The translations under genes were made by a program, and so were the position numbers. The notes beneath the pieces are model-generated. The model had not been told where the DNA came from. It was given only the letters and a program-made list of their open reading frames with translations, and ran no database searches. Positions 1 to 52,400 of a stretch of 52,400 bases of DNA are shown here, piece by piece. This DNA is from Brasilonema angustatum HA4187-MV1 (GTDB lineage Bacteria; Cyanobacteriota; Cyanobacteriia; Cyanobacteriales; Nostocaceae), in NCBI GenBank assembly GCA_019359695.1, contig JAHHGV010000055.1:1-52400 (forward strand), given 5' to 3'. Every line of letters begins with the position of its first letter. Position 1 is the first letter of the stretch.

Positions 1-1
1 A

Positions 2-181
2 ATTGAAGAATTAAAAACTCGGATTAAGGAACTCAGTAGTCAAGCTGTCAAATTTAGTAAAAAAGCAACTGAAGTATGTTTGACAGACCGAGAACAAGCC
101 AAACAGTACAGACAACAAGCAAAAGAAGCTAGTAAACGTAGTCAAGTATTGATACAAGAGTTAAAACGTCAGTCGGTTTAA
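2..181 (+). CDS. C-terminal fragment of a coiled-coil protein
   Basis: The frame is open from the first bases and ends with TAA at 179-181, giving 59 residues of a protein that starts outside the window. The visible part is rich in Lys, Gln and Glu with a heptad-like pattern (IEELKTRIKELSSQA near the start, RQQAKEASKRSQ later), so it is probably a helical coiled coil. No domain is recognised. A terminator follows directly. It lies outside the region carrying the 22-bp phage palindrome, so it is more likely a flanking gene than a phage gene, but this is inference. Confidence 0.55.
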   Translation: MEELKTRIKELSSQAVKFSKKATEVCLTDREQAKQYRQQAKEASKRSQVLIQELKRQSV

Positions 182-187
182 AGTTAA

Positions 188-261
188 AAACTGGCTAACT
201 TTGGGAGTCGCCAGTTTCTAGTTCTACAGATGGAAAGCTCTTCGTGCTGGAAGGGCTTTTT
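188..261 (+). terminator. Tandem hairpins, second with U-tract
   Basis: Two inverted repeats follow the gene ending at 181. The first is AAACTGGC (188-195) with GCCAGTTT (210-217). The second is AGCTCTTC (236-243) with GAAGGGCT (250-257), one G-U pair, followed by TTTT. The second has the form of a rho-independent terminator for the leftmost gene. Confidence 0.6.
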
Positions 262-339
262 ACTATTGTATTGTGTCATTGCATTGTCCCCTTCCGCCAT
301 TCGTGATAAGTTAAGCAGAGTGGTTTAATTATCAAACAA

Positions 340-516
340 TCACAACCTATTAGGCAAAAAACTAAAAGTTTGCGAGTAATCATCATTAGCGATCGCCCAC
401 CCCTCATCTGGTGCAATCACCCCATTGGTTTTGTCATATAATGCTTGACGGCGACGTAAGACGACTATAACTGAAGTGTACCATGTGTAAGTTCTCGGCT
501 TAATACCATCCCGGCG
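340..516 (-). other. In-frame 58-codon open extension after the gp7-like gene's TAA
   Basis: Directly after the TAA of the head-protein gene (517-519, minus strand) the same frame stays open for 58 codons before TGA at 340-342. The translation looks like protein (for example YDKTNGVIAPDEGW and ANDDYSQTFSFLP) and contains no ATG, GTG or TTG start. It therefore looks like the severed C-terminus of the head protein: a nonsense mutation, a readthrough extension, or a base error at 517-519. There is no evidence for independent translation. Confidence 0.5.
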
Positions 517-1428
517 TTAAGGTTTCCATGCTGGCTCAGGTAGTCGCTTGATACCCGCTTGCTTTTCAAAAGATGCGGGTTGATAGATTGGGGTTATTTC
601 AGCGTTTGCAAGAGCTTTTTGCCTTTCAACCCTATAGAACTCAGCTTCTACGATTCCCGCGTCAACCCAAGCTTTTTTGAGGGGCATCTGCGTACATCTG
701 CAACGTGGGTGGATGGGTGGGCGGATACCGTCAGACAATCTGTAAGTTTGCAAATGTCTTGCCAAACAGTAACCGCAGATGATTTTGTCTGATATTGCCA
801 CCCAGGTTACCCACTCAATATCGGCTTGAGAGTAACGTTGTACAGCCGCATCATTGTAAGCTGCGATCGCTTCATATCTGGCTATGGACTCAGCCCTAGA
901 TTTTGTCACTCCTAGCTGCTGCTGCAACGGCTGTAAAACGCGCTGAATTCCCCATCCCTGTACAATGCCCTGCGAGATGATGTTGGTAGCTGTGTCGGCA
1001 AAATTGTCGCCATATCTAAGCAACCTTTGATAAGTACTCTTAGCACTGGCTGCGACCGCTTCAATGGCGATATCAGACAAAGGTTTAAGTTTCTCGTTAC
1101 CTAGCGCTTGAGCAAAAAGCCCAGCGACATCAAACCCTGCGTTGGTCGTGTCTCTGAGAATCTCGCCAAATATCGCCTTGTAACTGTCGGCTTTGTCGGG
1201 GTTTACTATTTGCAGAAGTCCGCCTAACTCTCTAAATATCAAAGCGCGGCGCTGGGATTGCAACAAAGTGGCATTGCTAGAGATATTGCTATAACTTTTG
1301 ACTAAATCTTTCTCTAATGCTCCATAAGCAGTTTCTAGGGCACGGTTTAAGCGAGCTATTGCTTTATCTTCCATGCCTTTGATTTGCTCATCGTATCTAG
1401 CAGCAATTGTTAGTACTTCTTGCGACAT
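517..1428 (-). CDS. Phage head morphogenesis protein, Mu F / SPP1 gp7-like
   Basis: This is a minor head protein of the family that associates with the portal and enters the procapsid. The C-terminal part carries the family signature: ISDKIICGYCLARH, then IRPPIHPRCRC, a metal-binding-like Cys/His cluster at about residues 215-245 of 303. The first 150 residues look helical. I use the second ATG (MSQEVL) because GGAG lies 8 nt before it; an upstream ATG at 1443 would add five residues. A 22-bp palindrome sits 18 nt upstream. The gene is last in a minus-strand operon with a cytosine methyltransferase, opposite to all other head genes. The frame continues openly beyond the stop. Confidence 0.8.
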   Translation of the reverse strand: MSQEVLTIAARYDEQIKGMEDKAIARLNRALETAYGALEKDLVKSYSNISSNATLLQSQRRALIFRELGGLLQIVNPDKADSYKAIFGEILRDTTNAGFDVAGLFAQALGNEKLKPLSDIAIEAVAASAKSTYQRLLRYGDNFADTATNIISQGIVQGWGIQRVLQPLQQQLGVTKSRAESIARYEAIAAYNDAAVQRYSQADIEWVTWVAISDKIICGYCLARHLQTYRLSDGIRPPIHPRCRCTQMPLKKAWVDAGIVEAEFYRVERQKALANAEITPIYQPASFEKQAGIKRLPEPAWKP

Positions 1429-1446
1429 TTTTAATCTCCACATCCC

Positions 1447-1468
1447 GTTAACGTAAAGTTACGGTAAC
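1447..1468. promoter_or_regulatory. 22-bp palindrome, copy 1
   Basis: GTTAACGTAAA then GTTACGGTAAC, flanked by CCC/GGG that extend the palindrome. It lies between the methyltransferase stop and the head-protein start on the minus strand, the usual place for this family just before a start codon. Confidence 0.85.
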
Positions 1469-1474
1469 GGGAAA

Positions 1475-2455
1475 TTAACGTCTTTGATAGTGCCTGAATA
1501 GTTGCTTAAGTATTGCCTCATACAACTTAGTCGGGACGCCATTCCCAATTATAGAACCAGCTACTCGTGTTTCTTCTGGCAAGATATACCAATGCGGCAT
1601 GGTTTGTAGCATCGCCATGTCTTTGATTGACAACGTTAACCAGTCGCCTTTATACCAAACATCAAAGAATGAGCGACGATTGCTGCCATGTGAATCTGAA
1701 AACAAAGCGCAGGTTATAACTGGTGCGGATTCCCAAAAATGTTTGACTGCTAAATTCTTGCCGTGATAGCTTCGCTTTTGTATCAGGAAAGTGTAAGAAT
1801 CAGGGTAGCATGTGCGTACTGCATTTAATGCATTGATTTGTGCTGGCGATGGACAGATTTCTTTCATGGATTCAATGCGATCGCCTAAAACCTCTCCCCA
1901 ACTAACAGGACGCTGCATCGGAGGTAAACCCACAGGTGTTCCATTGCGGCAACACGTCAAAAAAAGACGCTCCCTGCGCTGTGGGACGCCATAAAAGTTT
2001 GCATTAAGCACGTCATAAGTTATGCTGTAGCCTAGGTTGCTGAGTGCGCACATAATTAGTTTTATAGATTCTGTGGCAAAGTAACCCCTAACCTGCTCTA
2101 AAGTGAAATAGTATGGTCGTAGCGCGGTTATCGCATTCACTATACCAATTGCCGCTTTTAAGTCTTGCTCTGTTTCTTTCCCCTCAGAATTAGCTGCCGA
2201 AAAGTTTTTGCATGATGGGCTGGCGTGCAAAAGCATCCAGTCATCTCCCATGTAAGGAATCCAGTTCACTGATTCTACTGGGGTTCTTAAGAGTTCTGTA
2301 CTTGGATAGTTTTTTGCGTAGCAGTCGGCGATCGCAGTTGATAGCTCAACTCTGCCTGGGTCATACTCTACCGCTAGATCTGTCTTTAAACCCATTTCAT
2401 GAATAGCGGTGTCTAGGACACCACCACCGCTGAATAATACAGCAATTTTGCTCAT
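1475..2455 (-). CDS. DNA (cytosine-5) methyltransferase
   Basis: The protein would transfer methyl from S-adenosylmethionine to C5 of cytosine. It is 326 aa, the usual size for a stand-alone enzyme. Motif I is LFSGGGVLD (7-15). The catalytic loop is SPSCKNFS with Cys82, an SC in place of the common PC. Motif VI is LEQV, a variant of ENV, and motif VIII is PQRRER (about 158-163). Motif X, IGNGVPTKLYEAI, is near the C-terminus. No endonuclease gene is next to it, so self-protection, host-restriction evasion or regulation is likelier than restriction-modification. It starts 12 nt after the preceding gene with an AGAGGA-type ribosome site. The target is not predictable from sequence. Confidence 0.9.
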   Translation of the reverse strand: MSKIAVLFSGGGVLDTAIHEMGLKTDLAVEYDPGRVELSTAIADCYAKNYPSTELLRTPVESVNWIPYMGDDWMLLHASPSCKNFSAANSEGKETEQDLKAAIGIVNAITALRPYYFTLEQVRGYFATESIKLIMCALSNLGYSITYDVLNANFYGVPQRRERLFLTCCRNGTPVGLPPMQRPVSWGEVLGDRIESMKEICPSPAQINALNAVRTCYPDSYTFLIQKRSYHGKNLAVKHFWESAPVITCALFSDSHGSNRRSFFDVWYKGDWLTLSIKDMAMLQTMPHWYILPEETRVAGSIIGNGVPTKLYEAILKQLFRHYQRR

Positions 2456-2467
2456 AACTGTCCTCTG

Positions 2468-2740
2468 TTATTTTACTGATTTTTTAGTTCGTGTTTTTGT
2501 GGGCGCAGTTGGTATCTCTACTGGCTTAGGTGGGCAAAGAGTATTAGGATTAATTGGCTCTATAGTGTGTTTAAAAATCTTGAAATCAGTCCAGCCCTGC
2601 CTACGCATCATCATAATTACTTCCGTCACTTCTTCCAGCGATCGCAATTCTCCATCTGTCGCTGTCCGCACCCATCCTGGGCTGCTCACATGGTCGCCTT
2701 CCCACCAGTGATAAAGCTTATAAACTGTTAATTTGCTCAT
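2468..2740 (-). CDS. Small hypothetical phage protein
   Basis: 90 aa from the ATG of MSKLTVYKLYHWWEGD; an upstream in-frame ATG at 2764 lies inside the preceding gene and is less likely. The N-terminal half is compact, with YHWWEGD and SSPGWVRTATDGEL. The C-terminus is a Pro/Lys/Thr-rich tail (PTKTRTKKSVK) that looks disordered. No family is recognised. It is second in the operon that ends with the methyltransferase and head-protein genes, starting 1 nt after the stop of the first gene, which suggests translational coupling. Confidence 0.6.
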   Translation of the reverse strand: MSKLTVYKLYHWWEGDHVSSPGWVRTATDGELRSLEEVTEVIMMMRRQGWTDFKIFKHTIEPINPNTLCPPKPVEIPTAPTKTRTKKSVK

Positions 2741-2741
2741 T

Positions 2742-2927
2742 TTATCTGGATTTAATTTCAACAATTTCTTGACCTTTCCAAATTCTTGCAGCTCGCTCTT
2801 TCGCAGTTTTTTGGGTCAAATCATCACACACAACAAATATGCGATCATCTTCCTTAATCGCATGATTATTAGAAATGAATGCCGCATATAACTCTACTTT
2901 TGGCACAAATACAAAATACTTTTTCAT
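2742..2927 (-). CDS. Small hypothetical phage protein, first gene of the minus operon
   Basis: 61 aa starting MKKYFVFVPKVELYAAF and ending with IWKGQEIVEIKSR. The sequence alternates beta-like and charged segments and has no recognised motif. GGAAGGAAATG-like bases before the ATG supply a ribosome site. A strong promoter of the shared TGCCCA class lies at 2953-2981, and a 22-bp palindrome lies upstream of that, so this gene should head the operon that runs to the head protein. Confidence 0.55.
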   Translation of the reverse strand: MKKYFVFVPKVELYAAFISNNHAIKEDDRIFVVCDDLTQKTAKERAARIWKGQEIVEIKSR

Positions 2928-2952
2928 TTCCTTCCCATCACTTTATGCCTTT

Positions 2953-2981
2953 AATATGACATAATGGGCATAAAACGTCAA
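2953..2981 (-). promoter_or_regulatory. Promoter with TGCCCA operator in the spacer
   Basis: On the minus strand, TTGACG (2976-2981), a 17-nt spacer and CATATT (2953-2958). The spacer contains ATGCCCA, the half-site shared by other early promoters here. A 22-bp palindrome starts 6 nt upstream of the -35 box. Confidence 0.65.
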
Positions 2982-2987
2982 GTTCTG

Positions 2988-3009
2988 GTTATAGTAAAGT
3001 TACGGTAAC
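2988..3009. promoter_or_regulatory. 22-bp palindrome, copy 2
   Basis: GTTATAGTAAA then GTTACGGTAAC, in the divergent region between the minus-strand operon (start 2927) and the scaffold gene (start 3047). It could serve both directions. Confidence 0.85.
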
Positions 3010-3046
3010 CGGGAGATATCATAGTGCAAGAGGTAGGGATAAAAAT

Positions 3047-3685
3047 ATGAACGATTACAGTAATGCTTTAGAGTTTTTAGGGAAGCAGGAAGGTGGTGCT
3101 GAGCACAAAGAAGCAGTGCTAGCTTATGTAAGAGTTGTACTGGAGGAAAGTAAAGATAAGCAAACTAAATTAAGAGATGCGACCGCAAAGCTTAAGCGAT
3201 TAAGTGAAGTGGCTGGCGGCACCGAAGAGGAGTTAGAAAATAAATTATCTGATTTGCAAAGACAGGTCAAGGAATTGACCACAGAGCGTGATAAATTAAA
3301 AACTACAACAGAAGCCGATACAAAAGAATTAGAGAAATTCAGGGCTGAAAAAGTACAGCGAGAGAAAGAAACTAAGATGAAATCGCTTGCTGAGAAAGCA
3401 GGCGCAGATTACGAAGCTTTTAATCAATTATTTAGCGATTTGCCTGTAGAACTTGTGGGCGAAACCGTAACGGTGAAAGAAGGGGAAAAATCTTTGAGTC
3501 TGGACGAGTATTTGCAAGCACAGCCTGCGTGGAAGAAAGCTGCACTATTTTCTAACCAGCAAGAGAGCCAAAACAACAAATTACCGGGTGCGCCACCAAG
3601 CGGAAACCAAGCCAGGGAAGGTGGCTACTTAGGGGATGCTTACATCAATAGCCGTTATAACCCAGCACGCTTTGGCAAAAAATGA
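3047..3685 (+). CDS. Capsid scaffolding protein, GP20-like
   Basis: 212 aa placed directly before the capsid genes, as scaffolds are. Residues 35-120 form a long charged coiled coil (KLKRLSEVAGGTEEELENK, then LSDLQRQVKELTTERDKLK). The C-terminal 40 residues are Gly/Asn/Pro-rich and end NPARFGKK, a basic tail of the kind that contacts the capsid shell. It would fill the procapsid during assembly and then leave or be cleaved. The start is the ATG after AGGTAGGG. Assignment rests on position, length and coiled coil; no catalytic residues are expected. Confidence 0.7.
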   Translation: MNDYSNALEFLGKQEGGAEHKEAVLAYVRVVLEESKDKQTKLRDATAKLKRLSEVAGGTEEELENKLSDLQRQVKELTTERDKLKTTTEADTKELEKFRAEKVQREKETKMKSLAEKAGADYEAFNQLFSDLPVELVGETVTVKEGEKSLSLDEYLQAQPAWKKAALFSNQQESQNNKLPGAPPSGNQAREGGYLGDAYINSRYNPARFGKK

Positions 3686-3688
3686 CTC

Positions 3689-3710
3689 GTTATCGTAACG
3701 TTACAGTAAC
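3689..3710. promoter_or_regulatory. 22-bp palindrome, copy 3
   Basis: GTTATCGTAAC then GTTACAGTAAC, with CTC/GAG flanks extending the palindrome. It begins 3 nt after the scaffold stop and opens the long leader of the capsid genes. Confidence 0.85.
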
Positions 3711-4008
3711 GAGAGGAGATCGCTCTTGACTAAGAACTAGCAGTAAGCTAATGTAATGTCAATGGGCGATCTGGGTAAGCCTAAAAACCAGGTATATTAC
3801 TGTCTTGGCAGTTAGCAGGTCTAGCGCGGCAGTAAAGAACGCCACAGATGGGTGGCAAATAGCTAAAACCTGAATTGAAGCGCAGATGGGCGCAACGTGG
3901 CGATCTGGGTAAGCCTAAAAACCAGGTATATTGCTGAAATGGCGAAGCAGCAAAGAATGTTACAGATGGGTAGCGCGAGCCGATGTAAAGCTTTTGGATA
4001 AAGCGATG
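3711..4008 (+). repeat. Capsid-operon leader with a duplicated ~135-nt structured unit
   Basis: A 38-nt sequence (3765-3802) recurs at 3899-3936 with one mismatch and contains CTGG…CCAG arms around GTAAGCCTAAAAA. Each copy is followed by a related segment, GCAG(T/C)AAAGAA…ACAGATGGGT. Three short hairpins have different stems around the same loop AGATGG: GCCAC/GTGGC (3841-3856), GCGC/GCGC (3880-3893) and GTTAC/GTAGC (3959-3974, one G-U). Conserved loops with changing stems suggest RNA structure. An ORF reaching back to 3931 would translate part of the second unit, but coding there looks poor. Role unknown. Confidence 0.55.
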
Positions 4009-4632
4009 TCAAGCGCAGGAATGAGAAGTTTTCCGGTAATAGTTACCGCGTATCAAGCATGGCTTGGGGAGGCGGCAAACTACAACACAATGATGCCGCA
4101 TGGTGCCCAGATCAATCCGGTAGGGATAGATCCAATAGATAAGGTGACTTTAACAGTATCGGGTGCGATCGCCGCAAATGCCACCAAAATTATATTGACT
4201 CAGCCGCTAAACAATTCGCTGGGCATTCAATCTGGGATGACGCTGACGTTCGGTTCTACATCAGTCATCACTAGCGAGTGGACATCTCCAGCCAGCAAAG
4301 AAATATTGATATTCCCATCGTCAGGGACAATTGCAGATGCAGCGACTTATGCATTTCCAGGGTATGGAGCACGACCAATCAGAGATGGTATTGCTGTAGG
4401 CAGAACATTTGCTGAGCGCGATGCTGGTGCAATGTTTGGGTTGGCGGACGCTAACGATGATGAGATTTACCTTGTTGCTTTCCCGAAACCAGATGTAATA
4501 CATGATAACGATATAGATCTGATTCGGCATGGTACAAGAATTAGAGAAAACTACTTACCAAACTTTTCAACGTACGCAGCCGGGTTACAAACAAAACTGC
4601 GCAATTCTTATCAAATGTATTTAGCGGCTTAA
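4009..4632 (+). CDS. Probable head decoration protein
   Basis: 207 aa from MSSAGMRSFPVIV; the frame is open upstream to 3931, but that part is leader-repeat sequence. Position between scaffold and major capsid fits a decoration or head-stabilising protein. The middle (KVTLTVSGAIAANATKIILT and GMTLTFGSTSVITSEW) is beta-rich, with Thr/Ser/Ile-Val alternation like a small beta-barrel. The C-terminal third contains AVGRTFAERDAGAMFG and then DDEIYLVAFP. No ribosome site is convincing, which leaves the start uncertain. It could instead be a DUF2190-like capsid accessory protein. Confidence 0.5.
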   Translation, partial: SSAGMRSFPVIVTAYQAWLGEAANYNTMMPHGAQINPVGIDPIDKVTLTVSGAIAANATKIILTQPLNNSLGIQSGMTLTFGSTSVITSEWTSPASKEILIFPSSGTIADAATYAFPGYGARPIRDGIAVGRTFAERDAGAMFGLADANDDEIYLVAFPKPDVIHDNDIDLIRHGTRIRENYLPNFSTYAAGLQTKLRNSYQMYLAA

Positions 4633-4642
4633 GAGAGAAAAA

Positions 4643-5881
4643 ATGGCTTTTAGTACACTTCAAGACGTTATAACTCTCCTCTCCAAGCCAGGACGGGACG
4701 GGTTTTCTGATTTCGATAAGCTGACAATCAGCCCAATCTTACAATTCGGGACTGATGATCAGCCTTATCTACTTCAAACCTTGCTGCCAGAGCAATTAAA
4801 GCCCAAAAATCAATACACAGAAGGTGCAATAGAGTACATCTCTTCATTAGCAAAAGCAGGTAGCAGTTACTCGCCAACCGACATCAACAAAGGTGGAAAC
4901 CGCGTGGCTATGCTTGATGTCAAGCTTGGATTTACTAATCAAAAGGATGTACTTGATGTTGCATCCTATGAGACTATTCACGATATCTTGCAACTATCTG
5001 GTGATTCAGCAAACTCCCCAGGATTGCAAGAAGCTGCTGAGCGCCTATTGAATTGGACAGAAAATAACATTACCAAGCCAATGATGGACTTAAATGAGGT
5101 CTATCGTTCGCAGGCAATTCTTGATGGTAGAGTCAGGAGGCGTGGAGCGAATGGTTATTCGGAGGATGTCATCTACCCAACTGCGCCAGGACAAAGAATA
5201 GATGTTCCTGGTGGAACAGTTGGTGCGCCAGCGGGATGGAATAACACATCCGGTTATGATGTCGTTGCTGATGTCCTCAACATCCAAGCGGCAGCACGCC
5301 AAAAGGGCTTGGAAATTGTCCGCATGATTTCTAACTATGATGTGAAGATAAAATTCATGCGGAACGACGTGGTGAGATCCCATTTCTTTGGGGTAACACT
5401 GCGACCAACTCAGCAAAATGATGGCATAGCTGTAGGCAGTCTCCCTGCGATTATTGATGAGGATGCTGTAGATGTACTTTTGCGCGGATATCGCTTGCCG
5501 CGATGGGAAACCTACGACAAAACTTACAACCAACGGAACCCAACGACAGGGCTGCTGGAGCAAAAACGCTACTTTGATCGCACCAACCCAACTAACGGTA
5601 AAGAATATGACCCCATCTTATTTGTTTGCCGCACCAACCGCAACATAGTTGTCCCCTTACCTAATCCTATAGGGCAAGTCAACCTAACCAACGTTCTGGG
5701 CTACTATGCTATTGGTCGCTGTGTAGGTCATCCTGCGCCAGGTAGAATAATGAATCGCTTACTGGAAGATAGTTTGCATCCGCCTAGCTTTACCTGCGAG
5801 TTAATCCAGGAAGGCTTGCCAGTTTTACAATCACCCGAATCTTTCTTTGTTCTTAACGTGTACCGTCCATCAGCGGCTTAA
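4643..5881 (+). CDS. Major capsid protein, gpE-like
   Basis: 412 aa, 10 nt after the preceding stop with AAGAGAGAA before ATG. Features match the lambda gpE-type capsid family: an N-terminal arm, a central PGGTVGAPAGWNN turn, VVADVLNIQAAARQKG helix, SNYDVKIKFMRNDVVR, and a C-terminal strand-rich domain (RNIVVPLPNPIG, FTCELIQEGLPVLQSPESFFVL). Located after scaffold and decoration-like genes, it should form the head shell in several hundred copies. The ORF is intact. Gene order and length are strong support; the fold is inferred from family resemblance. Confidence 0.75.
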   Translation: MAFSTLQDVITLLSKPGRDGFSDFDKLTISPILQFGTDDQPYLLQTLLPEQLKPKNQYTEGAIEYISSLAKAGSSYSPTDINKGGNRVAMLDVKLGFTNQKDVLDVASYETIHDILQLSGDSANSPGLQEAAERLLNWTENNITKPMMDLNEVYRSQAILDGRVRRRGANGYSEDVIYPTAPGQRIDVPGGTVGAPAGWNNTSGYDVVADVLNIQAAARQKGLEIVRMISNYDVKIKFMRNDVVRSHFFGVTLRPTQQNDGIAVGSLPAIIDEDAVDVLLRGYRLPRWETYDKTYNQRNPTTGLLEQKRYFDRTNPTNGKEYDPILFVCRTNRNIVVPLPNPIGQVNLTNVLGYYAIGRCVGHPAPGRIMNRLLEDSLHPPSFTCELIQEGLPVLQSPESFFVLNVYRPSAA

Positions 5882-5931
5882 CACTTCCAGGGCTAAAAGC
5901 CACTGAGTTCCTAAGCTCCCGCGAGGTTTTT

Positions 5932-6162
5932 ATGATTCATGAAGGTGCTGAAGTTGTCAAAGTTACAAATATCATTGTTTCTTTTATCGAGTACAAGTTG
6001 GTAAATGGCGATGATACTTACGAGACAAAAGTAACAAGTACAATTCGGACTAGAATTGATGAAGTGATGGGCATCCTCACCTTAGGTATTGGGGTGATGC
6101 AATCATGCCCAGATGCATACTTAGACCCACAAGCCACGGAGAACTGGACAAATGCAGATTGA
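5932..6162 (+). CDS. Small phage protein of the head-tail region
   Basis: 76 aa, MIHEGAEVVKVTNIIV to TENWTNAD, with GCGAGGTTTTT before the ATG and no strong ribosome site. It overlaps the next gene by 11 nt, which suggests coupling. No motif is recognised. Its place between capsid and connector genes suggests a head-completion accessory role, by position only. Confidence 0.5.
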   Translation: MIHEGAEVVKVTNIIVSFIEYKLVNGDDTYETKVTSTIRTRIDEVMGILTLGIGVMQSCPDAYLDPQATENWTNAD

Positions 6163-6319
6163 TTTAGAACGCCCAGTGCTGTACAACGGGAAAACGTTTT
6201 ATCCTGACGAGCAAGGGAAAGCGGAGGTTCCGGAGGAGGTAGCGATCGCATTAGGTCTTATTAAACCTCCCACTTCTGACACTCCCACCAAAACCCAATC
6301 ATCAACTACCAAAAAGTGA
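6152..6319 (+). CDS. Small protein, 55 aa, head-tail joining region
   Basis: The ATG at 6152 lies in the end of the previous gene and the stop TGA overlaps the ATG of the next one (TGATG). The sequence starts MQIDLERPVLYNGKTFYP and has the short pattern 'YNGKTFYPDEQGKAEVP' followed by a Pro/Thr/Ser tail ending SSTTKK. Overlaps on both sides and coding-like composition support translation. Similar small proteins with an 'xxGKxYxPGE' core occur between capsid and connector genes in other phages, but function is unknown. Confidence 0.6.
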   Translation: MQIDLERPVLYNGKTFYPDEQGKAEVPEEVAIALGLIKPPTSDTPTKTQSSTTKK

Positions 6320-6678
6320 TGCCATTAACAACCATCGCTACTGCAATTGATGCTTTTGTCAAAATCCCCGCTGTTGCCCAGCTTTACGAAGATTCAGACC
6401 TCGCTCATGTAGAAAATATTCTCGTTTCTACAGCAGGCACCTTAAAGCAAGGAGGAGTAGGATATCGCATCTATGCTGCTGCCAAAGCTTACCTAGGTAC
6501 GCATCCTGAACTTAGATTTGTAGAAGTTCATGATGGAACCAAGATTGGCAATATTGATGCGCTATTAAAATCTTTTGACGCTTTACAAGCTCAGGAAGAC
6601 AACAATCTCTTTACAAAAACCGCTTTTCGCGTGACACCATTTATAACAACTAGTGTACGCAAATTCGCTGAGCCATGA
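6319..6678 (+). CDS. Head-tail connector-like protein
   Basis: 119 aa from ATG at 6319 (a GTG at 6316 would add one residue). The sequence is mostly helical, MPLTTIATAIDAFVKIPAVA, then AYLGTHPELRFVEVHDGTK. Length, helical character and place between capsid and tail-completion genes fit a neck protein that caps the portal. It overlaps the next gene by 4 nt (ATGA). No diagnostic motif is present, so the call depends mainly on synteny. Confidence 0.45.
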   Translation: MPLTTIATAIDAFVKIPAVAQLYEDSDLAHVENILVSTAGTLKQGGVGYRIYAAAKAYLGTHPELRFVEVHDGTKIGNIDALLKSFDALQAQEDNNLFTKTAFRVTPFITTSVRKFAEP

Positions 6679-7073
6679 GAAAAATACTGGGGTCTAGAAA
6701 AGTTTTCGAGCACGCCACCATCACCTTTGGGATAATCGAACCCACATGTGATTTGGACGAGCGTGGTAACTTTGCTCAAAAGAAAACCACAATAACCTTG
6801 GTGGCGCAGATAGATCGCAGTGGCACCAGCACTGGCAAGCAAGGAGATACTGAAGCTTACGCTACCAGTGAGCGCTTGATGAGTGGGCATTTGGTACAAC
6901 CAACTAAAATGCCATCAGGCTTAGTCCCAGGCATTATTGGTCGGATTGAATTTCCAGATGGAGAGATTAATAATTGTCGCTTGTTACCGTCTTCTCAGAT
7001 TTCATGGAAGATAATCAAATGCGATCGCATTAACTTATCCGTTGGTGCTGGTGCTATAGCTCGTCAAACCTAA
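6675..7073 (+). CDS. Head closure / tail adaptor-like protein
   Basis: 132 aa with beta-rich segments (ATITFGIIEPTCDLDERG, then TTITLVAQIDRSG; later IIGRIEFPDGEINNCRLLP). The ATGA overlap with the previous gene indicates coupling. Between the connector-like protein and the Mu gpG-like gene, phages normally encode a head-closure or stopper protein, and the size fits. No motif proves it. It is followed after 5 nt by a 22-bp palindrome. Confidence 0.45.
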   Translation: MRKILGSRKVFEHATITFGIIEPTCDLDERGNFAQKKTTITLVAQIDRSGTSTGKQGDTEAYATSERLMSGHLVQPTKMPSGLVPGIIGRIEFPDGEINNCRLLPSSQISWKIIKCDRINLSVGAGAIARQT

Positions 7074-7078
7074 CTCCC

Positions 7079-7100
7079 GTTACCGTAACGTTACCATAAC
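7079..7100. promoter_or_regulatory. 22-bp palindrome, copy 4
   Basis: GTTACCGTAAC then GTTACCATAAC. It occupies the whole gap between two late genes and ends 2 nt before the ATG at 7103, so it replaces a normal ribosome site. Confidence 0.85.
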
Positions 7101-7102
7101 CA

Positions 7103-7531
7103 ATGGCTGCAACTTTTACCGTCAAAATAAACGAAAAAAGCCTGGGAAATTTCCGAGGGTTGCCGGATCAGATAAGGAATATGCGCAAGCCCATGCAAAA
7201 TGCTCTTGCTTATCTGGAAGCGGAAACCAAGAAACAGTTTGTATCCGAAACTGACCCAGATGGTCGTGCGTGGGCAAGTTTAAAACCCAGCACTTTGGCG
7301 AGGAAGAAAAGCGGAGCTATTGGGAGAGAAACGGGTGCGATGATCAACTCTATCTTTACCAGGTTAACGGGAGATCTGCAAGGAGAAATTGGTTTAAGCG
7401 TTGAGTATGCGCTTTACTTCAGCGAAGGAACAGAGAAAATGGCAGCGCGTCCAATCCTGGGATTTAATAATACTAGAGAAGCAAAAGTGATGTCACTTTT
7501 TGAGATCTATATAGGAGATCTTGTGAGATGA
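7103..7531 (+). CDS. Phage virion morphogenesis protein, Mu gpG-like
   Basis: 142 aa. It shows the family layout: an N-terminal helix (LRGLPDQIRN region), then ETDPDGRAWASLKPST with LARKKSG, and later RETGAMINSIF, the 'P.G..W..L…TG.L..S' pattern of tail-completion proteins. The C-terminal part has EYALYFSEGTEKMAARPILG. In other myophages this protein helps complete the tail or join head and tail. The start is directly after a 22-bp palindrome and lacks a clear ribosome site. It overlaps the next gene by 4 nt (ATGA). Confidence 0.75.
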   Translation: MAATFTVKINEKSLGNFRGLPDQIRNMRKPMQNALAYLEAETKKQFVSETDPDGRAWASLKPSTLARKKSGAIGRETGAMINSIFTRLTGDLQGEIGLSVEYALYFSEGTEKMAARPILGFNNTREAKVMSLFEIYIGDLVR

Positions 7532-8070
7532 CGCAGTGCATAGGTGGAGATCCATCACCGGATAGAAACGAATATGCGGATATTGACAAAGCGCTTGCCG
7601 AAAGGTTGGAGCCACTAAGAGAGTATGTAGAAGGGGAAAACGTTTTAGTTCGCGCTTTGCCGGATTTGGCGGCAGGGTTCAGCGATCGCACCGATTCTGG
7701 CGACATCTACTTTGTCCTTTCCCAAGGCGAAGCTAACCGGGATGAGCGCACCAGAGTATTGCTTTCTGAGACTTGGCAAATCACCTTGGTAGTGATGCTT
7801 CCTAACCGTTACAGCAAGGCAGGAGTCTACGACGTTTTTAAGCGAGCCAGAAATCTTTTAGTCGGCTTTACTCCTCCTTATGCTCTCCAACCTATCGGTG
7901 CACCAGATTGGCGATTTAATCGCGATCAAGCACATTGGGTGATAGAAGCTACCTTTCCTTTTGATGTTTGCATACTTGACACCTCTCCAGATGAGGAGGA
8001 TGAACCCACAATTACTGAGTTAAGGATTCAAGGAGTATCTTACACGGAGGTTGTAACCAGTGCGAATTAA
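7528..8070 (+). CDS. Tail terminator-like protein, gp37/DUF1834 type
   Basis: 180 aa. The N-terminal half has ADIDKALAERLEPL and VRALPDLAAGFSD; the middle is RVLLSETWQITLVVMLPN, the strand and helix pattern of tail terminators that set tail length. It lies between the gpG-like gene and the sheath, the expected place. The stop region contains the GGAGG ribosome site and overlapping GTG start of the next small gene. Assignment is by synteny and overall pattern. Confidence 0.55.
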   Translation: MTQCIGGDPSPDRNEYADIDKALAERLEPLREYVEGENVLVRALPDLAAGFSDRTDSGDIYFVLSQGEANRDERTRVLLSETWQITLVVMLPNRYSKAGVYDVFKRARNLLVGFTPPYALQPIGAPDWRFNRDQAHWVIEATFPFDVCILDTSPDEEDEPTITELRIQGVSYTEVVTSAN

Positions 8071-8194
8071 ATGGAAAGTAGAGACATATGCAACAGTTGA
8101 AATTAATGGTGAGATGACTCAACTATTATTTGACGAGGAGTACGAAGTCCCAAAAGATTCTGAGTATTTCCAGGATGCGCTTACTAGAGGATGA
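8060..8194 (+). CDS. 44-aa protein before the tail sheath
   Basis: Starts with GTG at 8060, overlapping the end of the preceding gene, with GGAGG at 8046-8050, nine nt upstream. The product begins MRIKWKVETYATVEING and ends DALTRG. Small beta-rich proteins of 40-60 aa often sit directly before sheath genes in contractile-tail phages. The strong ribosome site and overlap support it; the function is unknown. Confidence 0.6.
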   Translation: MRIKWKVETYATVEINGEMTQLLFDEEYEVPKDSEYFQDALTRG

Positions 8195-8271
8195 GCTGTT
8201 GAAGTTAAGGAGGAAGAATAATGGCGCTAACAAAAGGAGTCATCATTTACCCAGGCACTACAACGCCGATA

Positions 8272-8665
8272 CTGTAGGGTCAATGACAGCAATCGAGCGA
8301 ATTGCATCCGCCACAGCGGTCGCCGCAGTAACCACCGCATCAGTGTTTTGTCCTGGGGCTAAGATAAAATTGGGGATATCCTTATAGAGAGATGGGATAT
8401 CTTTGATGAGGTAGATGCCCGTGCGAGCGCCTGTTGTGTCAGACCCCACAATACTGGCGGCATCAGCAACCTTGATAGCGTAGATGTTATTGCTACCGTA
8501 ACGTATGAGTATGTCTAAATTGCGGGGAAGAGTATCCCCTGCCGCGTGTGCGCCAAACTTAGCAGTGGCGTCGGCTGCGCTTGTCACTTTTTGGATTGTG
8601 TTGTTAGGAACCGTAGCATTAGTTGCTGTGCCTATTATGGCGAGAGGCAAGCTATTACCGGACAG
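8272..8665. other. Inverted segment within the sheath gene
   Basis: The ends carry CTGT (8272-8275) and ACAG (8662-8665), exact inverse copies. Similarity extends weakly inward as CTGTNNGGTNA. Inverting the segment joins both flanks in frame. Breakpoints are inferred from frame restoration and could move by a base or two within the 4-bp repeat. It may be an invertible segment, a one-time rearrangement or an assembly error. Confidence 0.85.
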
Positions 8666-9152
8666 ATGGGGATAGCATTGCCAACATTGTCACAGCACGC
8701 GCTGGGAATACAGGCATCGGGCAGGATAAAGAACGCTTGATAGTTACTTACCCCTACTTAAATAACGCAGTCACTCCAACTATCCATGAACCTCTGTCCA
8801 CGCACTTAGCGGGTACTGTAGCCAAAAATGGAGATTATGGTAAAACGGTATCATCACAACCGTTGCTCGGTATCTCCACGCCTAGTGTATCATTGTCTAT
8901 GAGTGTTACTGATGAGAGCTCCGATACTAGCAAGTTACTGGGAGCAGGGGTGATTACAGTTATGAACGATGACAATATACCTGGTGGATTTGAAACTTGG
9001 GGTGATCGCAACTCCACATTCCCCAGTAGTTCAGACGTTCGTTCCTTTATCCACGCTATCCGCACAGAAGATGCAGTCATGCAGAAAGCAATATCTCGTG
9101 CGCGGAAATTTATTGATTTACCTAGTAACTTAATGACAGCAAACATGGCGAC

Positions 9153-9198
9153 ATCCTCTTACGATGCCATGTTCTTTGAAATGGCATCGTAAGAGGAT
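9153..9198. repeat. Perfect 18-bp inverted repeat in the sheath 3' part
   Basis: ATCCTCTTACGATGCCAT (9153-9170), 10-nt loop GTTCTTTGAA, and the exact reverse complement (9181-9198). The sheath frame ends at TAA inside the right arm (9190-9192), and the true C-terminal frame starts just after. A foldback or template-switch event is a likely cause. Confidence 0.75.
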
Positions 9199-9331
9199 TG
9201 CAGCGCGGTTCGGCGCAATGGGACAGCACTAACAGCAATATTCTTGCTGGTCGGCTAAAACACATCTTACAATTCCAACCCAACAACATGGTGGAAATTA
9301 TGGAACTCGCTGTGAGCATAGGAGGTTAATT

Positions 9332-9865
9332 ATGGCATCACCATCAACTTATGAAACAAGAGGTCAGTGGGCATGGTCAATTATTGGTGGTAGCGGAACA
9401 CCTGCTATAGCAACGGGAACAGCTTCAGAACTCACCATTGAAGGGTTAGAGCGTGAGATTGACCAAGATAGACGTCCTGGGGCAGGAGGTGCGCTAAGCT
9501 ATGGCGGAGACTTTAACCCCATCACTGCAACGGTTAGTTTAATGAGCATCACCGATGGAGTTAGAAGCGCAGCGATGGAATCTGTGTGCTCAAATGCAAC
9601 AATAAATGCATCTGCTATTTTTCAAAATGTAAGAGATGCATGCGATATCGGTACGTACTCCATATCTATGCGCGGTATCCTGATTAAGTACCCTATTGGG
9701 TGGAAGTTCAGTACAGATAAAGGGGAGGCGGAGTTAGTACTAGGTGTGAACTATCTCACAGAAACATTTAAAGGTAAAACATTTACCTATAACCCTGATG
9801 AAATGGAATGGATATGGAATGGCACAAACTTATGGGCAAACCGGAAGTTAGCTTTGGGGATGTAG
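9332..9865 (+). CDS. Tail tube protein
   Basis: 177 aa, starting 2 nt after the sheath frame's final stop, with GGAGG in the last sheath codons as ribosome site. It sits directly after the sheath, as tube genes do. The content is beta-rich (GDFNPITATVSLMSI, then EAELVLGVNYLTETF) with N-terminal WAWSIIGGSGTPAIATG. It would polymerise into the inner tail tube. A terminator with a long stem follows, which would allow it to be expressed above the downstream genes. The ORF is intact, unlike the sheath. Confidence 0.65.
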   Translation: MASPSTYETRGQWAWSIIGGSGTPAIATGTASELTIEGLEREIDQDRRPGAGGALSYGGDFNPITATVSLMSITDGVRSAAMESVCSNATINASAIFQNVRDACDIGTYSISMRGILIKYPIGWKFSTDKGEAELVLGVNYLTETFKGKTFTYNPDEMEWIWNGTNLWANRKLALGM

Positions 9866-9904
9866 AAATTGCGTTGATTGCAATTCATCAGAATTGAAAA
9901 AGCC

Positions 9905-9964
9905 TCGCCTTAAGCTATACTGCGTGTCTTCAGACCGCAATATGGCTTAACGCGATTCCTTTTT
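9905..9964 (+). terminator. Long-stem terminator after the tube gene
   Basis: A 20-nt left arm (9905-9924) pairs with 9936-9955 at 18 of 20 positions, loop TGTCTTCAGAC, followed by TTCCTTTTTG. The stem is long and imperfect, so it may also act as a processing site. It would reduce transcription into the chaperone and tape-measure genes. Confidence 0.6.
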
Positions 9965-9998
9965 GTAGCCAGCTTTTATAAGTAGTGATCGCTTCATC

Positions 9999-10020
9999 GT
10001 TATCGTAACGTTATGGTAAC
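9999..10020. promoter_or_regulatory. 22-bp palindrome, copy 5
   Basis: GTTATCGTAAC then GTTATGGTAAC, between the tube-gene terminator and the assembly chaperone gene (ATG 10065). Confidence 0.85.
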
Positions 10021-10064
10021 CAGAAATCAATTTATAATGACTGTAGCTGTTTGTATATAGTGAC

Positions 10065-10637
10065 ATGACTACTGAGGCGATCGCATCCACAAACTCCGTT
10101 GTTCTTAGAGACGGTTCGCTCATTTTTACTGCTAAACCTTTGTGTGCATGGGCTTATTTCCTGTTTATTGAAAAATCACAGATGCCCGGAGAAACTGGCA
10201 ATCCAAGAGCAATAGGTTCTAGATTAGCGCAGGCATGGTTGTTTAGCGAAGCTTACACACTAAATAGCGAACCACTTACTGAAATACAATTGAATATCCT
10301 TAGTTTGACAATGCGCGAAGCTAACAGATTGCTGGTTCCTTTAACAAGCATTTCTGTAACAATTGATATACTGGATGATGCGGATACATTAGCAGAGTCT
10401 ACACACGTAAAGATTAAAGATCATGAGTATACGATGCTTCCAATTCCGTGGGAAGCGGCGGATAAGTGGTTAGCGGATGTTAGAGTTAGTGTTGCTCAAG
10501 CTTATAAGAATATGGCTAAGGGATATATTCGCCGTGATGGCGATCGCATCACTGATGATATGTTTAACAACCCTGAAATCTTAGGAATACAGGAGGGCAA
10601 GCTCTTTTTTGAGTGGGTAAAGTATGCAGTGAACTAA
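10065..10637 (+). CDS. Tail assembly chaperone-like protein
   Basis: 190 aa, placed between tube and tape measure where phages encode the chaperone that coats the tape-measure protein. N-terminal LRDGSLIFTAKPLCAWAYF, mostly helical afterwards, ending FFEWVKYAVN. A second ORF in the -1 frame overlaps its end, as in gpG/gpGT pairs. A possible slip site is A-AAG at 10619-10622, which would join EWVK directly to VCSELIPERL. The assignment rests on gene order and this overlap. Confidence 0.5.
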   Translation: MTTEAIASTNSVVLRDGSLIFTAKPLCAWAYFLFIEKSQMPGETGNPRAIGSRLAQAWLFSEAYTLNSEPLTEIQLNILSLTMREANRLLVPLTSISVTIDILDDADTLAESTHVKIKDHEYTMLPIPWEAADKWLADVRVSVAQAYKNMAKGYIRRDGDRITDDMFNNPEILGIQEGKLFFEWVKYAVN

Positions 10638-10804
10638 TACCTGAGCGGTTAACCATCTTGAGAGTGTGCAAGTATATGGGCTGGTCGCTAGTGGATTTAC
10701 AATATTTTAAAGATTTGCATCACTTGAATGAGTGGCTTATTGAAATCATCAAAGAGATGAAGCGAGAGCAGCAAGAAATAAACAAGACTAAAAATCGCCT
10801 TTAA
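10613..10804 (+). CDS. Second tail chaperone ORF, possible -1 frameshift extension
   Basis: Open in the -1 frame relative to the upstream chaperone. As a separate gene it would start with GTG at 10613 (63 aa) or ATG at 10676; neither has a good ribosome site. The sequence PERLTILRVCKYMGW, then a Lys/Glu-rich helix ending INKTKNRL, resembles the small helical C-terminal part of gpGT-type proteins. A -1 slip at A-AAG (10619-10622) would fuse it to the upstream protein. A slip at the nearby six-T run would hit TGA at once, so that run is not the site. Confidence 0.4.
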   Translation: MGKVCSELIPERLTILRVCKYMGWSLVDLQYFKDLHHLNEWLIEIIKEMKREQQEINKTKNRL

Positions 10805-11116
10805 GCCCTCTATTTTTTTAAAAATGATGAATCATACCATCATGTATATTAAAACCTTTTAAAAATGATTTTCGCGGCGTTGGCAGGGTAGATAGTCTCT
10901 AAGAGTGATTGTGATTTTCTAAAATATCCCTTTTTTAAATTAGAACGTAGCTAATAATTGTGGCTTACGTTTTTTTCTTTTGTTTTTCTTTTTTATTTTT
11001 CTTAATTTTCAACAGACTATCTTTCAAAAAATTTCGCGTGCGCTTTTATGTGTGTATTTTCTGCTTGTTTTTTTTTGAATGTTTTCTTTGAATATAGTAG
11101 AGCGGGGGAATCAACA
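10805..11116. other. Gene-free AT-rich tract, possible unwinding region
   Basis: About 310 nt with no coding potential seen on either strand. It has long T runs (for example around 10967-11010 and 11068-11080) and an ATGATGAATCATACCATCAT-like palindromic patch near 10824. It directly adjoins four iterons, the arrangement of an iteron-type replication origin. No DnaA box was noticed. A simple transcription or leader function is also possible. Confidence 0.4.
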
Positions 11117-11208
11117 CTTCCGTAAATTAGAAATCCTCATTTACGTGAATTAGGATTCCCTGTTTACGTAAATGAGGAATCCTCCGTTACGTAAATGAGG
11201 GGTTGCGC
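11117..11208 (+). repeat. Array of four 23-bp iterons upstream of the tape-measure gene
   Basis: Units start at 11117, 11140, 11163 and 11186, exactly 23 bp apart. Consensus is TTTACGTAAATGAGG then AATCCTCC; unit 3 matches it fully and the outer ones are degenerate. The last unit's GAGGGG also serves as ribosome site for the tape-measure gene at 11212. The same unit, same period and same copy number occur in the initiator-like gene at 39123-39214. Confidence 0.75.
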
Positions 11209-11211
11209 AAA

Positions 11212-13563
11212 ATGGCGAAACAGTTGATATTACAGGTTTTGGCGGATGTTGGTAACGCCATCGCTGGGTTGAAAAATGTTGGCGGCGCTTTAGATGACAT
11301 CTCCAAAAAAGCAAAGGACGTTGGTGGAAAAATGACGGACTTTGGAAAAAGTCTTGGTGCTGTGACCACTGTCCCAATCGTCGCTGCTTTAGGGGCTGCA
11401 ACTAAGACGGCGCTAGATTTTGACACCCAAATAGGTGATGCTGGGCGTGCATTGGATTTGCAAGGAGCTAAACTGGACAATTTCAAAAAGCAGATATTAG
11501 AAACTGCGCCAGCATTAGGACAAATGCCGACTAAGTTTGCGGAGATTGCCACGGAAGCTGGAAAGCTAGGTATAGCTGGCGATAAGGTAGTGGAGTTTGC
11601 TCAGTTGGTTAGCAAAGGTGTGATGGCGACAGGTGCCGATGCCATTGAAATGTCAAAAAACCTTGCAGCGCTTCAAACCATTACTGGGTCATCTGCGCAG
11701 GATATGGAGAAGTTGGTTGCTGCCGCTAACAAGGTAGATGATGCCATTGGTGGTTCCACGCCTGAAATCTTAGAATTTGTCCGCCAAACTGCTGCCGCAG
11801 GTAAGCTTGTGAATATCAACACAAAGGAACTGGCAGCGTACGGTGGCGCGATGCAAAGCTTAGGCATTCAAAACGGCGTAGCTTACCGTACTATGGGCAA
11901 GCTCATCACCACACTAGCTGCACCACAAGTGCTATCCAAAAACCAAATTGAAGGACTCAACGCTTTAGGTATTAGTGCGACCGAAATGGCGGCGAAGATG
12001 AAGGAGTCTGGTTCAGGCGGGGTGCAATTCTTCCTTGACAAAGTTAAATCTATTGCCACAACTGACCCACAGCGAGCGCTGGGTGCAGTTAAAGAACTAA
12101 TTGGTGCGGACTTTGGTGACGAAGTTTTGACAAGTGCTTTAGCCGTAGATAAATTTAAAGAAGCACTAAAGTATGCGGGGGATGATGCCGGGAACCTTGC
12201 CAAATTTCAAGCAGAGGTGGAAAAGAAAACCCAAGGAGTTGCAGGTCAAATTCAAGTCTTTAATGCTAACCTGGCTCAAGTAGGTATAACTATTGGTTCT
12301 GCCATCCTTCCTGCGCTAAATTCTTTACTCAGTATTTTGCTGCCAGTCATTCAAGCATTTGGGAAATTTGCAGAAGCTAATCCGGTATTGGTGCAGATAG
12401 GTGTGGGTGTTGCGGGATTGGTTGCTGCGATCGCACCTCTTATCATCATCATTGGCTCACTTATCACCGCAGCTGGTAGTATAGGCGCGGTAATGGGAAC
12501 AATTGCTCCAATACTTGCTGGGGTAACAGCGGCTGTTGGTGGTGCAGTTGCTGCTGTTGTCTCAGTACCAGGGTTGATTACTGTAGCGATTGCTGCGGCA
12601 GTCGCAGCTGTGGCATACGGAGTTTATCAAATCGTTACCCATTGGGATTCCATCAAAGCTGGCACAGCAGCAGCCTGGGACGCGGTTGTTGCTAAGATTG
12701 GGCAAGCAAAGGATGCGCTCTCGCAGAAGTGGACAGAACTGACAACCGCAGCAAGCACAGCATGGACAAATATCCAAAACACCATAAACCAAGCGGGTGC
12801 TAACATTCAAGCAAAGTGGACAGAACTCCAAACCAGCGCAGGTACAATCTGGGCTAGCATTCAAGCCCAGGTGCAATCAGCAGGGACGGCTATCTCACAA
12901 AAGTGGGTAGAGGTGCAAAATGCAACGAGCGCAGCGTGGACGGGCATTGTTGCTAAAGTCCAAGAAGGTGTAAGTACTGCAACCAAGGCGCTATCTGGTC
13001 TACCTGCTGCTTTCCAATCTTCCATGTCCAGCGCCTACAATGTTGTCCGCAATACGATGGCGCAAATCATCAAAGCAATTACGGACGCAGTATCTTCAAT
13101 GGTTAACGCGCTCAAGAACGCTGGCGCAAGTATGATGAATACCTTAGCTGATGGAATCAGAGGTGCCGCCAGTGCCCCAGTAAACGCGGTACAAGGCGCT
13201 ATGAGTGCGGTAAGGTCATATTTACCAGGAAGCGACGCTAAGCTAGGTGCGTTGTCAGATTTAACGGCATCTGGTCGCGCACTCTTGCAAACATTCGCCG
13301 ACGCGATGATGAGTAATGTTGCTCCAGTCCTTAAAGCTGCTTCTTCGGTTGCAAGCGCTGCGATGCCTAGTGAGCAAAGAGCGCCAATGTTGATGGGAAA
13401 TAATTCCTCATCCAGCATCACCATTAACTTTCAACCAACTGTTAACCTTTCAGGGTCTGCAAATCAGGATGATGGTAGAAAGTTACTTGCGCAAATGGAA
13501 AAATGGTCGAGTGAGATTTTGGATCTTTTAGATCGCAATCGTAGCAGAAATAATCGGAGGTAA
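11212..13563 (+). CDS. Tail tape-measure protein
   Basis: 783 aa from the ATG of MAKQLILQVLADVG, with GAGGGG upstream. The N-terminal third has the phage minor-tail domain (TALDFDTQIGDAGRAL and ELAAYGGAMQSLGI). A hydrophobic block at about residues 370-480 (LLSILLPVIQAF, LVAAIAPLIIIIGSLI) supplies several membrane-type segments. Then come about four Trp-containing repeats with AKWTELQTSAGTIWASI-like spacing, and a Ser/Asn-rich C-terminus. The protein fixes tail length and helps DNA entry. By the usual scale of about 0.15 nm per residue, a tail near 115-120 nm is expected. The ORF is intact. Confidence 0.85.
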   Translation: MAKQLILQVLADVGNAIAGLKNVGGALDDISKKAKDVGGKMTDFGKSLGAVTTVPIVAALGAATKTALDFDTQIGDAGRALDLQGAKLDNFKKQILETAPALGQMPTKFAEIATEAGKLGIAGDKVVEFAQLVSKGVMATGADAIEMSKNLAALQTITGSSAQDMEKLVAAANKVDDAIGGSTPEILEFVRQTAAAGKLVNINTKELAAYGGAMQSLGIQNGVAYRTMGKLITTLAAPQVLSKNQIEGLNALGISATEMAAKMKESGSGGVQFFLDKVKSIATTDPQRALGAVKELIGADFGDEVLTSALAVDKFKEALKYAGDDAGNLAKFQAEVEKKTQGVAGQIQVFNANLAQVGITIGSAILPALNSLLSILLPVIQAFGKFAEANPVLVQIGVGVAGLVAAIAPLIIIIGSLITAAGSIGAVMGTIAPILAGVTAAVGGAVAAVVSVPGLITVAIAAAVAAVAYGVYQIVTHWDSIKAGTAAAWDAVVAKIGQAKDALSQKWTELTTAASTAWTNIQNTINQAGANIQAKWTELQTSAGTIWASIQAQVQSAGTAISQKWVEVQNATSAAWTGIVAKVQEGVSTATKALSGLPAAFQSSMSSAYNVVRNTMAQIIKAITDAVSSMVNALKNAGASMMNTLADGIRGAASAPVNAVQGAMSAVRSYLPGSDAKLGALSDLTASGRALLQTFADAMMSNVAPVLKAASSVASAAMPSEQRAPMLMGNNSSSSITINFQPTVNLSGSANQDDGRKLLAQMEKWSSEILDLLDRNRSRNNRR

Positions 13564-13564
13564 C

Positions 13565-14596
13565 ATGGCAGTAAAGCGTCCTATTATTAGCTATGTGTCT
13601 ATCAACTCTAGTGTTGGGACTACTAGCATTGGAAACTATATCAGCGATTTTTCATATACCGAAGAACCTGGCTTTGGTCGCTCACATTGTGAATTTACCC
13701 TTGACCCTAGCGCAACGCTTATTCCTCAAATTGGTGATGCGGTAGAAATTCAAGTGAAATATTCTTCTGATCCTGCCCCCAATAACATCACCACAGGAAC
13801 CCATAAGGTAAATGACGTTATTTATGACCATGCCCGCAAGGTTTACAACATTGGCATGAGTGCATTTGATTTTAATGGTGGTGCACTCAATGAAATTGGG
13901 TACAGCTATGACAATGCTAGTATCAGAGCAATTGTAGATACCCAAGCAACACAACTTAGTTTGACTGTCAATAATTTAAGCAACATCTCGGGTGCGATCG
14001 CAGGGTTTCAAACCCAAAACTCATCCAGTCAAACCGTTTACAGATTCTCAGGTAAAACCCGCGCTGAAATCTTAGAATCCCTTGCCCAGCAATATGGATT
14101 TTTGCTTAGAGTTAAAGCTGGAACCATTTTCTTCTATGATTTTTTAGATTTTGAAAATGCTTCTCCAGTACTCACGCTTTCACCAACCAGTATTGCTAGT
14201 GATTCAACTGCGCAGGTTCGCTTTTCTACTGATGGAGTTTATAGCGCAGTGCGTGTTCAGTACATGAGTGGTGGCTCTCCTATCACCAGTGACTTAAGTA
14301 TTCAGTACGCTAATGTGACCAATCGCATTCTTAACTTGCAATCAAAAGGAATCCTTTATAACGGAGAAAGCGCAGCGCGGTTCGCCTATGGGGCTGCTAA
14401 AGACAATAACAAAGAACAACAGGTTTTTACTGCTACGACTGAAGGCAACTGGCTTTATGTCTTGGGTGCGATCATCCAACTTTCTGGGTTTAATCAGGGA
14501 AATCATAAATACTTTCTTCGCAGATGCGTTCACACACTTAGGCAATCTGATTCATGGCGTACCATGATAGAATTGCAGCGAGTATTTAACATTTAG
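13565..14596 (+). CDS. Baseplate hub protein, P2 gpD-like (late control D family)
   Basis: 343 aa starting 1 nt after the tape-measure stop, with AATCGGAGGTAAC as ribosome site. Features of the gpD/gp27-like family include an early YISDFSYTEEPG, IPQIGDAVEIQVKY, then GKTRAEILESLAQQYGF (the conserved domain joint), and a C-terminal RRCVHTLRQSDSW with the terminal ELQRVF. It would form the hub through which the tail tube and spike pass. Order tape measure, gpD-like, gpU-like differs from P2 but is common in mosaic myophages. Confidence 0.75.
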   Translation: MAVKRPIISYVSINSSVGTTSIGNYISDFSYTEEPGFGRSHCEFTLDPSATLIPQIGDAVEIQVKYSSDPAPNNITTGTHKVNDVIYDHARKVYNIGMSAFDFNGGALNEIGYSYDNASIRAIVDTQATQLSLTVNNLSNISGAIAGFQTQNSSSQTVYRFSGKTRAEILESLAQQYGFLLRVKAGTIFFYDFLDFENASPVLTLSPTSIASDSTAQVRFSTDGVYSAVRVQYMSGGSPITSDLSIQYANVTNRILNLQSKGILYNGESAARFAYGAAKDNNKEQQVFTATTEGNWLYVLGAIIQLSGFNQGNHKYFLRRCVHTLRQSDSWRTMIELQRVFNI

Positions 14597-14599
14597 CTG

Positions 14600-14621
14600 G
14601 TTACCGTAACGTTACGATAAC
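14600..14621. promoter_or_regulatory. 22-bp palindrome, copy 6
   Basis: GTTACCGTAAC then GTTACGATAAC, between the gpD-like stop and the gpU-like start at 14643. The next copy to the right is 7.3 kb away, at 21890. Confidence 0.85.
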
Positions 14622-14642
14622 CATTAAAATGAGCGCAAAACT

Positions 14643-15035
14643 ATGTCTCTTCAATCTGGCAGCTTTGGCACTATCACCTTTGCTGTACCGGAAGTCTTAA
14701 AGATTGCGGTGCAGCAAACATCAGGATATGTTGAAATTCCGATTATCAATGGCTTCTCTCGTGTTCACTGGATATCTGACGAGCTTGATAGGATAAAAGT
14801 AGACTTTAAATTTAGCTCTATGCCTGGTGTGGGCTACAATACAAGCGCTAAAGCTCGGTTAGACTTGCTCCGCGCTGAAAAAGGTTCTACCACGCCTAAA
14901 GCGCTTACGATAGCAGGCGAAAACTTTGGTAATTACTTAGTGAAATCTATCAACTGGGAGGTGATATCCCAGGCGGGGACTATGAAACCTATAGTTGTAA
15001 CTGCTCAGGTAGAATTTCTAGCGAATCCAATTTAA
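14643..15035 (+). CDS. Tail protein, gpU-like
   Basis: 130 aa. Pattern of the P2 gpU family: FGTITFAVPE, then a 'LDRIKVDFKFSSMPGVGY' block, a short helix LDLLRAEKGSTTPKALTI, and the NYLVKSINWEVIS strand. gpU joins the tail tube end or terminator. It is the last recognisable phage structural gene on the left side: the sequence changes character at once after its stop, and no baseplate or fibre genes follow. Confidence 0.6.
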   Translation: MSLQSGSFGTITFAVPEVLKIAVQQTSGYVEIPIINGFSRVHWISDELDRIKVDFKFSSMPGVGYNTSAKARLDLLRAEKGSTTPKALTIAGENFGNYLVKSINWEVISQAGTMKPIVVTAQVEFLANPI

Positions 15036-15309
15036 GGGAGGCAGTAATAAGATGAATAATTTTCTCCCTGGAATCATAGCCAGCCTCAACCAACGCTTGC
15101 TTTAATCCCTGTTCCAATTGTTTTGGTGACGCACTTGTCCCCTCCAAAAATGGGGAGGGTTCCAAGCCCCACGATTCATCATGGGGTAAAACAGATCCAC
15201 CCAAAAACCCTCCCCATTTTTGGTACGTGTTAGACCCCCGTGACATCAAAGTACGCTGTTGATATTCACCTTGTGCATCAATCTTCCCCGTGCCTTGGAT
15301 TGCTTTCAT
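15036..15309 (-). pseudogene. Truncated antitoxin-like ORF carrying a MITE-like hairpin
   Basis: The ORF starts MKAIQGTGKIDAQGEYQ, like small cyanobacterial proteins found beside PIN toxins, and continues after an insertion with LKQALVEAGYDSREKIIHLI. Between them, about 43 residues are encoded by an 80-bp palindromic element at 15144-15223. The 3' end runs out of family-like sequence at the border with the gpU gene; the frame continues to 14989 through the opposite strand of gpU. It is therefore probably a remnant truncated where foreign DNA meets phage DNA. Confidence 0.5.
15144..15223. mobile_element. MITE-like palindromic element
   Basis: Perfect 18-bp terminal inverted repeats, CCAAAAATGGGGAGGGTT (15144-15161) and its reverse complement (15206-15223), with a nested CCCCA…TGGGG. 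It is 80 bp long and inside an ORF without closing the frame. Such GGGGAGGG hairpins are dispersed in many cyanobacterial genomes. Confidence 0.65.
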
Positions 15310-15314
15310 TCGGT

Positions 15315-15734
15315 TTAAACCTCCGGCATAATGACTGGAATGGGTTGATTCTTGTGCTTTCGATAGATGAGGAAGTCACTGTCTAAGGTCAAGACTTCGC
15401 TGCTAGGATACAGCTCTGCCATTCGTACTAAACTTGCATCGGCGAAGGAGATGGGAACGGAGCGATACCGGGTTAATAGCTCGGTGATTGACTCAACTTC
15501 CAAGTTAAACTGAAAAGCTACCAAAATTTGCTGACTTTTTAGTAATCCAACTAAAGTTTCTCGCCCATTATTCACACGCTGCAATAAGAACCATGCTTCT
15601 GAAAGCACTGCTTCACAGGAGAGTAGTGGAGGTTGGATTGTAGCAAGTTCTGTCGTTACCCAGGAGTGATGGTGATCGCGGCGATCAATAAGGGCTATGA
15701 GGGAACCAGTATCAAGGAGAACTTGCTGACGCAT
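15315..15734 (-). CDS. PIN-domain toxin (VapC-like ribonuclease)
   Basis: 139 aa with the PIN acidic residues in order: LLDTGSLIALIDRRD (first Asp at about residue 7), CEAVLSEAW (Glu), FADASLVRMAE (Asp), and LTLDSDFLIYR (Asp). These bind metal and cleave RNA in VapC toxins. It starts in overlap with the stop of the antitoxin gene upstream on the minus strand (15734), the usual two-gene operon. It lies in the block free of 22-bp palindromes, so it may have arrived with the foreign segment. The catalytic set appears complete. Confidence 0.85.
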   Translation of the reverse strand: MRQQVLLDTGSLIALIDRRDHHHSWVTTELATIQPPLLSCEAVLSEAWFLLQRVNNGRETLVGLLKSQQILVAFQFNLEVESITELLTRYRSVPISFADASLVRMAELYPSSEVLTLDSDFLIYRKHKNQPIPVIMPEV

Positions 15735-15967
15735 CAGGTACCATATCCTTTCATGTACTCAGGATTAGTAGAAAGATCTCCAGGACCAGAGCCTGCACCG
15801 ATATAGGCTTGGGCTGTTTCTAAGAACGATTGAACTGGTTCTATGTTCGCGGATGGTAATCTTTGCCGCTTGCTTTTGAGAAACTCTGCAAAGTCCAGAA
15901 CCTCTTGTTGCTCGGCAGGAGACAGTGTTTGGAGTGTTTCAATGACTTGTTGTTGAATGGGTTGCAT
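15734..15967 (-). CDS. DUF2281-type antitoxin
   Basis: 77 aa. The N-terminal half, ETLQTLSPAEQQEVLDFAEF, then LKSKRQR, matches the pattern of DUF2281 antitoxins paired with PIN toxins in cyanobacteria. The Gly/Pro-rich C-terminal half (IGAGSGPGDLSTNPEYMKGYG) would wrap the toxin. Its stop codon overlaps the toxin's start, so the two are coupled. Autoregulation of the pair is usual for the family, but no operator was identified. Confidence 0.75.
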   Translation of the reverse strand: MQPIQQQVIETLQTLSPAEQQEVLDFAEFLKSKRQRLPSANIEPVQSFLETAQAYIGAGSGPGDLSTNPEYMKGYGT

Positions 15968-16397
15968 AGGGAAAATCTTCGTCTAGCATTAAGATCAATT
16001 ATCATGCATGATATAGCAGCGCCGGTAATAGTACACCTGATATCAAAACTGATAACAGTACAGCAGTAAGACAGTAATTGATGGGAGAACTAGACAACAT
16101 GCTGACGTTAGAGAAATCTTTCTCAAGCGATTAAGCAGTTCAACAGAATAGCTCAAATACAGGTAGAAGTATGTTTGTAGAAGCTAGTGAGAAAGAACAC
16201 GAAAAAACTTGAACCCTCTCCCCCTAATACAGCACTGAACACAGACTATCGTATAGAAAAAGTACAGACAGCCTGACAACACTTTTCTACACCTCGTAGA
16301 GAAAGTATCTATACATAGGTTCACAAAATCAGAGTCAACAATATATCTATGCAACGCTGCAAACTCTATGTTGTGTTCGCGTTAGAGAAAGATTTAC
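15968..16397. other. Gene-free region before the recombinase gene
   Basis: About 430 nt with no credible ORF. It contains the 28-bp repeat at 16105-16132, several GTAC/TATAC motifs, and a second partial copy, GTTAGAGAAAGATTTAC, just before the recombinase start. It may hold recombination sites and the recombinase promoter. Confidence 0.4.
16105..16132 (+). repeat. 28-bp imperfect direct repeat, left copy
   Basis: ACGTTAGAGAAATCTTTC then TCAAGCGATT. It matches 19158-19185 at 25 of 28 positions. The core GAGAAA-TC-TTTCTC is palindromic, as in tyrosine-recombinase core sites. It flanks the recombinase-partition block with the right copy, 3,053 bp apart. Confidence 0.5.
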
Positions 16398-17495
16398 ATG
16401 ACGGTGAAGCGTGCAAAAGGAACCAGTTGTCAATCACGCAGCGTGCCGTCAAGCCAGAGGCTTATCGCCTGTGAAATTGACCTTGAGATTGTTGAACTTC
16501 GTCAGCAAGAATCATACATATCGGCTACTTTTTTTTCATCAAAGAAATTGATCCTGGGGGATAATCAGACAGAAGAAATGTTTTGTCTGTTAACTCACTT
16601 CTTGACAATGACCCCTCTTGCCCTGGTTCATTCCATACGCGAGCGCAAGCAGTTGCGACACCTAGCACCTGTTGACGCTCAACAAAAACTCATTCAAATG
16701 TGGCTGCACGGCAAAGCGACTTTAACTCAGTCAGCTTACCAACGCATTATCACCAAGTTTTTGGGCTTTGTGGGAAAATCCTTACTTGAAGTCACGCTTG
16801 AAGATTTACACGATTACTGGATGCAATTGGAAGCAGAGGGAAATTCTCCAGTCACCCAAGAAAATCACCTGTCGGCTATCAAGTCGCTGTTTTCTTTCGC
16901 TGCCAAGATGGAGTATATCCCCTTTAATGTCGGCTGCGCTCTCAAAGTTAAGAAATCTGACGACAATCTGACTGAGCGCTATTTGACGAAAGTTGAGGTG
17001 GACCTGCTCATTAATGGGGCTACAAACACTCGTGATTTTATCATCTTAACTTTACTTTATAAAGGAGGATTGCGAGTGAGTGAACTGTGTGGGCTTACAT
17101 GGAAAGATTTGATGCCACGCGGCGACGGTGGACAAATAACGGTACTAGGGAAGGGGAATAAACGGCGTTCTATCCGACTGCCATTAGACCTTTGGCAGCT
17201 TCTTTTAAGCTTGAGAGGAAATGCCCCACCTGATGCCCCGGTGTTTATTAGCCGCAAAACCAAAGGACACTTGCACAGACAGAACATTCACCCGATTGTT
17301 AAGGCTGCTGCATTGCGTGCAGGGGTGAATGAAAAAGCTTCGTGCCACTGGTTGCGCCATGCTCATGCCACGCACAGTATTCAAAAGGGTACGAACCTTG
17401 CTTTGATTCAGAAGACTTTGGGACACAGCAATATCGCGATTACTAGTAAATACTTACACGCATTGCCTGATGATAGCAGCGCTTTGTATTTGTAG
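16398..17495 (+). CDS. Tyrosine recombinase / phage integrase family
   Basis: 365 aa. All catalytic residues are visible: Arg226 (GGLRVSEL), Lys252 (LGKGNKR), His317 and Arg320 (HWLRHAHATH), His343 (LGHSNIAIT) and the nucleophile Tyr352 (SKYLHA). The core-binding SAM-like domain is at about 90-190. The first 70 residues are unusual; starting at Met71 (16608) gives a canonical 295 aa, so the N-terminus may be mis-set. It lies between two 28-bp imperfect repeats with the partition genes. It could integrate the element, resolve multimers or mobilise the local 3-kb block. It is not at a prophage edge, where integrases usually are. Confidence 0.85.
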   Translation: MTVKRAKGTSCQSRSVPSSQRLIACEIDLEIVELRQQESYISATFFSSKKLILGDNQTEEMFCLLTHFLTMTPLALVHSIRERKQLRHLAPVDAQQKLIQMWLHGKATLTQSAYQRIITKFLGFVGKSLLEVTLEDLHDYWMQLEAEGNSPVTQENHLSAIKSLFSFAAKMEYIPFNVGCALKVKKSDDNLTERYLTKVEVDLLINGATNTRDFIILTLLYKGGLRVSELCGLTWKDLMPRGDGGQITVLGKGNKRRSIRLPLDLWQLLLSLRGNAPPDAPVFISRKTKGHLHRQNIHPIVKAAALRAGVNEKASCHWLRHAHATHSIQKGTNLALIQKTLGHSNIAITSKYLHALPDDSSALYL

Positions 17496-17609
17496 GATAT
17501 TGACCCAGAGGAAGACGGGACTGGCTTTAGTTCGGCAGTTGTACTCTCAAGGGTTTGAGCGAGAAGATGTTCTTAATTTATTGGCTTTTGTAGACTGGTT
17601 GAAATATGT

Positions 17610-17891
17610 CTACGCTATTGGCTTAAAGCCATATTTTTCAAATAAGTCATTCAATGCCTCAGCTAACAGTGTTTGGACAGTTTTATCTTGCGAGAGTGCC
17701 AGTTGCTTCAGTTGCTTAGATACAGCTGGGTCGAAGTGACCAGCGATTGCTTTCTTACCCTGCCTGCTTGGTGGTAGTTCGGGTTTTAAAGTCGATGACT
17801 GCTGCTGCAACTCTTCCTGTTTGGGTTCGCTAAAATCTGGTTTTCCTGATGCTTTGTGCAAAGCAGCCGCTAGGTTTGGTTTATTAGCCAT
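17610..17891 (-). CDS. Ribbon-helix-helix partition partner (ParG/CopG-like)
   Basis: 93 aa. A Gln/Pro-rich flexible N-terminus (residues 1-45) is followed by KKAIAGHFDPAVSKQLKQLA and LSQDKTVQTLLAEALNDLF, which fits a beta strand and two helices that dimerise and bind DNA. Small ParA proteins commonly pair with such proteins. ParA is encoded in the same orientation 0.5 kb upstream, with a repeat-rich gap between. Copies of the TGTATAC motif before both genes suggest autoregulation. Which of the gap and the TGTATAC clusters is the centromere is unknown. Confidence 0.7.
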   Translation of the reverse strand: MANKPNLAAALHKASGKPDFSEPKQEELQQQSSTLKPELPPSRQGKKAIAGHFDPAVSKQLKQLALSQDKTVQTLLAEALNDLFEKYGFKPIA

Positions 17892-18020
17892 GACTATACA
17901 TGTTGACGTGTATACAAGTTTATATGTTTACATTATAAGTTGTTTACCGGGGTTCCGACTGGAAAAATAAGCCGTTGCGGGGTTTTGACTGGGAAATGAG
18001 CGTCGCATTTGGGCGAAGAA

Positions 18021-18089
18021 AATGAGCCAGCCTTTGTTGGTTGATTCGTCGGTGCTCACAGGTATTCGTTGTAATAAGGCTGGCTCATT
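18021..18089 (+). repeat. Large hairpin A of the partition gap
   Basis: A perfect 14-bp stem, AATGAGCCAGCCTT (18021-18034) with 18076-18089, around a loop containing TTGATTCGTCGGTGCTCAC. A related loop without its own left arm follows at 18121-18160, with the right arm AAGGCTGGCTCATTT again at 18160-18174. Confidence 0.7.
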
Positions 18090-18285
18090 TTCCCAGTTGG
18101 AACCCCGCTACGCCTTGGTTTTTGTTGATTCGTCGGCGCTCACGGGTACTCGTTCTTTAAAGGCTGGCTCATTTCTTTGCCCAAGTGCGTCGCCCTCTTG
18201 GGTTGATTCGGAAGCAAAACTACGTTCCGCTCCGCTAACACGATTTATCGTGTTGTTATTAGGGCGTCGCGGGGTTCCGTCTGGG

Positions 18286-18358
18286 AGAATGGGCAGGCTT
18301 TGTTTTTGTTGACTCGTCGGCGTAGTTGTGTACTCGTTGTATGAAGCCTGCCCATTCT
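18286..18358 (+). repeat. Large hairpin C of the partition gap, stem changed on both sides
   Basis: A perfect 15-bp stem, AGAATGGGCAGGCTT (18286-18300) with 18344-18358. The loop (TTGTTGACTCGTCGGCG…ACTCGTTGT) resembles hairpin A, but the stem differs and is still fully paired. It ends 28 nt from the ParA stop. Paired changes suggest selection for structure, or a hairpin-type mobile repeat. Confidence 0.7.
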
Positions 18359-18386
18359 CTTTGCCCAAATGCGTCGGCTTATTTTT

Positions 18387-19034
18387 TTATCCCAATGCGT
18401 CACACATCCACTTGTAAACTTGTTGGATTTCCTCGGCAGCTTTGCCCAGAGGCTCGTACTCCTGTGCTGTTTGTCCTGCGGTGAGCGAGTGAACGAAAGC
18501 AGCGCGTTGACCTATCCTAATAGGGGCGATAGAAACGCCTAATGGTGCGATTGCGCGGAGCGCAGACGCCTTCAGGCGTATCGCTTCTACTGCTTCATCA
18601 GCCAATGAACCGCGAGGGGGAACAGCGTTGAGGACAACGGTTGCTGTTTTAGAAGCCAGATTGACCAAATCAATGGTGTCACCAATTGCGCGTAAATCAA
18701 GAATCGCTGGGCGGCAGGGAATCAAAATCAAGTCAGCAGCACGGATAGCAGCTAAGGCAGCAGTTTCTGAATGGGGAGCCGTATCAATAATGGCTAAGTC
18801 TGCACCATTATTGACGGCTGCTTCCAGAACTTTTGGCAAACGGGCGGCTTGTGCTGAGACGACAGCAGGGATTTCTTGTTTTCGACTGTCTCCCCAGCCA
18901 GCCGCAGAAGCTTGTGGATCTAGGTCGATAATCGCTGTTTCTTTGCCATCAATACAGGCTGCAACTGCTAAATGCACAGTCAGGGTGGTTTTGCCTGCAC
19001 CACCTTTTCTAGAGATGATAGCAACTGTTTTCAT
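18387..19034 (-). CDS. parA: ParA-family partition ATPase
   Basis: 215 aa, the small type without an N-terminal HTH. Deviant Walker A is KGGAGKTTL (residues 10-18), with the first Lys characteristic of the family; the A' motif is IIDLDPQASA and Walker B is LAIIDTAPH. It should segregate low-copy DNA by forming ATP-dependent patterns on the nucleoid with the ribbon-helix-helix partner. A small dispersed repeat (about 18548-18595, with GACGCCTTCAGGCGT) lies inside the gene and encodes an internal RLKASALRAI without breaking the frame. TGTATAC-type operators lie upstream. Confidence 0.9.
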   Translation of the reverse strand: MKTVAIISRKGGAGKTTLTVHLAVAACIDGKETAIIDLDPQASAAGWGDSRKQEIPAVVSAQAARLPKVLEAAVNNGADLAIIDTAPHSETAALAAIRAADLILIPCRPAILDLRAIGDTIDLVNLASKTATVVLNAVPPRGSLADEAVEAIRLKASALRAIAPLGVSIAPIRIGQRAAFVHSLTAGQTAQEYEPLGKAAEEIQQVYKWMCDALG

Positions 19035-19110
19035 GTCGAGAATACTACATTTTAACTTGTATACATGTTGATACTTTTATATGTATACACGTTAGAGTGT
19101 GTACTTGTAG
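19035..19110 (-). promoter_or_regulatory. TGTATAC-rich operator upstream of parA
   Basis: Contains TGTATACATG, ATGTATACACG and GTGTAC within 50 bp. The same pattern (TGTATACACG and ACATGTATAG) lies upstream of the ribbon-helix-helix gene near 17892-17930, and two more TGTATACA copies lie near 19370-19393. Spaced short repeats suit a ribbon-helix-helix repressor or centromere. Confidence 0.5.
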
Positions 19111-19157
19111 ATTATATGCCAGCCGTGAGATAAATGGCTCTATTAAGAGTGGACAAT

Positions 19158-19185
19158 ACGTCAGAGAAATCTTTCTTCAGCGATT
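19158..19185 (+). repeat. 28-bp imperfect direct repeat, right copy
   Basis: ACGTCAGAGAAATCTTTC then TTCAGCGATT, three mismatches from 16105-16132. It overlaps the 3' end of the small ORF at 19161-19340, a typical position for an attachment site. Confidence 0.5.
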
Positions 19186-19340
19186 TCTAGTTTTACAAGC
19201 GCTAACCTCACTTTTTGTAAGCATTGCGAGAGCTTTGGGTACACTTGTAGCACACCAGCAATAATCATGTCAGCGACTTCGTGAGCTTCTTTTGGAGAGG
19301 GCACTAAGCTTCTTACAATAGAGATGGCTGATAGGCGCAC
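19161..19340 (-). CDS. Possible 59-aa protein or gene remnant
   Basis: From GTG at 19340 to TGA at 19161-19163. The sequence reads like protein: IVRSLVPSPKEAHEVADMII, then QVYPKLSQCLQKVRLALVKL and a final EIAEERFL. No ribosome site is clear and the frame is open further upstream, so it may be the C-terminus of a lost gene. The 28-bp repeat overlaps its last codons. Confidence 0.35.
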   Translation of the reverse strand: MRLSAISIVRSLVPSPKEAHEVADMIIAGVLQVYPKLSQCLQKVRLALVKLEIAEERFL

Positions 19341-19450
19341 CCGTGTTAGGCACCATTGGCTTGAACTGTATACATTTGTAAGCAGTGTATACAGAAAGCA
19401 TTACACGAAATGGCTCAAAAGTGGAATGCTGAAGGTCTTTAGGCATGGGG

Positions 19451-20413
19451 TTAGCTTACCCAAGTAGGTCGTACCCAAATTTCCTGCTTATCTGCTTCTC
19501 GCCATGAAAGAACGCGATAATGACCGCGCCGAAAATGACCCACAGGGCTATTATGAGTACCACCTTGGGGAGATTGGCGTTGATGCTTATATTCTTTGCC
19601 AACCCAGATAAAATTGCGTTCTGCTTTTGGGTCAGGTCTGCGTTGATGTTTGCTGATCTTTGTGATCGCATTAACTGATTCCGGTTTCCTAGAAATCATG
19701 TACAACAAAATCTGAAACACCAGCCCACTAACCTGATTGATAAAAAGCGCTTCTGTTTGCGCATTGCCGTTGACATAATAGTTAAAACCAGCAATAGGAT
19801 GCTCATTTTCTGGGCTAGGCAATTCTGTCGTGCTAGAGTAAATGTAATTAAGATCTAGCGACGTTACCCATCGAAGTCTGAAAGAATCTATCCCTTTTCT
19901 GTTAACGATGTTGTGCTTTATATTGAACCCGCATTTAGCGCCTACGTATTTAAGATAGGCGTTATCTCTTTTCTCCTCATGAAATGGTTCAAGGAAATTA
20001 ATTAAAAGCCAATTAAGACTATACCCATCTGGACTTATCAGAGTATTCTGCGGTAACATGATCAATGCTCTGTCAAATGGCATTCTTAAACCCCACAATT
20101 GGCTTGGAGGTTGAGAGTTGATAAATCCCTCCATCAACTCTTTTGTGAGCGCGTAAACAGGGAAATTTGGTGATAGTGTCGCTTGCCAAAAAGCATAGGT
20201 GCAAGCTCCCCAAGTAGGGTCTAATGTTTTGTTTAGTTGCACAGCTTGCGGGATGGTGATTAATTGAGTTGCGATCTCTGTTGCAACTTCCTTATATTTT
20301 GAATAACCCGCGTGATCGCAGAATGCTCTTGAGGTTAATTTCTTGTACTCAGGAGACTTTTTGCATTCTTTAATAATCCAATCTTTTATTTTGTTAGCTT
20401 CTTCTACTTTCAT
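19451..20413 (-). CDS. Uncharacterised protein with HxRRGHxR…PTWV C-terminus
   Basis: 320 aa. The N-terminal 250 residues have no recognised domain (helical, including GLRMPFDRALIMLPQN). The C-terminal 50 residues contain NFIWVGKEYKHQRQ, SPVGHFRRGHYRVL and finally RPTWVS. From memory, a similar 'HxRRxHxR…PTxV' ending is widespread in uncharacterised phage and plasmid proteins. It is the last gene of a four-gene minus-strand run (21832 to 19451) with an HNH protein, starting 1 nt after the HNH stop. Function unknown. Confidence 0.6.
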   Translation of the reverse strand: MKVEEANKIKDWIIKECKKSPEYKKLTSRAFCDHAGYSKYKEVATEIATQLITIPQAVQLNKTLDPTWGACTYAFWQATLSPNFPVYALTKELMEGFINSQPPSQLWGLRMPFDRALIMLPQNTLISPDGYSLNWLLINFLEPFHEEKRDNAYLKYVGAKCGFNIKHNIVNRKGIDSFRLRWVTSLDLNYIYSSTTELPSPENEHPIAGFNYYVNGNAQTEALFINQVSGLVFQILLYMISRKPESVNAITKISKHQRRPDPKAERNFIWVGKEYKHQRQSPQGGTHNSPVGHFRRGHYRVLSWREADKQEIWVRPTWVS

Positions 20414-20414
20414 T

Positions 20415-20822
20415 CTACTTTGGAGAGGAAGAGGATTTTCGCTGAGGTTTAGATGACTTTTTGGGTTTAACTTTCTGCTTCAATTTGCGCGTTTTGGCTG
20501 CATTCTTCGCATGATGATGAGCATCATAGCGTAGATGGCAAGGAGCACATAAACAACGAAGATTGCTCGGGTGACAGTTTAAAGGAGTGTGATCGCTATG
20601 AGAAACAGTCGCTACAAATCGCACAGGTTTCTCGCAGCATTCCAAATATAACTTTTTTGATTTGCGAGCTAGCCGATACTTAAAATCATCCCAGGTTTCG
20701 CTAGGGCGACGGCAAGGGCGATTACACTCCTCGCAAGTCCAATTAGCTTTATCTTTAATTGCGACAGCAATCTGCTTCCAATCCTTCGGGTATAGTTTTT
20801 TGTTTTTGGCACTAATGGGCAT
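20415..20822 (-). CDS. HNH endonuclease-like protein
   Basis: 135 aa from MPISAKNKKLYPKDW; the ATG overlaps the upstream stop region. Zinc pairs CEECNRPC and CAPCH flank the core. The HNH motif is VSHSDHTPLN…NLRCLCAPCHLRYDAHHHA: His-Asp-His, Asn and His in order. A highly basic C-terminal tail (KPKKSSKPQRKSS) could bind DNA. It could be a packaging-associated nuclease or a homing-type nuclease, but it sits in an early operon away from the terminase. An in-frame ATG at 20855 lies inside the preceding gene and is less likely. Confidence 0.75.
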   Translation of the reverse strand: MPISAKNKKLYPKDWKQIAVAIKDKANWTCEECNRPCRRPSETWDDFKYRLARKSKKLYLECCEKPVRFVATVSHSDHTPLNCHPSNLRCLCAPCHLRYDAHHHAKNAAKTRKLKQKVKPKKSSKPQRKSSSSPK

Positions 20823-20823
20823 T

Positions 20824-21081
20824 TTATTTAACCTTGCTCCATAAAAACCCCACATAAGCGTTTAAAGCTGAATAACCAGGGTTTATGCCCTTTTGGAATG
20901 GGTCATAAAGTCCTGGTGTTATCAACCGTTTGCATTCAGCCTCTGGAGTCCCTACGTAAATATAAAATCTTCCTTTTTTATCTACTTCGCAATTATGTGG
21001 TTCCAGTTGACTCCATGCTTTTAGCAGTTGATTCCGTTTATTTGCTTTGCATAGATGCGTTTCCTGAAGTTGAGAGATCAT
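20824..21081 (-). CDS. Hypothetical phage protein, 85 aa
   Basis: Starts MISQLQETHLCKANKRNQLL and ends YVGFLWSKVK. It contains a 'KKGRFYIYVGTPEAECKRL' stretch, which looks like a small alpha/beta domain, but no family is recognised. It ends just before the HNH start and follows the 236-aa gene by 40 nt. A short CTGGG/CCCAG hairpin lies in that gap. Likely co-transcribed with both. Confidence 0.55.
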   Translation of the reverse strand: MISQLQETHLCKANKRNQLLKAWSQLEPHNCEVDKKGRFYIYVGTPEAECKRLITPGLYDPFQKGINPGYSALNAYVGFLWSKVK

Positions 21082-21121
21082 GGTACTCCTAGGGACTGGG
21101 CTTTCCCAGCCTATTTGTTTA

Positions 21122-21832
21122 CTACGCTAACTTAACAATCAACCTAGAAACTTTGACCATTTCCGCAAAGCTATGGCACCTCGCTTGAATTTTTATTAAG
21201 TAATGACGCTTAAGGAAACTTCGCGCTAATGTGCGGAAAACACAAGGTATGAAAAAATCTCGAATTGTAAAAGCTTCAGCAAAATTTCTGCCCATTAAGG
21301 CAGATGCGTTCGCGTAGCGGCTCCTTTGGAGCATCGCTTTTACCGCTATTTTAACCTCAGCCCAAGTATGAGCAAACTTTACGGTTGGACTTACTTCCAA
21401 GCTGCCAACCTCTCCTTCCTTATCTTCCTCGCACTCCTCTTGGCTATTGTCGTGATAGGGTTCGTTAGCGCACCCCTGGCTATACTCGTAGGCTACTAAG
21501 GCAGCGATCGCCTTATCCCTATCGAACACCCAGCCATCTTTCGTCTCAAACAGCGCGTCCCGGTCAATGCCAGCAACACCCAGATAACCCCAGAGTCCTT
21601 GCCTGTCCCAGCCATCAAAACGCGTCGGCTCAGCTTCTGGTTGCACTTGCGGCTGCTCAGTTTCTTGTTTATCCTCCTGTACAATACTTGGCAACCCTAA
21701 TGCCCACTCTTTAAGCTCTGTAAGGTTTTTGAAGCGATGCCCTTGGCTTTTATATCCGGAACTTGTCTTCTCTACCAAGTAACCTTTGCTGGTTAATATT
21801 TCTTCTACTTCTGCAAACTTCAAGCGTGTCAT
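21122..21832 (-). CDS. Hypothetical phage protein with internal dispersed repeat
   Basis: 236 aa. Residues 1-45 (MTRLKFAEVEEILTSKGYLV, then TELKEWALGL) resemble a small DNA- or protein-binding domain. The centre is acidic (ECEEDKEGEVGSLE). Around residue 173 the peptide RSRYANASAL is encoded by a small dispersed repeat (21303-21335, with GCGTTCGCGTAGCGG and CTCCTTTGGAG), so part of the C-terminal sequence may be out of its original frame. A good promoter lies at 21857-21885, next to a 22-bp palindrome. Function unknown. Confidence 0.55.
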   Translation of the reverse strand: MTRLKFAEVEEILTSKGYLVEKTSSGYKSQGHRFKNLTELKEWALGLPSIVQEDKQETEQPQVQPEAEPTRFDGWDRQGLWGYLGVAGIDRDALFETKDGWVFDRDKAIAALVAYEYSQGCANEPYHDNSQEECEEDKEGEVGSLEVSPTVKFAHTWAEVKIAVKAMLQRSRYANASALMGRNFAEAFTIRDFFIPCVFRTLARSFLKRHYLIKIQARCHSFAEMVKVSRLIVKLA

Positions 21833-21856
21833 CTGTTTCTCCTTGCCTCTATGCCA

Positions 21857-21885
21857 ATAATGTCATATAGTAAATCAAAAGTCAA
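21857..21885 (-). promoter_or_regulatory. Promoter TTGACT-N17-CATTAT
   Basis: On the minus strand, -35 TTGACT (21880-21885), 17-nt spacer, -10 CATTAT (21857-21862). The 22-bp palindrome starts 4 nt upstream of the -35 box. It has the class -10 'CAT' start but lacks TGCCCA in the spacer. Confidence 0.6.
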
Positions 21886-21889
21886 GTTG

Positions 21890-21911
21890 GTTATCGTAAC
21901 TTTACGATAAC
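21890..21911. promoter_or_regulatory. 22-bp palindrome, copy 7
   Basis: GTTATCGTAAC then TTTACGATAAC, 4 nt upstream of the promoter at 21857-21885 and 5 nt from the stop of the next gene. Confidence 0.85.
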
Positions 21912-21916
21912 GAGAA

Positions 21917-22141
21917 CTAAGCTGCAATAGCGGTCGCAGCTTGGCGCAAGAAAGGAACCAATACCCCAGTTTCCATTGCTGCTATGCGATCTATTAGCAA
22001 AAGCCAACCACGCTTGGATCTTAAGTCTAATCCTACGGTAAGCCCACGCTTCTTAAAGTGCTGTGTCTGTGTGCAAAACATACCCATTTTTTGGGCTAAC
22101 TTAAAAGCTGCGTTTTTGATTTCCTGTAATTTGCGCTCCAT
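21917..22141 (-). CDS. Hypothetical early phage protein
   Basis: 74 aa from MERKLQEIKNAAFKLAQ; GGAGAG precedes this ATG by 9 nt, whereas the upstream in-frame ATG at 22189 lies in the promoter. The N-terminal half is a helix; the middle has FKKRGLTVGLDLRSKRGW and the end is Ala-rich. No family is recognised. It is a single-gene unit with its own promoter and 22-bp palindrome. Confidence 0.55.
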   Translation of the reverse strand: MERKLQEIKNAAFKLAQKMGMFCTQTQHFKKRGLTVGLDLRSKRGWLLLIDRIAAMETGVLVPFLRQAATAIAA

Positions 22142-22170
22142 CTTTTTGCTCTCCGTGTCTTTATATTTAA

Positions 22171-22199
22171 AATATGATTTATTGGGCATACTATAGCAA
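22171..22199 (-). promoter_or_regulatory. Promoter with TGCCCA half-site
   Basis: On the minus strand, TTGCTA (22194-22199), 17 nt, CATATT (22171-22176). The spacer holds TATGCCCAATAAAT, left half of the shared operator. Confidence 0.6.
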
Positions 22200-22234
22200 G
22201 TAGGGTTGTGCCAGTTGTTTTCGGTGATATTCTG

Positions 22235-22256
22235 GTTATGGTAAAGTTACGATAAC
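22235..22256. promoter_or_regulatory. 22-bp palindrome, copy 8
   Basis: GTTATGGTAAA then GTTACGATAAC, 35 nt upstream of the -35 box at 22194-22199. A small dispersed repeat (GCGTAGCGTGCCCATAGGGC) follows at about 22279-22299. Confidence 0.85.
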
Positions 22257-22315
22257 CAGGGAACTGGGGATCTTGTTTGCGTAGCGTGCCCATAGGGCGA
22301 TCTCCAGGTCATTAT

Positions 22316-22618
22316 CTATGACCAATATCTCACATATACTCTTGTGATTTCGCCTTGGTAGCCGCCTTTTAAGCTGCATCGTTCGCCGTTCTTAAGAAAT
22401 TCTTCCCAGCATTGTTCCCCGCTTTGTATAGATTTTTCTGCATCTTGTAAGTCAGTTCTTACATTTAATTCGTATGATCTTAAAACTTGTAGCATTTTAA
22501 TGTTTGTTACTTGACGTTTTCCTTTAGCGCTTAAGGTAGCCCATAATTTAGGGTGTTTACGATTTAGGGCTTCGATAACTTTTACTGGGTTAAATTCAAT
22601 TCTGTAAGCGTTTGACAT
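22316..22618 (-). CDS. Hypothetical early phage protein
   Basis: 100 aa from MSNAYRIEFNPVKVIEAL, with AAGGAGAA 7 nt upstream; an in-frame ATG at 22684 lies beyond the promoter. The sequence is mainly helical, with LNRKHPKLWATLSAKGKRQV, then KMLQVLRSYELNV. No family is recognised. Own promoter and 22-bp palindrome, so it is a single-gene unit like its neighbours. Confidence 0.55.
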   Translation of the reverse strand: MSNAYRIEFNPVKVIEALNRKHPKLWATLSAKGKRQVTNIKMLQVLRSYELNVRTDLQDAEKSIQSGEQCWEEFLKNGERCSLKGGYQGEITRVYVRYWS

Positions 22619-22654
22619 TTCGTTCTCCTTGGTGTTTCTTATCTTTATACTTAT

Positions 22655-22683
22655 AGTATGATTTATTGGGCATATAAAAATCA
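22655..22683 (-). promoter_or_regulatory. Promoter with TGCCCA half-site, weak -35
   Basis: Minus-strand -10 CATACT (22655-22660), with ATATGCCCAATAAAT in the spacer exactly as in the promoter at 22171. The -35 position reads TGATTT, a poor match, so activation may be needed. Confidence 0.5.
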
Positions 22684-22716
22684 TGTAGATTGTGCCACTT
22701 TAGAAAAGTGGTATTG

Positions 22717-22738
22717 GTTATGGTAACGTTACGGTAAC
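22717..22738. promoter_or_regulatory. 22-bp palindrome, copy 9
   Basis: GTTATGGTAAC then GTTACGGTAAC, 33 nt upstream of the weak -35 position of the preceding promoter. Confidence 0.85.
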
Positions 22739-22760
22739 CGGGATCAAGGGTGCGTTTCCG

Positions 22761-23006
22761 TCAATCCTCTACAACCATAAGGATTCCAGTATTTACAAGA
22801 GATTCTAGAAACTTTTTGCAGCTTTGGGTAGAAATTGATTGGGCTACGTTTTCTCCATATGCGATCGCTGTCCGGTCACGAAAGTTCCGCATATAAGTTT
22901 TAAGATCGCATTCTTCCCATTGACCCTTGAGGCTGGTAATAACCTCAACTGGGGATCGTCCTTCTATAACACGATGATCGGGATCATCTTTAACTTGGTA
23001 CCTCAT
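22761..23006 (-). CDS. Hypothetical protein coupled to the amidoligase
   Basis: 81 aa from MRYQVKDDPDHRVIEGRS. Its ATG overlaps the amidoligase TAA (TAATG), so translation is coupled. The sequence has 'PVEVITSLKGQWEECDLKTY' and 'MRNFRDRTAIAYGENVAQS'. Amidoligase genes often have small partners. This one has no recognised fold, but the tight coupling suggests that it acts with the enzyme. Confidence 0.6.
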   Translation of the reverse strand: MRYQVKDDPDHRVIEGRSPVEVITSLKGQWEECDLKTYMRNFRDRTAIAYGENVAQSISTQSCKKFLESLVNTGILMVVED

Positions 23007-23938
23007 TATGCAACTCCTACCAAATCGTTGGTTCCTAATGTAATTGTACGTTGGCTGTAGTAAGAGCGTAAATCTACGGTAGATGCGGAGGTTAATACGG
23101 CATTGAAGATTTTCAACCAACCTTCTTTGCCTCGTAGATCAGCGTTGATCCCGTTTGCTTTTGCCCATGCCTTAACACTTTTGCTGTCAGCGAGTCCCAA
23201 ACCTCGGTAAACTTCTTTTTTGATGTCGGTTAATTTTGTGGGTGCTGCAACTGGCTGGTTTGCGGGGATCAAAGCTTCAAAGCGAGCGCGGAGGGTATCA
23301 CAGTTAGCTGCGATCTCAGCATCTATTGAGCGAATTACAAAGCTTTGGATGAGTCGTACCCAGTTAGAAATTTTTTGCCCGTCTACGCTTCCGCTGTGTT
23401 GACGAAACTCGATTGTGCCGTGGCGTAAGTAAGATGCGATGTTCACTTTGTAATATCGGCTGTTGTTAAACACTTCTTCTAATATTTCTTGTACAGATGT
23501 GCATCTGCGTAATTTGGGTTGATTGATTCTGGCAATGCTTTGACAGTAGTAATTGTTATCGCCTCTACGGCTACCAGGCATAATCAGGTCAAATACCGCT
23601 TCGTTCTCGGCGTAGTTGATGATTACTGATTTGATTTGGTTAAGTGTTAGACCTGCGGCATCTATGTGTACATGTACGCCACATTTTTTGTTAACCTTGC
23701 CTACTTGGTCTAGTACATTGCAAGCTGTGATGATTTCAGCGATCCCCTCTTCACCTAACAGTGGAGGGGAAACCAACTCATACCCGCAGGAAGAATCAGT
23801 AATAACTTTCCAATATCCGCGCAAGCTGTGGTTGTAGCCTTCAGCTACTGCGTTGATTCCTGCTTGGCGCAACTTGTCGGCGATCTCATCTAACCCTAAA
23901 TCACTTACAAATTCAATTTCTACTCCGTAACGTCTCAT
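23006..23938 (-). CDS. Amidoligase-family enzyme
   Basis: 310 aa. Motifs of the putative amidoligase family (glutamine-synthetase/COOH-NH2 ligase fold) are present: RRYGVEIEF at the start, CGVHVHIDA at about 85-93, YYKVNIASYLRHGTIEFRQH at about 162-181, then SGSVDGQKISNWVRL. These supply acidic and His/Arg residues for ATP and metal. The family is proposed to form amide bonds on peptides or cell-wall components; in phages it may modify virion or host envelope peptides. Start follows AAGGAGAAAGGC. It has its own promoter and 22-bp palindrome. The family match is good; the substrate is unknown. Confidence 0.85.
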   Translation of the reverse strand: MRRYGVEIEFVSDLGLDEIADKLRQAGINAVAEGYNHSLRGYWKVITDSSCGYELVSPPLLGEEGIAEIITACNVLDQVGKVNKKCGVHVHIDAAGLTLNQIKSVIINYAENEAVFDLIMPGSRRGDNNYYCQSIARINQPKLRRCTSVQEILEEVFNNSRYYKVNIASYLRHGTIEFRQHSGSVDGQKISNWVRLIQSFVIRSIDAEIAANCDTLRARFEALIPANQPVAAPTKLTDIKKEVYRGLGLADSKSVKAWAKANGINADLRGKEGWLKIFNAVLTSASTVDLRSYYSQRTITLGTNDLVGVA

Positions 23939-23974
23939 TTGCCTTTCTCCTTGGTGGTTGTTTTCTATATTGAT

Positions 23975-24003
23975 AGTATGCCCAATTAATCACATAATTA
24001 CTG
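23975..24003 (-). promoter_or_regulatory. Promoter with TGGGCA half-site
   Basis: Minus-strand -10 CATACT (23975-23980), preceded by GTGATTAATTGGG, the right half of the operator. The -35 position (CAGTAA) is weak. It drives the amidoligase gene, ATG 23938. Confidence 0.5.
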
Positions 24004-24041
24004 TAATCCTTGTGCCACAACCGAAGCAGGCACAACGGCTG

Positions 24042-24063
24042 GTTATAGTAACGTTACGGCAAC
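24042..24063. promoter_or_regulatory. 22-bp palindrome, copy 10
   Basis: GTTATAGTAAC then GTTACGGCAAC, upstream of the amidoligase promoter by about 38 nt. Confidence 0.85.
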
Positions 24064-24119
24064 CAAGAAAAAAAGAGAATATGCATCCTCTTTGCACAAT
24101 TTTTCATATTAGCATTAGC

Positions 24120-24404
24120 TTATCGCACAACGGAGGGGATCACTTTACCTAGTTCGCTGTGTATAACTTTAATGGTTTCAGGAATTTCTTGTACTGGGGT
24201 ATTAGTGAGCGCAATCACTGATTTGCAAAGCGCTTCAAGCCCCTGGTTTTGTGTTGCTTTGACTGTTATTTGCCAATTATAAGCCCAGTCTATTGCTAGG
24301 CGAATATGCAACTGAAAGTAGTTTAGTCCGTCTGCGCCAACATGGGTTAGTGCGGCGATCGCTTCTCCTAGGTGTTCGTGAACTCTCAAAAGATTATTGT
24401 CCAT
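24120..24404 (-). CDS. Hypothetical helical protein
   Basis: 94 aa, MDNNLLRVHEHLGEAIAAL to LGKVIPSVVR. The whole chain looks helical, with HIRLAIDWAYNWQITVKATQ in the middle. It overlaps the preceding gene by 11 nt (24394-24404), so it is translated from the same message as the T5orf172-like gene. No family is recognised. Confidence 0.55.
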   Translation of the reverse strand: MDNNLLRVHEHLGEAIAALTHVGADGLNYFQLHIRLAIDWAYNWQITVKATQNQGLEALCKSVIALTNTPVQEIPETIKVIHSELGKVIPSVVR

Positions 24405-25047
24405 CGTTTTTTAATTCCTCGATAGGTTGCATTTCCTGTGTTTGGTGAACTATTGCAGATGAAATAACTGCGGAAGCGCTCAGTAACGCCAATAAGACCA
24501 AGATAATAAATCCTACTGTACTTTTATTAGGGAAGTTTGCTTTTTTGTTGGTTTTGAGACTATCCCCAATAAATTGATAGGCGAGATGAACCATCGGCAT
24601 TTCCCAACGCCAAAAAACGAACCATTCTCCGTGCACTCGATTCCCTTTGAAACGATTATGGAGTTTGCTTTCAATAGCCGCCATGTCGTCAACTGCAATA
24701 TATCTAATGCAATCAATTGGACATGGGGCTTGCTGTCCATTTAACTCGATGTGGCGGCGCTTAGGGTTATTAGACTTACCGATCTTGTATCGGCACACAA
24801 TAGGAGAAAAAATTCCATAGAAGCCAATTGCTTTCATCAAGTACACATGCCCATCCTTGGCAGCTACTTCCGCAGGATATCCGTAACGCTCCGTATAAGT
24901 TTCTAGTAATTCAGCAGCCAGTTCGCTGTCATCATTTGCTAATCTGTCAATCTCAAAAGAAACACTGGTAGATGTATTCCTTTTTGTCTTCAAGTAGATA
25001 TTGTGGAGTTGCTTATCGTAACTTTTGGTGTTGTCAAAAATATACAT
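24394..25047 (-). CDS. T5orf172/GIY-YIG-like protein with C-terminal membrane segment
   Basis: 217 aa. Residues 65-145 show the T5orf172 (Mug113) pattern: GHVYLMKAIG, then YKIGKSNNPKRR, a 'CIRYIAVDDMAAIESKLHNR' helix and GEWFVF. This fold is related to GIY-YIG nucleases; the Arg in NPKRR and the Glu in IESKLH are the expected active-site-type residues. A single membrane helix (TVGFIILVLLALLSASAVIS) follows at about 176-195, with a short acidic tail. A nuclease-like domain tied to the membrane could act on incoming DNA. The start is 31 nt from a 22-bp palindrome. Confidence 0.75.
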   Translation of the reverse strand: MYIFDNTKSYDKQLHNIYLKTKRNTSTSVSFEIDRLANDDSELAAELLETYTERYGYPAEVAAKDGHVYLMKAIGFYGIFSPIVCRYKIGKSNNPKRRHIELNGQQAPCPIDCIRYIAVDDMAAIESKLHNRFKGNRVHGEWFVFWRWEMPMVHLAYQFIGDSLKTNKKANFPNKSTVGFIILVLLALLSASAVISSAIVHQTQEMQPIEELKNDGQ

Positions 25048-25078
25048 TGTTTCCTCTAAGTATTTATTCTTTGTGCCC

Positions 25079-25100
25079 GTTACCGTAACGTTACGGTAAC
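25079..25100. promoter_or_regulatory. 22-bp palindrome, copy 11 (perfect)
   Basis: GTTACCGTAAC then GTTACGGTAAC, the only fully symmetrical copy. It lies 31 nt upstream of the minus-strand ATG at 25047, too close for a promoter between them. Confidence 0.9.
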
Positions 25101-25167
25101 GAGTGAACAGTTAGGCGGATGTACACAGAGTGTTTAAGCATGTGTCTAGGATTTACGCGCTAATCTT

Positions 25168-25578
25168 TTAATAAATACTGTCTTGAGCGCTTTGAAAGTC
25201 TAAGAAAGCTTGTTCGATGTCAACTGGGAGTTCGGAGCGTTTTTGAGTGGCGGCGATCGCCTCATCTAACAGTTGATTGTTAGATTCTTCGACTTGCTTT
25301 TGTGCTTTGAGTTCCCGAATCTGTTCTTTAAGGTTCTCAATGGTTGCGCTCATCTCTCGGTTTTCATGCTCTAACTTTTCAACATTATTCTTGTTAAAGC
25401 GACTGCTAACGCCTGCGTGAACGATAGCATATTCCAAGGCAGCTTTTTGAGAACCAAATTGACGAGTTAATTGGTCAAGCTTGGGTTTAAAGCTAGGGTC
25501 AATGCGAACAGTAACTTTAAAGTAATTGTCTTCATAAACCTTGCGGCATTTTTGTGTGGAGGTCATTACTTCTTGCAT
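25168..25578 (-). CDS. DNA-binding protein with N-terminal ribbon-helix-helix-like part and coiled coil
   Basis: 136 aa. Residues 15-60 (NYFKVTVRIDPSFKPKLDQL, then GSQKAALEYAIVHAG) fit a strand followed by two helices. Residues 65-105 form a coiled coil (VEKLEHENREMSATIENL, KEQIRELKAQKQ). Probably a regulator or nucleoid-type protein. It follows the large ATPase gene on the same strand, but a structured 59-nt element lies between them. An internal ATG (MTSTQK) is four codons downstream; CAGGAAATC favours the first. Confidence 0.55.
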   Translation of the reverse strand: MQEVMTSTQKCRKVYEDNYFKVTVRIDPSFKPKLDQLTRQFGSQKAALEYAIVHAGVSSRFNKNNVEKLEHENREMSATIENLKEQIRELKAQKQVEESNNQLLDEAIAATQKRSELPVDIEQAFLDFQSAQDSIY

Positions 25579-25725
25579 GATTTCCTGTTAGTAATTAACG
25601 AGTTTGTAGGATGGGTTTTGAGGGATGCATGGTTCGCGCTTTTGCTTATTCTTGTTGCGTGAATCGTTGCGTGAGAGGTGCGAGGGGTGGCGCGATTTGA
25701 ACGGAAGAATCAAGGTTTGAGGTTT

Positions 25726-25784
25726 GCACAAGGTGGTTCACACAAACCACTTTTATCGCGGCGATAAAAAAATCTGCCTTGTGC
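25726..25784. other. Nested inverted repeats, cruciform-like
   Basis: The outer stem GCACAAGG (25726-25733) pairs with CCTTGTGC (25777-25784). Inside are GTGGTT/AACCAC (25733-25738, 25745-25750) and TTTTATCG/CGATAAAA (25751-25758, 25762-25769). It follows the ATPase gene on the minus strand and may be its terminator or an RNA processing site; the three-arm shape is more complex than a terminator needs. Confidence 0.55.
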
Positions 25785-25799
25785 GAATCTTGCGGATTT

Positions 25800-27605
25800 T
25801 CAATTCATCGTGAGATTTCCTTCAGAATTAATAATAATTAGATTTGCCTCTTTCAACTCTTGGATTGCATCGTTTCTATCAGCACCATAAACATGAGCTA
25901 TTCTTGCAACTGCCCAAGGTTTTAACGGTTCACCTCCCATCTTTCGGCTCATCTTATCAATTGCTTCCATCATCTTGATTGCGTTATCAGATAAATCTAA
26001 ATCATCAAGGACATTATTGCTTCCCTTGTTAGTTTCAGGCGCTTTTGTTAGTTCTTGCGCTATTGATTGTGCAAGCTCATTTACCTGCTTATTAAACGAA
26101 GATCCACGTGTTTTTCCTACTTCTCTAACTGTCTTATTAGAAAGGTCAGGAACAATGCCAATACTGGGAACAGACCCAACAGTTGTGAAAATAATAGGGG
26201 AAGTTACGCTGTTATCGCCGATCGCATTGGTTAAAAGTAAGTAAGCTGCCATGATACCTGGTCTGTCCTCCTTACTTACGAGGCTGTTGTTACCAATGAC
26301 CTGCAACATTGTGCGTACTTCACCTTTTTCTCTACCTCCTACTGTACGGACAAACCCTTGTGAGTAAATATCAAGACTTTCACGGATACTGGCGTCTTCT
26401 GCCAGTCCTAAGCTAGCGAGCGCAGCCGATTGGCTATCTACAATTAATGCAACTCCAGAGTCTCGTCCAACGGTGATAATCTGTCGGATCATGCTCATCA
26501 CGTGACCAAAATCCTTCTTGTTTAACCGTTTCAACTCTTGGAAAGTAGCAAACCAATCTCCGAGGACTAGGCGGATAGGGGAGGTTTCTTTAAGGCGATC
26601 GCGTTCCTCGGGAGGCAGTTCTTTTCTGTGGGCAAATTCCCGGTAAACCTGAAACAGCGGTCTGAGAATGTGCTCTAAAACAATACCTGGTTCTTCTTCT
26701 TCGTCAGAATCACCTTGATTAAGGTAGTCGGTCAGAAGAAGATTATTGAACACCTGTCTATTTTCTTCTTTAACCCCAGTAAGCTGGTCATTTTTTTGGA
26801 GTAAAGCATAGAAGGTGGTGTTTGGGTAATTATTCATTAGCCCTTCTAAAAGGTCTAACTCGGTCGTTGTTTTACCTGTTCCGGTTCCACTTGCGATCAA
26901 CAGAGATTTTTCAGTGATTCGCATCCCGTTAAGGATGTTTCTCCCTATATCTCGAAAATTAACCCATTTATCTTGACCTTCTACTGGGTTATTCACCATC
27001 TCAATTGCTTTATTAACTGCAATGTTTCTGGCTTTCATCCCTTCATCCACGTTTGCAGATTTAGCTGTCACTTTAAATTTAGAAGCTGCAAGCGCTTCCA
27101 GGTCTTCTTCTCTTCCTGCCTGTTCTTTCCTTTTCGCGCTCATAAGTAACGCTATTGCTTGCTGTGCCGCAGGAGTTAATTGTTTTGATGGCGGTGCTTC
27201 TATTTGCTTTTCTGCGGGTATGTACTCAATAATCTGCGCATTCATGCGCTCGTCTTCAATAATGCTTTTAGCTTCTTTTTTCTTGCGCCGAATTGAAGCA
27301 GTACTTAAATGCTTATGATCCAGTAAGCCTGAGTACCCAGCTAAAGACAAGCCTAGTACTGCTGACATTATCCTAATAGACCTATTGAGTACAGCATTAG
27401 GGTATAAGCGCACCTCCTCTGTTTCGCTTAGCGAAGTTTTATCAAAAGGACTGCGGATTGAGCCATCCCAGCGCAGTGCGCTAGGAGGAAAAAACAGTAA
27501 ACCTAAGCTAATAATCGTTGCAGCCGTTGTTTTGACGTGAACATATTCTTCGTCCGCATCTGTTTGAAAAATATCCAATGAATTTAGAAACTTATCGACA
27601 CTCAT
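25800..27605 (-). CDS. Membrane-anchored P-loop ATPase, FtsK/HerA/VirD4-like
   Basis: 601 aa from MSVDKFLNSLDIF; GAGGTG lies 6 nt before this ATG. N-terminal hydrophobic segments (TAATIISLGLLFF and MSAVLGLSLAGYSGLL) precede a charged linker. The ATPase core starts with Walker A SGTGTGKTTTELDLLE, then LRPLFQVYREFAHR, IRLVLGDWFATF (Walker B-like), and ALIVDSQSAALASLG (sensor-like). The C-terminus (PWAVARIAHVYGADRNDAIQ) looks like a winged helix. Such proteins move DNA or protein across membranes. It is near the end of an eleven-gene operon with several small membrane or zinc proteins. It is not a known head-tail or lysis protein. Confidence 0.65.
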   Translation of the reverse strand: MSVDKFLNSLDIFQTDADEEYVHVKTTAATIISLGLLFFPPSALRWDGSIRSPFDKTSLSETEEVRLYPNAVLNRSIRIMSAVLGLSLAGYSGLLDHKHLSTASIRRKKKEAKSIIEDERMNAQIIEYIPAEKQIEAPPSKQLTPAAQQAIALLMSAKRKEQAGREEDLEALAASKFKVTAKSANVDEGMKARNIAVNKAIEMVNNPVEGQDKWVNFRDIGRNILNGMRITEKSLLIASGTGTGKTTTELDLLEGLMNNYPNTTFYALLQKNDQLTGVKEENRQVFNNLLLTDYLNQGDSDEEEEPGIVLEHILRPLFQVYREFAHRKELPPEERDRLKETSPIRLVLGDWFATFQELKRLNKKDFGHVMSMIRQIITVGRDSGVALIVDSQSAALASLGLAEDASIRESLDIYSQGFVRTVGGREKGEVRTMLQVIGNNSLVSKEDRPGIMAAYLLLTNAIGDNSVTSPIIFTTVGSVPSIGIVPDLSNKTVREVGKTRGSSFNKQVNELAQSIAQELTKAPETNKGSNNVLDDLDLSDNAIKMMEAIDKMSRKMGGEPLKPWAVARIAHVYGADRNDAIQELKEANLIIINSEGNLTMN

Positions 27606-27613
27606 TGCACACC

Positions 27614-27856
27614 TCACAAAAACAGCAACAGAGCTGCTACGATTTGAGTTGCAATACCCAGTATCACTTCTTCGCGTAGTTCTGGATAACACAAGAACAA
27701 GTAGATACCAAAAGCATTAATTGCAAGCAGTGCAATCCCAACTCCTGTAACTAAGGCAGTAATCGTTTTTGCTATATACCCTAGTAATAAGAAACAAAAA
27801 GTCCCTACTGCCATCCAGCTAATCAATCTGCGTGAACGTTGTAACAAATCATCCAT
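27614..27856 (-). CDS. Small membrane protein
   Basis: 80 aa with three hydrophobic stretches: ISWMAVGTFCFLLLGYIA, ITALVTGVGIALLAINAFGI and the C-terminal LGIATQIVAALLLFL. The N-terminus (MDDLLQRSRRL) would face the cytoplasm. It ends 8 nt before the ATPase start, so the two are probably made together and may act as a pair. AGGAGAAAAA supplies the ribosome site. No family is recognised. Confidence 0.65.
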   Translation of the reverse strand: MDDLLQRSRRLISWMAVGTFCFLLLGYIAKTITALVTGVGIALLAINAFGIYLFLCYPELREEVILGIATQIVAALLLFL

Positions 27857-27905
27857 TTTTTCTCCTTGTTATAGCCAGGATGTTACCCTGGCTATAGATT
27901 TTGTT

Positions 27906-28385
27906 TTAAGTGGTGCTTTCACCTTTACCCGCCTTAGCTAGGCGTTCAGTAAAGGTTTTCACCTTTTCTTCTTTTTTCTTTTCCACTGTGCCTTCAATAG
28001 CACCCAACATTCCTGGAAGTGCTCCCAGCATTGCGGCTAATTCTGAGTCAGATTTCGCCTGCTTGAGCACTGTTTTAGCAAAGTAACTAATTAGCTCATT
28101 TTGGCTTTTGCTTAGCTCTAAAGCTAAATCAGCAGCCGTTTGTTGCATCTTGTATTTTTGCTGAGTCCACTGGACAACCTTGCGGAACTCCCCAAGCGAT
28201 GTTCTGAACTTTTCTAAGTCTTCTTTGCTTTTACAAAGCCCTACATTTAGCAGTTCTTTGGGCATGAAACGCGGAATATGCGTTCCTGCAACAAAGCTGT
28301 CTACTGAATCAAATTCTTTGGCACTGGCGGTCGCTGTACTTGCACCCGCTTTTTTGGCAGTGCCGTTAGTTCCTAATGCTCCCAT
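27906..28385 (-). CDS. Hypothetical helical protein
   Basis: 159 aa. Ala/Thr/Ser-rich N-terminus, then HIPRFMPKELLNVGLC, a long helical region (EFRKVVQWTQQKYKMQQ, ALELSKSQNELISYFAK) and a Met/Gly-rich LAAMLGALPGMLGAIEG followed by a basic coiled tail. The ATG overlaps the previous stop (TAATG). No family is recognised; it belongs to the ATPase operon. Confidence 0.55.
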   Translation of the reverse strand: MGALGTNGTAKKAGASTATASAKEFDSVDSFVAGTHIPRFMPKELLNVGLCKSKEDLEKFRTSLGEFRKVVQWTQQKYKMQQTAADLALELSKSQNELISYFAKTVLKQAKSDSELAAMLGALPGMLGAIEGTVEKKKEEKVKTFTERLAKAGKGESTT

Positions 28386-28648
28386 TAGACTATCCTGAAT
28401 AAATCATCAACATAAATTTCAAAATCGTCATCATTTACAATTCCATCTATTTCTACGTCACCACCTCCTACAAATAAATTGTCTATAAACTGATCTTCTT
28501 CACCGTACAAATCGGTATTTACGTCGCCTACAGCGTAGTTAATTTCTTCGTTTTCTAGATACTGTTCAAAAGCATTCAGTTGAGTTGTTATTCCCTCAAG
28601 AAGTTCTGCGGTAGTTAATTCTTGAAACACGGTCTTTTTTGCCACCAT
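28385..28648 (-). CDS. Acidic hypothetical protein
   Basis: 87 aa with a strongly acidic C-terminal half (NDDDFEIYVDDLFRIV). Two similar motifs occur, 'EEDQFIDNLF' and 'DDFEIYVDDLF'; a matching 'EQVIDNLFKLL' ends the protein encoded directly upstream, which suggests shared binding tails. It is coupled to the next gene by TAATG. Function unknown. Confidence 0.55.
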   Translation of the reverse strand: MVAKKTVFQELTTAELLEGITTQLNAFEQYLENEEINYAVGDVNTDLYGEEDQFIDNLFVGGGDVEIDGIVNDDDFEIYVDDLFRIV

Positions 28649-28651
28649 ACC

Positions 28652-28897
28652 TTAGTCCAGTAATTTAAATAGATTGTCAATCACCTGCTCAAACCCATAC
28701 TCATCTGTCCCAAGGGCATCGTAAATACTTTGTACTTTTGGAGAAAAGGGGACAGGTACATACGGTTTAAGCGATATATCCCTACGTGTTCCGCAGTGAT
28801 AGCATGTTCCTGTGCTGTCTCTTGCTTGTAACCCATCTCCACTATGAAAGCAGTGGTAGGTCATTTTTCTGCAACTATTGCACCAATAATGTCTCAT
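28652..28897 (-). CDS. Zinc-ribbon protein
   Basis: 81 aa. Four Cys in two pairs, CNSCRK (residues 6-9) and CYHCGT (about 32-35), with a His-rich spacer form a zinc ribbon. The C-terminal EYGFEQVIDNLFKLLD resembles the tail of the next protein. It starts in a 4-nt overlap with the preceding gene (ATGA-type). Likely a nucleic-acid or protein-binding adaptor; not assigned further. Confidence 0.65.
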   Translation of the reverse strand: MRHYWCNSCRKMTYHCFHSGDGLQARDSTGTCYHCGTRRDISLKPYVPVPFSPKVQSIYDALGTDEYGFEQVIDNLFKLLD

Positions 28898-29160
28898 GGC
28901 ACATTCCTGATAATGTATTGAGTAGTGGTGTTTTGAGGGCTGGGACGGTTAGTCAAAGCGATCGCCCCAGCCCAACTCAAATAAATCACCAACCCTGCGC
29001 CACTAAATCCCAAAAGTGCGATAATGACTTCCTTAAGTCCTGATGAAGGAATTTCATCGCGGTAATGACGAACTATCTTATAGCGATCTCCATCCTGGCT
29101 AACAAAATGGTTGGTAACATAGACATCGGTTCTATCAACTGTCCGTCTAGTCTTGGTCAT
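28894..29160 (-). CDS. Small membrane protein
   Basis: 88 aa. The N-terminal 40 residues are charged and contain DVYVTNHFVSQDGDRYKIV; one membrane helix follows (VIIALLGFSGAGLVIYLSW), then a Thr/Gln-rich tail. The start overlaps the preceding stop (ATGA) with GGAGGGAAGCG as ribosome site. The 22-bp palindrome is 13 nt upstream, inside the previous gene's 3' end. Confidence 0.6.
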   Translation of the reverse strand: MTKTRRTVDRTDVYVTNHFVSQDGDRYKIVRHYRDEIPSSGLKEVIIALLGFSGAGLVIYLSWAGAIALTNRPSPQNTTTQYIIRNVP

Positions 29161-29354
29161 CGCTTCCCTCCGGTTACCGTAACTTTACGATAACGGTGAA
29201 ACTTTAATGCATTTAGTTCTTGAGTCGTAAGCTTGGTTGTTCTTTTGATAGGTTTTTGCCTGCGGCGAGGGAACTTCTCAAACAAAACAACGGCAACACT
29301 ACTAATTGAACTAAATTTCAAGTCTTGCATTGCTTGCTCTACAGTCATTTTCAT
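29157..29354 (-). CDS. Small basic protein whose 3' end contains a 22-bp palindrome
   Basis: 65 aa from MKMTVEQAMQDLKFSS; the ATG is 2 nt after the upstream stop. The C-terminal third is basic (RRRQKPIKRTTKL, FHRYRKVTVTGGKR). The last codons, for YRKVTV, are the 22-bp palindrome itself. The regulatory element is thus kept even where it must be read as protein. Function unknown. Confidence 0.5.
   Translation of the reverse strand: MKMTVEQAMQDLKFSSISSVAVVLFEKFPRRRQKPIKRTTKLTTQELNALKFHRYRKVTVTGGKR
29173..29194. promoter_or_regulatory. 22-bp palindrome, copy 12
   Basis: GTTACCGTAAC then TTTACGATAAC, within the 3' coding end of one gene and 12 nt before the start of the next (29160), inside the long minus-strand operon. 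Confidence 0.85.
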
Positions 29355-29356
29355 GA

Positions 29357-29638
29357 TTAATAAATAGCTGCTATTGTTTTTTCTAAAGCCCAATTAACTG
29401 CGTCTAATGGGGCAAAAACAAAAGTGTTGAGAACAAAATAAACGCTTTTGGTGAACATAGCTTTTTCCTCTTTGGTGAATGTTTTTGCAATATCTCTGAT
29501 AGCTTTTTTACCGTCTGGAAGATTGCGCAAGGAATTAATCGCTTCCATGATTTCTTTTTCTGTTAGTTCCATGATTCGCTGGCTAAGACTTTCTGTCATA
29601 GAACTTGGTTTCATCCGTGCTAAAATCTCAGCCAACAA
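29357..29638 (-). CDS. Hypothetical helical protein
   Basis: 93 aa from TTG (MLAEILARMKPSSM) or 85 aa from the ATG eight codons later. Contains ELTEKEIMEAINSLRNLP and DIAKTFTKEEKAMF, then a hydrophobic helix KSVYFVLNTFVFAPLDAV. It may be peripheral to the membrane. No family is recognised. Second to third position in the operon. Confidence 0.5.
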   Translation of the reverse strand: MLAEILARMKPSSMTESLSQRIMELTEKEIMEAINSLRNLPDGKKAIRDIAKTFTKEEKAMFTKSVYFVLNTFVFAPLDAVNWALEKTIAAIY

Positions 29639-29643
29639 ACCAG

Positions 29644-30210
29644 CTAGATGGAAGCGAGTGTCTGTGTCAAAAAAGCGTTAGCATCCTCCAATGCTTCCTT
29701 AGCAGTGGTAGATGCGGCGGTCGCTGTTTGCATGCGGTTACTAATGCCAACTTGCCGTTCCGCAGCTTGTTTTTTGATTGCGTCGCTTGCTTGATTTGTG
29801 CGCTCATTACTTGCGGTAAGCCGAGATTTAAGATAACCTTCCCAGATTTTTGACTTTGTGCTTTCGTAAGTCTCAATCTGTGCCAGACTGTGCATTACCG
29901 CAGTGGTAACCACATCCTTCATGTCAATGTTTCCGAGCGCTTCTATCAAGGCATATTGGGTTGCTTCTGAATTAATCATCATCTGAGCAATGCTTGCACC
30001 ATCGCCGTCTGCGGAAATCAAAGCGCCAGTTGGCATGGTGCTTGCTGCTTTGTACTCATCGACGTTTGTCATAAAAAGCTGAACCAAAGCGTCAGGTACT
30101 GGAGTATTTGCTTTCCAGTTCACGTCTGGCGCTTTGTCGGTCAGAAGAGTAATCATTTCAGCGACTGAAACGCCTGCGTAGCCTGCTAAGTCTTTAACAT
30201 TAAAGTTCAT
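29644..30210 (-). CDS. Hypothetical protein with N-terminal HTH-like and C-terminal coiled region
   Basis: 188 aa. It opens FNVKDLAGYAGVSVAEMITL, a pattern like a small helix-turn-helix or IF2-N-type fold. The middle has GALISADGDGASIAQM, and the C-terminal 80 residues are Ala/Gln/Lys-rich helix (ASDAIKKQAAERQ, STTAKEALEDANAF). The start overlaps the preceding gene (ATGA). Function unknown; a DNA- or RNA-binding structural role is possible. Confidence 0.5.
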   Translation of the reverse strand: MNFNVKDLAGYAGVSVAEMITLLTDKAPDVNWKANTPVPDALVQLFMTNVDEYKAASTMPTGALISADGDGASIAQMMINSEATQYALIEALGNIDMKDVVTTAVMHSLAQIETYESTKSKIWEGYLKSRLTASNERTNQASDAIKKQAAERQVGISNRMQTATAASTTAKEALEDANAFLTQTLASI

Positions 30211-30593
30211 GCTGTTTTTTCCTGAATAATATTGTGAAGTACGTCAAATCTTGCTTTTGAATACCACTTTGCGGTGGATTCTCCGGTAATGTAAGCGCGG
30301 GTTCTATCAGCAGAACGCACGCGCTTCATTGTTTCTTGTATCCTGCTGACAAACCAGATTTGATAAGGGCTTAATGGCGCTTGCCTATCAAAAGCACCTT
30401 CTTCATCTCTAGGTGTGTCGTTTCTAAAACTAGGACTAGATCGCCATGCGAGATCGCACCAAGCGACAACACTAGTCCGAGAGCAATTTAGCAAAGCTGC
30501 TAATTCTTTTTTAGTCAGCGAGTAATCACAGTAAATTGATAAAGCATCTAATTCCTCGCCTAAAGTTAAAATCTTGAGCTTAGTTGCTGCCAC
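30207..30593 (-). CDS. Helix-turn-helix protein, first gene of the ATPase operon
   Basis: 128 aa. The helix-turn-helix is DYSLTKKELAALLNCSRTSV with VVAWCD as recognition helix end. The C-terminal half (SPYQIWFVSRIQETMKRV, then KARFDVLHNIIQE) is helical. Upstream, a 16-bp palindrome lies in its promoter spacer, so it may repress its own operon. It is the leading gene of the run 30593 to 25800. Confidence 0.6.
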   Translation of the reverse strand: MAATKLKILTLGEELDALSIYCDYSLTKKELAALLNCSRTSVVAWCDLAWRSSPSFRNDTPRDEEGAFDRQAPLSPYQIWFVSRIQETMKRVRSADRTRAYITGESTAKWYSKARFDVLHNIIQEKTA

Positions 30594-30699
30594 ATTTCCT
30601 ATGCAATTTTCAAGGTTTGTTGCAGGCAGTTAGTTGTACAGTATCGTTGCGTTCAGTTGGTCAGTCGCTCGTCTGTTTAGTTGACTGCCTACAAAAATT

Positions 30700-30748
30700 A
30701 ATATAACGTACTTTAAAAAGTACCGTCAAGTCCTTTTCAAAGTACTTT
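30700..30748 (-). promoter_or_regulatory. Promoter and palindromic operator of the ATPase operon
   Basis: On the minus strand, TTGACG (30724-30729), 18 nt, TATATT (30700-30705). The spacer is the perfect palindrome GTACTTT-AA-AAAGTAC (30708-30723). A second AAAGTACTTT lies at 30739-30748. Neither operator resembles the TGCCCA or GTTAC elements, so this operon has its own control. Confidence 0.65.
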
Positions 30749-30777
30749 TTTGTATAAAGTAAAAATACTCAAAAAAT

Positions 30778-30803
30778 TTAGCCGCGAGAAGCGTCGCGGC
30801 TAA
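30778..30803 (+). other. Hairpin in the leader of the 30841 gene
   Basis: TTAGCCGCGA, loop GAAGCG, and TCGCGGCTAA form a perfect 10-bp GC-rich stem, 38 nt before the ATG. No T-run follows, so it is not a simple terminator. Confidence 0.55.
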
Positions 30804-30840
30804 GATAATAATGTTGATATGAAAACAAGCAGGATGTTTT

Positions 30841-31227
30841 ATGTCATTTAGACCAGACCAACTACACCCTAATATTATCAAGATTACGCCTAGGCGCGGA
30901 ATCTTTGGTCAAAATCTTGCCGTTTGGTCAACTGGACATGATTATCCAATTGCCACTTTTATGTGGAATATCATCGCTTCTAAGGCTGCGTCAAACCAAG
31001 CTGAGATTGAACAGATAGTGCGAGCACGAATGGAGATTACTGGTGAAAATTTTTTGGAGGCTTATAATGCATTGGTTTTAGAATCTGGCATGTTTCGCTT
31101 ATCCGAAAATGAAAACACCAATGATACCTTGGTTATGAATGCGGAGCTAGTCCAAGCGATTCGAGATGCTGCTGCTGCCGAAGGAATAAGTACTGCGGAT
31201 TTTCTTAAACAGCGGCTAGGCTTGTAA
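30841..31227 (+). CDS. Hypothetical phage protein
   Basis: 128 aa. GCAGGATG-type bases precede the ATG. Contains ITPRRGIFGQNLAVWSTG, a helical NQAEIEQIVRARMEITGENF and a C-terminal RDAAAAEGISTADFLKQRL, which resembles a short ribbon-helix-helix-like tail. Divergent from the ATPase operon and followed by a good terminator, so it is a single-gene unit. No family is recognised. Confidence 0.6.
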   Translation: MSFRPDQLHPNIIKITPRRGIFGQNLAVWSTGHDYPIATFMWNIIASKAASNQAEIEQIVRARMEITGENFLEAYNALVLESGMFRLSENENTNDTLVMNAELVQAIRDAAAAEGISTADFLKQRLGL

Positions 31228-31254
31228 AATAATTTATTTTCAGCACGATATTGC

Positions 31255-31287
31255 GGACTGCCTTTTTTTTATCAGCAGTCCTTTTTT
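31255..31287 (+). terminator. Rho-independent terminator, with second hairpin following
   Basis: GGACTGC (31255-31261) pairs with GCAGTCC (31275-31281), followed by TTTTTT. A second hairpin, ATGTGCATT/AATGCACAT, lies at 31304-31330. Confidence 0.75.
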
Positions 31288-31368
31288 AACACTTAAAAAA
31301 AAGATGTGCATTTTGTCATAGAATGCACATTTGGTGGATATTAACAACTATCGTAAGTTCAGTCCTTC

Positions 31369-31390
31369 GTTACGGTAACGTTACGGTAAC
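31369..31390. promoter_or_regulatory. 22-bp palindrome, copy 13
   Basis: GTTACGGTAAC then GTTACGGTAAC. It overlaps the stop codon of the ribbon-helix-helix gene and lies between converging genes, the only copy not just upstream of a start. Confidence 0.85.
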
Positions 31391-31560
31391 CGAGGGCTAT
31401 TTTTTTCTGAGTGAGCAAATTCCTTATAAGTGATCCGAATGGATTCACGAACAAGATCCGTAATACTGCGCCCAGTTTTTTCGCTGACAGCAGCAAGAAG
31501 TTCCATCTCAATTTTTGCTAAATTGATTGTGAGTCGTTTACTAACCCATTGCTTTGACAT
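31381..31560 (-). CDS. Ribbon-helix-helix protein
   Basis: 59 aa from MSKQWVSKRLTINLAKIEME. Strand KRLTINLAKI, helix 1 MELLAAVSEKTG and helix 2 SITDLVRESIRITYKEF give a CopG/Arc-like fold. It overlaps the end of the preceding frame by 20 nt. Its last codons are part of a 22-bp palindrome. This makes it one candidate, among several ribbon-helix-helix proteins here, for the factor that binds that element, but nothing in the sequence proves it. Confidence 0.65.
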   Translation of the reverse strand: MSKQWVSKRLTINLAKIEMELLAAVSEKTGRSITDLVRESIRITYKEFAHSEKNSPRLP

Positions 31561-31911
31561 GTGTTTCCTGCTCCATTTCGTGTATATTATGTATTGCGCG
31601 GAGAACTGTGCCATTTTGTTTAAATAGCTGAAAAAAACCACTGTAATTAGTACCAAGATAGAAGATTCTAGACCCTGGCACGGGTTTATCACTAGTTGTG
31701 CCGTCTGCGTTGATGAATGCGATGCGATCGCAATCCACAAAAAAGCACTCTCGCGTTAGCAATTTAAAGCCATCGCTGTCACCTTTACCTAGGACTAAAC
31801 CTAAGGAAGTTCTGGCAGTGTTGAAAAATGCGCCGGAAGCCTACACCTATCTGAGTACAGATAAGGTGTAGGTAGTTCACAAGATGTAAGAACCTCAAAA
31901 TCCGTAGGCAT
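31541..31911 (-). pseudogene. Gene split by a hairpin insertion
   Basis: An ATG at 31911, 2 nt after the upstream stop, opens MPTDFEVLTSCELP but is led out of frame through a hairpin (31840-31872). The frame that follows, FFNTARTSLGLVLGKGD, then LLTRECFFVDCDRIAFINAD to HVKAMG, has no start codon except TTG at 31762. The two halves read naturally if the hairpin is removed. Either the gene is inactive or it is translated from an internal start. No family is recognised. Confidence 0.55.
31840..31872. repeat. Hairpin insertion
   Basis: CCTACACCTATCTG (31840-31853), loop AGTA, CAGATAAGGTGTAGG (31858-31872) with one bulged A. It shifts the frame of the surrounding gene. Confidence 0.6.
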
Positions 31912-31913
31912 CG

Positions 31914-32138
31914 TTATTTTGCTCCCCATGCATTAATTAATTCTTCAAGCACTTTTAATTCAGCGGCAAGTCTAGAAACCTCGCTGGACACTGATCTCAT
32001 GGCTTGACCAACCGTAAAATAATCGCCATCTTCGTTAATAGCTTTTAACTCTCTAGCGATCATGCTTCCCAAATTTTGCAACTCTCGCTTGTACTCTCTA
32101 AGAGTTGCTTTTCTTTTGTTACTAACTGGTAAATCCAT
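31914..32138 (-). CDS. Hypothetical coiled-coil protein
   Basis: 74 aa, MDLPVSNKRKATLREYKREL to EELINAWGAK, nearly all helix with Glu/Lys/Leu heptads. Its ATG follows the helicase stop directly (TAGATG), so the two are coupled. It may be a small helicase partner. No family is recognised. Confidence 0.55.
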   Translation of the reverse strand: MDLPVSNKRKATLREYKRELQNLGSMIARELKAINEDGDYFTVGQAMRSVSSEVSRLAAELKVLEELINAWGAK

Positions 32139-34859
32139 CTAACAAAGCTCTAATTGCATAGAAATAACTGGCACAGAAAGCGTTTCTGAGGTATTAGGCA
32201 ACTTACTCCAATCAATGTCCTCTAATATGGCAATGCCACCTACATTGTCATAAACTGGTCTATTCGGGAGAAAGTAAAGCTTTTCTTTTGACCTGGTTAT
32301 AGCAACATATACCAAATTCTCTTCTTGTATTTCTTGGTTAGAATCATCCCGCTCTGGCGGCAATTCATCACTTGCAATCAGCCAGACAGTCTGTGCTTCG
32401 TCACCTTTGGCTCTGTGGATTGTAGAAAGGATAACACACTCAGACGTAGAATCCACAACAAAAAGTTCCAGGATGCGATCGCAGAACTGATGAATAGTTG
32501 CACACTGATTGCCAAAAGAATCATAACAAGACTGCAACGCATGAGCAGTGTCGGTCATGGTGTCCGCCATCAAATCATCGTCTGCATTTTCAATTGCAGA
32601 CTCAAGCCACTCATGCAAATGATAAGTAAATCGTGCCATTGGGTGATGCCCAAGAACATCCTGCGCCGTTGAACACAAACCTTCTGCAATATCTTTGCCC
32701 CTAATTTGCGCTTTAACGCCTCTCAACACCAAGTCAATGCAGGTTCGTACCAGTGGTGCGGTCATTCGGCTAAGGATCAAATCGTCGGCACGCACGTTCT
32801 CATAAAAGAATGCGTGGTCAATCGTCTGCATAACTCCTTTGATCGCATCTGGCTTAGCCTGAATGTATGGTATAATTTGCCGTGCCAGTTCAATGTGTGA
32901 ACTTGGACATCGATAAGAAACAGGCAAAGGTAACTGTACGCAATTGAATTCACTTCTAAGCATAGGAAAAGCATCCGCAAGCGCACCAGCAAAGCTAAAA
33001 ATAGATTGTCTTTCATCACCCACAACAATTATGCGTGCGCCATCTTGTACAAACTTCCTATACAAAGACTGCATAACTGCATTGGTATCTTGGGCTTCAT
33101 CTACCATCAAAATCTGGACTTTGCCTAATGGGGATAGCTGCCACTGATGAGGTATGTACAACAAGTCGTCAAAATCGAAAATTGCTTTTTCGCTGGCTTG
33201 TTTGTTGCCCTTGATTATGCAATCCATCGCTAACTTAATTGCAAAGAATTTTAAATTCCCAGGAATAACAACTCCATACTCTCTAAGCGCTTCTGCTATT
33301 TCTCGAAATTTAAAGACTGGCAAAGCAATTCTAATAATGTGGCATACGCTGTAGATTGCTTTTGTTAAACTTCTGAGCGCTTTTTCGTCTGAATTATTGA
33401 AAGAATAATCTGCTGTTCCTTGTGATATTTCGCGGATCATGTTTTGAATAGCAGAGTGCGCTAGCTTCCAATACTTATCGTTATCAATTAACAAACCTCC
33501 TTCAAAGCTATGAGTTGCTTTCATACACATTGCATACCCATAGCCGTGTGCCGTCCCTACCTTTACTCTACTTGGCACTTCCTTTTCTAGCTTGTCAGCG
33601 ACCGATTTGTTAAAACAAAAGATTCTGATTTTTGTGTTGCTGGGTAGCCAGTGAACTATTCCCTTGAGAGTTGAAGTATTATGAGTAACGGTAAAATCAG
33701 ACAACAAAAATCTCCCGTTTCCATCAAGAGTAAATCCAAAATATTCACCCTTACCAATTGGCTCTACTGTAATACCTGTACGCAAAACATCCTTGCATTG
33801 TTTGCGCTTTGGCACTTGTCTGTACAAAGATGGAATCAGAGAAACATCACCACTGATAGTAATTCTGTAATAGTTCCTTGGTTCACTCCATCCTGCAAGC
33901 TTAACCGATTTGATTGAACTATAAGCAGCAAACCCAAGGGAGCGAGCCAAAAAAAGGATATCTTTGTTTAATTGAGCGTACTTGGTGACAATCTCGTAGT
34001 ATCCACTGTGGTAATAACCATCTGTGTCTAATAACCCAGCTAACAATTTAAGTCGATTAACTCTGCTAGCGACTAAATATTCATGAGGTATCTGCTTTTG
34101 AAAATCTTCACTAACAAAATCATGCAACACTTGCTTCAAATAATTAGATTCGTACTTGCCGCGCTTATAGCCTTCAGTAAACTTGAATCTAACTCGAATG
34201 CAATTACCTTTTTGTGGCACATGAGTTGTCTCTAACCCATACCGTAAAGCGATCGCATCACAATATCTAATCACCTCTTGATTATTATCTGTTATCACTA
34301 TTGCACCAGATGAATTAGGCTTGACCACGTCCCCATCACCTAGCCATAATCCACAAAAATAAGGGTCTAAAGGCAGTTCTTCTGGGTCTTCAAAATCAAC
34401 ACCAACTCTAATTTGCTTCCAGTATCTGCGAAATCTTTCCTCCGAAGCTAAATATTCTGGTAAAGAGATATCAAACACCTCGTTATCTCCTATTTTCCGT
34501 CCGTAACCAGTAATCGCAGATCGACGTGAATTAACTAAAGTCAGAATGTGCTGTGAATTACAAACCCAAGAGTCACCTTTAACTGGGGTAATTTTGTACA
34601 ATTCATCAACCCCAAATGTTACACCTTGAACGCGGCGCAATGTGCCATCGTCGCCCATAAGTGCATAACCGTTTTTAACGTCTTCAACATTAATAGAAAA
34701 ACCATTGTACATCAACACTTTGGTTCCTCTTCCCAAACACTTCCCAGACCCGGCGCAGGCTTGCACTGCAATGTTGCGATCGCCTTGAACAACCTCTCTA
34801 AACACATCGCGCTGATATTTTGACCAGGCAAAATTACGGTAATAATTTCTATCTTTCAT
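32139..34859 (-). CDS. Superfamily 1 (UvrD/Rep-like) DNA helicase containing an intein
   Basis: 906 aa, of which residues 41-394 are an intein; the spliced protein is 552 aa. Helicase motifs are in order: Walker A CAGSGK-TSTLK (split by the intein), motif II VDEAQD, motif III GDERQSIFSFAGA, motif IV VSYRCPSSH, motif V/VI LSTIHRAKGDEAQTVWL and YVAITRSKEKLYF. It should unwind DNA in phage replication or repair. The gene begins a minus-strand run with a coiled-coil protein and a ribbon-helix-helix protein, and a 22-bp palindrome lies 11 nt before the ATG. Activity depends on splicing. Confidence 0.9.
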   Translation of the reverse strand: MKDRNYYRNFAWSKYQRDVFREVVQGDRNIAVQACAGSGKCLGRGTKVLMYNGFSINVEDVKNGYALMGDDGTLRRVQGVTFGVDELYKITPVKGDSWVCNSQHILTLVNSRRSAITGYGRKIGDNEVFDISLPEYLASEERFRRYWKQIRVGVDFEDPEELPLDPYFCGLWLGDGDVVKPNSSGAIVITDNNQEVIRYCDAIALRYGLETTHVPQKGNCIRVRFKFTEGYKRGKYESNYLKQVLHDFVSEDFQKQIPHEYLVASRVNRLKLLAGLLDTDGYYHSGYYEIVTKYAQLNKDILFLARSLGFAAYSSIKSVKLAGWSEPRNYYRITISGDVSLIPSLYRQVPKRKQCKDVLRTGITVEPIGKGEYFGFTLDGNGRFLLSDFTVTHNTSTLKGIVHWLPSNTKIRIFCFNKSVADKLEKEVPSRVKVGTAHGYGYAMCMKATHSFEGGLLIDNDKYWKLAHSAIQNMIREISQGTADYSFNNSDEKALRSLTKAIYSVCHIIRIALPVFKFREIAEALREYGVVIPGNLKFFAIKLAMDCIIKGNKQASEKAIFDFDDLLYIPHQWQLSPLGKVQILMVDEAQDTNAVMQSLYRKFVQDGARIIVVGDERQSIFSFAGALADAFPMLRSEFNCVQLPLPVSYRCPSSHIELARQIIPYIQAKPDAIKGVMQTIDHAFFYENVRADDLILSRMTAPLVRTCIDLVLRGVKAQIRGKDIAEGLCSTAQDVLGHHPMARFTYHLHEWLESAIENADDDLMADTMTDTAHALQSCYDSFGNQCATIHQFCDRILELFVVDSTSECVILSTIHRAKGDEAQTVWLIASDELPPERDDSNQEIQEENLVYVAITRSKEKLYFLPNRPVYDNVGGIAILEDIDWSKLPNTSETLSVPVISMQLELC
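33678..34739 (-). other. Intein with LAGLIDADG endonuclease in the helicase Walker A
   Basis: 354 aa between Lys and Thr of the Walker A GSGKT. It begins with Cys (CLGRGTKVLMYNGF) and ends VTHN followed by Thr, so the splice residues are Cys1, the penultimate His, Asn and +1 Thr. Block B is VCNSQHILTL. Two LAGLIDADG-type motifs are present, YFCGLWLGDGDV and KLLAGLLDTDGYY, with their acidic residues. Both splicing and homing look intact. Confidence 0.9.
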
Positions 34860-34870
34860 GTTTCCCCTTG

Positions 34871-34892
34871 GTTACCGTAAAGTTACGGTAAC
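34871..34892. promoter_or_regulatory. 22-bp palindrome, copy 14
   Basis: GTTACCGTAAA then GTTACGGTAAC, 11 nt upstream of the helicase ATG, with TTG/CAG flanks. Confidence 0.85.
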
Positions 34893-34908
34893 CAGAAAGT
34901 ACGTCTAA

Positions 34909-35130
34909 TTATTCGTGAATTAAAGCAATCAAGTGCTTTGCAAATGCAGCTCCTACCTCAGCACGATACTTTTTTCCACTTGCCATAGTAATAAGCAAAA
35001 AAGTTTTATCTTGGTCTTCATAAGAGGAGCCGCATTTATTGCCTGGTAACTGGCAAATGGAGCAGATCATATCAAGATTAACTGTTAAGTTTTTGCTGAT
35101 TTTGTACGTTGCATTCGCTCTCTTGGGCAA
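34909..35130 (-). CDS. Small protein with Cys pairs
   Basis: 73 aa if started at TTG (35130), or 53 aa from the ATG of MICSICQLPGNKCGSSYED. The longer start lies inside a TGGGCA…TGCCCA palindrome, so the shorter protein is more likely. CSIC…NKC could bind zinc. C-terminal KYRAEVGAAFAKHLIALIHE is helical. It precedes the helicase gene on the same strand. Function unknown. Confidence 0.45.
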   Translation of the reverse strand: MPKRANATYKISKNLTVNLDMICSICQLPGNKCGSSYEDQDKTFLLITMASGKKYRAEVGAAFAKHLIALIHE

Positions 35131-35269
35131 TGTATGCCCACAATTTCACATTTTTATAAAGAATGTCAACCATCTATTGACGTTTTCTCTTTGCGGTGTT
35201 TCTATTGTGTGTGTGGGGCTATTAGTCTACAAAAAGTATATTGATAGGCTGTCACATGCATCTTTTCTG

Positions 35270-35291
35270 GTTATCGTAAAATTACGCTAAC
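35270..35291. promoter_or_regulatory. 22-bp palindrome, copy 15
   Basis: GTTATCGTAAA then ATTACGCTAAC, overlapping the stop of the 293-aa gene and upstream of the small Cys-rich gene. The gene-free stretch 35131-35286 otherwise holds TTGACA (minus, 35163-35168) and the TGGGCA…TGCCCA palindrome at 35124-35140. Confidence 0.8.
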
Positions 35292-36168
35292 CAGCAGATG
35301 CAGTATTTTTAACTTCATGAAACCAAGCCAACACGCCTTCTCCCCAGCGTTGCCCAGCAGCCTCAAAATTGGTCACCTTGTCTTGGTAACTTTGTGCTGC
35401 CAACTGTCTGGTGTAGTAAATTCCTTGGCTGAATCCAAAGTCGCCAGCCATGTCATAAACTAACTTTCTGAGTTTGTCGGGTGCTAAGTGCCCAGGCTGC
35501 TCGCCTCCATAAGCACGGCACTGAGCCACAATCCATGCTGGTTCGTGTCCTGAGATTGCGCGAAGTCTTTTAATAAAAGCATTGTGCTGTGGATACAGGA
35601 CCTGCTTTGGTTGCACAAAAGGGAGGATATTCTTAGGTTTTGACGCATCAAATTTCTCTAAAATCATTTGAGCGCACGGTAGCAGTTGCTCACTTTCTAC
35701 GAGTGGCGCTTTGATGTAATTAGGCGCGTACACTCTGCACCACACAATGCTTTCATCGTCCCCAGGTACAAAAGCAAGAGTAAGCAATTGTTCAGAAATA
35801 TTTTCTATTGCCAGCAAGCTTCCAAGTAAAGATTTAGAAAAGCAAGTATCAAGTCCGGACGACAATACATAGGCGTCATCTCCTGCTTGCAAAGTGATAT
35901 TTAACTTTTCTGTCTCTTTGTTCCGCCTCATAACTTTATCTACCGCTACGTGGATGATATATCCGGTAAAACTCTTCTGTTTCATAATCACCTGTTGATT
36001 TTTGGAGTCCAGCTTGTAAAGGCAATCATTTCCGTTGCGACCAACAAACACCCACTCTTTGAGACCTGGAGGGCGATCATTGAAGCCCAGCGATCGCTTG
36101 CTGGTGCTTTCTACCAATTGCTTGAGTAGTTTATTCTGCTCGCTTAAAAGCTTTATAAGTTCTTCCAT
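35287..36168 (-). CDS. Hypothetical phage protein, 293 aa
   Basis: The N-terminal 25 residues are a coiled coil (LIKLLSEQNKLLKQLVES). A central part (LNITLQAGDDAYVLSSGLDT, then SLLGSLLAIENISEQLL) resembles beta-rich single-strand-binding-type regions, but this is weak. The C-terminal half contains LAPDKLRKLVYDMAGDFGF. It is a single gene behind a near-consensus promoter, which suggests abundant early expression. No family is recognised. Confidence 0.6.
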   Translation of the reverse strand: MEELIKLLSEQNKLLKQLVESTSKRSLGFNDRPPGLKEWVFVGRNGNDCLYKLDSKNQQVIMKQKSFTGYIIHVAVDKVMRRNKETEKLNITLQAGDDAYVLSSGLDTCFSKSLLGSLLAIENISEQLLTLAFVPGDDESIVWCRVYAPNYIKAPLVESEQLLPCAQMILEKFDASKPKNILPFVQPKQVLYPQHNAFIKRLRAISGHEPAWIVAQCRAYGGEQPGHLAPDKLRKLVYDMAGDFGFSQGIYYTRQLAAQSYQDKVTNFEAAGQRWGEGVLAWFHEVKNTASAG

Positions 36169-36192
36169 CTGTTTTCTTGGCTAAGTGGTTCC

Positions 36193-36260
36193 ATATTACC
36201 GTTGCTGCCTTCACGTGTCAATGTGGGCATATTGACACGTGCGCCAAGATGAGAAATAAT
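36193..36260. promoter_or_regulatory. Divergent promoters sharing an 11-bp inverted repeat
   Basis: CACGTGTCAAT (36212-36222) and ATTGACACGTG (36231-36241) flank GTGGGCAT. Each arm holds a -35 box. Minus strand: TTGACA (36216-36221), 17 nt, TAATAT (36193-36198), for the gene at 36168. Plus strand: TTGACA (36232-36237), 17 nt, AATAAT (36255-36260), for the gene at 36298. The repeat is a likely operator for the ribbon-helix-helix protein next to it. Confidence 0.7.
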
Positions 36261-36297
36261 TATGTTAATGTGGTCATAGACAGTATCTAAAAAAAGT

Positions 36298-36528
36298 ATG
36301 GCATTAAAACAAATTACAGTCCGCCCAAGTTTAGCGGAATACAAAGCCCTTGAAAACTGGCGAATATTAAATGAACAGCCCACGGAATCGGCTGCAATGT
36401 CTGAGTTGCTACGTAGGTTTTTCGACGGAGGCTACAGAAGAAGCTCAAAATATCGCATAACCAAAGTCAGAAAGGAGCTAGAGGCATTATTATCTGAGTC
36501 TTCTAAAGCAAAAAAAAATAACACTTAA
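36298..36528 (+). CDS. Ribbon-helix-helix-like regulator
   Basis: 76 aa. Strand LKQITVRPSLA, helix EYKALENWRIL and second helix ESAAMSELLRRFFDGGY fit a ribbon-helix-helix, followed by a basic helix (RRSSKYRITKVRKELEALL). It is divergent from the 293-aa gene with a shared inverted-repeat promoter, so autoregulation is plausible. AAAAAAGT precedes the ATG without a clear ribosome site. Confidence 0.6.
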   Translation: MALKQITVRPSLAEYKALENWRILNEQPTESAAMSELLRRFFDGGYRRSSKYRITKVRKELEALLSESSKAKKNNT

Positions 36529-36557
36529 TTTAATAATTTATACAAGGAGGCACTAAA

Positions 36558-36857
36558 ATGAATACACGTAAATCCACAAAAGAACCAAACCCGTTAAAAC
36601 CTAAAGTACAAGGATTAACTTACGCAGAACAGCAAACCAGAAAGCTAAGGATAGCTGCATATGTAGATGAAGATCTATTAGCGCAGCTAGATGATTGGTG
36701 CAAACAAAATAACAAGGATCGCGGTGCCGCAATGCGTTATATTATGCGTACCATGCTAAATGTTCAAGATAATGCGGATGATACTGCTGTTAACCAATGT
36801 ATTTCTATATTGGAAGAATTGACAGATCGCATCCGCTTATCGAACGCGACCTGCTAA
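36558..36857 (+). CDS. Ribbon-helix-helix protein
   Basis: 99 aa after ACAAGGAGGCACT, a near-perfect ribosome site. Residues 28-68 contain RKLRIAAYVDEDLLAQLDDW and NKDRGAAMRYIMRTML, strand and two helices. The N-terminus is basic and disordered. It lies 30 nt after the preceding regulator and is probably co-transcribed. A second DNA-binding protein in one operon suggests a regulatory switch. Confidence 0.65.
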   Translation: MNTRKSTKEPNPLKPKVQGLTYAEQQTRKLRIAAYVDEDLLAQLDDWCKQNNKDRGAAMRYIMRTMLNVQDNADDTAVNQCISILEELTDRIRLSNATC

Positions 36858-36917
36858 AAATCGTTAAACATTCAAGTGTAAGTCGTTAATTTCTATTTAA
36901 CCATAGAGTTCCGCCTG

Positions 36918-36939
36918 GTTGCAGTAACGTTACGGTAAC
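36918..36939. promoter_or_regulatory. 22-bp palindrome, copy 16
   Basis: GTTGCAGTAAC then GTTACGGTAAC, the only copy without GTTA at the left end. It is downstream of the two ribbon-helix-helix genes. An AAGCGCAGT/ACTGCGCTT hairpin follows near 36979-37007. Confidence 0.8.
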
Positions 36940-37176
36940 AAGGGGGATTTTTTTTGGATGTAGAATATGTTGATACGACAAAGCGCAGTACTTATGGCAC
37001 TGCGCTTGAAAAAAAGGAAGTAAAATTATGATTAATATTGAATTTTTGTAGCAGCAGCCCCGCGCTCTACCCGAAGGGTGAGCGTCGGGAAGAATGCGAG
37101 CAAGGTGAGGAGGGTGGGTCAAGCAATGCCGAAAGAAAGTCGCGCGAGTGCGACCCACGCCGACGAGACGAGCAAC

Positions 37177-37308
37177 TCACTCCGGTAATGAACGAATAAA
37201 TTCCCGCAAAACATCCGTGATGGATCTTCCGGTTTTTTGGCAATAGGAATCCAGTCGATCTTTTTCGGTCTTAGGGAGTCGAATCTGGATTGTTTCTTTG
37301 CTAAACAT
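37177..37308 (-). CDS. 43-aa ribbon-helix-helix protein divergent from TnpB
   Basis: MFSKETIQIRLPKTEKDRL, then SYCQKTGRSITDVLREFI: a complete minimal ribbon-helix-helix (strand, helix, helix). Its start lies 55 nt from the TnpB start, and the two genes face away from each other across a short shared region. Such small regulators often accompany IS605-family tnpB genes in cyanobacteria; they may repress tnpB. The ORF is short but complete. Confidence 0.65.
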   Translation of the reverse strand: MFSKETIQIRLPKTEKDRLDSYCQKTGRSITDVLREFIRSLPE

Positions 37309-37363
37309 AATTGCGATGTATGGATATATGCACTACAATGCTATCACAGCATTCATTTTTCCC

Positions 37364-38587
37364 ATGCGAACCGCCTACCAGTACCGATTACGTCTGACGA
37401 AGTTGCAACAATCCACAATTGATCAATGGATTGAACTTGCTCGTCGTCAATACAACTATCGGCTGGCAGAGCGGTTCAAGTGGTACGAACAAAATCGCTG
37501 TGATGTTGATGCATGCCCCCTCATTTGCCACTTAAGCGAGTTGAAAGATCGTCCCGATTTCTATGCTCAGAAACGGGACTTGGTGAACTCTAAAAAGCTG
37601 TTTCCTGAATACAAAGACCTTCCGTCTCACACCTTGCAAGATGTTATTGCACGGGTAGAGAAAGCTTTTGACCGATGGTTAAGCGGTGATAGTAACGGCT
37701 CTCGTTGCGGTAAGCCACGATTCAAGGGACAAGGACGATTTCGTTCAATTGCATTCCCAGATCCAGTCAAACCAGAACACATCAACGGGCGGTTTATTCA
37801 ACTTCCAAAAATTGGCAAGCTGAAAATGATTCAGCACCGTCCTTTACCTGATGGCTTCAAGGTGAAGACGGCTGCAATTATCAAAAAAGTAGACGGATAT
37901 TACATCACGTTGTCGCTTCAAGAGTCGTCTGTTCCCGTTCTTACTCCTGATGCCCCAACACTGAAAAACACCATTGGCATCGACGTGGGATTAAAGTCGT
38001 TTCTGGTAGACGATTCAGGGGAAGAAATAGAAATTTCTCAGCATTATCGCAAAGCAGAAAAGTATCTAAAGCGAGTACAGCGTTCACTTTCCCGCAAAAA
38101 GAAGGGGTCTAATCGTCGCAAGAAAGCGATTAAGCGAGTTGCCAAAGCTCATTTAAAAGTCAGCAACAAACGGAAAGACTTTCATTACAAAGCCGCTCAG
38201 AAGCTTTTACAACAAGGAAAACACGTTGCTCATGAAAAACTAAATATTAAAGGTCTAGCCAAGTCTCGACTTGCAAAATCAGTTAACGACGCTGGATGGG
38301 GTCAATTCTTGCAAATTCTTTCAATCAAAGCTGAAAAAGCTGGATTGCTTGCAATTGCTGTACCTCCTGGTGGCACTTCTCAAAATTGCTCTGGATGCGG
38401 TATAAAAGTTCCGAAAGAACTGAAGGACAGAATTCACGCTTGTCCTCAATGCGGACTGACGCTTGACCGTGACCACAATGCAGCGATTAATATCAAGTAT
38501 TTGGCGGTAGGGCATTCCGTCAATAAAGCTCATCTAACGTCCGAAGCAATAGCTGGAGTCGATGAGAAGCCCGCTCTGTATGCGTAA
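37364..38587 (+). CDS. tnpB: TnpB, RNA-guided nuclease of an IS605-family element
   Basis: 407 aa from MRTAYQYRLRLTKLQ; longer in-frame starts lie in the divergent promoter region. The RuvC-like triad is present: Asp207 (IGIDVGLKS), Glu291 (AHEKLNIKGL) and Asp370 (LDRDHNAAINI). The zinc finger is CSGCG…CPQCG. The N-terminal basic helical domain includes QYNYRLAERFKWY. No tnpA is visible, so the element is a TnpB-only derivative. TnpB proteins cut DNA with an RNA made from the element's end. The ORF is full length and looks active. Confidence 0.9.
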   Translation: MRTAYQYRLRLTKLQQSTIDQWIELARRQYNYRLAERFKWYEQNRCDVDACPLICHLSELKDRPDFYAQKRDLVNSKKLFPEYKDLPSHTLQDVIARVEKAFDRWLSGDSNGSRCGKPRFKGQGRFRSIAFPDPVKPEHINGRFIQLPKIGKLKMIQHRPLPDGFKVKTAAIIKKVDGYYITLSLQESSVPVLTPDAPTLKNTIGIDVGLKSFLVDDSGEEIEISQHYRKAEKYLKRVQRSLSRKKKGSNRRKKAIKRVAKAHLKVSNKRKDFHYKAAQKLLQQGKHVAHEKLNIKGLAKSRLAKSVNDAGWGQFLQILSIKAEKAGLLAIAVPPGGTSQNCSGCGIKVPKELKDRIHACPQCGLTLDRDHNAAINIKYLAVGHSVNKAHLTSEAIAGVDEKPALYA

Positions 38588-38613
38588 GCATCAGAGTCGG
38601 GAGTATGTCACTG
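38440..38613 (+). ncRNA. Possible omega RNA at the tnpB 3' end
   Basis: TnpB guide RNAs usually overlap the gene's 3' end and finish at the element's right end. After the stop come GCATCAGAGTCGGGAG and TATGTCAC; the guide would follow the right end near 38611. The boundaries are guesses from the family's arrangement; no structure was calculated. Confidence 0.3.
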
Positions 38614-38698
38614 AATTGACGATAAGAGCAAGCTCGTTTGCAAAATCAACAATTCAGACTATTAATCACATTAAATATTACATAGAATAGATTATATA

Positions 38699-39970
38699 AT
38701 GAATCGCGCCCTTTCAGTTTTTGCTCGTCCAATCCCATACCACAAGGAACTGCGCAACATAACGGGTTCTGTGCTTTCAGCTATCCTCATGCAGCAGTTA
38801 GAATTCCGCTTTGACGGGACTGGCGATGGGTTCTATAAATTTATGCAACCTTGCCAGCACAAAGCTTACAGAGAAGGCGACTCTTGGGAAGAAGAGTTGA
38901 ATTTTTCTGTAGGAGAATTTCGCACAGCCTTTGACCGAATTGGCATTCGTTATAAGTCAAAACGTGAATACTCTGTAGCTCTTGCCAAGGGAGAAGTGTT
39001 TGGCGAGGACAATAAGTATATGTACTGCTCTTATCACGACAAAATCAAAGGACTTACCTTTTACTTCCGCAATCATCAAAAGGTTGCTGAACAAGTGGAA
39101 GTTTTAACTCATGGGGAGCCTATTTACGTAACTAAGCAAAAGAAATCTACGGAAATGAAGAATCCTGATTCACGTAAATTAAAAATTGTCAGTTACGTAG
39201 CTGAGGAATCCTCCGATCATCTATATACAGAGAATACTTCAGAGAATAACTATCCAGAGAATACATACACAGAAGAGCATATGGAACTTTTTCAAGAAGT
39301 CTCTGAGTTAGTGTCGGATGAAATTGACTGGGACAGCATTAAGCTGTTAAATAACACAGAGGAGCAAAATTACGATCTCTCTTTTACTCCGGAAGAGCCA
39401 CCAGAAACTTTGATAGAAAACGAGATCACTCATGAGGACAAAATTCCCGCGCCCGCAGCAGCATCATTCGACAAAAGCGAACAACCGAACTATCAGCTAA
39501 TAGAAAGTGTTGAAAGCCTGCCTTTGATGCCTGGGAGCAAACGGCTAATCCTTCCTTGGGAAAACCCAGGGCACAGTCGCAACGACTTGTACAAATGGGA
39601 CTTTGCTGAATGGCTGTACACTTCTCACTTGAAACAATGCAGCACCTTTACTAAAGATGGGTTCCGAAAAAATAAAAATCGTGTGCGGAACTATCTTTTA
39701 AAAGCCCACAGCGACGCAACTAGATTGGAAACCCTTGCTAACTTTTGGAATGAATTTGTCACTAACTTGACCCCAGTAGTAACTTCTTCTCAATCCCCTC
39801 TAGAAAGCTTTCTAACCCGTTGCGGAGATGAATTAAGAAGGATTGTCCTTAGAAACAATTTCACACAAGCTGAGATTCAAAATATCGCCGAGTGCTGGGA
39901 AGCAGCTAACAAGGATGAGGAGTTAGTTATTATGATGATGGAGCGCTCAGGACTTATTGATGATTTTTGA
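38699..39970 (+). CDS. Replication-initiator-like protein with winged-helix N-terminus
   Basis: 423 aa. Residues 8-140 look like the winged-helix domain of phage and plasmid initiators: YHKELRNITGSVLSAILMQQ, FYKFMQPCQHKAYREGD, then WEEELNFSVGEFRTAFDRIG. A long acidic linker (about 175-275) and a helical C-terminal domain (FRKNKNRVRNYLLKA, ELRRIVLRNNFTQAEIQ) follow. Four 23-bp iterons lie inside the gene, coding for the linker start, as origins lie in lambda O-type genes. The helicase-loader-like gene lies 1.7 kb downstream. Direct evidence for initiation is absent. Confidence 0.65.
   Translation: MNRALSVFARPIPYHKELRNITGSVLSAILMQQLEFRFDGTGDGFYKFMQPCQHKAYREGDSWEEELNFSVGEFRTAFDRIGIRYKSKREYSVALAKGEVFGEDNKYMYCSYHDKIKGLTFYFRNHQKVAEQVEVLTHGEPIYVTKQKKSTEMKNPDSRKLKIVSYVAEESSDHLYTENTSENNYPENTYTEEHMELFQEVSELVSDEIDWDSIKLLNNTEEQNYDLSFTPEEPPETLIENEITHEDKIPAPAAASFDKSEQPNYQLIESVESLPLMPGSKRLILPWENPGHSRNDLYKWDFAEWLYTSHLKQCSTFTKDGFRKNKNRVRNYLLKAHSDATRLETLANFWNEFVTNLTPVVTSSQSPLESFLTRCGDELRRIVLRNNFTQAEIQNIAECWEAANKDEELVIMMMERSGLIDDF
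39123..39214 (+). repeat. Array of four 23-bp iterons inside the initiator-like gene
   Basis: Units start at 39123, 39146, 39169 and 39192, exactly 23 bp apart: TTTACGTAACT…, TCTACGGAAATGAAGAATCC…, TTCACGTAAATT…, and GTTACGTAGCTGAGG then AATCCTCC. The last unit differs by only three bases from the best unit at 11163. 23 is not a multiple of 3, so codon repetition cannot explain the period. Confidence 0.75.
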
Positions 39971-40304
39971 TGTTTATGCAAACTTTTCAGAAGCCACTTA
40001 CCGAGGTGAGCACTATCCTTCACAAGCTGTTTTTTCCCATTTCATAAGTGCCAAACTGTCCTGGCTTGTCAACACTTTGTTCAGTAACCCTGATACACCA
40101 GAACTTTGGGGTTAAGAATCCTCTGGCTTGGTTTCTCATGGGTTCCCTGATTGGGTGAATTTGCGCCCAGTTAAACCAAATCAATGATCGCCCTTCGACT
40201 CACGCAAAATGCAAAGCGCCCAGAAACATTTCTAAGCGCTTACCCAAGAACTTGAAGCGATTCACCACCAAAGAGAACACATCAACATTCTAGGTACTTA
40301 CTTA
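39971..40304. other. Gene-free stretch after the initiator-like gene
   Basis: About 330 nt with only short open frames (largest about 36 codons, no ribosome site). It includes AAGAATCCTCTGG, a partial iteron-like match. It may be decayed coding sequence. Nothing else identified. Confidence 0.35.
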
Positions 40305-40481
40305 TTATACCATCCTGCCAGAGTATTGACTGGTATACCCAGTAATAAACCGTGATCTCCTATTTGCAAAACGAATCATCTTTGCAGCGATCGCATACTC
40401 AGCGGCATTATGCTCTTGTACCGCTAATTCCATCTGCTGAGTGGTTAAATGCAAGGTTTCTTTCAGCCTGTAGTTTTTCAT
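40305..40481 (-). CDS. Small hypothetical protein
   Basis: 58 aa from MKNYRLKETLHLTTQQME, with GAGGAAG 4 nt before this ATG (an ATG four codons upstream is the alternative). Helical, with AAEYAIAAKMIRFANRRSR. It faces away from the 40606 gene; a 22-bp palindrome lies between. Confidence 0.5.
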   Translation of the reverse strand: MKNYRLKETLHLTTQQMELAVQEHNAAEYAIAAKMIRFANRRSRFITGYTSQYSGRMV

Positions 40482-40501
40482 AATCTTCCTCAACTTTTAC
40501 G

Positions 40502-40523
40502 GTTATCGTAACGTTACGCTAAC
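40502..40523. promoter_or_regulatory. 22-bp palindrome, copy 17
   Basis: GTTATCGTAAC then GTTACGCTAAC, between divergent genes, 27 nt upstream of the -35 box at 40551. Confidence 0.85.
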
Positions 40524-40550
40524 CAGGCAGAAAAATATTTTTAGAACCGC

Positions 40551-40579
40551 TTGATTTATTATGCCCGATTGGGCATAAT
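40551..40579 (+). promoter_or_regulatory. Promoter with full TGCCC…GGGCA operator
   Basis: TTGATT (40551-40556), 17 nt, CATAAT (40574-40579). The palindrome ATGCCCGATTGGGCAT (40561-40576) fills the spacer and overlaps the -10 box. Confidence 0.7.
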
Positions 40580-40605
40580 AAATATCAACCACCAAAAAGA
40601 AAGAC

Positions 40606-41079
40606 ATGACACGTTTAACGATAGAAGGAATTAGTGCGCAGGTCAAAGAAGCAGGTTTAGAAATGAACGTCAACAAAAAACAAAAAAATCTGTATAAGTA
40701 TGTTGTAGTTGACGTGCAACTTAACCCTGTGTTTGGTGCGGACACGCTTGCTGACATTAGCCTGTTACTTGAGAACTACCTTGCTAATCTTCCAGTTGAA
40801 ACTGAAGCTGAAGCTGAGGATGAACCACTTGTTGAGCCAGTTTACACTTTGGGTGACTTTGAAGGCATTGAACGCGACGTGATGGCTGTAACTACTTGGT
40901 TCGCAGCTACACCACTGACCTGCGATGTTTTGAGCTATCAGTATTGTCGCCTGATTGACAAGCCACCCAGCTATTGGGATATTTGGTGGCTAACTTATGA
41001 CAGAGCAAAACGTCAACTTATTGGCGCGGTTACAGCCGCTAAACACACAGTTGTTTTGCCTAATTTCCAGGTCATTTAA
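40606..41079 (+). CDS. Hypothetical early phage protein
   Basis: 157 aa. The N-terminal third (EISAQVKEAGLEMN-type, then KYVVVDVQLNPVFGADTL) is mixed alpha/beta; the centre is acidic (ETEAEAEDEPLVEP). The C-terminal half has WDIWWLTYDRAKRQLIG. No family is recognised. It heads a plus-strand early run of four genes behind a strong operator-controlled promoter. Confidence 0.6.
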   Translation: MTRLTIEGISAQVKEAGLEMNVNKKQKNLYKYVVVDVQLNPVFGADTLADISLLLENYLANLPVETEAEAEDEPLVEPVYTLGDFEGIERDVMAVTTWFAATPLTCDVLSYQYCRLIDKPPSYWDIWWLTYDRAKRQLIGAVTAAKHTVVLPNFQVI

Positions 41080-41269
41080 CCAAGAATTTGATATCTGCTT
41101 TGCGTTTTCATTCAAAACCGTTCGAGACAAATTGATTGAGCTTGGTTTCCTTGTAGCAAGTTCGCGTTCAAAGTATCACCTATCTCGCCTGGGGGAAGGC
41201 TACGCCGTAGAAATGGATTATGAGCGTTACTGGCATTTAAGTATCCTTAAGCTTTTGGAGAATTTATGA
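40997..41269 (+). CDS. Hypothetical protein, start uncertain
   Basis: 90 aa if started at 40997, which overlaps the preceding gene by 83 nt. The part after 41080 reads as a winged-helix-like segment: FKTVRDKLIELGFLVASSRS, then KYHLSRLGEGYAVEM. Within it, GGCTACGCCGTAG is a small palindrome. The true start may be inside the overlap. It ends in an ATGA overlap with the next gene. Confidence 0.5.
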   Translation: MTEQNVNLLARLQPLNTQLFCLISRSFNQEFDICFAFSFKTVRDKLIELGFLVASSRSKYHLSRLGEGYAVEMDYERYWHLSILKLLENL

Positions 41270-41649
41270 TTTTAAGCTTTTCTATTACTTGCAAGCTTGC
41301 TGTACAGCATAAAGTTGCTGATCCTTTGAGAACAGGCATGAAAACAGTGTCTCGGCGCAACTGGTCAGACGCTCACGCAAACAAGTGGTTAAATGCTTAT
41401 CGTTCAGGGAAACATTTGCACTCTTGTTGGTCTAACGCGCCATTTGTGCATGGTGCTTGTTACTTGGGACAGATTCACCTATCTTGTGAGCCTTACCAGG
41501 AGATGTTGATTGATATGCCTGAATCAGACCTTGTGCGGGAGGGAGGTTTCTGGCAATCACGCGAAGATTTTATCCGCGACATCGGTAAAGATAACCCATA
41601 TAAAATTCTGTGGGTTGTCCGCTGGGATAAATTTTTCTTGGCTAATTGA
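41266..41649 (+). CDS. ASCH/PUA-like domain protein
   Basis: 127 aa. The pattern KTVSRRNWSDAHANKWLNAY, then YLGQIHLSCEPYQEML and DMPESDLVREGGFWQSREDF, matches a group of ASCH-like proteins of cyanobacteria and their phages. ASCH domains are RNA-binding, PUA-related folds. The role here is unknown; it might bind RNA or a modified base. It overlaps the preceding stop by 4 nt. Confidence 0.65.
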   Translation: MILSFSITCKLAVQHKVADPLRTGMKTVSRRNWSDAHANKWLNAYRSGKHLHSCWSNAPFVHGACYLGQIHLSCEPYQEMLIDMPESDLVREGGFWQSREDFIRDIGKDNPYKILWVVRWDKFFLAN

Positions 41650-41674
41650 CGCAATGCCCACTTGGGCATACAAT
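41646..41674 (+). promoter_or_regulatory. Promoter with full TGCCCA…TGGGCA operator
   Basis: TTGACG (41646-41651), 17 nt, TACAAT (41669-41674). The palindrome ATGCCCACTTGGGCAT (41654-41669) fills the spacer. No 22-bp palindrome is near this one. Drives the gene at 41719. Confidence 0.7.
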
Positions 41675-41718
41675 GATCACAACGGATTTGAAGGAAAATA
41701 TTATGGAGACAAAGGAAT

Positions 41719-42306
41719 ATGAATGTTGAGATTGTCAAAGCAGTAACAAAAATGCTTTCTGATTTTAACAAATATTTTAGTTACTTGCATGGAAAAACGA
41801 ACATAGTAGAAATAGAGTTACCCAAGGAAGCCATTATGGTTTGGGTAAAGATTTTTGAAGGTTTAACGCGGGAAGAACGCCAATCTGCTATAGAAAAAGT
41901 CTACGAGCACTACAGTTATCATCCAACGCCGCAGCAGTTCCGTGAGTTGGTGAAAGAATCAGAAAGCGCGGATGCACTTTCTGAATGGATCGTTGTTCTT
42001 GATGCATTAAGAATGTCTGCTGACGATGCAAGAGATAGGGTTGAGTGCTTATCTCCTCATGCTCGTCGTGCTTTGCAGACAGTTGGTGGGTTATCTGGGA
42101 TTGGAATGTGCCCAGAAGCTGCTTTGCACAAATCTGTGAAAGAAGATTTTTGTTTGGCTTGGAAACTCATTAAGAATAGCACAATTCCTCACCCGTTAGA
42201 AGCGCAATTCAACCATACCAGAAGTGTTGAACCTGTTATTGATGTGAGTTCTCGCATAGGCGCTTTTTCTGCCAGCTTCGGTACTTTGAGTGATTCTGAT
42301 GGTTAG
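41719..42306 (+). CDS. Helicase-loader-like protein
   Basis: 195 aa. Residues 35-75, AIMVWVKIFEGLTREERQSA, then EHYSYHPTPQQFRELVKE, resemble the N-terminal domain of phage helicase loaders/inhibitors of the G39P type, which have 'W…L……A…….FPPT..EIRE'. The rest is helical with no ATPase motif, as for that family. It lies downstream of the initiator-like gene, as in a replication module. Similarity is weak and by eye. Confidence 0.45.
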   Translation: MNVEIVKAVTKMLSDFNKYFSYLHGKTNIVEIELPKEAIMVWVKIFEGLTREERQSAIEKVYEHYSYHPTPQQFRELVKESESADALSEWIVVLDALRMSADDARDRVECLSPHARRALQTVGGLSGIGMCPEAALHKSVKEDFCLAWKLIKNSTIPHPLEAQFNHTRSVEPVIDVSSRIGAFSASFGTLSDSDG

Positions 42307-42323
42307 CGTAACGTTACGGTAAC
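42302..42323. promoter_or_regulatory. 22-bp palindrome, copy 18
   Basis: GTTAGCGTAAC then GTTACGGTAAC. It overlaps the stop codon of one gene and ends 5 nt before the ATG of the next (42329). Confidence 0.85.
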
Positions 42324-42328
42324 GAGAG

Positions 42329-42562
42329 ATGAATGAACTTGTGAAAGAAATTCAGCACGATATATGTTACTTAAGGTCTAAGGGCAAAAATATTAATATT
42401 TTGCCTGTTTGTGACTCAATATTTGCGCTTTACATCAACAACAATTGTTACGGGAACTGGACAGTTATTGGACTAATTTCTATTATTGCCCAGTACAGGT
42501 GTAAATCGTATCCTGACTCATTTTTTGCCAGTTATGGCATTCCATTGCCAATGGAACTTTAG
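42329..42562 (+). CDS. Small hypothetical protein
   Basis: 77 aa after CGAGAG, MNELVKEIQHDICYLRSKG to GIPLPMEL. Helix followed by a hydrophobic strand-like part (NILPVCDSIFALYINNNCYG). No family is recognised. It is followed by a short GCTACTGCGCAGTAGC-like palindrome near 42595-42612. Confidence 0.5.
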   Translation: MNELVKEIQHDICYLRSKGKNINILPVCDSIFALYINNNCYGNWTVIGLISIIAQYRCKSYPDSFFASYGIPLPMEL

Positions 42563-42620
42563 CTTTAGGCTTGGTTGAATGGCAAATTATAAAGAGCTAC
42601 TGCGCAGTAGCTCTTTTGTT

Positions 42621-42642
42621 GTTAACGTAAAATTACCATAAC
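42621..42642. promoter_or_regulatory. 22-bp palindrome, copy 19
   Basis: GTTAACGTAAA then ATTACCATAAC, 4 nt upstream of the -35 box TTGTCA. Confidence 0.85.
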
Positions 42643-42646
42643 GGAC

Positions 42647-42675
42647 TTGTCATTGTATGGCAAGTATGGCATACT
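42647..42675 (+). promoter_or_regulatory. Promoter with ATGGCA repeats
   Basis: TTGTCA (42647-42652), 17 nt, CATACT (42670-42675). The spacer has ATGGCA-AGT-ATGGCA, a direct-repeat variant of the TGCCCA/TGGGCA operator. Confidence 0.6.
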
Positions 42676-42702
42676 AAAAGCACAGGTAATTTAAGGTAAA
42701 AT

Positions 42703-44958
42703 ATGACAAAGATAGAAATTATTCAGTCAGCAATCAAAAGCACTCAAGAAGAAATTGAGCAATTGAGAGCTAAACGAACAAGCAAAGCAAACACTCGAAA
42801 AATTGAAGAAGGCGAAATTAAGCTTGCAAACTTAAGTGCATTCTTCAATTTAGTAGAAAAAGGTGGATCTTTGGATAGCTTGTATGTTGCCAAAAGCATA
42901 GGTGAAGAAGTTCACAAGATTTACCAAGTTTTTGACAATGGCGAAGTAGAGCTTGAAACTTTTCAAGACGAAGTGTTTAAAGCTAACCTTAGCGACTTAA
43001 TGTATGACGAAAAAGCAACTAGTGAATCTCCCGCCATAGATTCAGTGGTGATTCTTAGGTCTGGAGAGGAGTGCAAGCTAGTGCGGTTGATTTACCCAGG
43101 GCAAATAGAAGTAGAAGGTAAGTCTGGCTTAATCCCATCTTCTGATTGGACACTTAGTAATGTTGCGGTGCCAGAAGAGTTCGCTGTGCTGCCACAACAA
43201 GAAGAAAATCAAACACAGCTTCCAGAAGGCGTTCCCAAAGTTGTTTTTTTGGATACTCCAATTGAAAAAATTGTTGGGAGTTACCGTTTTATTATTGGAA
43301 AAACAGAACAAGATGATTTCATTGGGCAGTTGTTTGAGGTTTTGTCTAAGCAAGAATCCCAACTTGTCATTCAAACCGAACCAAGCAAAAGGTTTCATTG
43401 GGTGCGCTCAGTTTTGGTTTTGAAATATCACCAAGACAAAAAACCATTGCAGGCAGGCGATAAACTGAATTTTGATCCTTGGTTACTGGCATTTCCTTCT
43501 GAAAATCAGGAAGCTTACCATCCTACAGATGACGAGGAAGACGTATCCGATATTCAAGAGGACTTAATGAGTGGTAAGCCAATTCTGCAAGCCGTTGGAG
43601 TTAGTACCAATGGAGAAACCTTCTCAGGATATAGGCGAACGCTTGCAGCCATAAACGCTGGTCTGGAAACAATTCCAATTGATGTGCGTCAATTTGAAAC
43701 GAGAGTGGAATTCATTGAAGCCTTATTTGATGCGAACAAGACTCGTGAAAAAACACCAGAAATTAAAGCACGTGAGCGTGACATTAGATTCAAGTATTGT
43801 TCCGAAGAAGCCAAGCAGGCACAGTTAGCGCGTTTGCGTGATCCTTCTGGTACAAAGAACCCACTTGCTTTAGGATCTGCTTGGGAGCGAACAGTTGCTA
43901 ATGAGCCAGATATTAGCCCATCGACAGCCGCTGCGCAATCTCGAATCCTTCAGTTTATTGATCATTCTCCTGATAGAGAGATGGCAACAAAAATCCGAGA
44001 AGTTTTTAACTCTGGGGACAAGAAAACAAAGACCTGCGAGGATTTAATTAAGTATAGCCAGCATGCTCCTGCTGATGCCAGAACTGCTGCGGATATGATC
44101 TTGAACGGGGATGCATCTAGTGTTCCTAAAGCGATCGCAAAAAACAACAAACTCTCCCCATTTGCCAAAAGAGAAACGCCAGAAGGTGTCCACATTCCTC
44201 CTAGTGGAACTATTCCACCTAATAGAGCAGAGTCTACCCAGTCATCTTCCCCTGTTTTGCCTCCTAATCTTATGCGCTTGGTTGCAAATACTCTGGGAAG
44301 AATTGACATTGATATTCTTAGTGCAAATGCTTCCTCAAATGCAACACATCATTTTACTGGCGCATCTGACAAATTAAACGCTTTAAAAGCTGATTGGCAA
44401 ATTCCTGGTAAGCGAGGTGCTTGTAAAGTATTTGGTTGCCTTTATGTTGATAATTTGCTTGAATGGATTCAAGCATTATCTGCGCAATGGGTTAAAGGCA
44501 ATATTGCAGAAGCTGTTATTTTTGTCGCCAACCCTGCTCTTAGTGTACGCAACGCTCTTAAAGGAATTGCTGCTGTTTCTGGTGAAATCTTGTTCCCTGT
44601 AGAACTTACCGTTGCAAATCAGTTTTATGCAAAAGCAGAAATGACGGTGTATTACCTGGGTGGTAGTTGGCAAAAGTTCGCCAACATCTTTGAACCATTT
44701 GCTGATGTCCGAATTAGACGCTGGGCATTTGAACCAAATATTACGCCACTTGCTTTTGACGATAGTGAATTGCATTGGCAAGAAAGCACCAACGGTTCCA
44801 GCGCTCAATACAAGGGCATGAGGCTTTCAATTATCGAAACGATGGATGGATCTTGGTATGCCGAAGTTAATGGGCAAAAAATCTCTGAAAACCTAGAAAG
44901 CAAAGCGCAAGCTAAAACCATTGCCGCAACCGCAGCAGATCAACTGAGTGCTGCCTAA
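42703..44958 (+). CDS. ParB-like domain protein with a degenerate Dam-type methylase region
   Basis: 751 aa. Residues 1-45 form a coiled coil. Around 285-345 lies a ParB/sulfiredoxin-like part (DLMSGKPILQAVGVS, SGYRRTLAAINAGLETIPID). Residues 410-500 are helical and may bind DNA. The C-terminal 230 residues follow the layout of phage N6-adenine methylases (CKVFGCLYVDNLLEWIQAL, EAVIFVANPA, VYYLGGSWQKFANIF), but the expected (N/D)PPY reads GCLY, so catalysis looks lost. It may be a DNA-binding scaffold. The preceding promoter and palindrome put it in the early regulon. Confidence 0.55.
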   Translation: MTKIEIIQSAIKSTQEEIEQLRAKRTSKANTRKIEEGEIKLANLSAFFNLVEKGGSLDSLYVAKSIGEEVHKIYQVFDNGEVELETFQDEVFKANLSDLMYDEKATSESPAIDSVVILRSGEECKLVRLIYPGQIEVEGKSGLIPSSDWTLSNVAVPEEFAVLPQQEENQTQLPEGVPKVVFLDTPIEKIVGSYRFIIGKTEQDDFIGQLFEVLSKQESQLVIQTEPSKRFHWVRSVLVLKYHQDKKPLQAGDKLNFDPWLLAFPSENQEAYHPTDDEEDVSDIQEDLMSGKPILQAVGVSTNGETFSGYRRTLAAINAGLETIPIDVRQFETRVEFIEALFDANKTREKTPEIKARERDIRFKYCSEEAKQAQLARLRDPSGTKNPLALGSAWERTVANEPDISPSTAAAQSRILQFIDHSPDREMATKIREVFNSGDKKTKTCEDLIKYSQHAPADARTAADMILNGDASSVPKAIAKNNKLSPFAKRETPEGVHIPPSGTIPPNRAESTQSSSPVLPPNLMRLVANTLGRIDIDILSANASSNATHHFTGASDKLNALKADWQIPGKRGACKVFGCLYVDNLLEWIQALSAQWVKGNIAEAVIFVANPALSVRNALKGIAAVSGEILFPVELTVANQFYAKAEMTVYYLGGSWQKFANIFEPFADVRIRRWAFEPNITPLAFDDSELHWQESTNGSSAQYKGMRLSIIETMDGSWYAEVNGQKISENLESKAQAKTIAATAADQLSAA

Positions 44959-44968
44959 AAAATATCTG

Positions 44969-44990
44969 GTTATCGTAACGTTACGGTAAC
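44969..44990. promoter_or_regulatory. 22-bp palindrome, copy 20
   Basis: GTTATCGTAAC then GTTACGGTAAC with CTG/CAG flanks, between the ParB-like gene stop and the ATG at 45009. Confidence 0.85.
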
Positions 44991-45008
44991 CAGTTTTAGA
45001 GGTGCTCT

Positions 45009-45299
45009 ATGAAAGAATCAACAAATATTTTAATTTCTGATTTAGAAGCAAAAGCTTTCAAGTCAGATTTCTCTTTGTATCATGAAGTTCTTAACAAAGC
45101 AAGAACAGGTTATTATCATTCCTGCAAAAGTCCTTTATCTGATCCTGAGCAGGCTTTGATTTTGGATTTAGTCAAGCTTGGTTTTTATGATTTGATTATT
45201 AAAGCGCATAGTGGCGCGTATGAAACGACTTTTGCCGAGGCGGATGTTTGGTTGCAATTAGATCTTAGCGTGGTAATGAAGTTTATTAAACAACAGTAA
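45009..45299 (+). CDS. Hypothetical protein, 96 aa
   Basis: MKESTNILISDLEAKAFKSD to SVVMKFIKQQ, with AGAGGTGCTCT before the ATG. Helical, with HEVLNKARTGYYHSC and DPEQALILDLVKLGFYDLII. No family is recognised. It is followed by a two-way terminator and converges with the DUF932 gene. Confidence 0.55.
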   Translation: MKESTNILISDLEAKAFKSDFSLYHEVLNKARTGYYHSCKSPLSDPEQALILDLVKLGFYDLIIKAHSGAYETTFAEADVWLQLDLSVVMKFIKQQ

Positions 45300-45323
45300 T
45301 AAACAACAAGCAGTAATATAAAA

Positions 45324-45354
45324 AAGGAAGGTTTTAAACCTCCCTTGTTTTTTT
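45324..45354. terminator. Bidirectional terminator
   Basis: AAGGAAGGTTT and AAACCTCCCTT pair with one mismatch; A-run on the left and T-run on the right, so it can stop transcription from both converging genes. Confidence 0.7.
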
Positions 45355-45390
45355 CTTTTTATGTATGAAGGCTGTTAAGAGCAGCCTTTG

Positions 45391-46563
45391 CTAAAATCCT
45401 TTTACTGTAACCGCTTGAGTGTTTTTGTTTTGGCGTTTAAGAAAGTTGTGCTCAAGTGCATTAAGAACTCTGTTTTCAACCTGGGCTTTCCCGCCATGCC
45501 ACATGCTGTGAATGTGAGATTCTCCAGTGCTACGGCTATGGTGGTTAAGTTGTTCAGTGACACAGTTCAAAAGTTCCCACGCATTATTGTTGCTAGCCTC
45601 TAAGTGAGATCCAATGCTGGTGTGGTTAGCATAGTTATAATAAGCTTGCCGAACCAGTTTACTTTGGTCATAAAAAGACTTGAGGCGATCGCTGTTTTCT
45701 TCCTTGTCGCCTAGCGTTTCAATCAAGAAGTCTTTAGCCTCCCGATTGCTGATTGGAGTTTGTGCCAACTCATCAATCAACTGACCCAAGTTTGCGAAAT
45801 TGTTCTTTGAACTTTCCAGAATTGCGTTTACTGATGCTTTTGAAAAGGATTGATTATGCCCTATAGAGCGCGTACCAACGTTAACCTTGCGAGTGATACC
45901 GTTGCAGCAAACAAGCCGGACTGCGCTTAATTTAGCGGTAAGCCCTGCGCCATACTCGTGTGAGTTTGTGAGTATCAGGCGACCGCAAATGACATCATCT
46001 GTTCCCATGACTGCCCATGATTCATTAACAACCGCGCTGGCAAACACTAGGCGACCGTCGCGCAGACTGCCTAGGCGTTCCATTTCAATTCCTGCGATCG
46101 CACAAAACTCATCAAAAGCATTCACTACCTCACGATTTTGATAAGGCTGCCAAGTGTCGTTAGTAACGCCAAAGAGTAGCCCTGTATCTCCCCTATACAC
46201 TGCTTGCTGCTGCGTATTGAGAAATTCCATGTTTTTCCCGTATTTCATCAAAGATGTTTCAGTTTCCCAATTAAGCCCTGCGTGCTTAAGCTTCTCGTCT
46301 AAGCTCCACTCTGACTCAACTGCGACGCCCACTCCCTTGTAATAAGCATCGTTGATCATGCCTTTGTAACCATTTTGCTTAAAGCGCTCTTTAATCTCAG
46401 ATGCCGCTAATTTCACCTTGTCTTTGTCAAAGTGAAAGCCTTGCTCGTATTGCTCATTTTTAAGCGCTTCTGGCTTAAAATCAAACTCTAAGTTAAAGCC
46501 GCCATCTAAAGAAGCGTCTGAAATGCCATGTTCTTCAAAACTCATAGCTGAAATCTCATTCAC
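45391..46563 (-). CDS. DUF932 phage/plasmid-like protein
   Basis: 390 aa. Features of the DUF932 family (TIGR03299 type) are NTQQQAVYRGDTGLLFGV, YQNREVVNAFDEFC, then RLVFASAVVNESW, LILTNSHEYGAGLTAKLS and RLVCCNGIT. These proteins are common in phages and plasmids, often highly expressed, with no proven activity. It has its own near-consensus promoter with a full operator, so it is a single-gene unit in the early regulon. The ORF is full length. Confidence 0.8.
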   Translation of the reverse strand: MNEISAMSFEEHGISDASLDGGFNLEFDFKPEALKNEQYEQGFHFDKDKVKLAASEIKERFKQNGYKGMINDAYYKGVGVAVESEWSLDEKLKHAGLNWETETSLMKYGKNMEFLNTQQQAVYRGDTGLLFGVTNDTWQPYQNREVVNAFDEFCAIAGIEMERLGSLRDGRLVFASAVVNESWAVMGTDDVICGRLILTNSHEYGAGLTAKLSAVRLVCCNGITRKVNVGTRSIGHNQSFSKASVNAILESSKNNFANLGQLIDELAQTPISNREAKDFLIETLGDKEENSDRLKSFYDQSKLVRQAYYNYANHTSIGSHLEASNNNAWELLNCVTEQLNHHSRSTGESHIHSMWHGGKAQVENRVLNALEHNFLKRQNKNTQAVTVKGF

Positions 46564-46572
46564 TACTTCTTT

Positions 46573-46601
46573 AGTATGCCCATATGGGCATGTATTGTCA
46601 A
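46573..46601 (-). promoter_or_regulatory. Promoter with perfect TGCCCA…TGGGCA operator
   Basis: Minus strand: TTGACA (46596-46601), 17 nt, CATACT (46573-46578). The perfect palindrome ATGCCCATATGGGCAT spans 46576-46591. The best member of the class. Confidence 0.75.
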
Positions 46602-46630
46602 TGATTTTCTGGCTATTTTTTTATATTATG

Positions 46631-46652
46631 GTTATTGTAACGTTACGATAAC
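46631..46652. promoter_or_regulatory. 22-bp palindrome, copy 21
   Basis: GTTATTGTAAC then GTTACGATAAC, between the divergent DUF932 and methyltransferase genes, 8 nt before the ATG at 46661. Confidence 0.85.
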
Positions 46653-46660
46653 CAGGTGAC

Positions 46661-47941
46661 ATGAAAGAGGTTAAATTAACGGATTTAAGCTTTGACCCCA
46701 AGAACGCTAATAAGGGCAGTGAGCGTGGACGTGGGATGTTAGAGGAATCTTTGCAGCAGCTAGGGGCTGGGAGGTCAATAGTTGTTGACAGGAATGGTGT
46801 GGTTATTGCAGGGAACAAGACTTTAGAAACTGCTGTGGAATCTGGGTTTTTGGATGGGATAGAGATAGAGACCGATGGGAGTAAGTTAGTGATTGTTCGT
46901 CGCAGTGATTTGGATTTGGCGACGGATGTTAAGGCAAAGCAGTTGGCAATTTGCGATAACAGGGTAAGCGAGGTTAGTCTTACATGGGATGCCGAGATAC
47001 TTAAAGAAATTAGTAAAGATGTTGACTTGAGTGCGTTCTTTACTTCAGACGAGCTAAGCGACTTGTTCACTGAGGAGGAGGAACCCAACGGCAAGGGAGG
47101 TACAGGCGATCCAGATGCGGTGCCGGGAGCAAAAGAGCTTAGATGTAAGCTCGGTGATATTTGGGAACTGGGCGAACATAAGCTGATAGTAGGCGACAGC
47201 ACTGACTCGGTCATAACTCGGACTTTGCTCGGAGATGAAAAAATCCAATTGATATGGACTGACCCGCCATACAATGTGGACTACGATCCAGAGGAAAGGA
47301 ATTGTAATTTTAGTGAGGAGCGCAAAACCAACCCACTGGGCAAGATTCAAAATGACAAGATGAGCGATGAAGAATTCCGCGCCTTTCTTGACAAAGCTTA
47401 CAGTCGCATGAATGAGGTGTTAGAACCTGGGTGTCCGATTTATATAACTCACGCCGACACTATGGGCCATCACTTTCGCAATGCCTTTGTGGCACAGCCG
47501 TGGAAGCTACAAAGCTGTTTAATATGGCTTAAGAACCACTTTGCTCTTAGCCGCTCCGACTATCACTGGCAGCATGAGCCAATACTTTATGGGTGGAAGG
47601 AGGGGGCGGCACATCGGTGGTATGGCGATCGCACCAAGACAACGATACTAGAATACTCGCCACCGCATTATGATAAGAAAAACTGTGATACTGACGGTTA
47701 TATTCACCCCACCCAAAAGCCAACCTCGCTCATAGAGTTTTGCATTGCCAACTCAAGTAAGGGCGGCGATTTGGTACTAGACCCGTTTGGAGGTTCGGGT
47801 AGCACTTTGATAGCTTGTCAGAACACCAATAGGCGAGCGCGGCTGGTCGAATTAGACCCGCGTTTCGCCAGCGCCATTATTGAGCGTTACGAAACGTACA
47901 CGGGCGACGTTGCCCACAAGATAGGCGAGATAAATGGATGA
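46661..47941 (+). CDS. ParB-like domain fused to beta-class N6-adenine/N4-cytosine methyltransferase
   Basis: 426 aa. The N-terminal 100 residues are ParB/sulfiredoxin-like (LSFDPKNANKG, then GRSIVVDRNGVVIAGNKTLE). The methylase has motif IV TDPPYNVDYD at about 220 and, later, motif I LDPFGGSGSTLIACQ near 385; IV before I is the beta-class order. The target-recognition part lies between (HADTMGHHFRNAFV, FALSRSDYHWQHEPILYGWK). Such fusions are usual beside phage terminases. It overlaps the small terminase gene by 8 nt. No restriction partner is seen. Confidence 0.9.
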   Translation: MKEVKLTDLSFDPKNANKGSERGRGMLEESLQQLGAGRSIVVDRNGVVIAGNKTLETAVESGFLDGIEIETDGSKLVIVRRSDLDLATDVKAKQLAICDNRVSEVSLTWDAEILKEISKDVDLSAFFTSDELSDLFTEEEEPNGKGGTGDPDAVPGAKELRCKLGDIWELGEHKLIVGDSTDSVITRTLLGDEKIQLIWTDPPYNVDYDPEERNCNFSEERKTNPLGKIQNDKMSDEEFRAFLDKAYSRMNEVLEPGCPIYITHADTMGHHFRNAFVAQPWKLQSCLIWLKNHFALSRSDYHWQHEPILYGWKEGAAHRWYGDRTKTTILEYSPPHYDKKNCDTDGYIHPTQKPTSLIEFCIANSSKGGDLVLDPFGGSGSTLIACQNTNRRARLVELDPRFASAIIERYETYTGDVAHKIGEING

Positions 47942-48455
47942 GGATTTACAGTCTTGGGAAAGGCAAACGGGCGAATCCAATAAGGCGTGGGCGGCGTTCC
48001 AAGTTTTTAGGGACTTGGGCGGCAAACGCACTATAACAGCCGCGCAAGAGGTATTACAGCGCCCAATAGGTTATAGACGGACATTGGAGGAATGGTCAAG
48101 CCGATATAACTGGGTGGCGCGATGTCGTGATTACGACCAGTACATAGACCGTATAACTCGCGTTCAGCGTGAGCAAGTCAAGCGAGACGAGTACGCACGC
48201 AAAGTTGAAGCATACCGAGATGAAACTGAGCGCACAGCCAAGGCGATGGTATCAATGGGCGCACGGGCGATCGCAATCATTCAACGTGAGCTCGCCACGC
48301 GGCTACAGACCCCTGAAGTCCTAAAGTCCAATGAGCTAGCAGGGCTAATGCGAGCAAGTGTCATGGCGGTGGACGTGGGGTCAAAACTTCAGGCTGAATC
48401 TTTGGGTATAGACACTTTAGTGGACACGCTTGCCGATGAGAAGAACCAGCGATAA
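47934..48455 (+). CDS. Terminase small subunit-like protein
   Basis: 173 aa. Residues 20-60 (AWAAFQVFRDLGGKRTITAA, EEWSSRYNWVARCRDYDQY) resemble the phage small-terminase helix-turn-helix region, which recognises the packaging site. A long helix follows (RDETERTAKAMVSMGARAIA, IIQRELATRL). It lies between the methylase and the large terminase, overlapping both, the expected position. Length is normal. The match is by synteny and pattern. Confidence 0.65.
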   Translation: MDEDLQSWERQTGESNKAWAAFQVFRDLGGKRTITAAQEVLQRPIGYRRTLEEWSSRYNWVARCRDYDQYIDRITRVQREQVKRDEYARKVEAYRDETERTAKAMVSMGARAIAIIQRELATRLQTPEVLKSNELAGLMRASVMAVDVGSKLQAESLGIDTLVDTLADEKNQR

Positions 48456-49335
48456 ACGACGACGTGAAATACTAAATTACGGTGTCAATAACTGGATTGC
48501 CGAGTCAGCTTTGATTAACGCCATCAAAACAACCCGCGTCCCGATCGCCTCCAGCAATGACAAAGAGCGCCGTGCTATAGCTGATAATTTAAAGTTATTT
48601 ATATTGGGCTATGATGAGATGCGCCCAGGTGCGTGGGCAGTTTTAGAACCAAATACGTTTCTAGACTGGAACTGGTCGCATGACCTTATGGTTGAAGAAT
48701 TAATTCTTATAGCGCAGGGCAAGCATAGACGGTTGCTAATGAATGTTGCACCGCGCTCACTCAAATCTCTTATTGTTTCTGTCTTTTTCCCGTGCTGGGT
48801 GTGGATGCGATCGCCTTGGGAGTCGTTTCTCTGCCTCAGCTACTCAACGCCTCTGGCAAATGACCACAGTTACAAGCGCCGCCAGATTATAGAGTCAGCA
48901 TGGTATCAATCACTTACGGATGGGGCATGTGCTTTATCTGATGACCGCAACCGAATTACTGAATTTTCTAACGTCTCAGGCGGCATCATGTATGCGCGAG
49001 GATTGGATGGTTCGGTGACCGGAGTCGGGGGAACTTATATCATCTGCCTTCCGTCACATCAGCATATAACGACATCGCTGGGCGAGTTACCCATAGGCGA
49101 GATAGTCGAGAAAGAAATAGAAGCTGATGTAGCAACTTACAACCATGCCACAGGCGAGGTTGAATGGCAACCAATATTAAGGTACGAGCAAAACCCAGGC
49201 AAAGAAATCATCGAAATTGAACTGGATGATGGAACTATCTTGGAGTGTACTGACGAACATCCTGTGTGGGTGGAAGGTAAGGGCTACGTCGCTGCAAGTG
49301 ACATAGCACCTGGAGATATTGTTCTATGCCTGTGA
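48436..49335 (+). CDS. terL: Terminase large subunit, N-terminal half fused to a split-intein N fragment
   Basis: 299 aa from ATG 48436 (a TTG two codons upstream is possible). The first 203 residues are terminase: Walker A-type NVAPRSLKSL (about 103-112), then YSTPLANDHSYKRRQII and GLDGSVTGVGGTYII, the strand before Walker B. Residues 204-299 are the intein N fragment: Cys1 (CLPSHQHITT) at 49045, block B DGTILECTDEHPVWV, then stop. The half-protein lacks the Walker B acids and nuclease domain. It must join the product of 50146-51246 by trans-splicing. No strong ribosome site is seen. Confidence 0.9.
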   Translation: MRRTSDKRRREILNYGVNNWIAESALINAIKTTRVPIASSNDKERRAIADNLKLFILGYDEMRPGAWAVLEPNTFLDWNWSHDLMVEELILIAQGKHRRLLMNVAPRSLKSLIVSVFFPCWVWMRSPWESFLCLSYSTPLANDHSYKRRQIIESAWYQSLTDGACALSDDRNRITEFSNVSGGIMYARGLDGSVTGVGGTYIICLPSHQHITTSLGELPIGEIVEKEIEADVATYNHATGEVEWQPILRYEQNPGKEIIEIELDDGTILECTDEHPVWVEGKGYVAASDIAPGDIVLCL

Positions 49336-50209
49336 CAATTAACTGCGCTCATTGCAAGAAGGACTTTCCTGTTAAACCATCCAAGGTTGCAACTGCTAAG
49401 TTTTGCTCAAGGGAATGCAGGGATATCGCGAGGCGTACGCTTGCTGATCGCACTTGCAGTTATTGTGGTGGAACGTTTCGCTCCTCAAGAGATAGCGAAT
49501 ACTGCTCCTTGACGTGTTATTGGACTAGTAGTAGGGAAAAGAACACGCTAACCTGTAGGCAATGCGGAGAGAAGTATTACCGCCCCTGACTCCGGCACAT
49601 GAAGCTAGGAACGGTGGATTCTGTTCCAAAAAGTGTTACGGCTTGTATGAGCGCGGTGATCGCAATCCGCATTACAAGCATGGTCGGCGAGTGCGGTATA
49701 ACGCGCCAAAAAGGAGAAAGAAAAGCGATCCCCGCAAAACTTTTGAGGAAAAACACTCTAAGTCAAAGTGCTTTATTTGTCATGAATTCTTTTTTGTATC
49801 AAACGCTAAGCTCAACTATGCCACAAAATATGGGAAGCGTTTTTTCTGCTCTCAGGATTGCGCTAATGTAGCGCATAGCGATCGCATTAAAGGAGAGGGG
49901 AACGGACGCTATGTGCATGGAAGCTGGCAGACACCATATCCTAGAGAGTTTAATCGCACATTGCGCGAGCAAATCCGAAGCCGAGAGGATCATAAATGTT
50001 TCCTGTGCTCAACACCTGAAAACGGTAAAAAGCTGGACGTGCACCATATCGACTATGATAAGCGAAACAATGACCCATTCAACCTTGTGGCACTTTGCCA
50101 TACTTGTCATGGTGGGTTGCACGGTTCACTTGAGCAAAGAAAACAATGCAGAGAAAAACTGTCAAGTCTGTTAAGCGCAAAGCTGTACCAGACAAAAGTT
50201 ACAACATAG
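49326..50209 (+). pseudogene. HNH homing endonuclease gene between the intein halves, frameshifted
   Basis: The ATG lies in the last codons of the intein N fragment. The first frame (49326-49589) has several CxxC pairs (CAHCKKDF, CSYCGG, CRQCGEKYYRP). The second (49562-50209) supplies the other Cys halves (FCSKKC, FCSQDC) and the HNH core CFLCSTPENG, DVHHIDYDKRNNDP, then LCHTCHGGLHG. The two frames join if one C is added to the CCCC run at 49583-49586, giving about 294 aa. A -1 slip at CCC before TGA would do the same. The nuclease core looks intact. Confidence 0.8.
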
Positions 50210-51246
50210 CGACCGCTAACCATAACTACTTTGCCTCTGGGGTGTTGGTGCATAATTGTGACGATCCAAATGATCCAGAACGCAGCGAGAGCGATGCTGA
50301 TCGCGAAGGCAAGGTTAAAAAATTCAGAGCATACTTGACTACCCGCGCCAACGATCCAAAACGAACCAAGTGCATAGTCGTTCAACAACGCACTCACGAA
50401 TCTGATGTTAGCGGGTACATTTACAATGTCATTAACAAGGACTCATCAGAGTCGTACGCATTTCATGTTATTAAGCTACCGACACGGGCAAAAACCTTTG
50501 AAACGATACTTTCACCCATAACGGGCAAGGAACTAGCTGTGCGTCATCCTGGTGACCTATTGCATCCTCATCGTTTTGGAGAGGAAGAAGATGCAGAAGC
50601 AAGACGTGAGCTAGGTGCTTATGCTTATAACGCTCGTCATGACCAGGAACCTGCGCCATTAGAAGGTGGTGTATTCAGCCACGCTGTTTGGAAGACATTT
50701 AAGGAATTGCCGCAAAAATACCAGCTATTTATATCAGGTGACTTGTCCTTTGGCAGTACTTCTAGTACAGCATCATATGTAGCAGTGGGTTTGTTTGCGA
50801 TCGCTTACCCAGATTTCTACCTGGTAGATGTCTTTCATCAACGCTGCGGGTTTAAAGCAGCTAAAAAAGGCATTTTAGATTTGATTGATAGATGGGAACC
50901 TGTTTTGGGCACAGTTGGTGTCAAATTAATAGAAAAAAAAGCATCAGGCAGTGCAGTAATTGAGGATCTGCAAAATGAAGTGCCTGGTGTTGCTGCTTTC
51001 AATCCTGATTCGCATGGGAACAAAACTCAACGAGCAGAGATTGTTGCTCCTATTCTAGAATCTGGGAACTTTTATATTCGCGAAGGCGTTGGTTGGGCAG
51101 AAGATTTTAAAGTTGAATTTATAAAGTTTGGAGTGTATAACACTGATGATTTTGTAGATTGCACCTCTCAAATTGTCATATATGCTCAACAAAGGTTTAG
51201 GCGAAATCGCCATGTTCCTATTGGTTCTTTTGTGCAAGGCATGTAA
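50146..51246 (+). CDS. terL: Split-intein C fragment fused to terminase large subunit C-terminal half
   Basis: 366 aa. Residues 1-37 are the intein C fragment (KAVPDKSYNIATANHNYF, GVLVHN), ending His-Asn, then Cys+1 at 50257. Terminase resumes with CDDPNDPERS, the Walker B acids, then motif III-like VVQQRTHESDVSGY. The nuclease half has ISGDLSFGST, KLIEKKASGSAVIEDL and DDFVDCTSQIV with the metal-binding acids. The extein is 329 aa; joined to the 203-aa N half it gives 532 aa, the normal size. The start overlaps the HNH gene end. Confidence 0.9.
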   Translation: MQRKTVKSVKRKAVPDKSYNIATANHNYFASGVLVHNCDDPNDPERSESDADREGKVKKFRAYLTTRANDPKRTKCIVVQQRTHESDVSGYIYNVINKDSSESYAFHVIKLPTRAKTFETILSPITGKELAVRHPGDLLHPHRFGEEEDAEARRELGAYAYNARHDQEPAPLEGGVFSHAVWKTFKELPQKYQLFISGDLSFGSTSSTASYVAVGLFAIAYPDFYLVDVFHQRCGFKAAKKGILDLIDRWEPVLGTVGVKLIEKKASGSAVIEDLQNEVPGVAAFNPDSHGNKTQRAEIVAPILESGNFYIREGVGWAEDFKVEFIKFGVYNTDDFVDCTSQIVIYAQQRFRRNRHVPIGSFVQGM

Positions 51247-51607
51247 TTATCAAAAGCAAATCTAAAGACGAAAAAATTTATACGCTGATTCACGCGGGAG
51301 CATGGAAGCTCCGAAGTGTGCCTGTCAAGAAATTACCCCTCTTCTGTCACTTTACGTCTGAATGAGAATGAGAATATAACAGAGGGCTAGTGAGAGAAAC
51401 GATAAATGCTCGTTTCTCTCACCCTAATTCATGATTATCATTCTTGTAAATTGATTGATATATGTGTACTACACATTTTTGAAATCTTGTGTATGCTTTG
51501 AGACTGACTTGAAAGTACTTTTCATCCGTAATCTCATTTGGCTTGCGTTTGCCCTGTACACGAATGAATCAGTATTTCTACAAAAATGGGTGCTCCCCAA
51601 TGAAATC
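51247..51607. other. Gene-free region after the terminase with strong hairpin
   Basis: GTGAGAGAAACG (51390-51401) pairs perfectly with CGTTTCTCTCAC (51411-51422), a likely terminator though without a T-run. AATGAGAATGAGAATATAA and ATGATTATCATTC nearby resemble Fur-type boxes. Base composition moves towards the AT-rich gene that follows, and phage palindromes are absent. Confidence 0.5.
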
Positions 51608-52273
51608 TCAAAAAATCGAATATGACATCAAGGCACAACCTACTGATTCTTTAATAGATGAAAATTTTTCTTCCCCTCTAAAAATATAGGAATTATATAA
51701 GAATATAACTTCTTCTTTAAAGCCTAAGCTACGAAATATATTTTGAGATATGAGTCCAGTTGCTTCAGCAATTGCAACAGAAAAATTGTTAATTTTAGCT
51801 AATTTTAAATTTTCTTTAATTAGAGTCTTAGCAATTTTTTGATTTTTGTATTCTTCTTTAACTCCCACCATGAGAATATGCAATGTCTGAAATAACTTCA
51901 AATAATATTGTGATCTAGAATAACTATATTTTAAATCATATGATAAAGCTTGAATTGGTTCAAATTTATAGCTAATATCTTTCAAATAAGGAGGTTGGCT
52001 CATCAAATGTTCTGATATAGTAAAACCAACAATCTGTCCATTAGAGTCGGTAGCAACAATTGAAAGTCTATCTTCAATGGCTTTTATACAATAAGGTTCA
52101 GCTATTTGTCTAAATTCTTGATAATTTATATTCAAACTCTTAGTTATTGGTTCATATTTCGTAAAAATTTGAGAACAGAGATCAACAGTTTGTTGAAAGT
52201 CGCCTGCTTGAATAATTCGATATTTTATTGTGTGTTTTTCATTAACATTTTTCACAAAAATTATCTCCATCAT
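51608..52273 (-). CDS. GNAT-family N-acetyltransferase
   Basis: 221 aa from the double ATG MMEIIFVKNV. The acetyl-CoA-binding signature is MVGVKEEYKNQKIAKTLIKE, a V…(Q/R)xx(G/A)-type loop with Lys/Gln-Lys-Ile-Ala in place of the usual RGxGIG. The C-terminal ATGLISQNIFRSLGFKEE is the family's final helix and strand. It is far richer in A and T than all phage genes here, and lies outside the zone of 22-bp palindromes, so it is probably host or recently acquired DNA. Substrate unknown. Confidence 0.7.
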   Translation of the reverse strand: MMEIIFVKNVNEKHTIKYRIIQAGDFQQTVDLCSQIFTKYEPITKSLNINYQEFRQIAEPYCIKAIEDRLSIVATDSNGQIVGFTISEHLMSQPPYLKDISYKFEPIQALSYDLKYSYSRSQYYLKLFQTLHILMVGVKEEYKNQKIAKTLIKENLKLAKINNFSVAIAEATGLISQNIFRSLGFKEEVIFLYNSYIFRGEEKFSSIKESVGCALMSYSIF

Positions 52274-52400
52274 TACAATACCTTCGCCAAAAAAAGAGGA
52301 TAAATATCTCAATCCCAAAACCTCGACTACTCGTCCCAAGTGGCGAACCGGATGACGCTTCGCTCTAATGGGCGGTGTCAGGAACGGGCTAGAAAAATTT

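Follow-up and report, generated by a model that had tools for sequence, protein, structure and literature searches.

Dispersed 22-bp palindromes at the gene junctions of a cyanobacterial mobile element, and an altered form of the site at many corresponding junctions in a relative

The window analyzed here, one whole contig of 52,400 bp that is also present as IMG/VR record 3300036389_000002, belongs to a virus-like element of a nitrogen-fixing cyanobacterium and carries 21 copies of a 22-bp palindromic site with the consensus GTTAYNGTAAMKTTACNRTAAC, most of them at gene junctions. A distantly related element carries an altered form of this site at many of these junctions (Table 1), as would be predicted if each element had one reader for all its sites. 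The palindromes are proposed to be dispersed operators or roadblocks for one putative DNA-binding protein that the phage-plasmid would itself encode, a reading to which we give about an even chance. The first-pass annotation had likened the sites to mycobacteriophage stoperators; the likeness is supported, in that the sites span the element, are specific to it, are under selection, stand at gene junctions, and give way to a different word at the corresponding junctions of the relative. The accompanying rule of a position immediately ahead of a promoter or start is not supported in general, since many sites are located at 3′ ends.

All 21 coordinates reported earlier were recovered within 3 mismatches of the reported consensus, with the sequences in agreement and no recovery in 100 shuffles. 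The element continues on host contig C43, which holds two further copies (4199 and 5881), and these are the only additional copies at ≤1 mismatch in the remaining 97 host contigs. Elsewhere in the 8.5-Mb host genome only chance-level matches were found, with no good site in the host chromosome in the scan of host contigs; thus, the sites are element-specific rather than equally dense throughout the chromosome. Over the 23 sites of the window and C43, the symmetric core departs from the consensus at 3 of 368 positions. All 23 are kept in the counterpart element of Brasilonema sp. CT11, which shows ~95% identity to the window element, with base changes at 1 of 368 core positions, 13 of 138 free positions, and 353 of 6507 flanking positions. 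The sites are under selection at 16 of their 22 bases.

Table 1. Coordinates in the window of the 22-bp sites, the altered-word sites, and the candidate binding proteins, with counterparts in Scytonema NIES-4073 plasmid2. RHH, ribbon-helix-helix.
Feature	Position	Strand	Context	plasmid2 counterpart
Site 1	1447..1468		between head-morphogenesis gene 517-1443(-) and gene 1475-2455(-), presumably a C5 DNA methylase	55180
Site 2	2988..3009		37 nt before gene 3047, presumably scaffold-like	52907
Site 3	3689..3710		3 nt past stop of 3047-3685	52027, same junction; paired by eye, not counted as shared in scripted comparison
Site 4	7079..7100		fills gap 6675-7073 / 7103-7531	48790
Site 5	9999..10020		one core mismatch; 44 nt before 10065	no partner
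Site 6	14600..14621		before 14643-15035	41373 and 39842, despite swapped gene order
Site 7	21890..21911
Site 8	22235..22256		TATGCCCA motif nearby
Site 9	22717..22738		TATGCCCA motif nearby
Site 10	24042..24063		one core mismatch; CT11 has consensus base there
Site 11	25079..25100		sole perfect palindrome
Site 12	29173..29194		12 nt before gene 28894-29160(-); wholly within end of small ORF 29157-29393(-)
Site 13	31369..31390		overlaps stop end of RHH gene 31381-31560(-)	12603
Site 14	34871..34892		11 nt before gene 32139-34859(-), presumably UvrD-like
Site 15	35270..35291		overlaps stop of 35287-36168(-)	16880
Site 16	36918..36939		one core mismatch; 60 nt past RHH gene 36558-36857	15033
Site 17	40502..40523
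Site 18	42302..42323		overlaps stop of 41719-42306; 5 nt before 42329	11480
Site 19	42621..42642		60 nt before ParB-like gene 42703	11125
Site 20	44969..44990		10 nt past ParB-like gene	8655
Site 21	46631..46652		8 nt before methylase gene 46661, followed by small terminase-like gene	3261
Altered-word site	16107..16128		2 mismatches to plasmid2-type pattern, 4 to window type
Altered-word site	16381..16402		overlaps start of integrase gene 16398; 1 mismatch to plasmid2 type, 4 to window type	55923, all 22 bases identical
Altered-word site	19160..19181		near other end of insertion; 2 mismatches to plasmid2 type, 5 to window type
Candidate binder, small protein	36298..36528	+	presumably RHH-like start; no Pfam match	ortholog, ~50% identity
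Candidate binder, RHH protein	36558..36857	+	RHH_1 E 0.006, below Pfam cut-off	ortholog without Pfam match; strand residues R31, A33, Y35 (alternating) identical
Candidate binder, 59-aa RHH protein	31381..31560	-	profile match to partition protein ParG 1p94, E 7e-4	ortholog present
Candidate binder, ParB-like protein	42703..44958	+	PHROG ParB-like partition protein E 8e-4; Pfam ParB_N only E 0.075; flanked by sites 19 and 20	ortholog, 42-43% identical

On closer inspection, the 11-bp halves of the site keep 3–5 of 5 internal pairs, and the full 22 bp are perfectly palindromic in a single copy (site 11). Matching flanks, previously attributed too generously to twelve or so copies, are exact over 3 bp in 5 of 21, over 2 bp in 9, and over 1 bp in 13, and the CTG...CAG flank consensus reflects a base preference without pairing covariation. 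Lone 11-bp half-sites are not in excess (1 observed versus 1.65 by chance), and therefore it is the 22-bp unit that counts. A 22-nt palindrome would also be able to fold in a transcript, as a terminator or leader structure; however, no arm covariation at the free positions was detected in any of three site sets, indicative of a DNA site and leaving RNA hairpins a very remote prospect. A second palindrome, ATGCCC-N4-GGGCAT, occurs in the window at 40561..40576 and also at 41654 and 46576.

Although 86.6% of the window is coding, 20 of the 21 sites are mostly intergenic, the exception being site 12. Eight sites lie ≤25 nt from a start codon, nine lie 31–103 nt ahead of starts, and nine overlap a stop codon or have one ≤12 nt upstream, these gene-relative distances depending on the selection made among mechanically called ORFs. 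Site 13 had been considered the only copy between converging genes, but site 16 is another, being located between RHH ORFs 36558-36857 (+) and 37177-37308 (-). Several sites lie at 3′ ends or between convergent genes, where repression would not be an obvious function, an observation that counts against the operator reading. The suggestion that the sites bind an activator upstream of promoters is consistent with the nine sites ahead of starts and with 6 of 9 TATGCCCA motifs being within 90 nt of a site; it fits poorly where the site is 2–21 nt from the start codon, as well as at the 3′ ends and convergent junctions, and is considered improbable. The eight sites close to start codons leave little room for a promoter between site and start, and with these blocking fits better than activation.

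The relative mentioned above, Scytonema NIES-4073 plasmid2 (capsid identity 61%), is the member of the group identified as a phage-plasmid, having capsid, sheath, tape measure, and terminase homologues. It carries 28 copies (≤2 mismatches) of the altered word GTYARRGAAANNTTTCYYTRAC, which is also found in contig C25, with no copy of the window word in either at ≤1 mismatch. For 13 of the window element's sites, plasmid2 has a counterpart next to the corresponding gene end, and every such counterpart shows the altered word. Among the 64 ends of 32 shared genes, a site is present in both elements at 16, in the window element only at 4, in plasmid2 only at 8, and in neither at 36, giving a co-occurrence p of 3.6e-6 when all ends are pooled, although these are only partly independent of each other, and of 0.0026 and 0.001 for 5′ and 3′ ends alone, respectively. 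Three altered-word copies (≤2 mismatches), missing from the first-pass annotation, were also found in the window, all within a 4.4-kb insertion (15039-19456) nearly identical to a plasmid2 module. Confinement of these copies to the plasmid2-like module indicates that the word travels with the DNA.

Sequences at gene borders could instead be linkers for homologous module exchange, kept because they enable recombination there. Five plasmid2/C25 alignment breaks are located 0–8 bp from a site, and a single plasmid2 site seems, by eye, to be matched in C25 by a half-site and a full site separated by 10.4 kb, the same kind of event as that reported for Cluster O phages (PMC4351075). Most of the breaks are not at sites, however, and those near sites might simply mark the end of the conserved part of an intergenic stretch. 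An almost fully conserved symmetric core interrupted by free positions, together with a single word throughout the element, points to a protein, and exchange linkers are accordingly judged a poor prospect.

Related sites were found on further Nostocaceae elements, three of them next to truncated nitrogenase genes, with such sites present on the chromosome-sized contigs G637 and G741. The site-bearing elements have little gene content in common, which would suit a host-encoded silencer or nucleoid protein targeting such elements. Contigs C116 and G023:C4 both combine the two types, with a single site of each, an observation in line with a host protein and counting against an element-specific binder. 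However, which word is present follows the element rather than the host genus, both words occurring among elements from one genus, and within one element it follows the inserted module; together with the lack of a good site in the scanned host chromosome, this makes a host silencer doubtful. More tentatively, mobile DNA of heterocystous cyanobacteria, comprising phage-plasmids, plasmid-like elements, and nitrogenase-interrupting elements, may use variants of one 22-bp word, each read by its own proteins, with networks of more than 20 sites rewritten together as the reader changed specificity and moved modules bringing their old word. Such words might sort the elements by compatibility or immunity and link those of nitrogenase genes to the phage group, a broader possibility that we hold at well under even odds.

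The binder of the 22-bp sites is perhaps a ribbon-helix-helix protein, as a candidate only. Three RHH-like genes are conserved between the window and plasmid2 groups, and the ParB-like protein was found only in these two groups among the contigs searched. None of eight candidate families sought in 24 contigs or stretches, some of them partial, was found in every site-bearing element. Regulators usually control their own genes, an expectation that no RHH candidate bears out; among the candidate binders, a site is located upstream of the ParB-like gene alone. Most RHH_5 proteins encoded by other elements have no site close by, counting against the single-binder view: among 20 neighborhoods drawn from the matches listed, one has a full match, one has a one- and a two-mismatch match, one has a three-mismatch match, and 17 have nothing within 3 mismatches.

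Presence of the ParB-like gene also bears on a partition role, in which the palindromes would serve a plasmid prophage as dispersed centromeres recognized by a protein of the ParB, ParR, or ParG kind. N15 has such dispersed partition sites, and double use, as with KorB of RK2, would be allowed as well. This role is suggested by a 76.6-kb plasmid among the relatives, by the flanking of the ParB-like gene by sites in both groups, by the ParG resemblance of the 59-aa RHH protein, and by genes directly left of the window that we take to be actin-like and ParR-like, with no Pfam match for either. However, a ParA plus RHH module sits in an insertion missing from the CT11 element, where all sites are kept, ParR-like and actin-like proteins were not found in plasmid2, and sites are also present beside the truncated nitrogenase genes of G637 and G741. 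Placement at so many junctions would be left unexplained, too. The partition alternative, raised earlier, is thus weakened, with the site-flanked ParB-like gene still speaking for it, and is regarded as unlikely.

If the palindromes are operators or roadblocks, a pair of protein dimers would occupy the two neighboring 11-bp halves of each site, an arrangement that fits ribbon-helix-helix proteins. A site over a promoter or leader would block initiation and one between genes would block elongation, and binding may keep the dormant element silent and give immunity by site type. The system would work as Cluster A mycobacteriophage stoperators do, though with a symmetric site. In operators of Arc/MetJ-type RHH proteins, two half-sites lie next to each other at a spacing of roughly one helical turn, comparable to the paired halves needed together here, but usually number one or few, in contrast to the many sites at gene junctions in this element.

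With respect to known systems, a limited search of the cyanophage literature, judged by title and abstract, found no relevant equivalent of dispersed sites. Cluster A stoperators, as in L5, comprise up to 30 dispersed sites with similar but non-identical motifs in relatives, have a 13-bp asymmetric core mostly in one orientation to transcription, and have a known repressor (PMC6550527; also PMC9283540). Many dispersed element-specific sites, and a motif that differs between relatives while positions are kept, are shared features; the symmetric 22-bp site is not. Start-associated sequences of Cluster K are 13-bp asymmetric repeats at gene starts, mostly in one orientation (PMC3203893), whereas the sites here are symmetric and also at 3′ ends. 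Palindromic operators of KorB of RK2, a ParB-like clamp protein, are described as serving long-range silencing (PMC11790492). The site-flanked ParB-like gene recalls this case, but the operator sequence is different and the elements compared here do not all share any single ParA gene; dispersed partition sites such as those of N15 and KorB go with conserved cognate ParA/ParB, which was not found here.

The nearest described case is the 17-bp palindromes of Cluster O mycobacteriophages, themselves of unassigned function (PMC4351075). Corndog has 34 of them, dispersed, and its relatives are similar, with arms invariant, center variable, and positions mostly the same apart from some deletions between sites; they were not found in two host genomes or in other mycobacteriophages. 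The sites of the window are likewise dispersed, element-specific, and invariant in their arms. The palindrome is TGTTCGGNNNCCGAACA there versus GTTAYNGTAAMKTTACNRTAAC here, about a third are in coding regions there versus 1 of 21 here, and no change of word between relatives is described in the sections consulted, unlike in the present elements. In section 8, the Cluster O authors consider a transcriptional role for their repeats unlikely, which counts against an operator reading here. If the operator reading is correct, a second lineage, far from mycobacteria, would have one protein apparently controlling a whole phage genome via dozens of sites, and the matched element pair, with at least 13 same sites differing in step, would constitute a natural experiment on recognition-sequence change of a large regulon. 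The presence of this site type next to truncated nitrogenase genes is relevant to the long-standing question of a phage origin of the elements interrupting such genes. An answer obtained here could be carried over to the Cluster O palindromes.

The palindrome forms a selected, element-specific network of sites that acts at the DNA level and lies at gene junctions, and in a relative of the element these junctions are marked by another word. All 21 copies placed in the window by the first-pass annotation were recovered at their coordinates, against a chance expectation of none, and two more lie on contig C43 (4199 and 5881) of the same genome. The consensus of these 23 sites is GTTA-Y-N-GTAA-M-K-TTAC-N-R-TAAC. 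Only the copy at 25079 is a perfect palindrome; the 16 core positions show 3 departures in 368, and the flanks prefer CTG before and CAG after. Lone 11-bp half-sites occur at chance level (1 versus 1.65).

In the host genome (8.5 Mb in 98 contigs, the window being complete contig C15), 27 plus-strand matches with up to two mismatches were found—that is, 21 on C15, 2 on C43, and 4 elsewhere, the last all with two mismatches—and a reversed control pattern gave 11 at the same level. Among 99 genomes including its own, exact matches were confined to the own genome and that of Brasilonema sp. CT11, which has 21, all of them, among the matches listed, on contig C351. A scan of IMG/VR returned 49 stretches, 6 from the window's own record; since 41 of the 43 others hold a single copy, the non-window matches are probably near chance.

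Alignment to C351 (taken to be NZ_JABXYX010000004.1, the first 100 of its 143 kb being compared) showed C15 and about 5.95 kb of C43 to be parts of one roughly 60-kb element, the longer matches being 92–98% identical. Phage genes assigned by PHROGs or Pfam encode a major head protein, tail sheath, tape measure, head morphogenesis protein, and large terminase. Plasmid2 of Scytonema sp. NIES-4073 (76,644 bp) has a capsid 61% identical to that of the element and shares many further genes with it; thus, the element and its relatives are a phage-plasmid group, the plasmid state being known for plasmid2. The capsid query of IMG/VR returned the window record and one relative, the ParB-like and ribbon-helix-helix (RHH) queries returned no record beyond the window's own, and no GenBank phage matched the window capsid.

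Several further features were observed. Host contig C3 carries, at 60672–61631, another capsid homologue, a distant one with 26% identity. In the tail sheath gene, a 393-bp segment (8272–8664) runs in the opposite direction to its CT11 counterpart and splits the reading frame, which is single and open in plasmid2; the inversion may reflect a switch, a defect, or an effect of assembly. The large terminase gene (48430–51246) and a UvrD-like helicase gene (32139–34859) both appear to be interrupted by what we take, by eye, to be inteins; about 0.8 kb of the insertion in the terminase gene is missing from CT11, and the window's version contains HNH-like ORFs. Just outside the window, at about 112–1457 of C43, an actin-like gene is followed by an RHH gene, which we take by eye to be ParM-like and ParR-like, respectively; neither matched Pfam, and their CT11 counterparts lie at 35949–37405 of C351.

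Counterparts of all 23 sites were found in CT11. Only 1 of 368 core positions differs, the consensus base being restored in CT11, as compared with 13 of 138 free positions and 353 of 6507 alignment columns in the flanks (up to 150 bp on either side); had the core changed as often as the flanks, about 20 core differences would have been expected. An RNA hairpin was rejected because the arms lack covariation: pairing between their free positions does not exceed that of shuffled ones in any of three sets, those of the window (23 sites), plasmid2 (28), and contig C68 of genome G668 (13), so the symmetry is that of protein contacts on DNA. With gene lists chosen by us from mechanical ORFs, 20 of the 21 window sites are mostly intergenic in DNA that is 86.6% coding (p 6e-17), 8 have a start codon no more than 25 nt away, and 9 overlap a stop codon or lie within 12 nt of one. 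A second palindrome is present in three copies (table), and its half, TATGCCCA, occurs nine times on either strand; as six of the nine are within 90 nt of a 22-bp site (p 1e-5), two kinds of putative operator seem to be present at some junctions.

Candidate binders and additional sequence motifs in the window
Feature	Position	Strand	Remark
RHH-like candidate	31381–31560	-	conserved in window and plasmid2 groups
RHH-like candidate	36298–36528	+	conserved in window and plasmid2 groups
RHH-like candidate	36558–36857	+	conserved in window and plasmid2 groups
ParB-like candidate	42703–44958	+	conserved in window and plasmid2 groups
Second palindrome, ATGCCC-N4-GGGCAT	40561, 41654, 46576		motif count, three copies
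Plasmid2-type word	16107		2 mismatches
Plasmid2-type word	16381		1 mismatch
Plasmid2-type word	19160		2 mismatches

The window word is absent, at up to one mismatch, from plasmid2 and from contig C25 (loci L093–L096), which we take to be JAAUSC010000009.1 from a Scytonema metagenome. Both carry an altered word, GTYARRGAAANNTTTCYYTRAC, usually preceded by C and followed by G, at 28 sites in plasmid2 (of 30 listed places, 9379 and 16618 being left out with 3 and 4 mismatches) and 25 in C25 at up to two mismatches. Within the NIES-4073 genome (9.8 Mb), plasmid2 holds 11 of the 12 matches with at most one mismatch. The 64 ends of 32 orthologous genes, listed by hand from protein matches, were scored for a site within 150 bp: 16 have one in each of the two elements, 4 have one just in the window element, 8 just in plasmid2, and 36 have none (Fisher p 3.6e-6, the ends not being fully independent because those facing each other share one site); tested separately, 5′ ends gave p 0.0026 and 3′ ends p 0.001. 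Thirteen sites of the window element account for the 16 shared ends (11 of them lie in the window and 2 on C43), and all their plasmid2 partners have the altered word. By eye, the pair 3689/52027 seems to be a further shared junction.

The central two bases of the altered word in plasmid2 are mostly GA or TC, being complementary at 1 of 28 sites versus 10.4 expected, and give each site a polarity; no rule relating this orientation to gene direction in plasmid2 was seen by eye. A stretch of about 16.6 kb in plasmid2 (23247–39892; loci L089–L092) is absent from C25 and contains a 3020-aa ORF that, by eye, looks like a nonribosomal peptide synthetase; the right border of the stretch coincides with site 39896, and 54 bp ahead of that site is another one.

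The window itself holds three plasmid2-type copies (table) with 4–5 mismatches to the window word, all within an insertion at 15039–19456, and a scan of the window at the same mismatch level found no other. The insertion encodes an integrase, what we take by eye to be a PIN toxin pair, an antitoxin-like RHH protein, and ParA; its main genes are 93–99% identical to plasmid2 proteins, as compared with about 35–68% for most other common genes. Judged from these identities and the copies lying among them, the insertion seems to be a module from a plasmid2-type element that still carries that element's word. The insertion is absent from the CT11 element though all sites are kept there, and ParA and the antitoxin-like RHH protein were therefore rejected as binders of the window word.

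In a wider survey, a merged pattern matched 27 of 217 Nostocaceae genomes at least once, ten of them two or more times. Single matches are near chance, because the reversed control also reaches one per genome, and never more (12 genomes by our count). With one mismatch allowed, the merged pattern finds 14 sites on contig C68 of G668; of 13 aligned, A precedes all 13 and T follows 11. Genome G637 carries six sites with at most one mismatch in a 12.3-kb stretch; G644 has two full matches, and G741 has a single full match in addition to a two-mismatch site. In each of the three, a 266-aa truncated nitrogenase component-1 gene (Pfam Oxidored_nitro) ends 11 to 40 bp short of a site, which in G741 is the two-mismatch one; we presume the names nifD and nifH from gene order. 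In G637 (loci L110 and L111), the nitrogenase gene is seemingly interrupted twice, the first interruption adjoining 22-bp sites. A relative of the window gene at 47934–48455, labeled small terminase-like from its position before the large subunit, lies 56 to 113 bp after a site in G741 (the two-mismatch one), contig C116, and C68 of G668.

We infer that one putative binder encoded by the element represses or blocks transcription, and we lean toward an RHH protein because the word comprises two 11-bp half-sites. Certain strand residues usually touch DNA in RHH proteins; since these are the same in the window and plasmid2 groups, no RHH candidate plainly explains the base that differs. Among the conserved candidates, the ParB-like gene alone has, in the window group as well as in the plasmid2 group, a site no more than 150 bp upstream; as a binder for all elements it was rejected, being found among the contigs searched in the window and plasmid2 groups only, and each of the candidates is missing from at least some of the site-bearing contigs that were searched. 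The ParR-like protein, not found in plasmid2, was not supported as the reader of both words. Nor was RHH_5 supported as a common binder family; profile comparison with it gave probabilities of 39, 0.4, and 29 for the candidates at 36558, 36298, and 31381, respectively. A winged-helix-like gene (30207–30593) has no match in plasmid2 and was set aside; its family is present in 76 of the 217 Nostocaceae genomes, chiefly, as judged by eye, on contigs other than those with the word matches listed. The RHH query of 386 cyanobacterial genomes, a sample that cannot have included the known relatives, found the own genome only. The structure of the RHH candidate at 36558, predicted without an alignment, has a mean pLDDT of 61.

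The parallel with stoperators drawn in the first-pass annotation would hold for a similar mode of working but not for membership, since stoperators are defined by asymmetry and orientation and the window word shows neither. Within the comparison literature consulted (PMC4351075, PMC6550527, PMC3203893, PMC4874684, PMC7261140, PMC11790492, PMC5016525), the palindromes of Cluster O (PMC4351075) are the closest in form to the window word.
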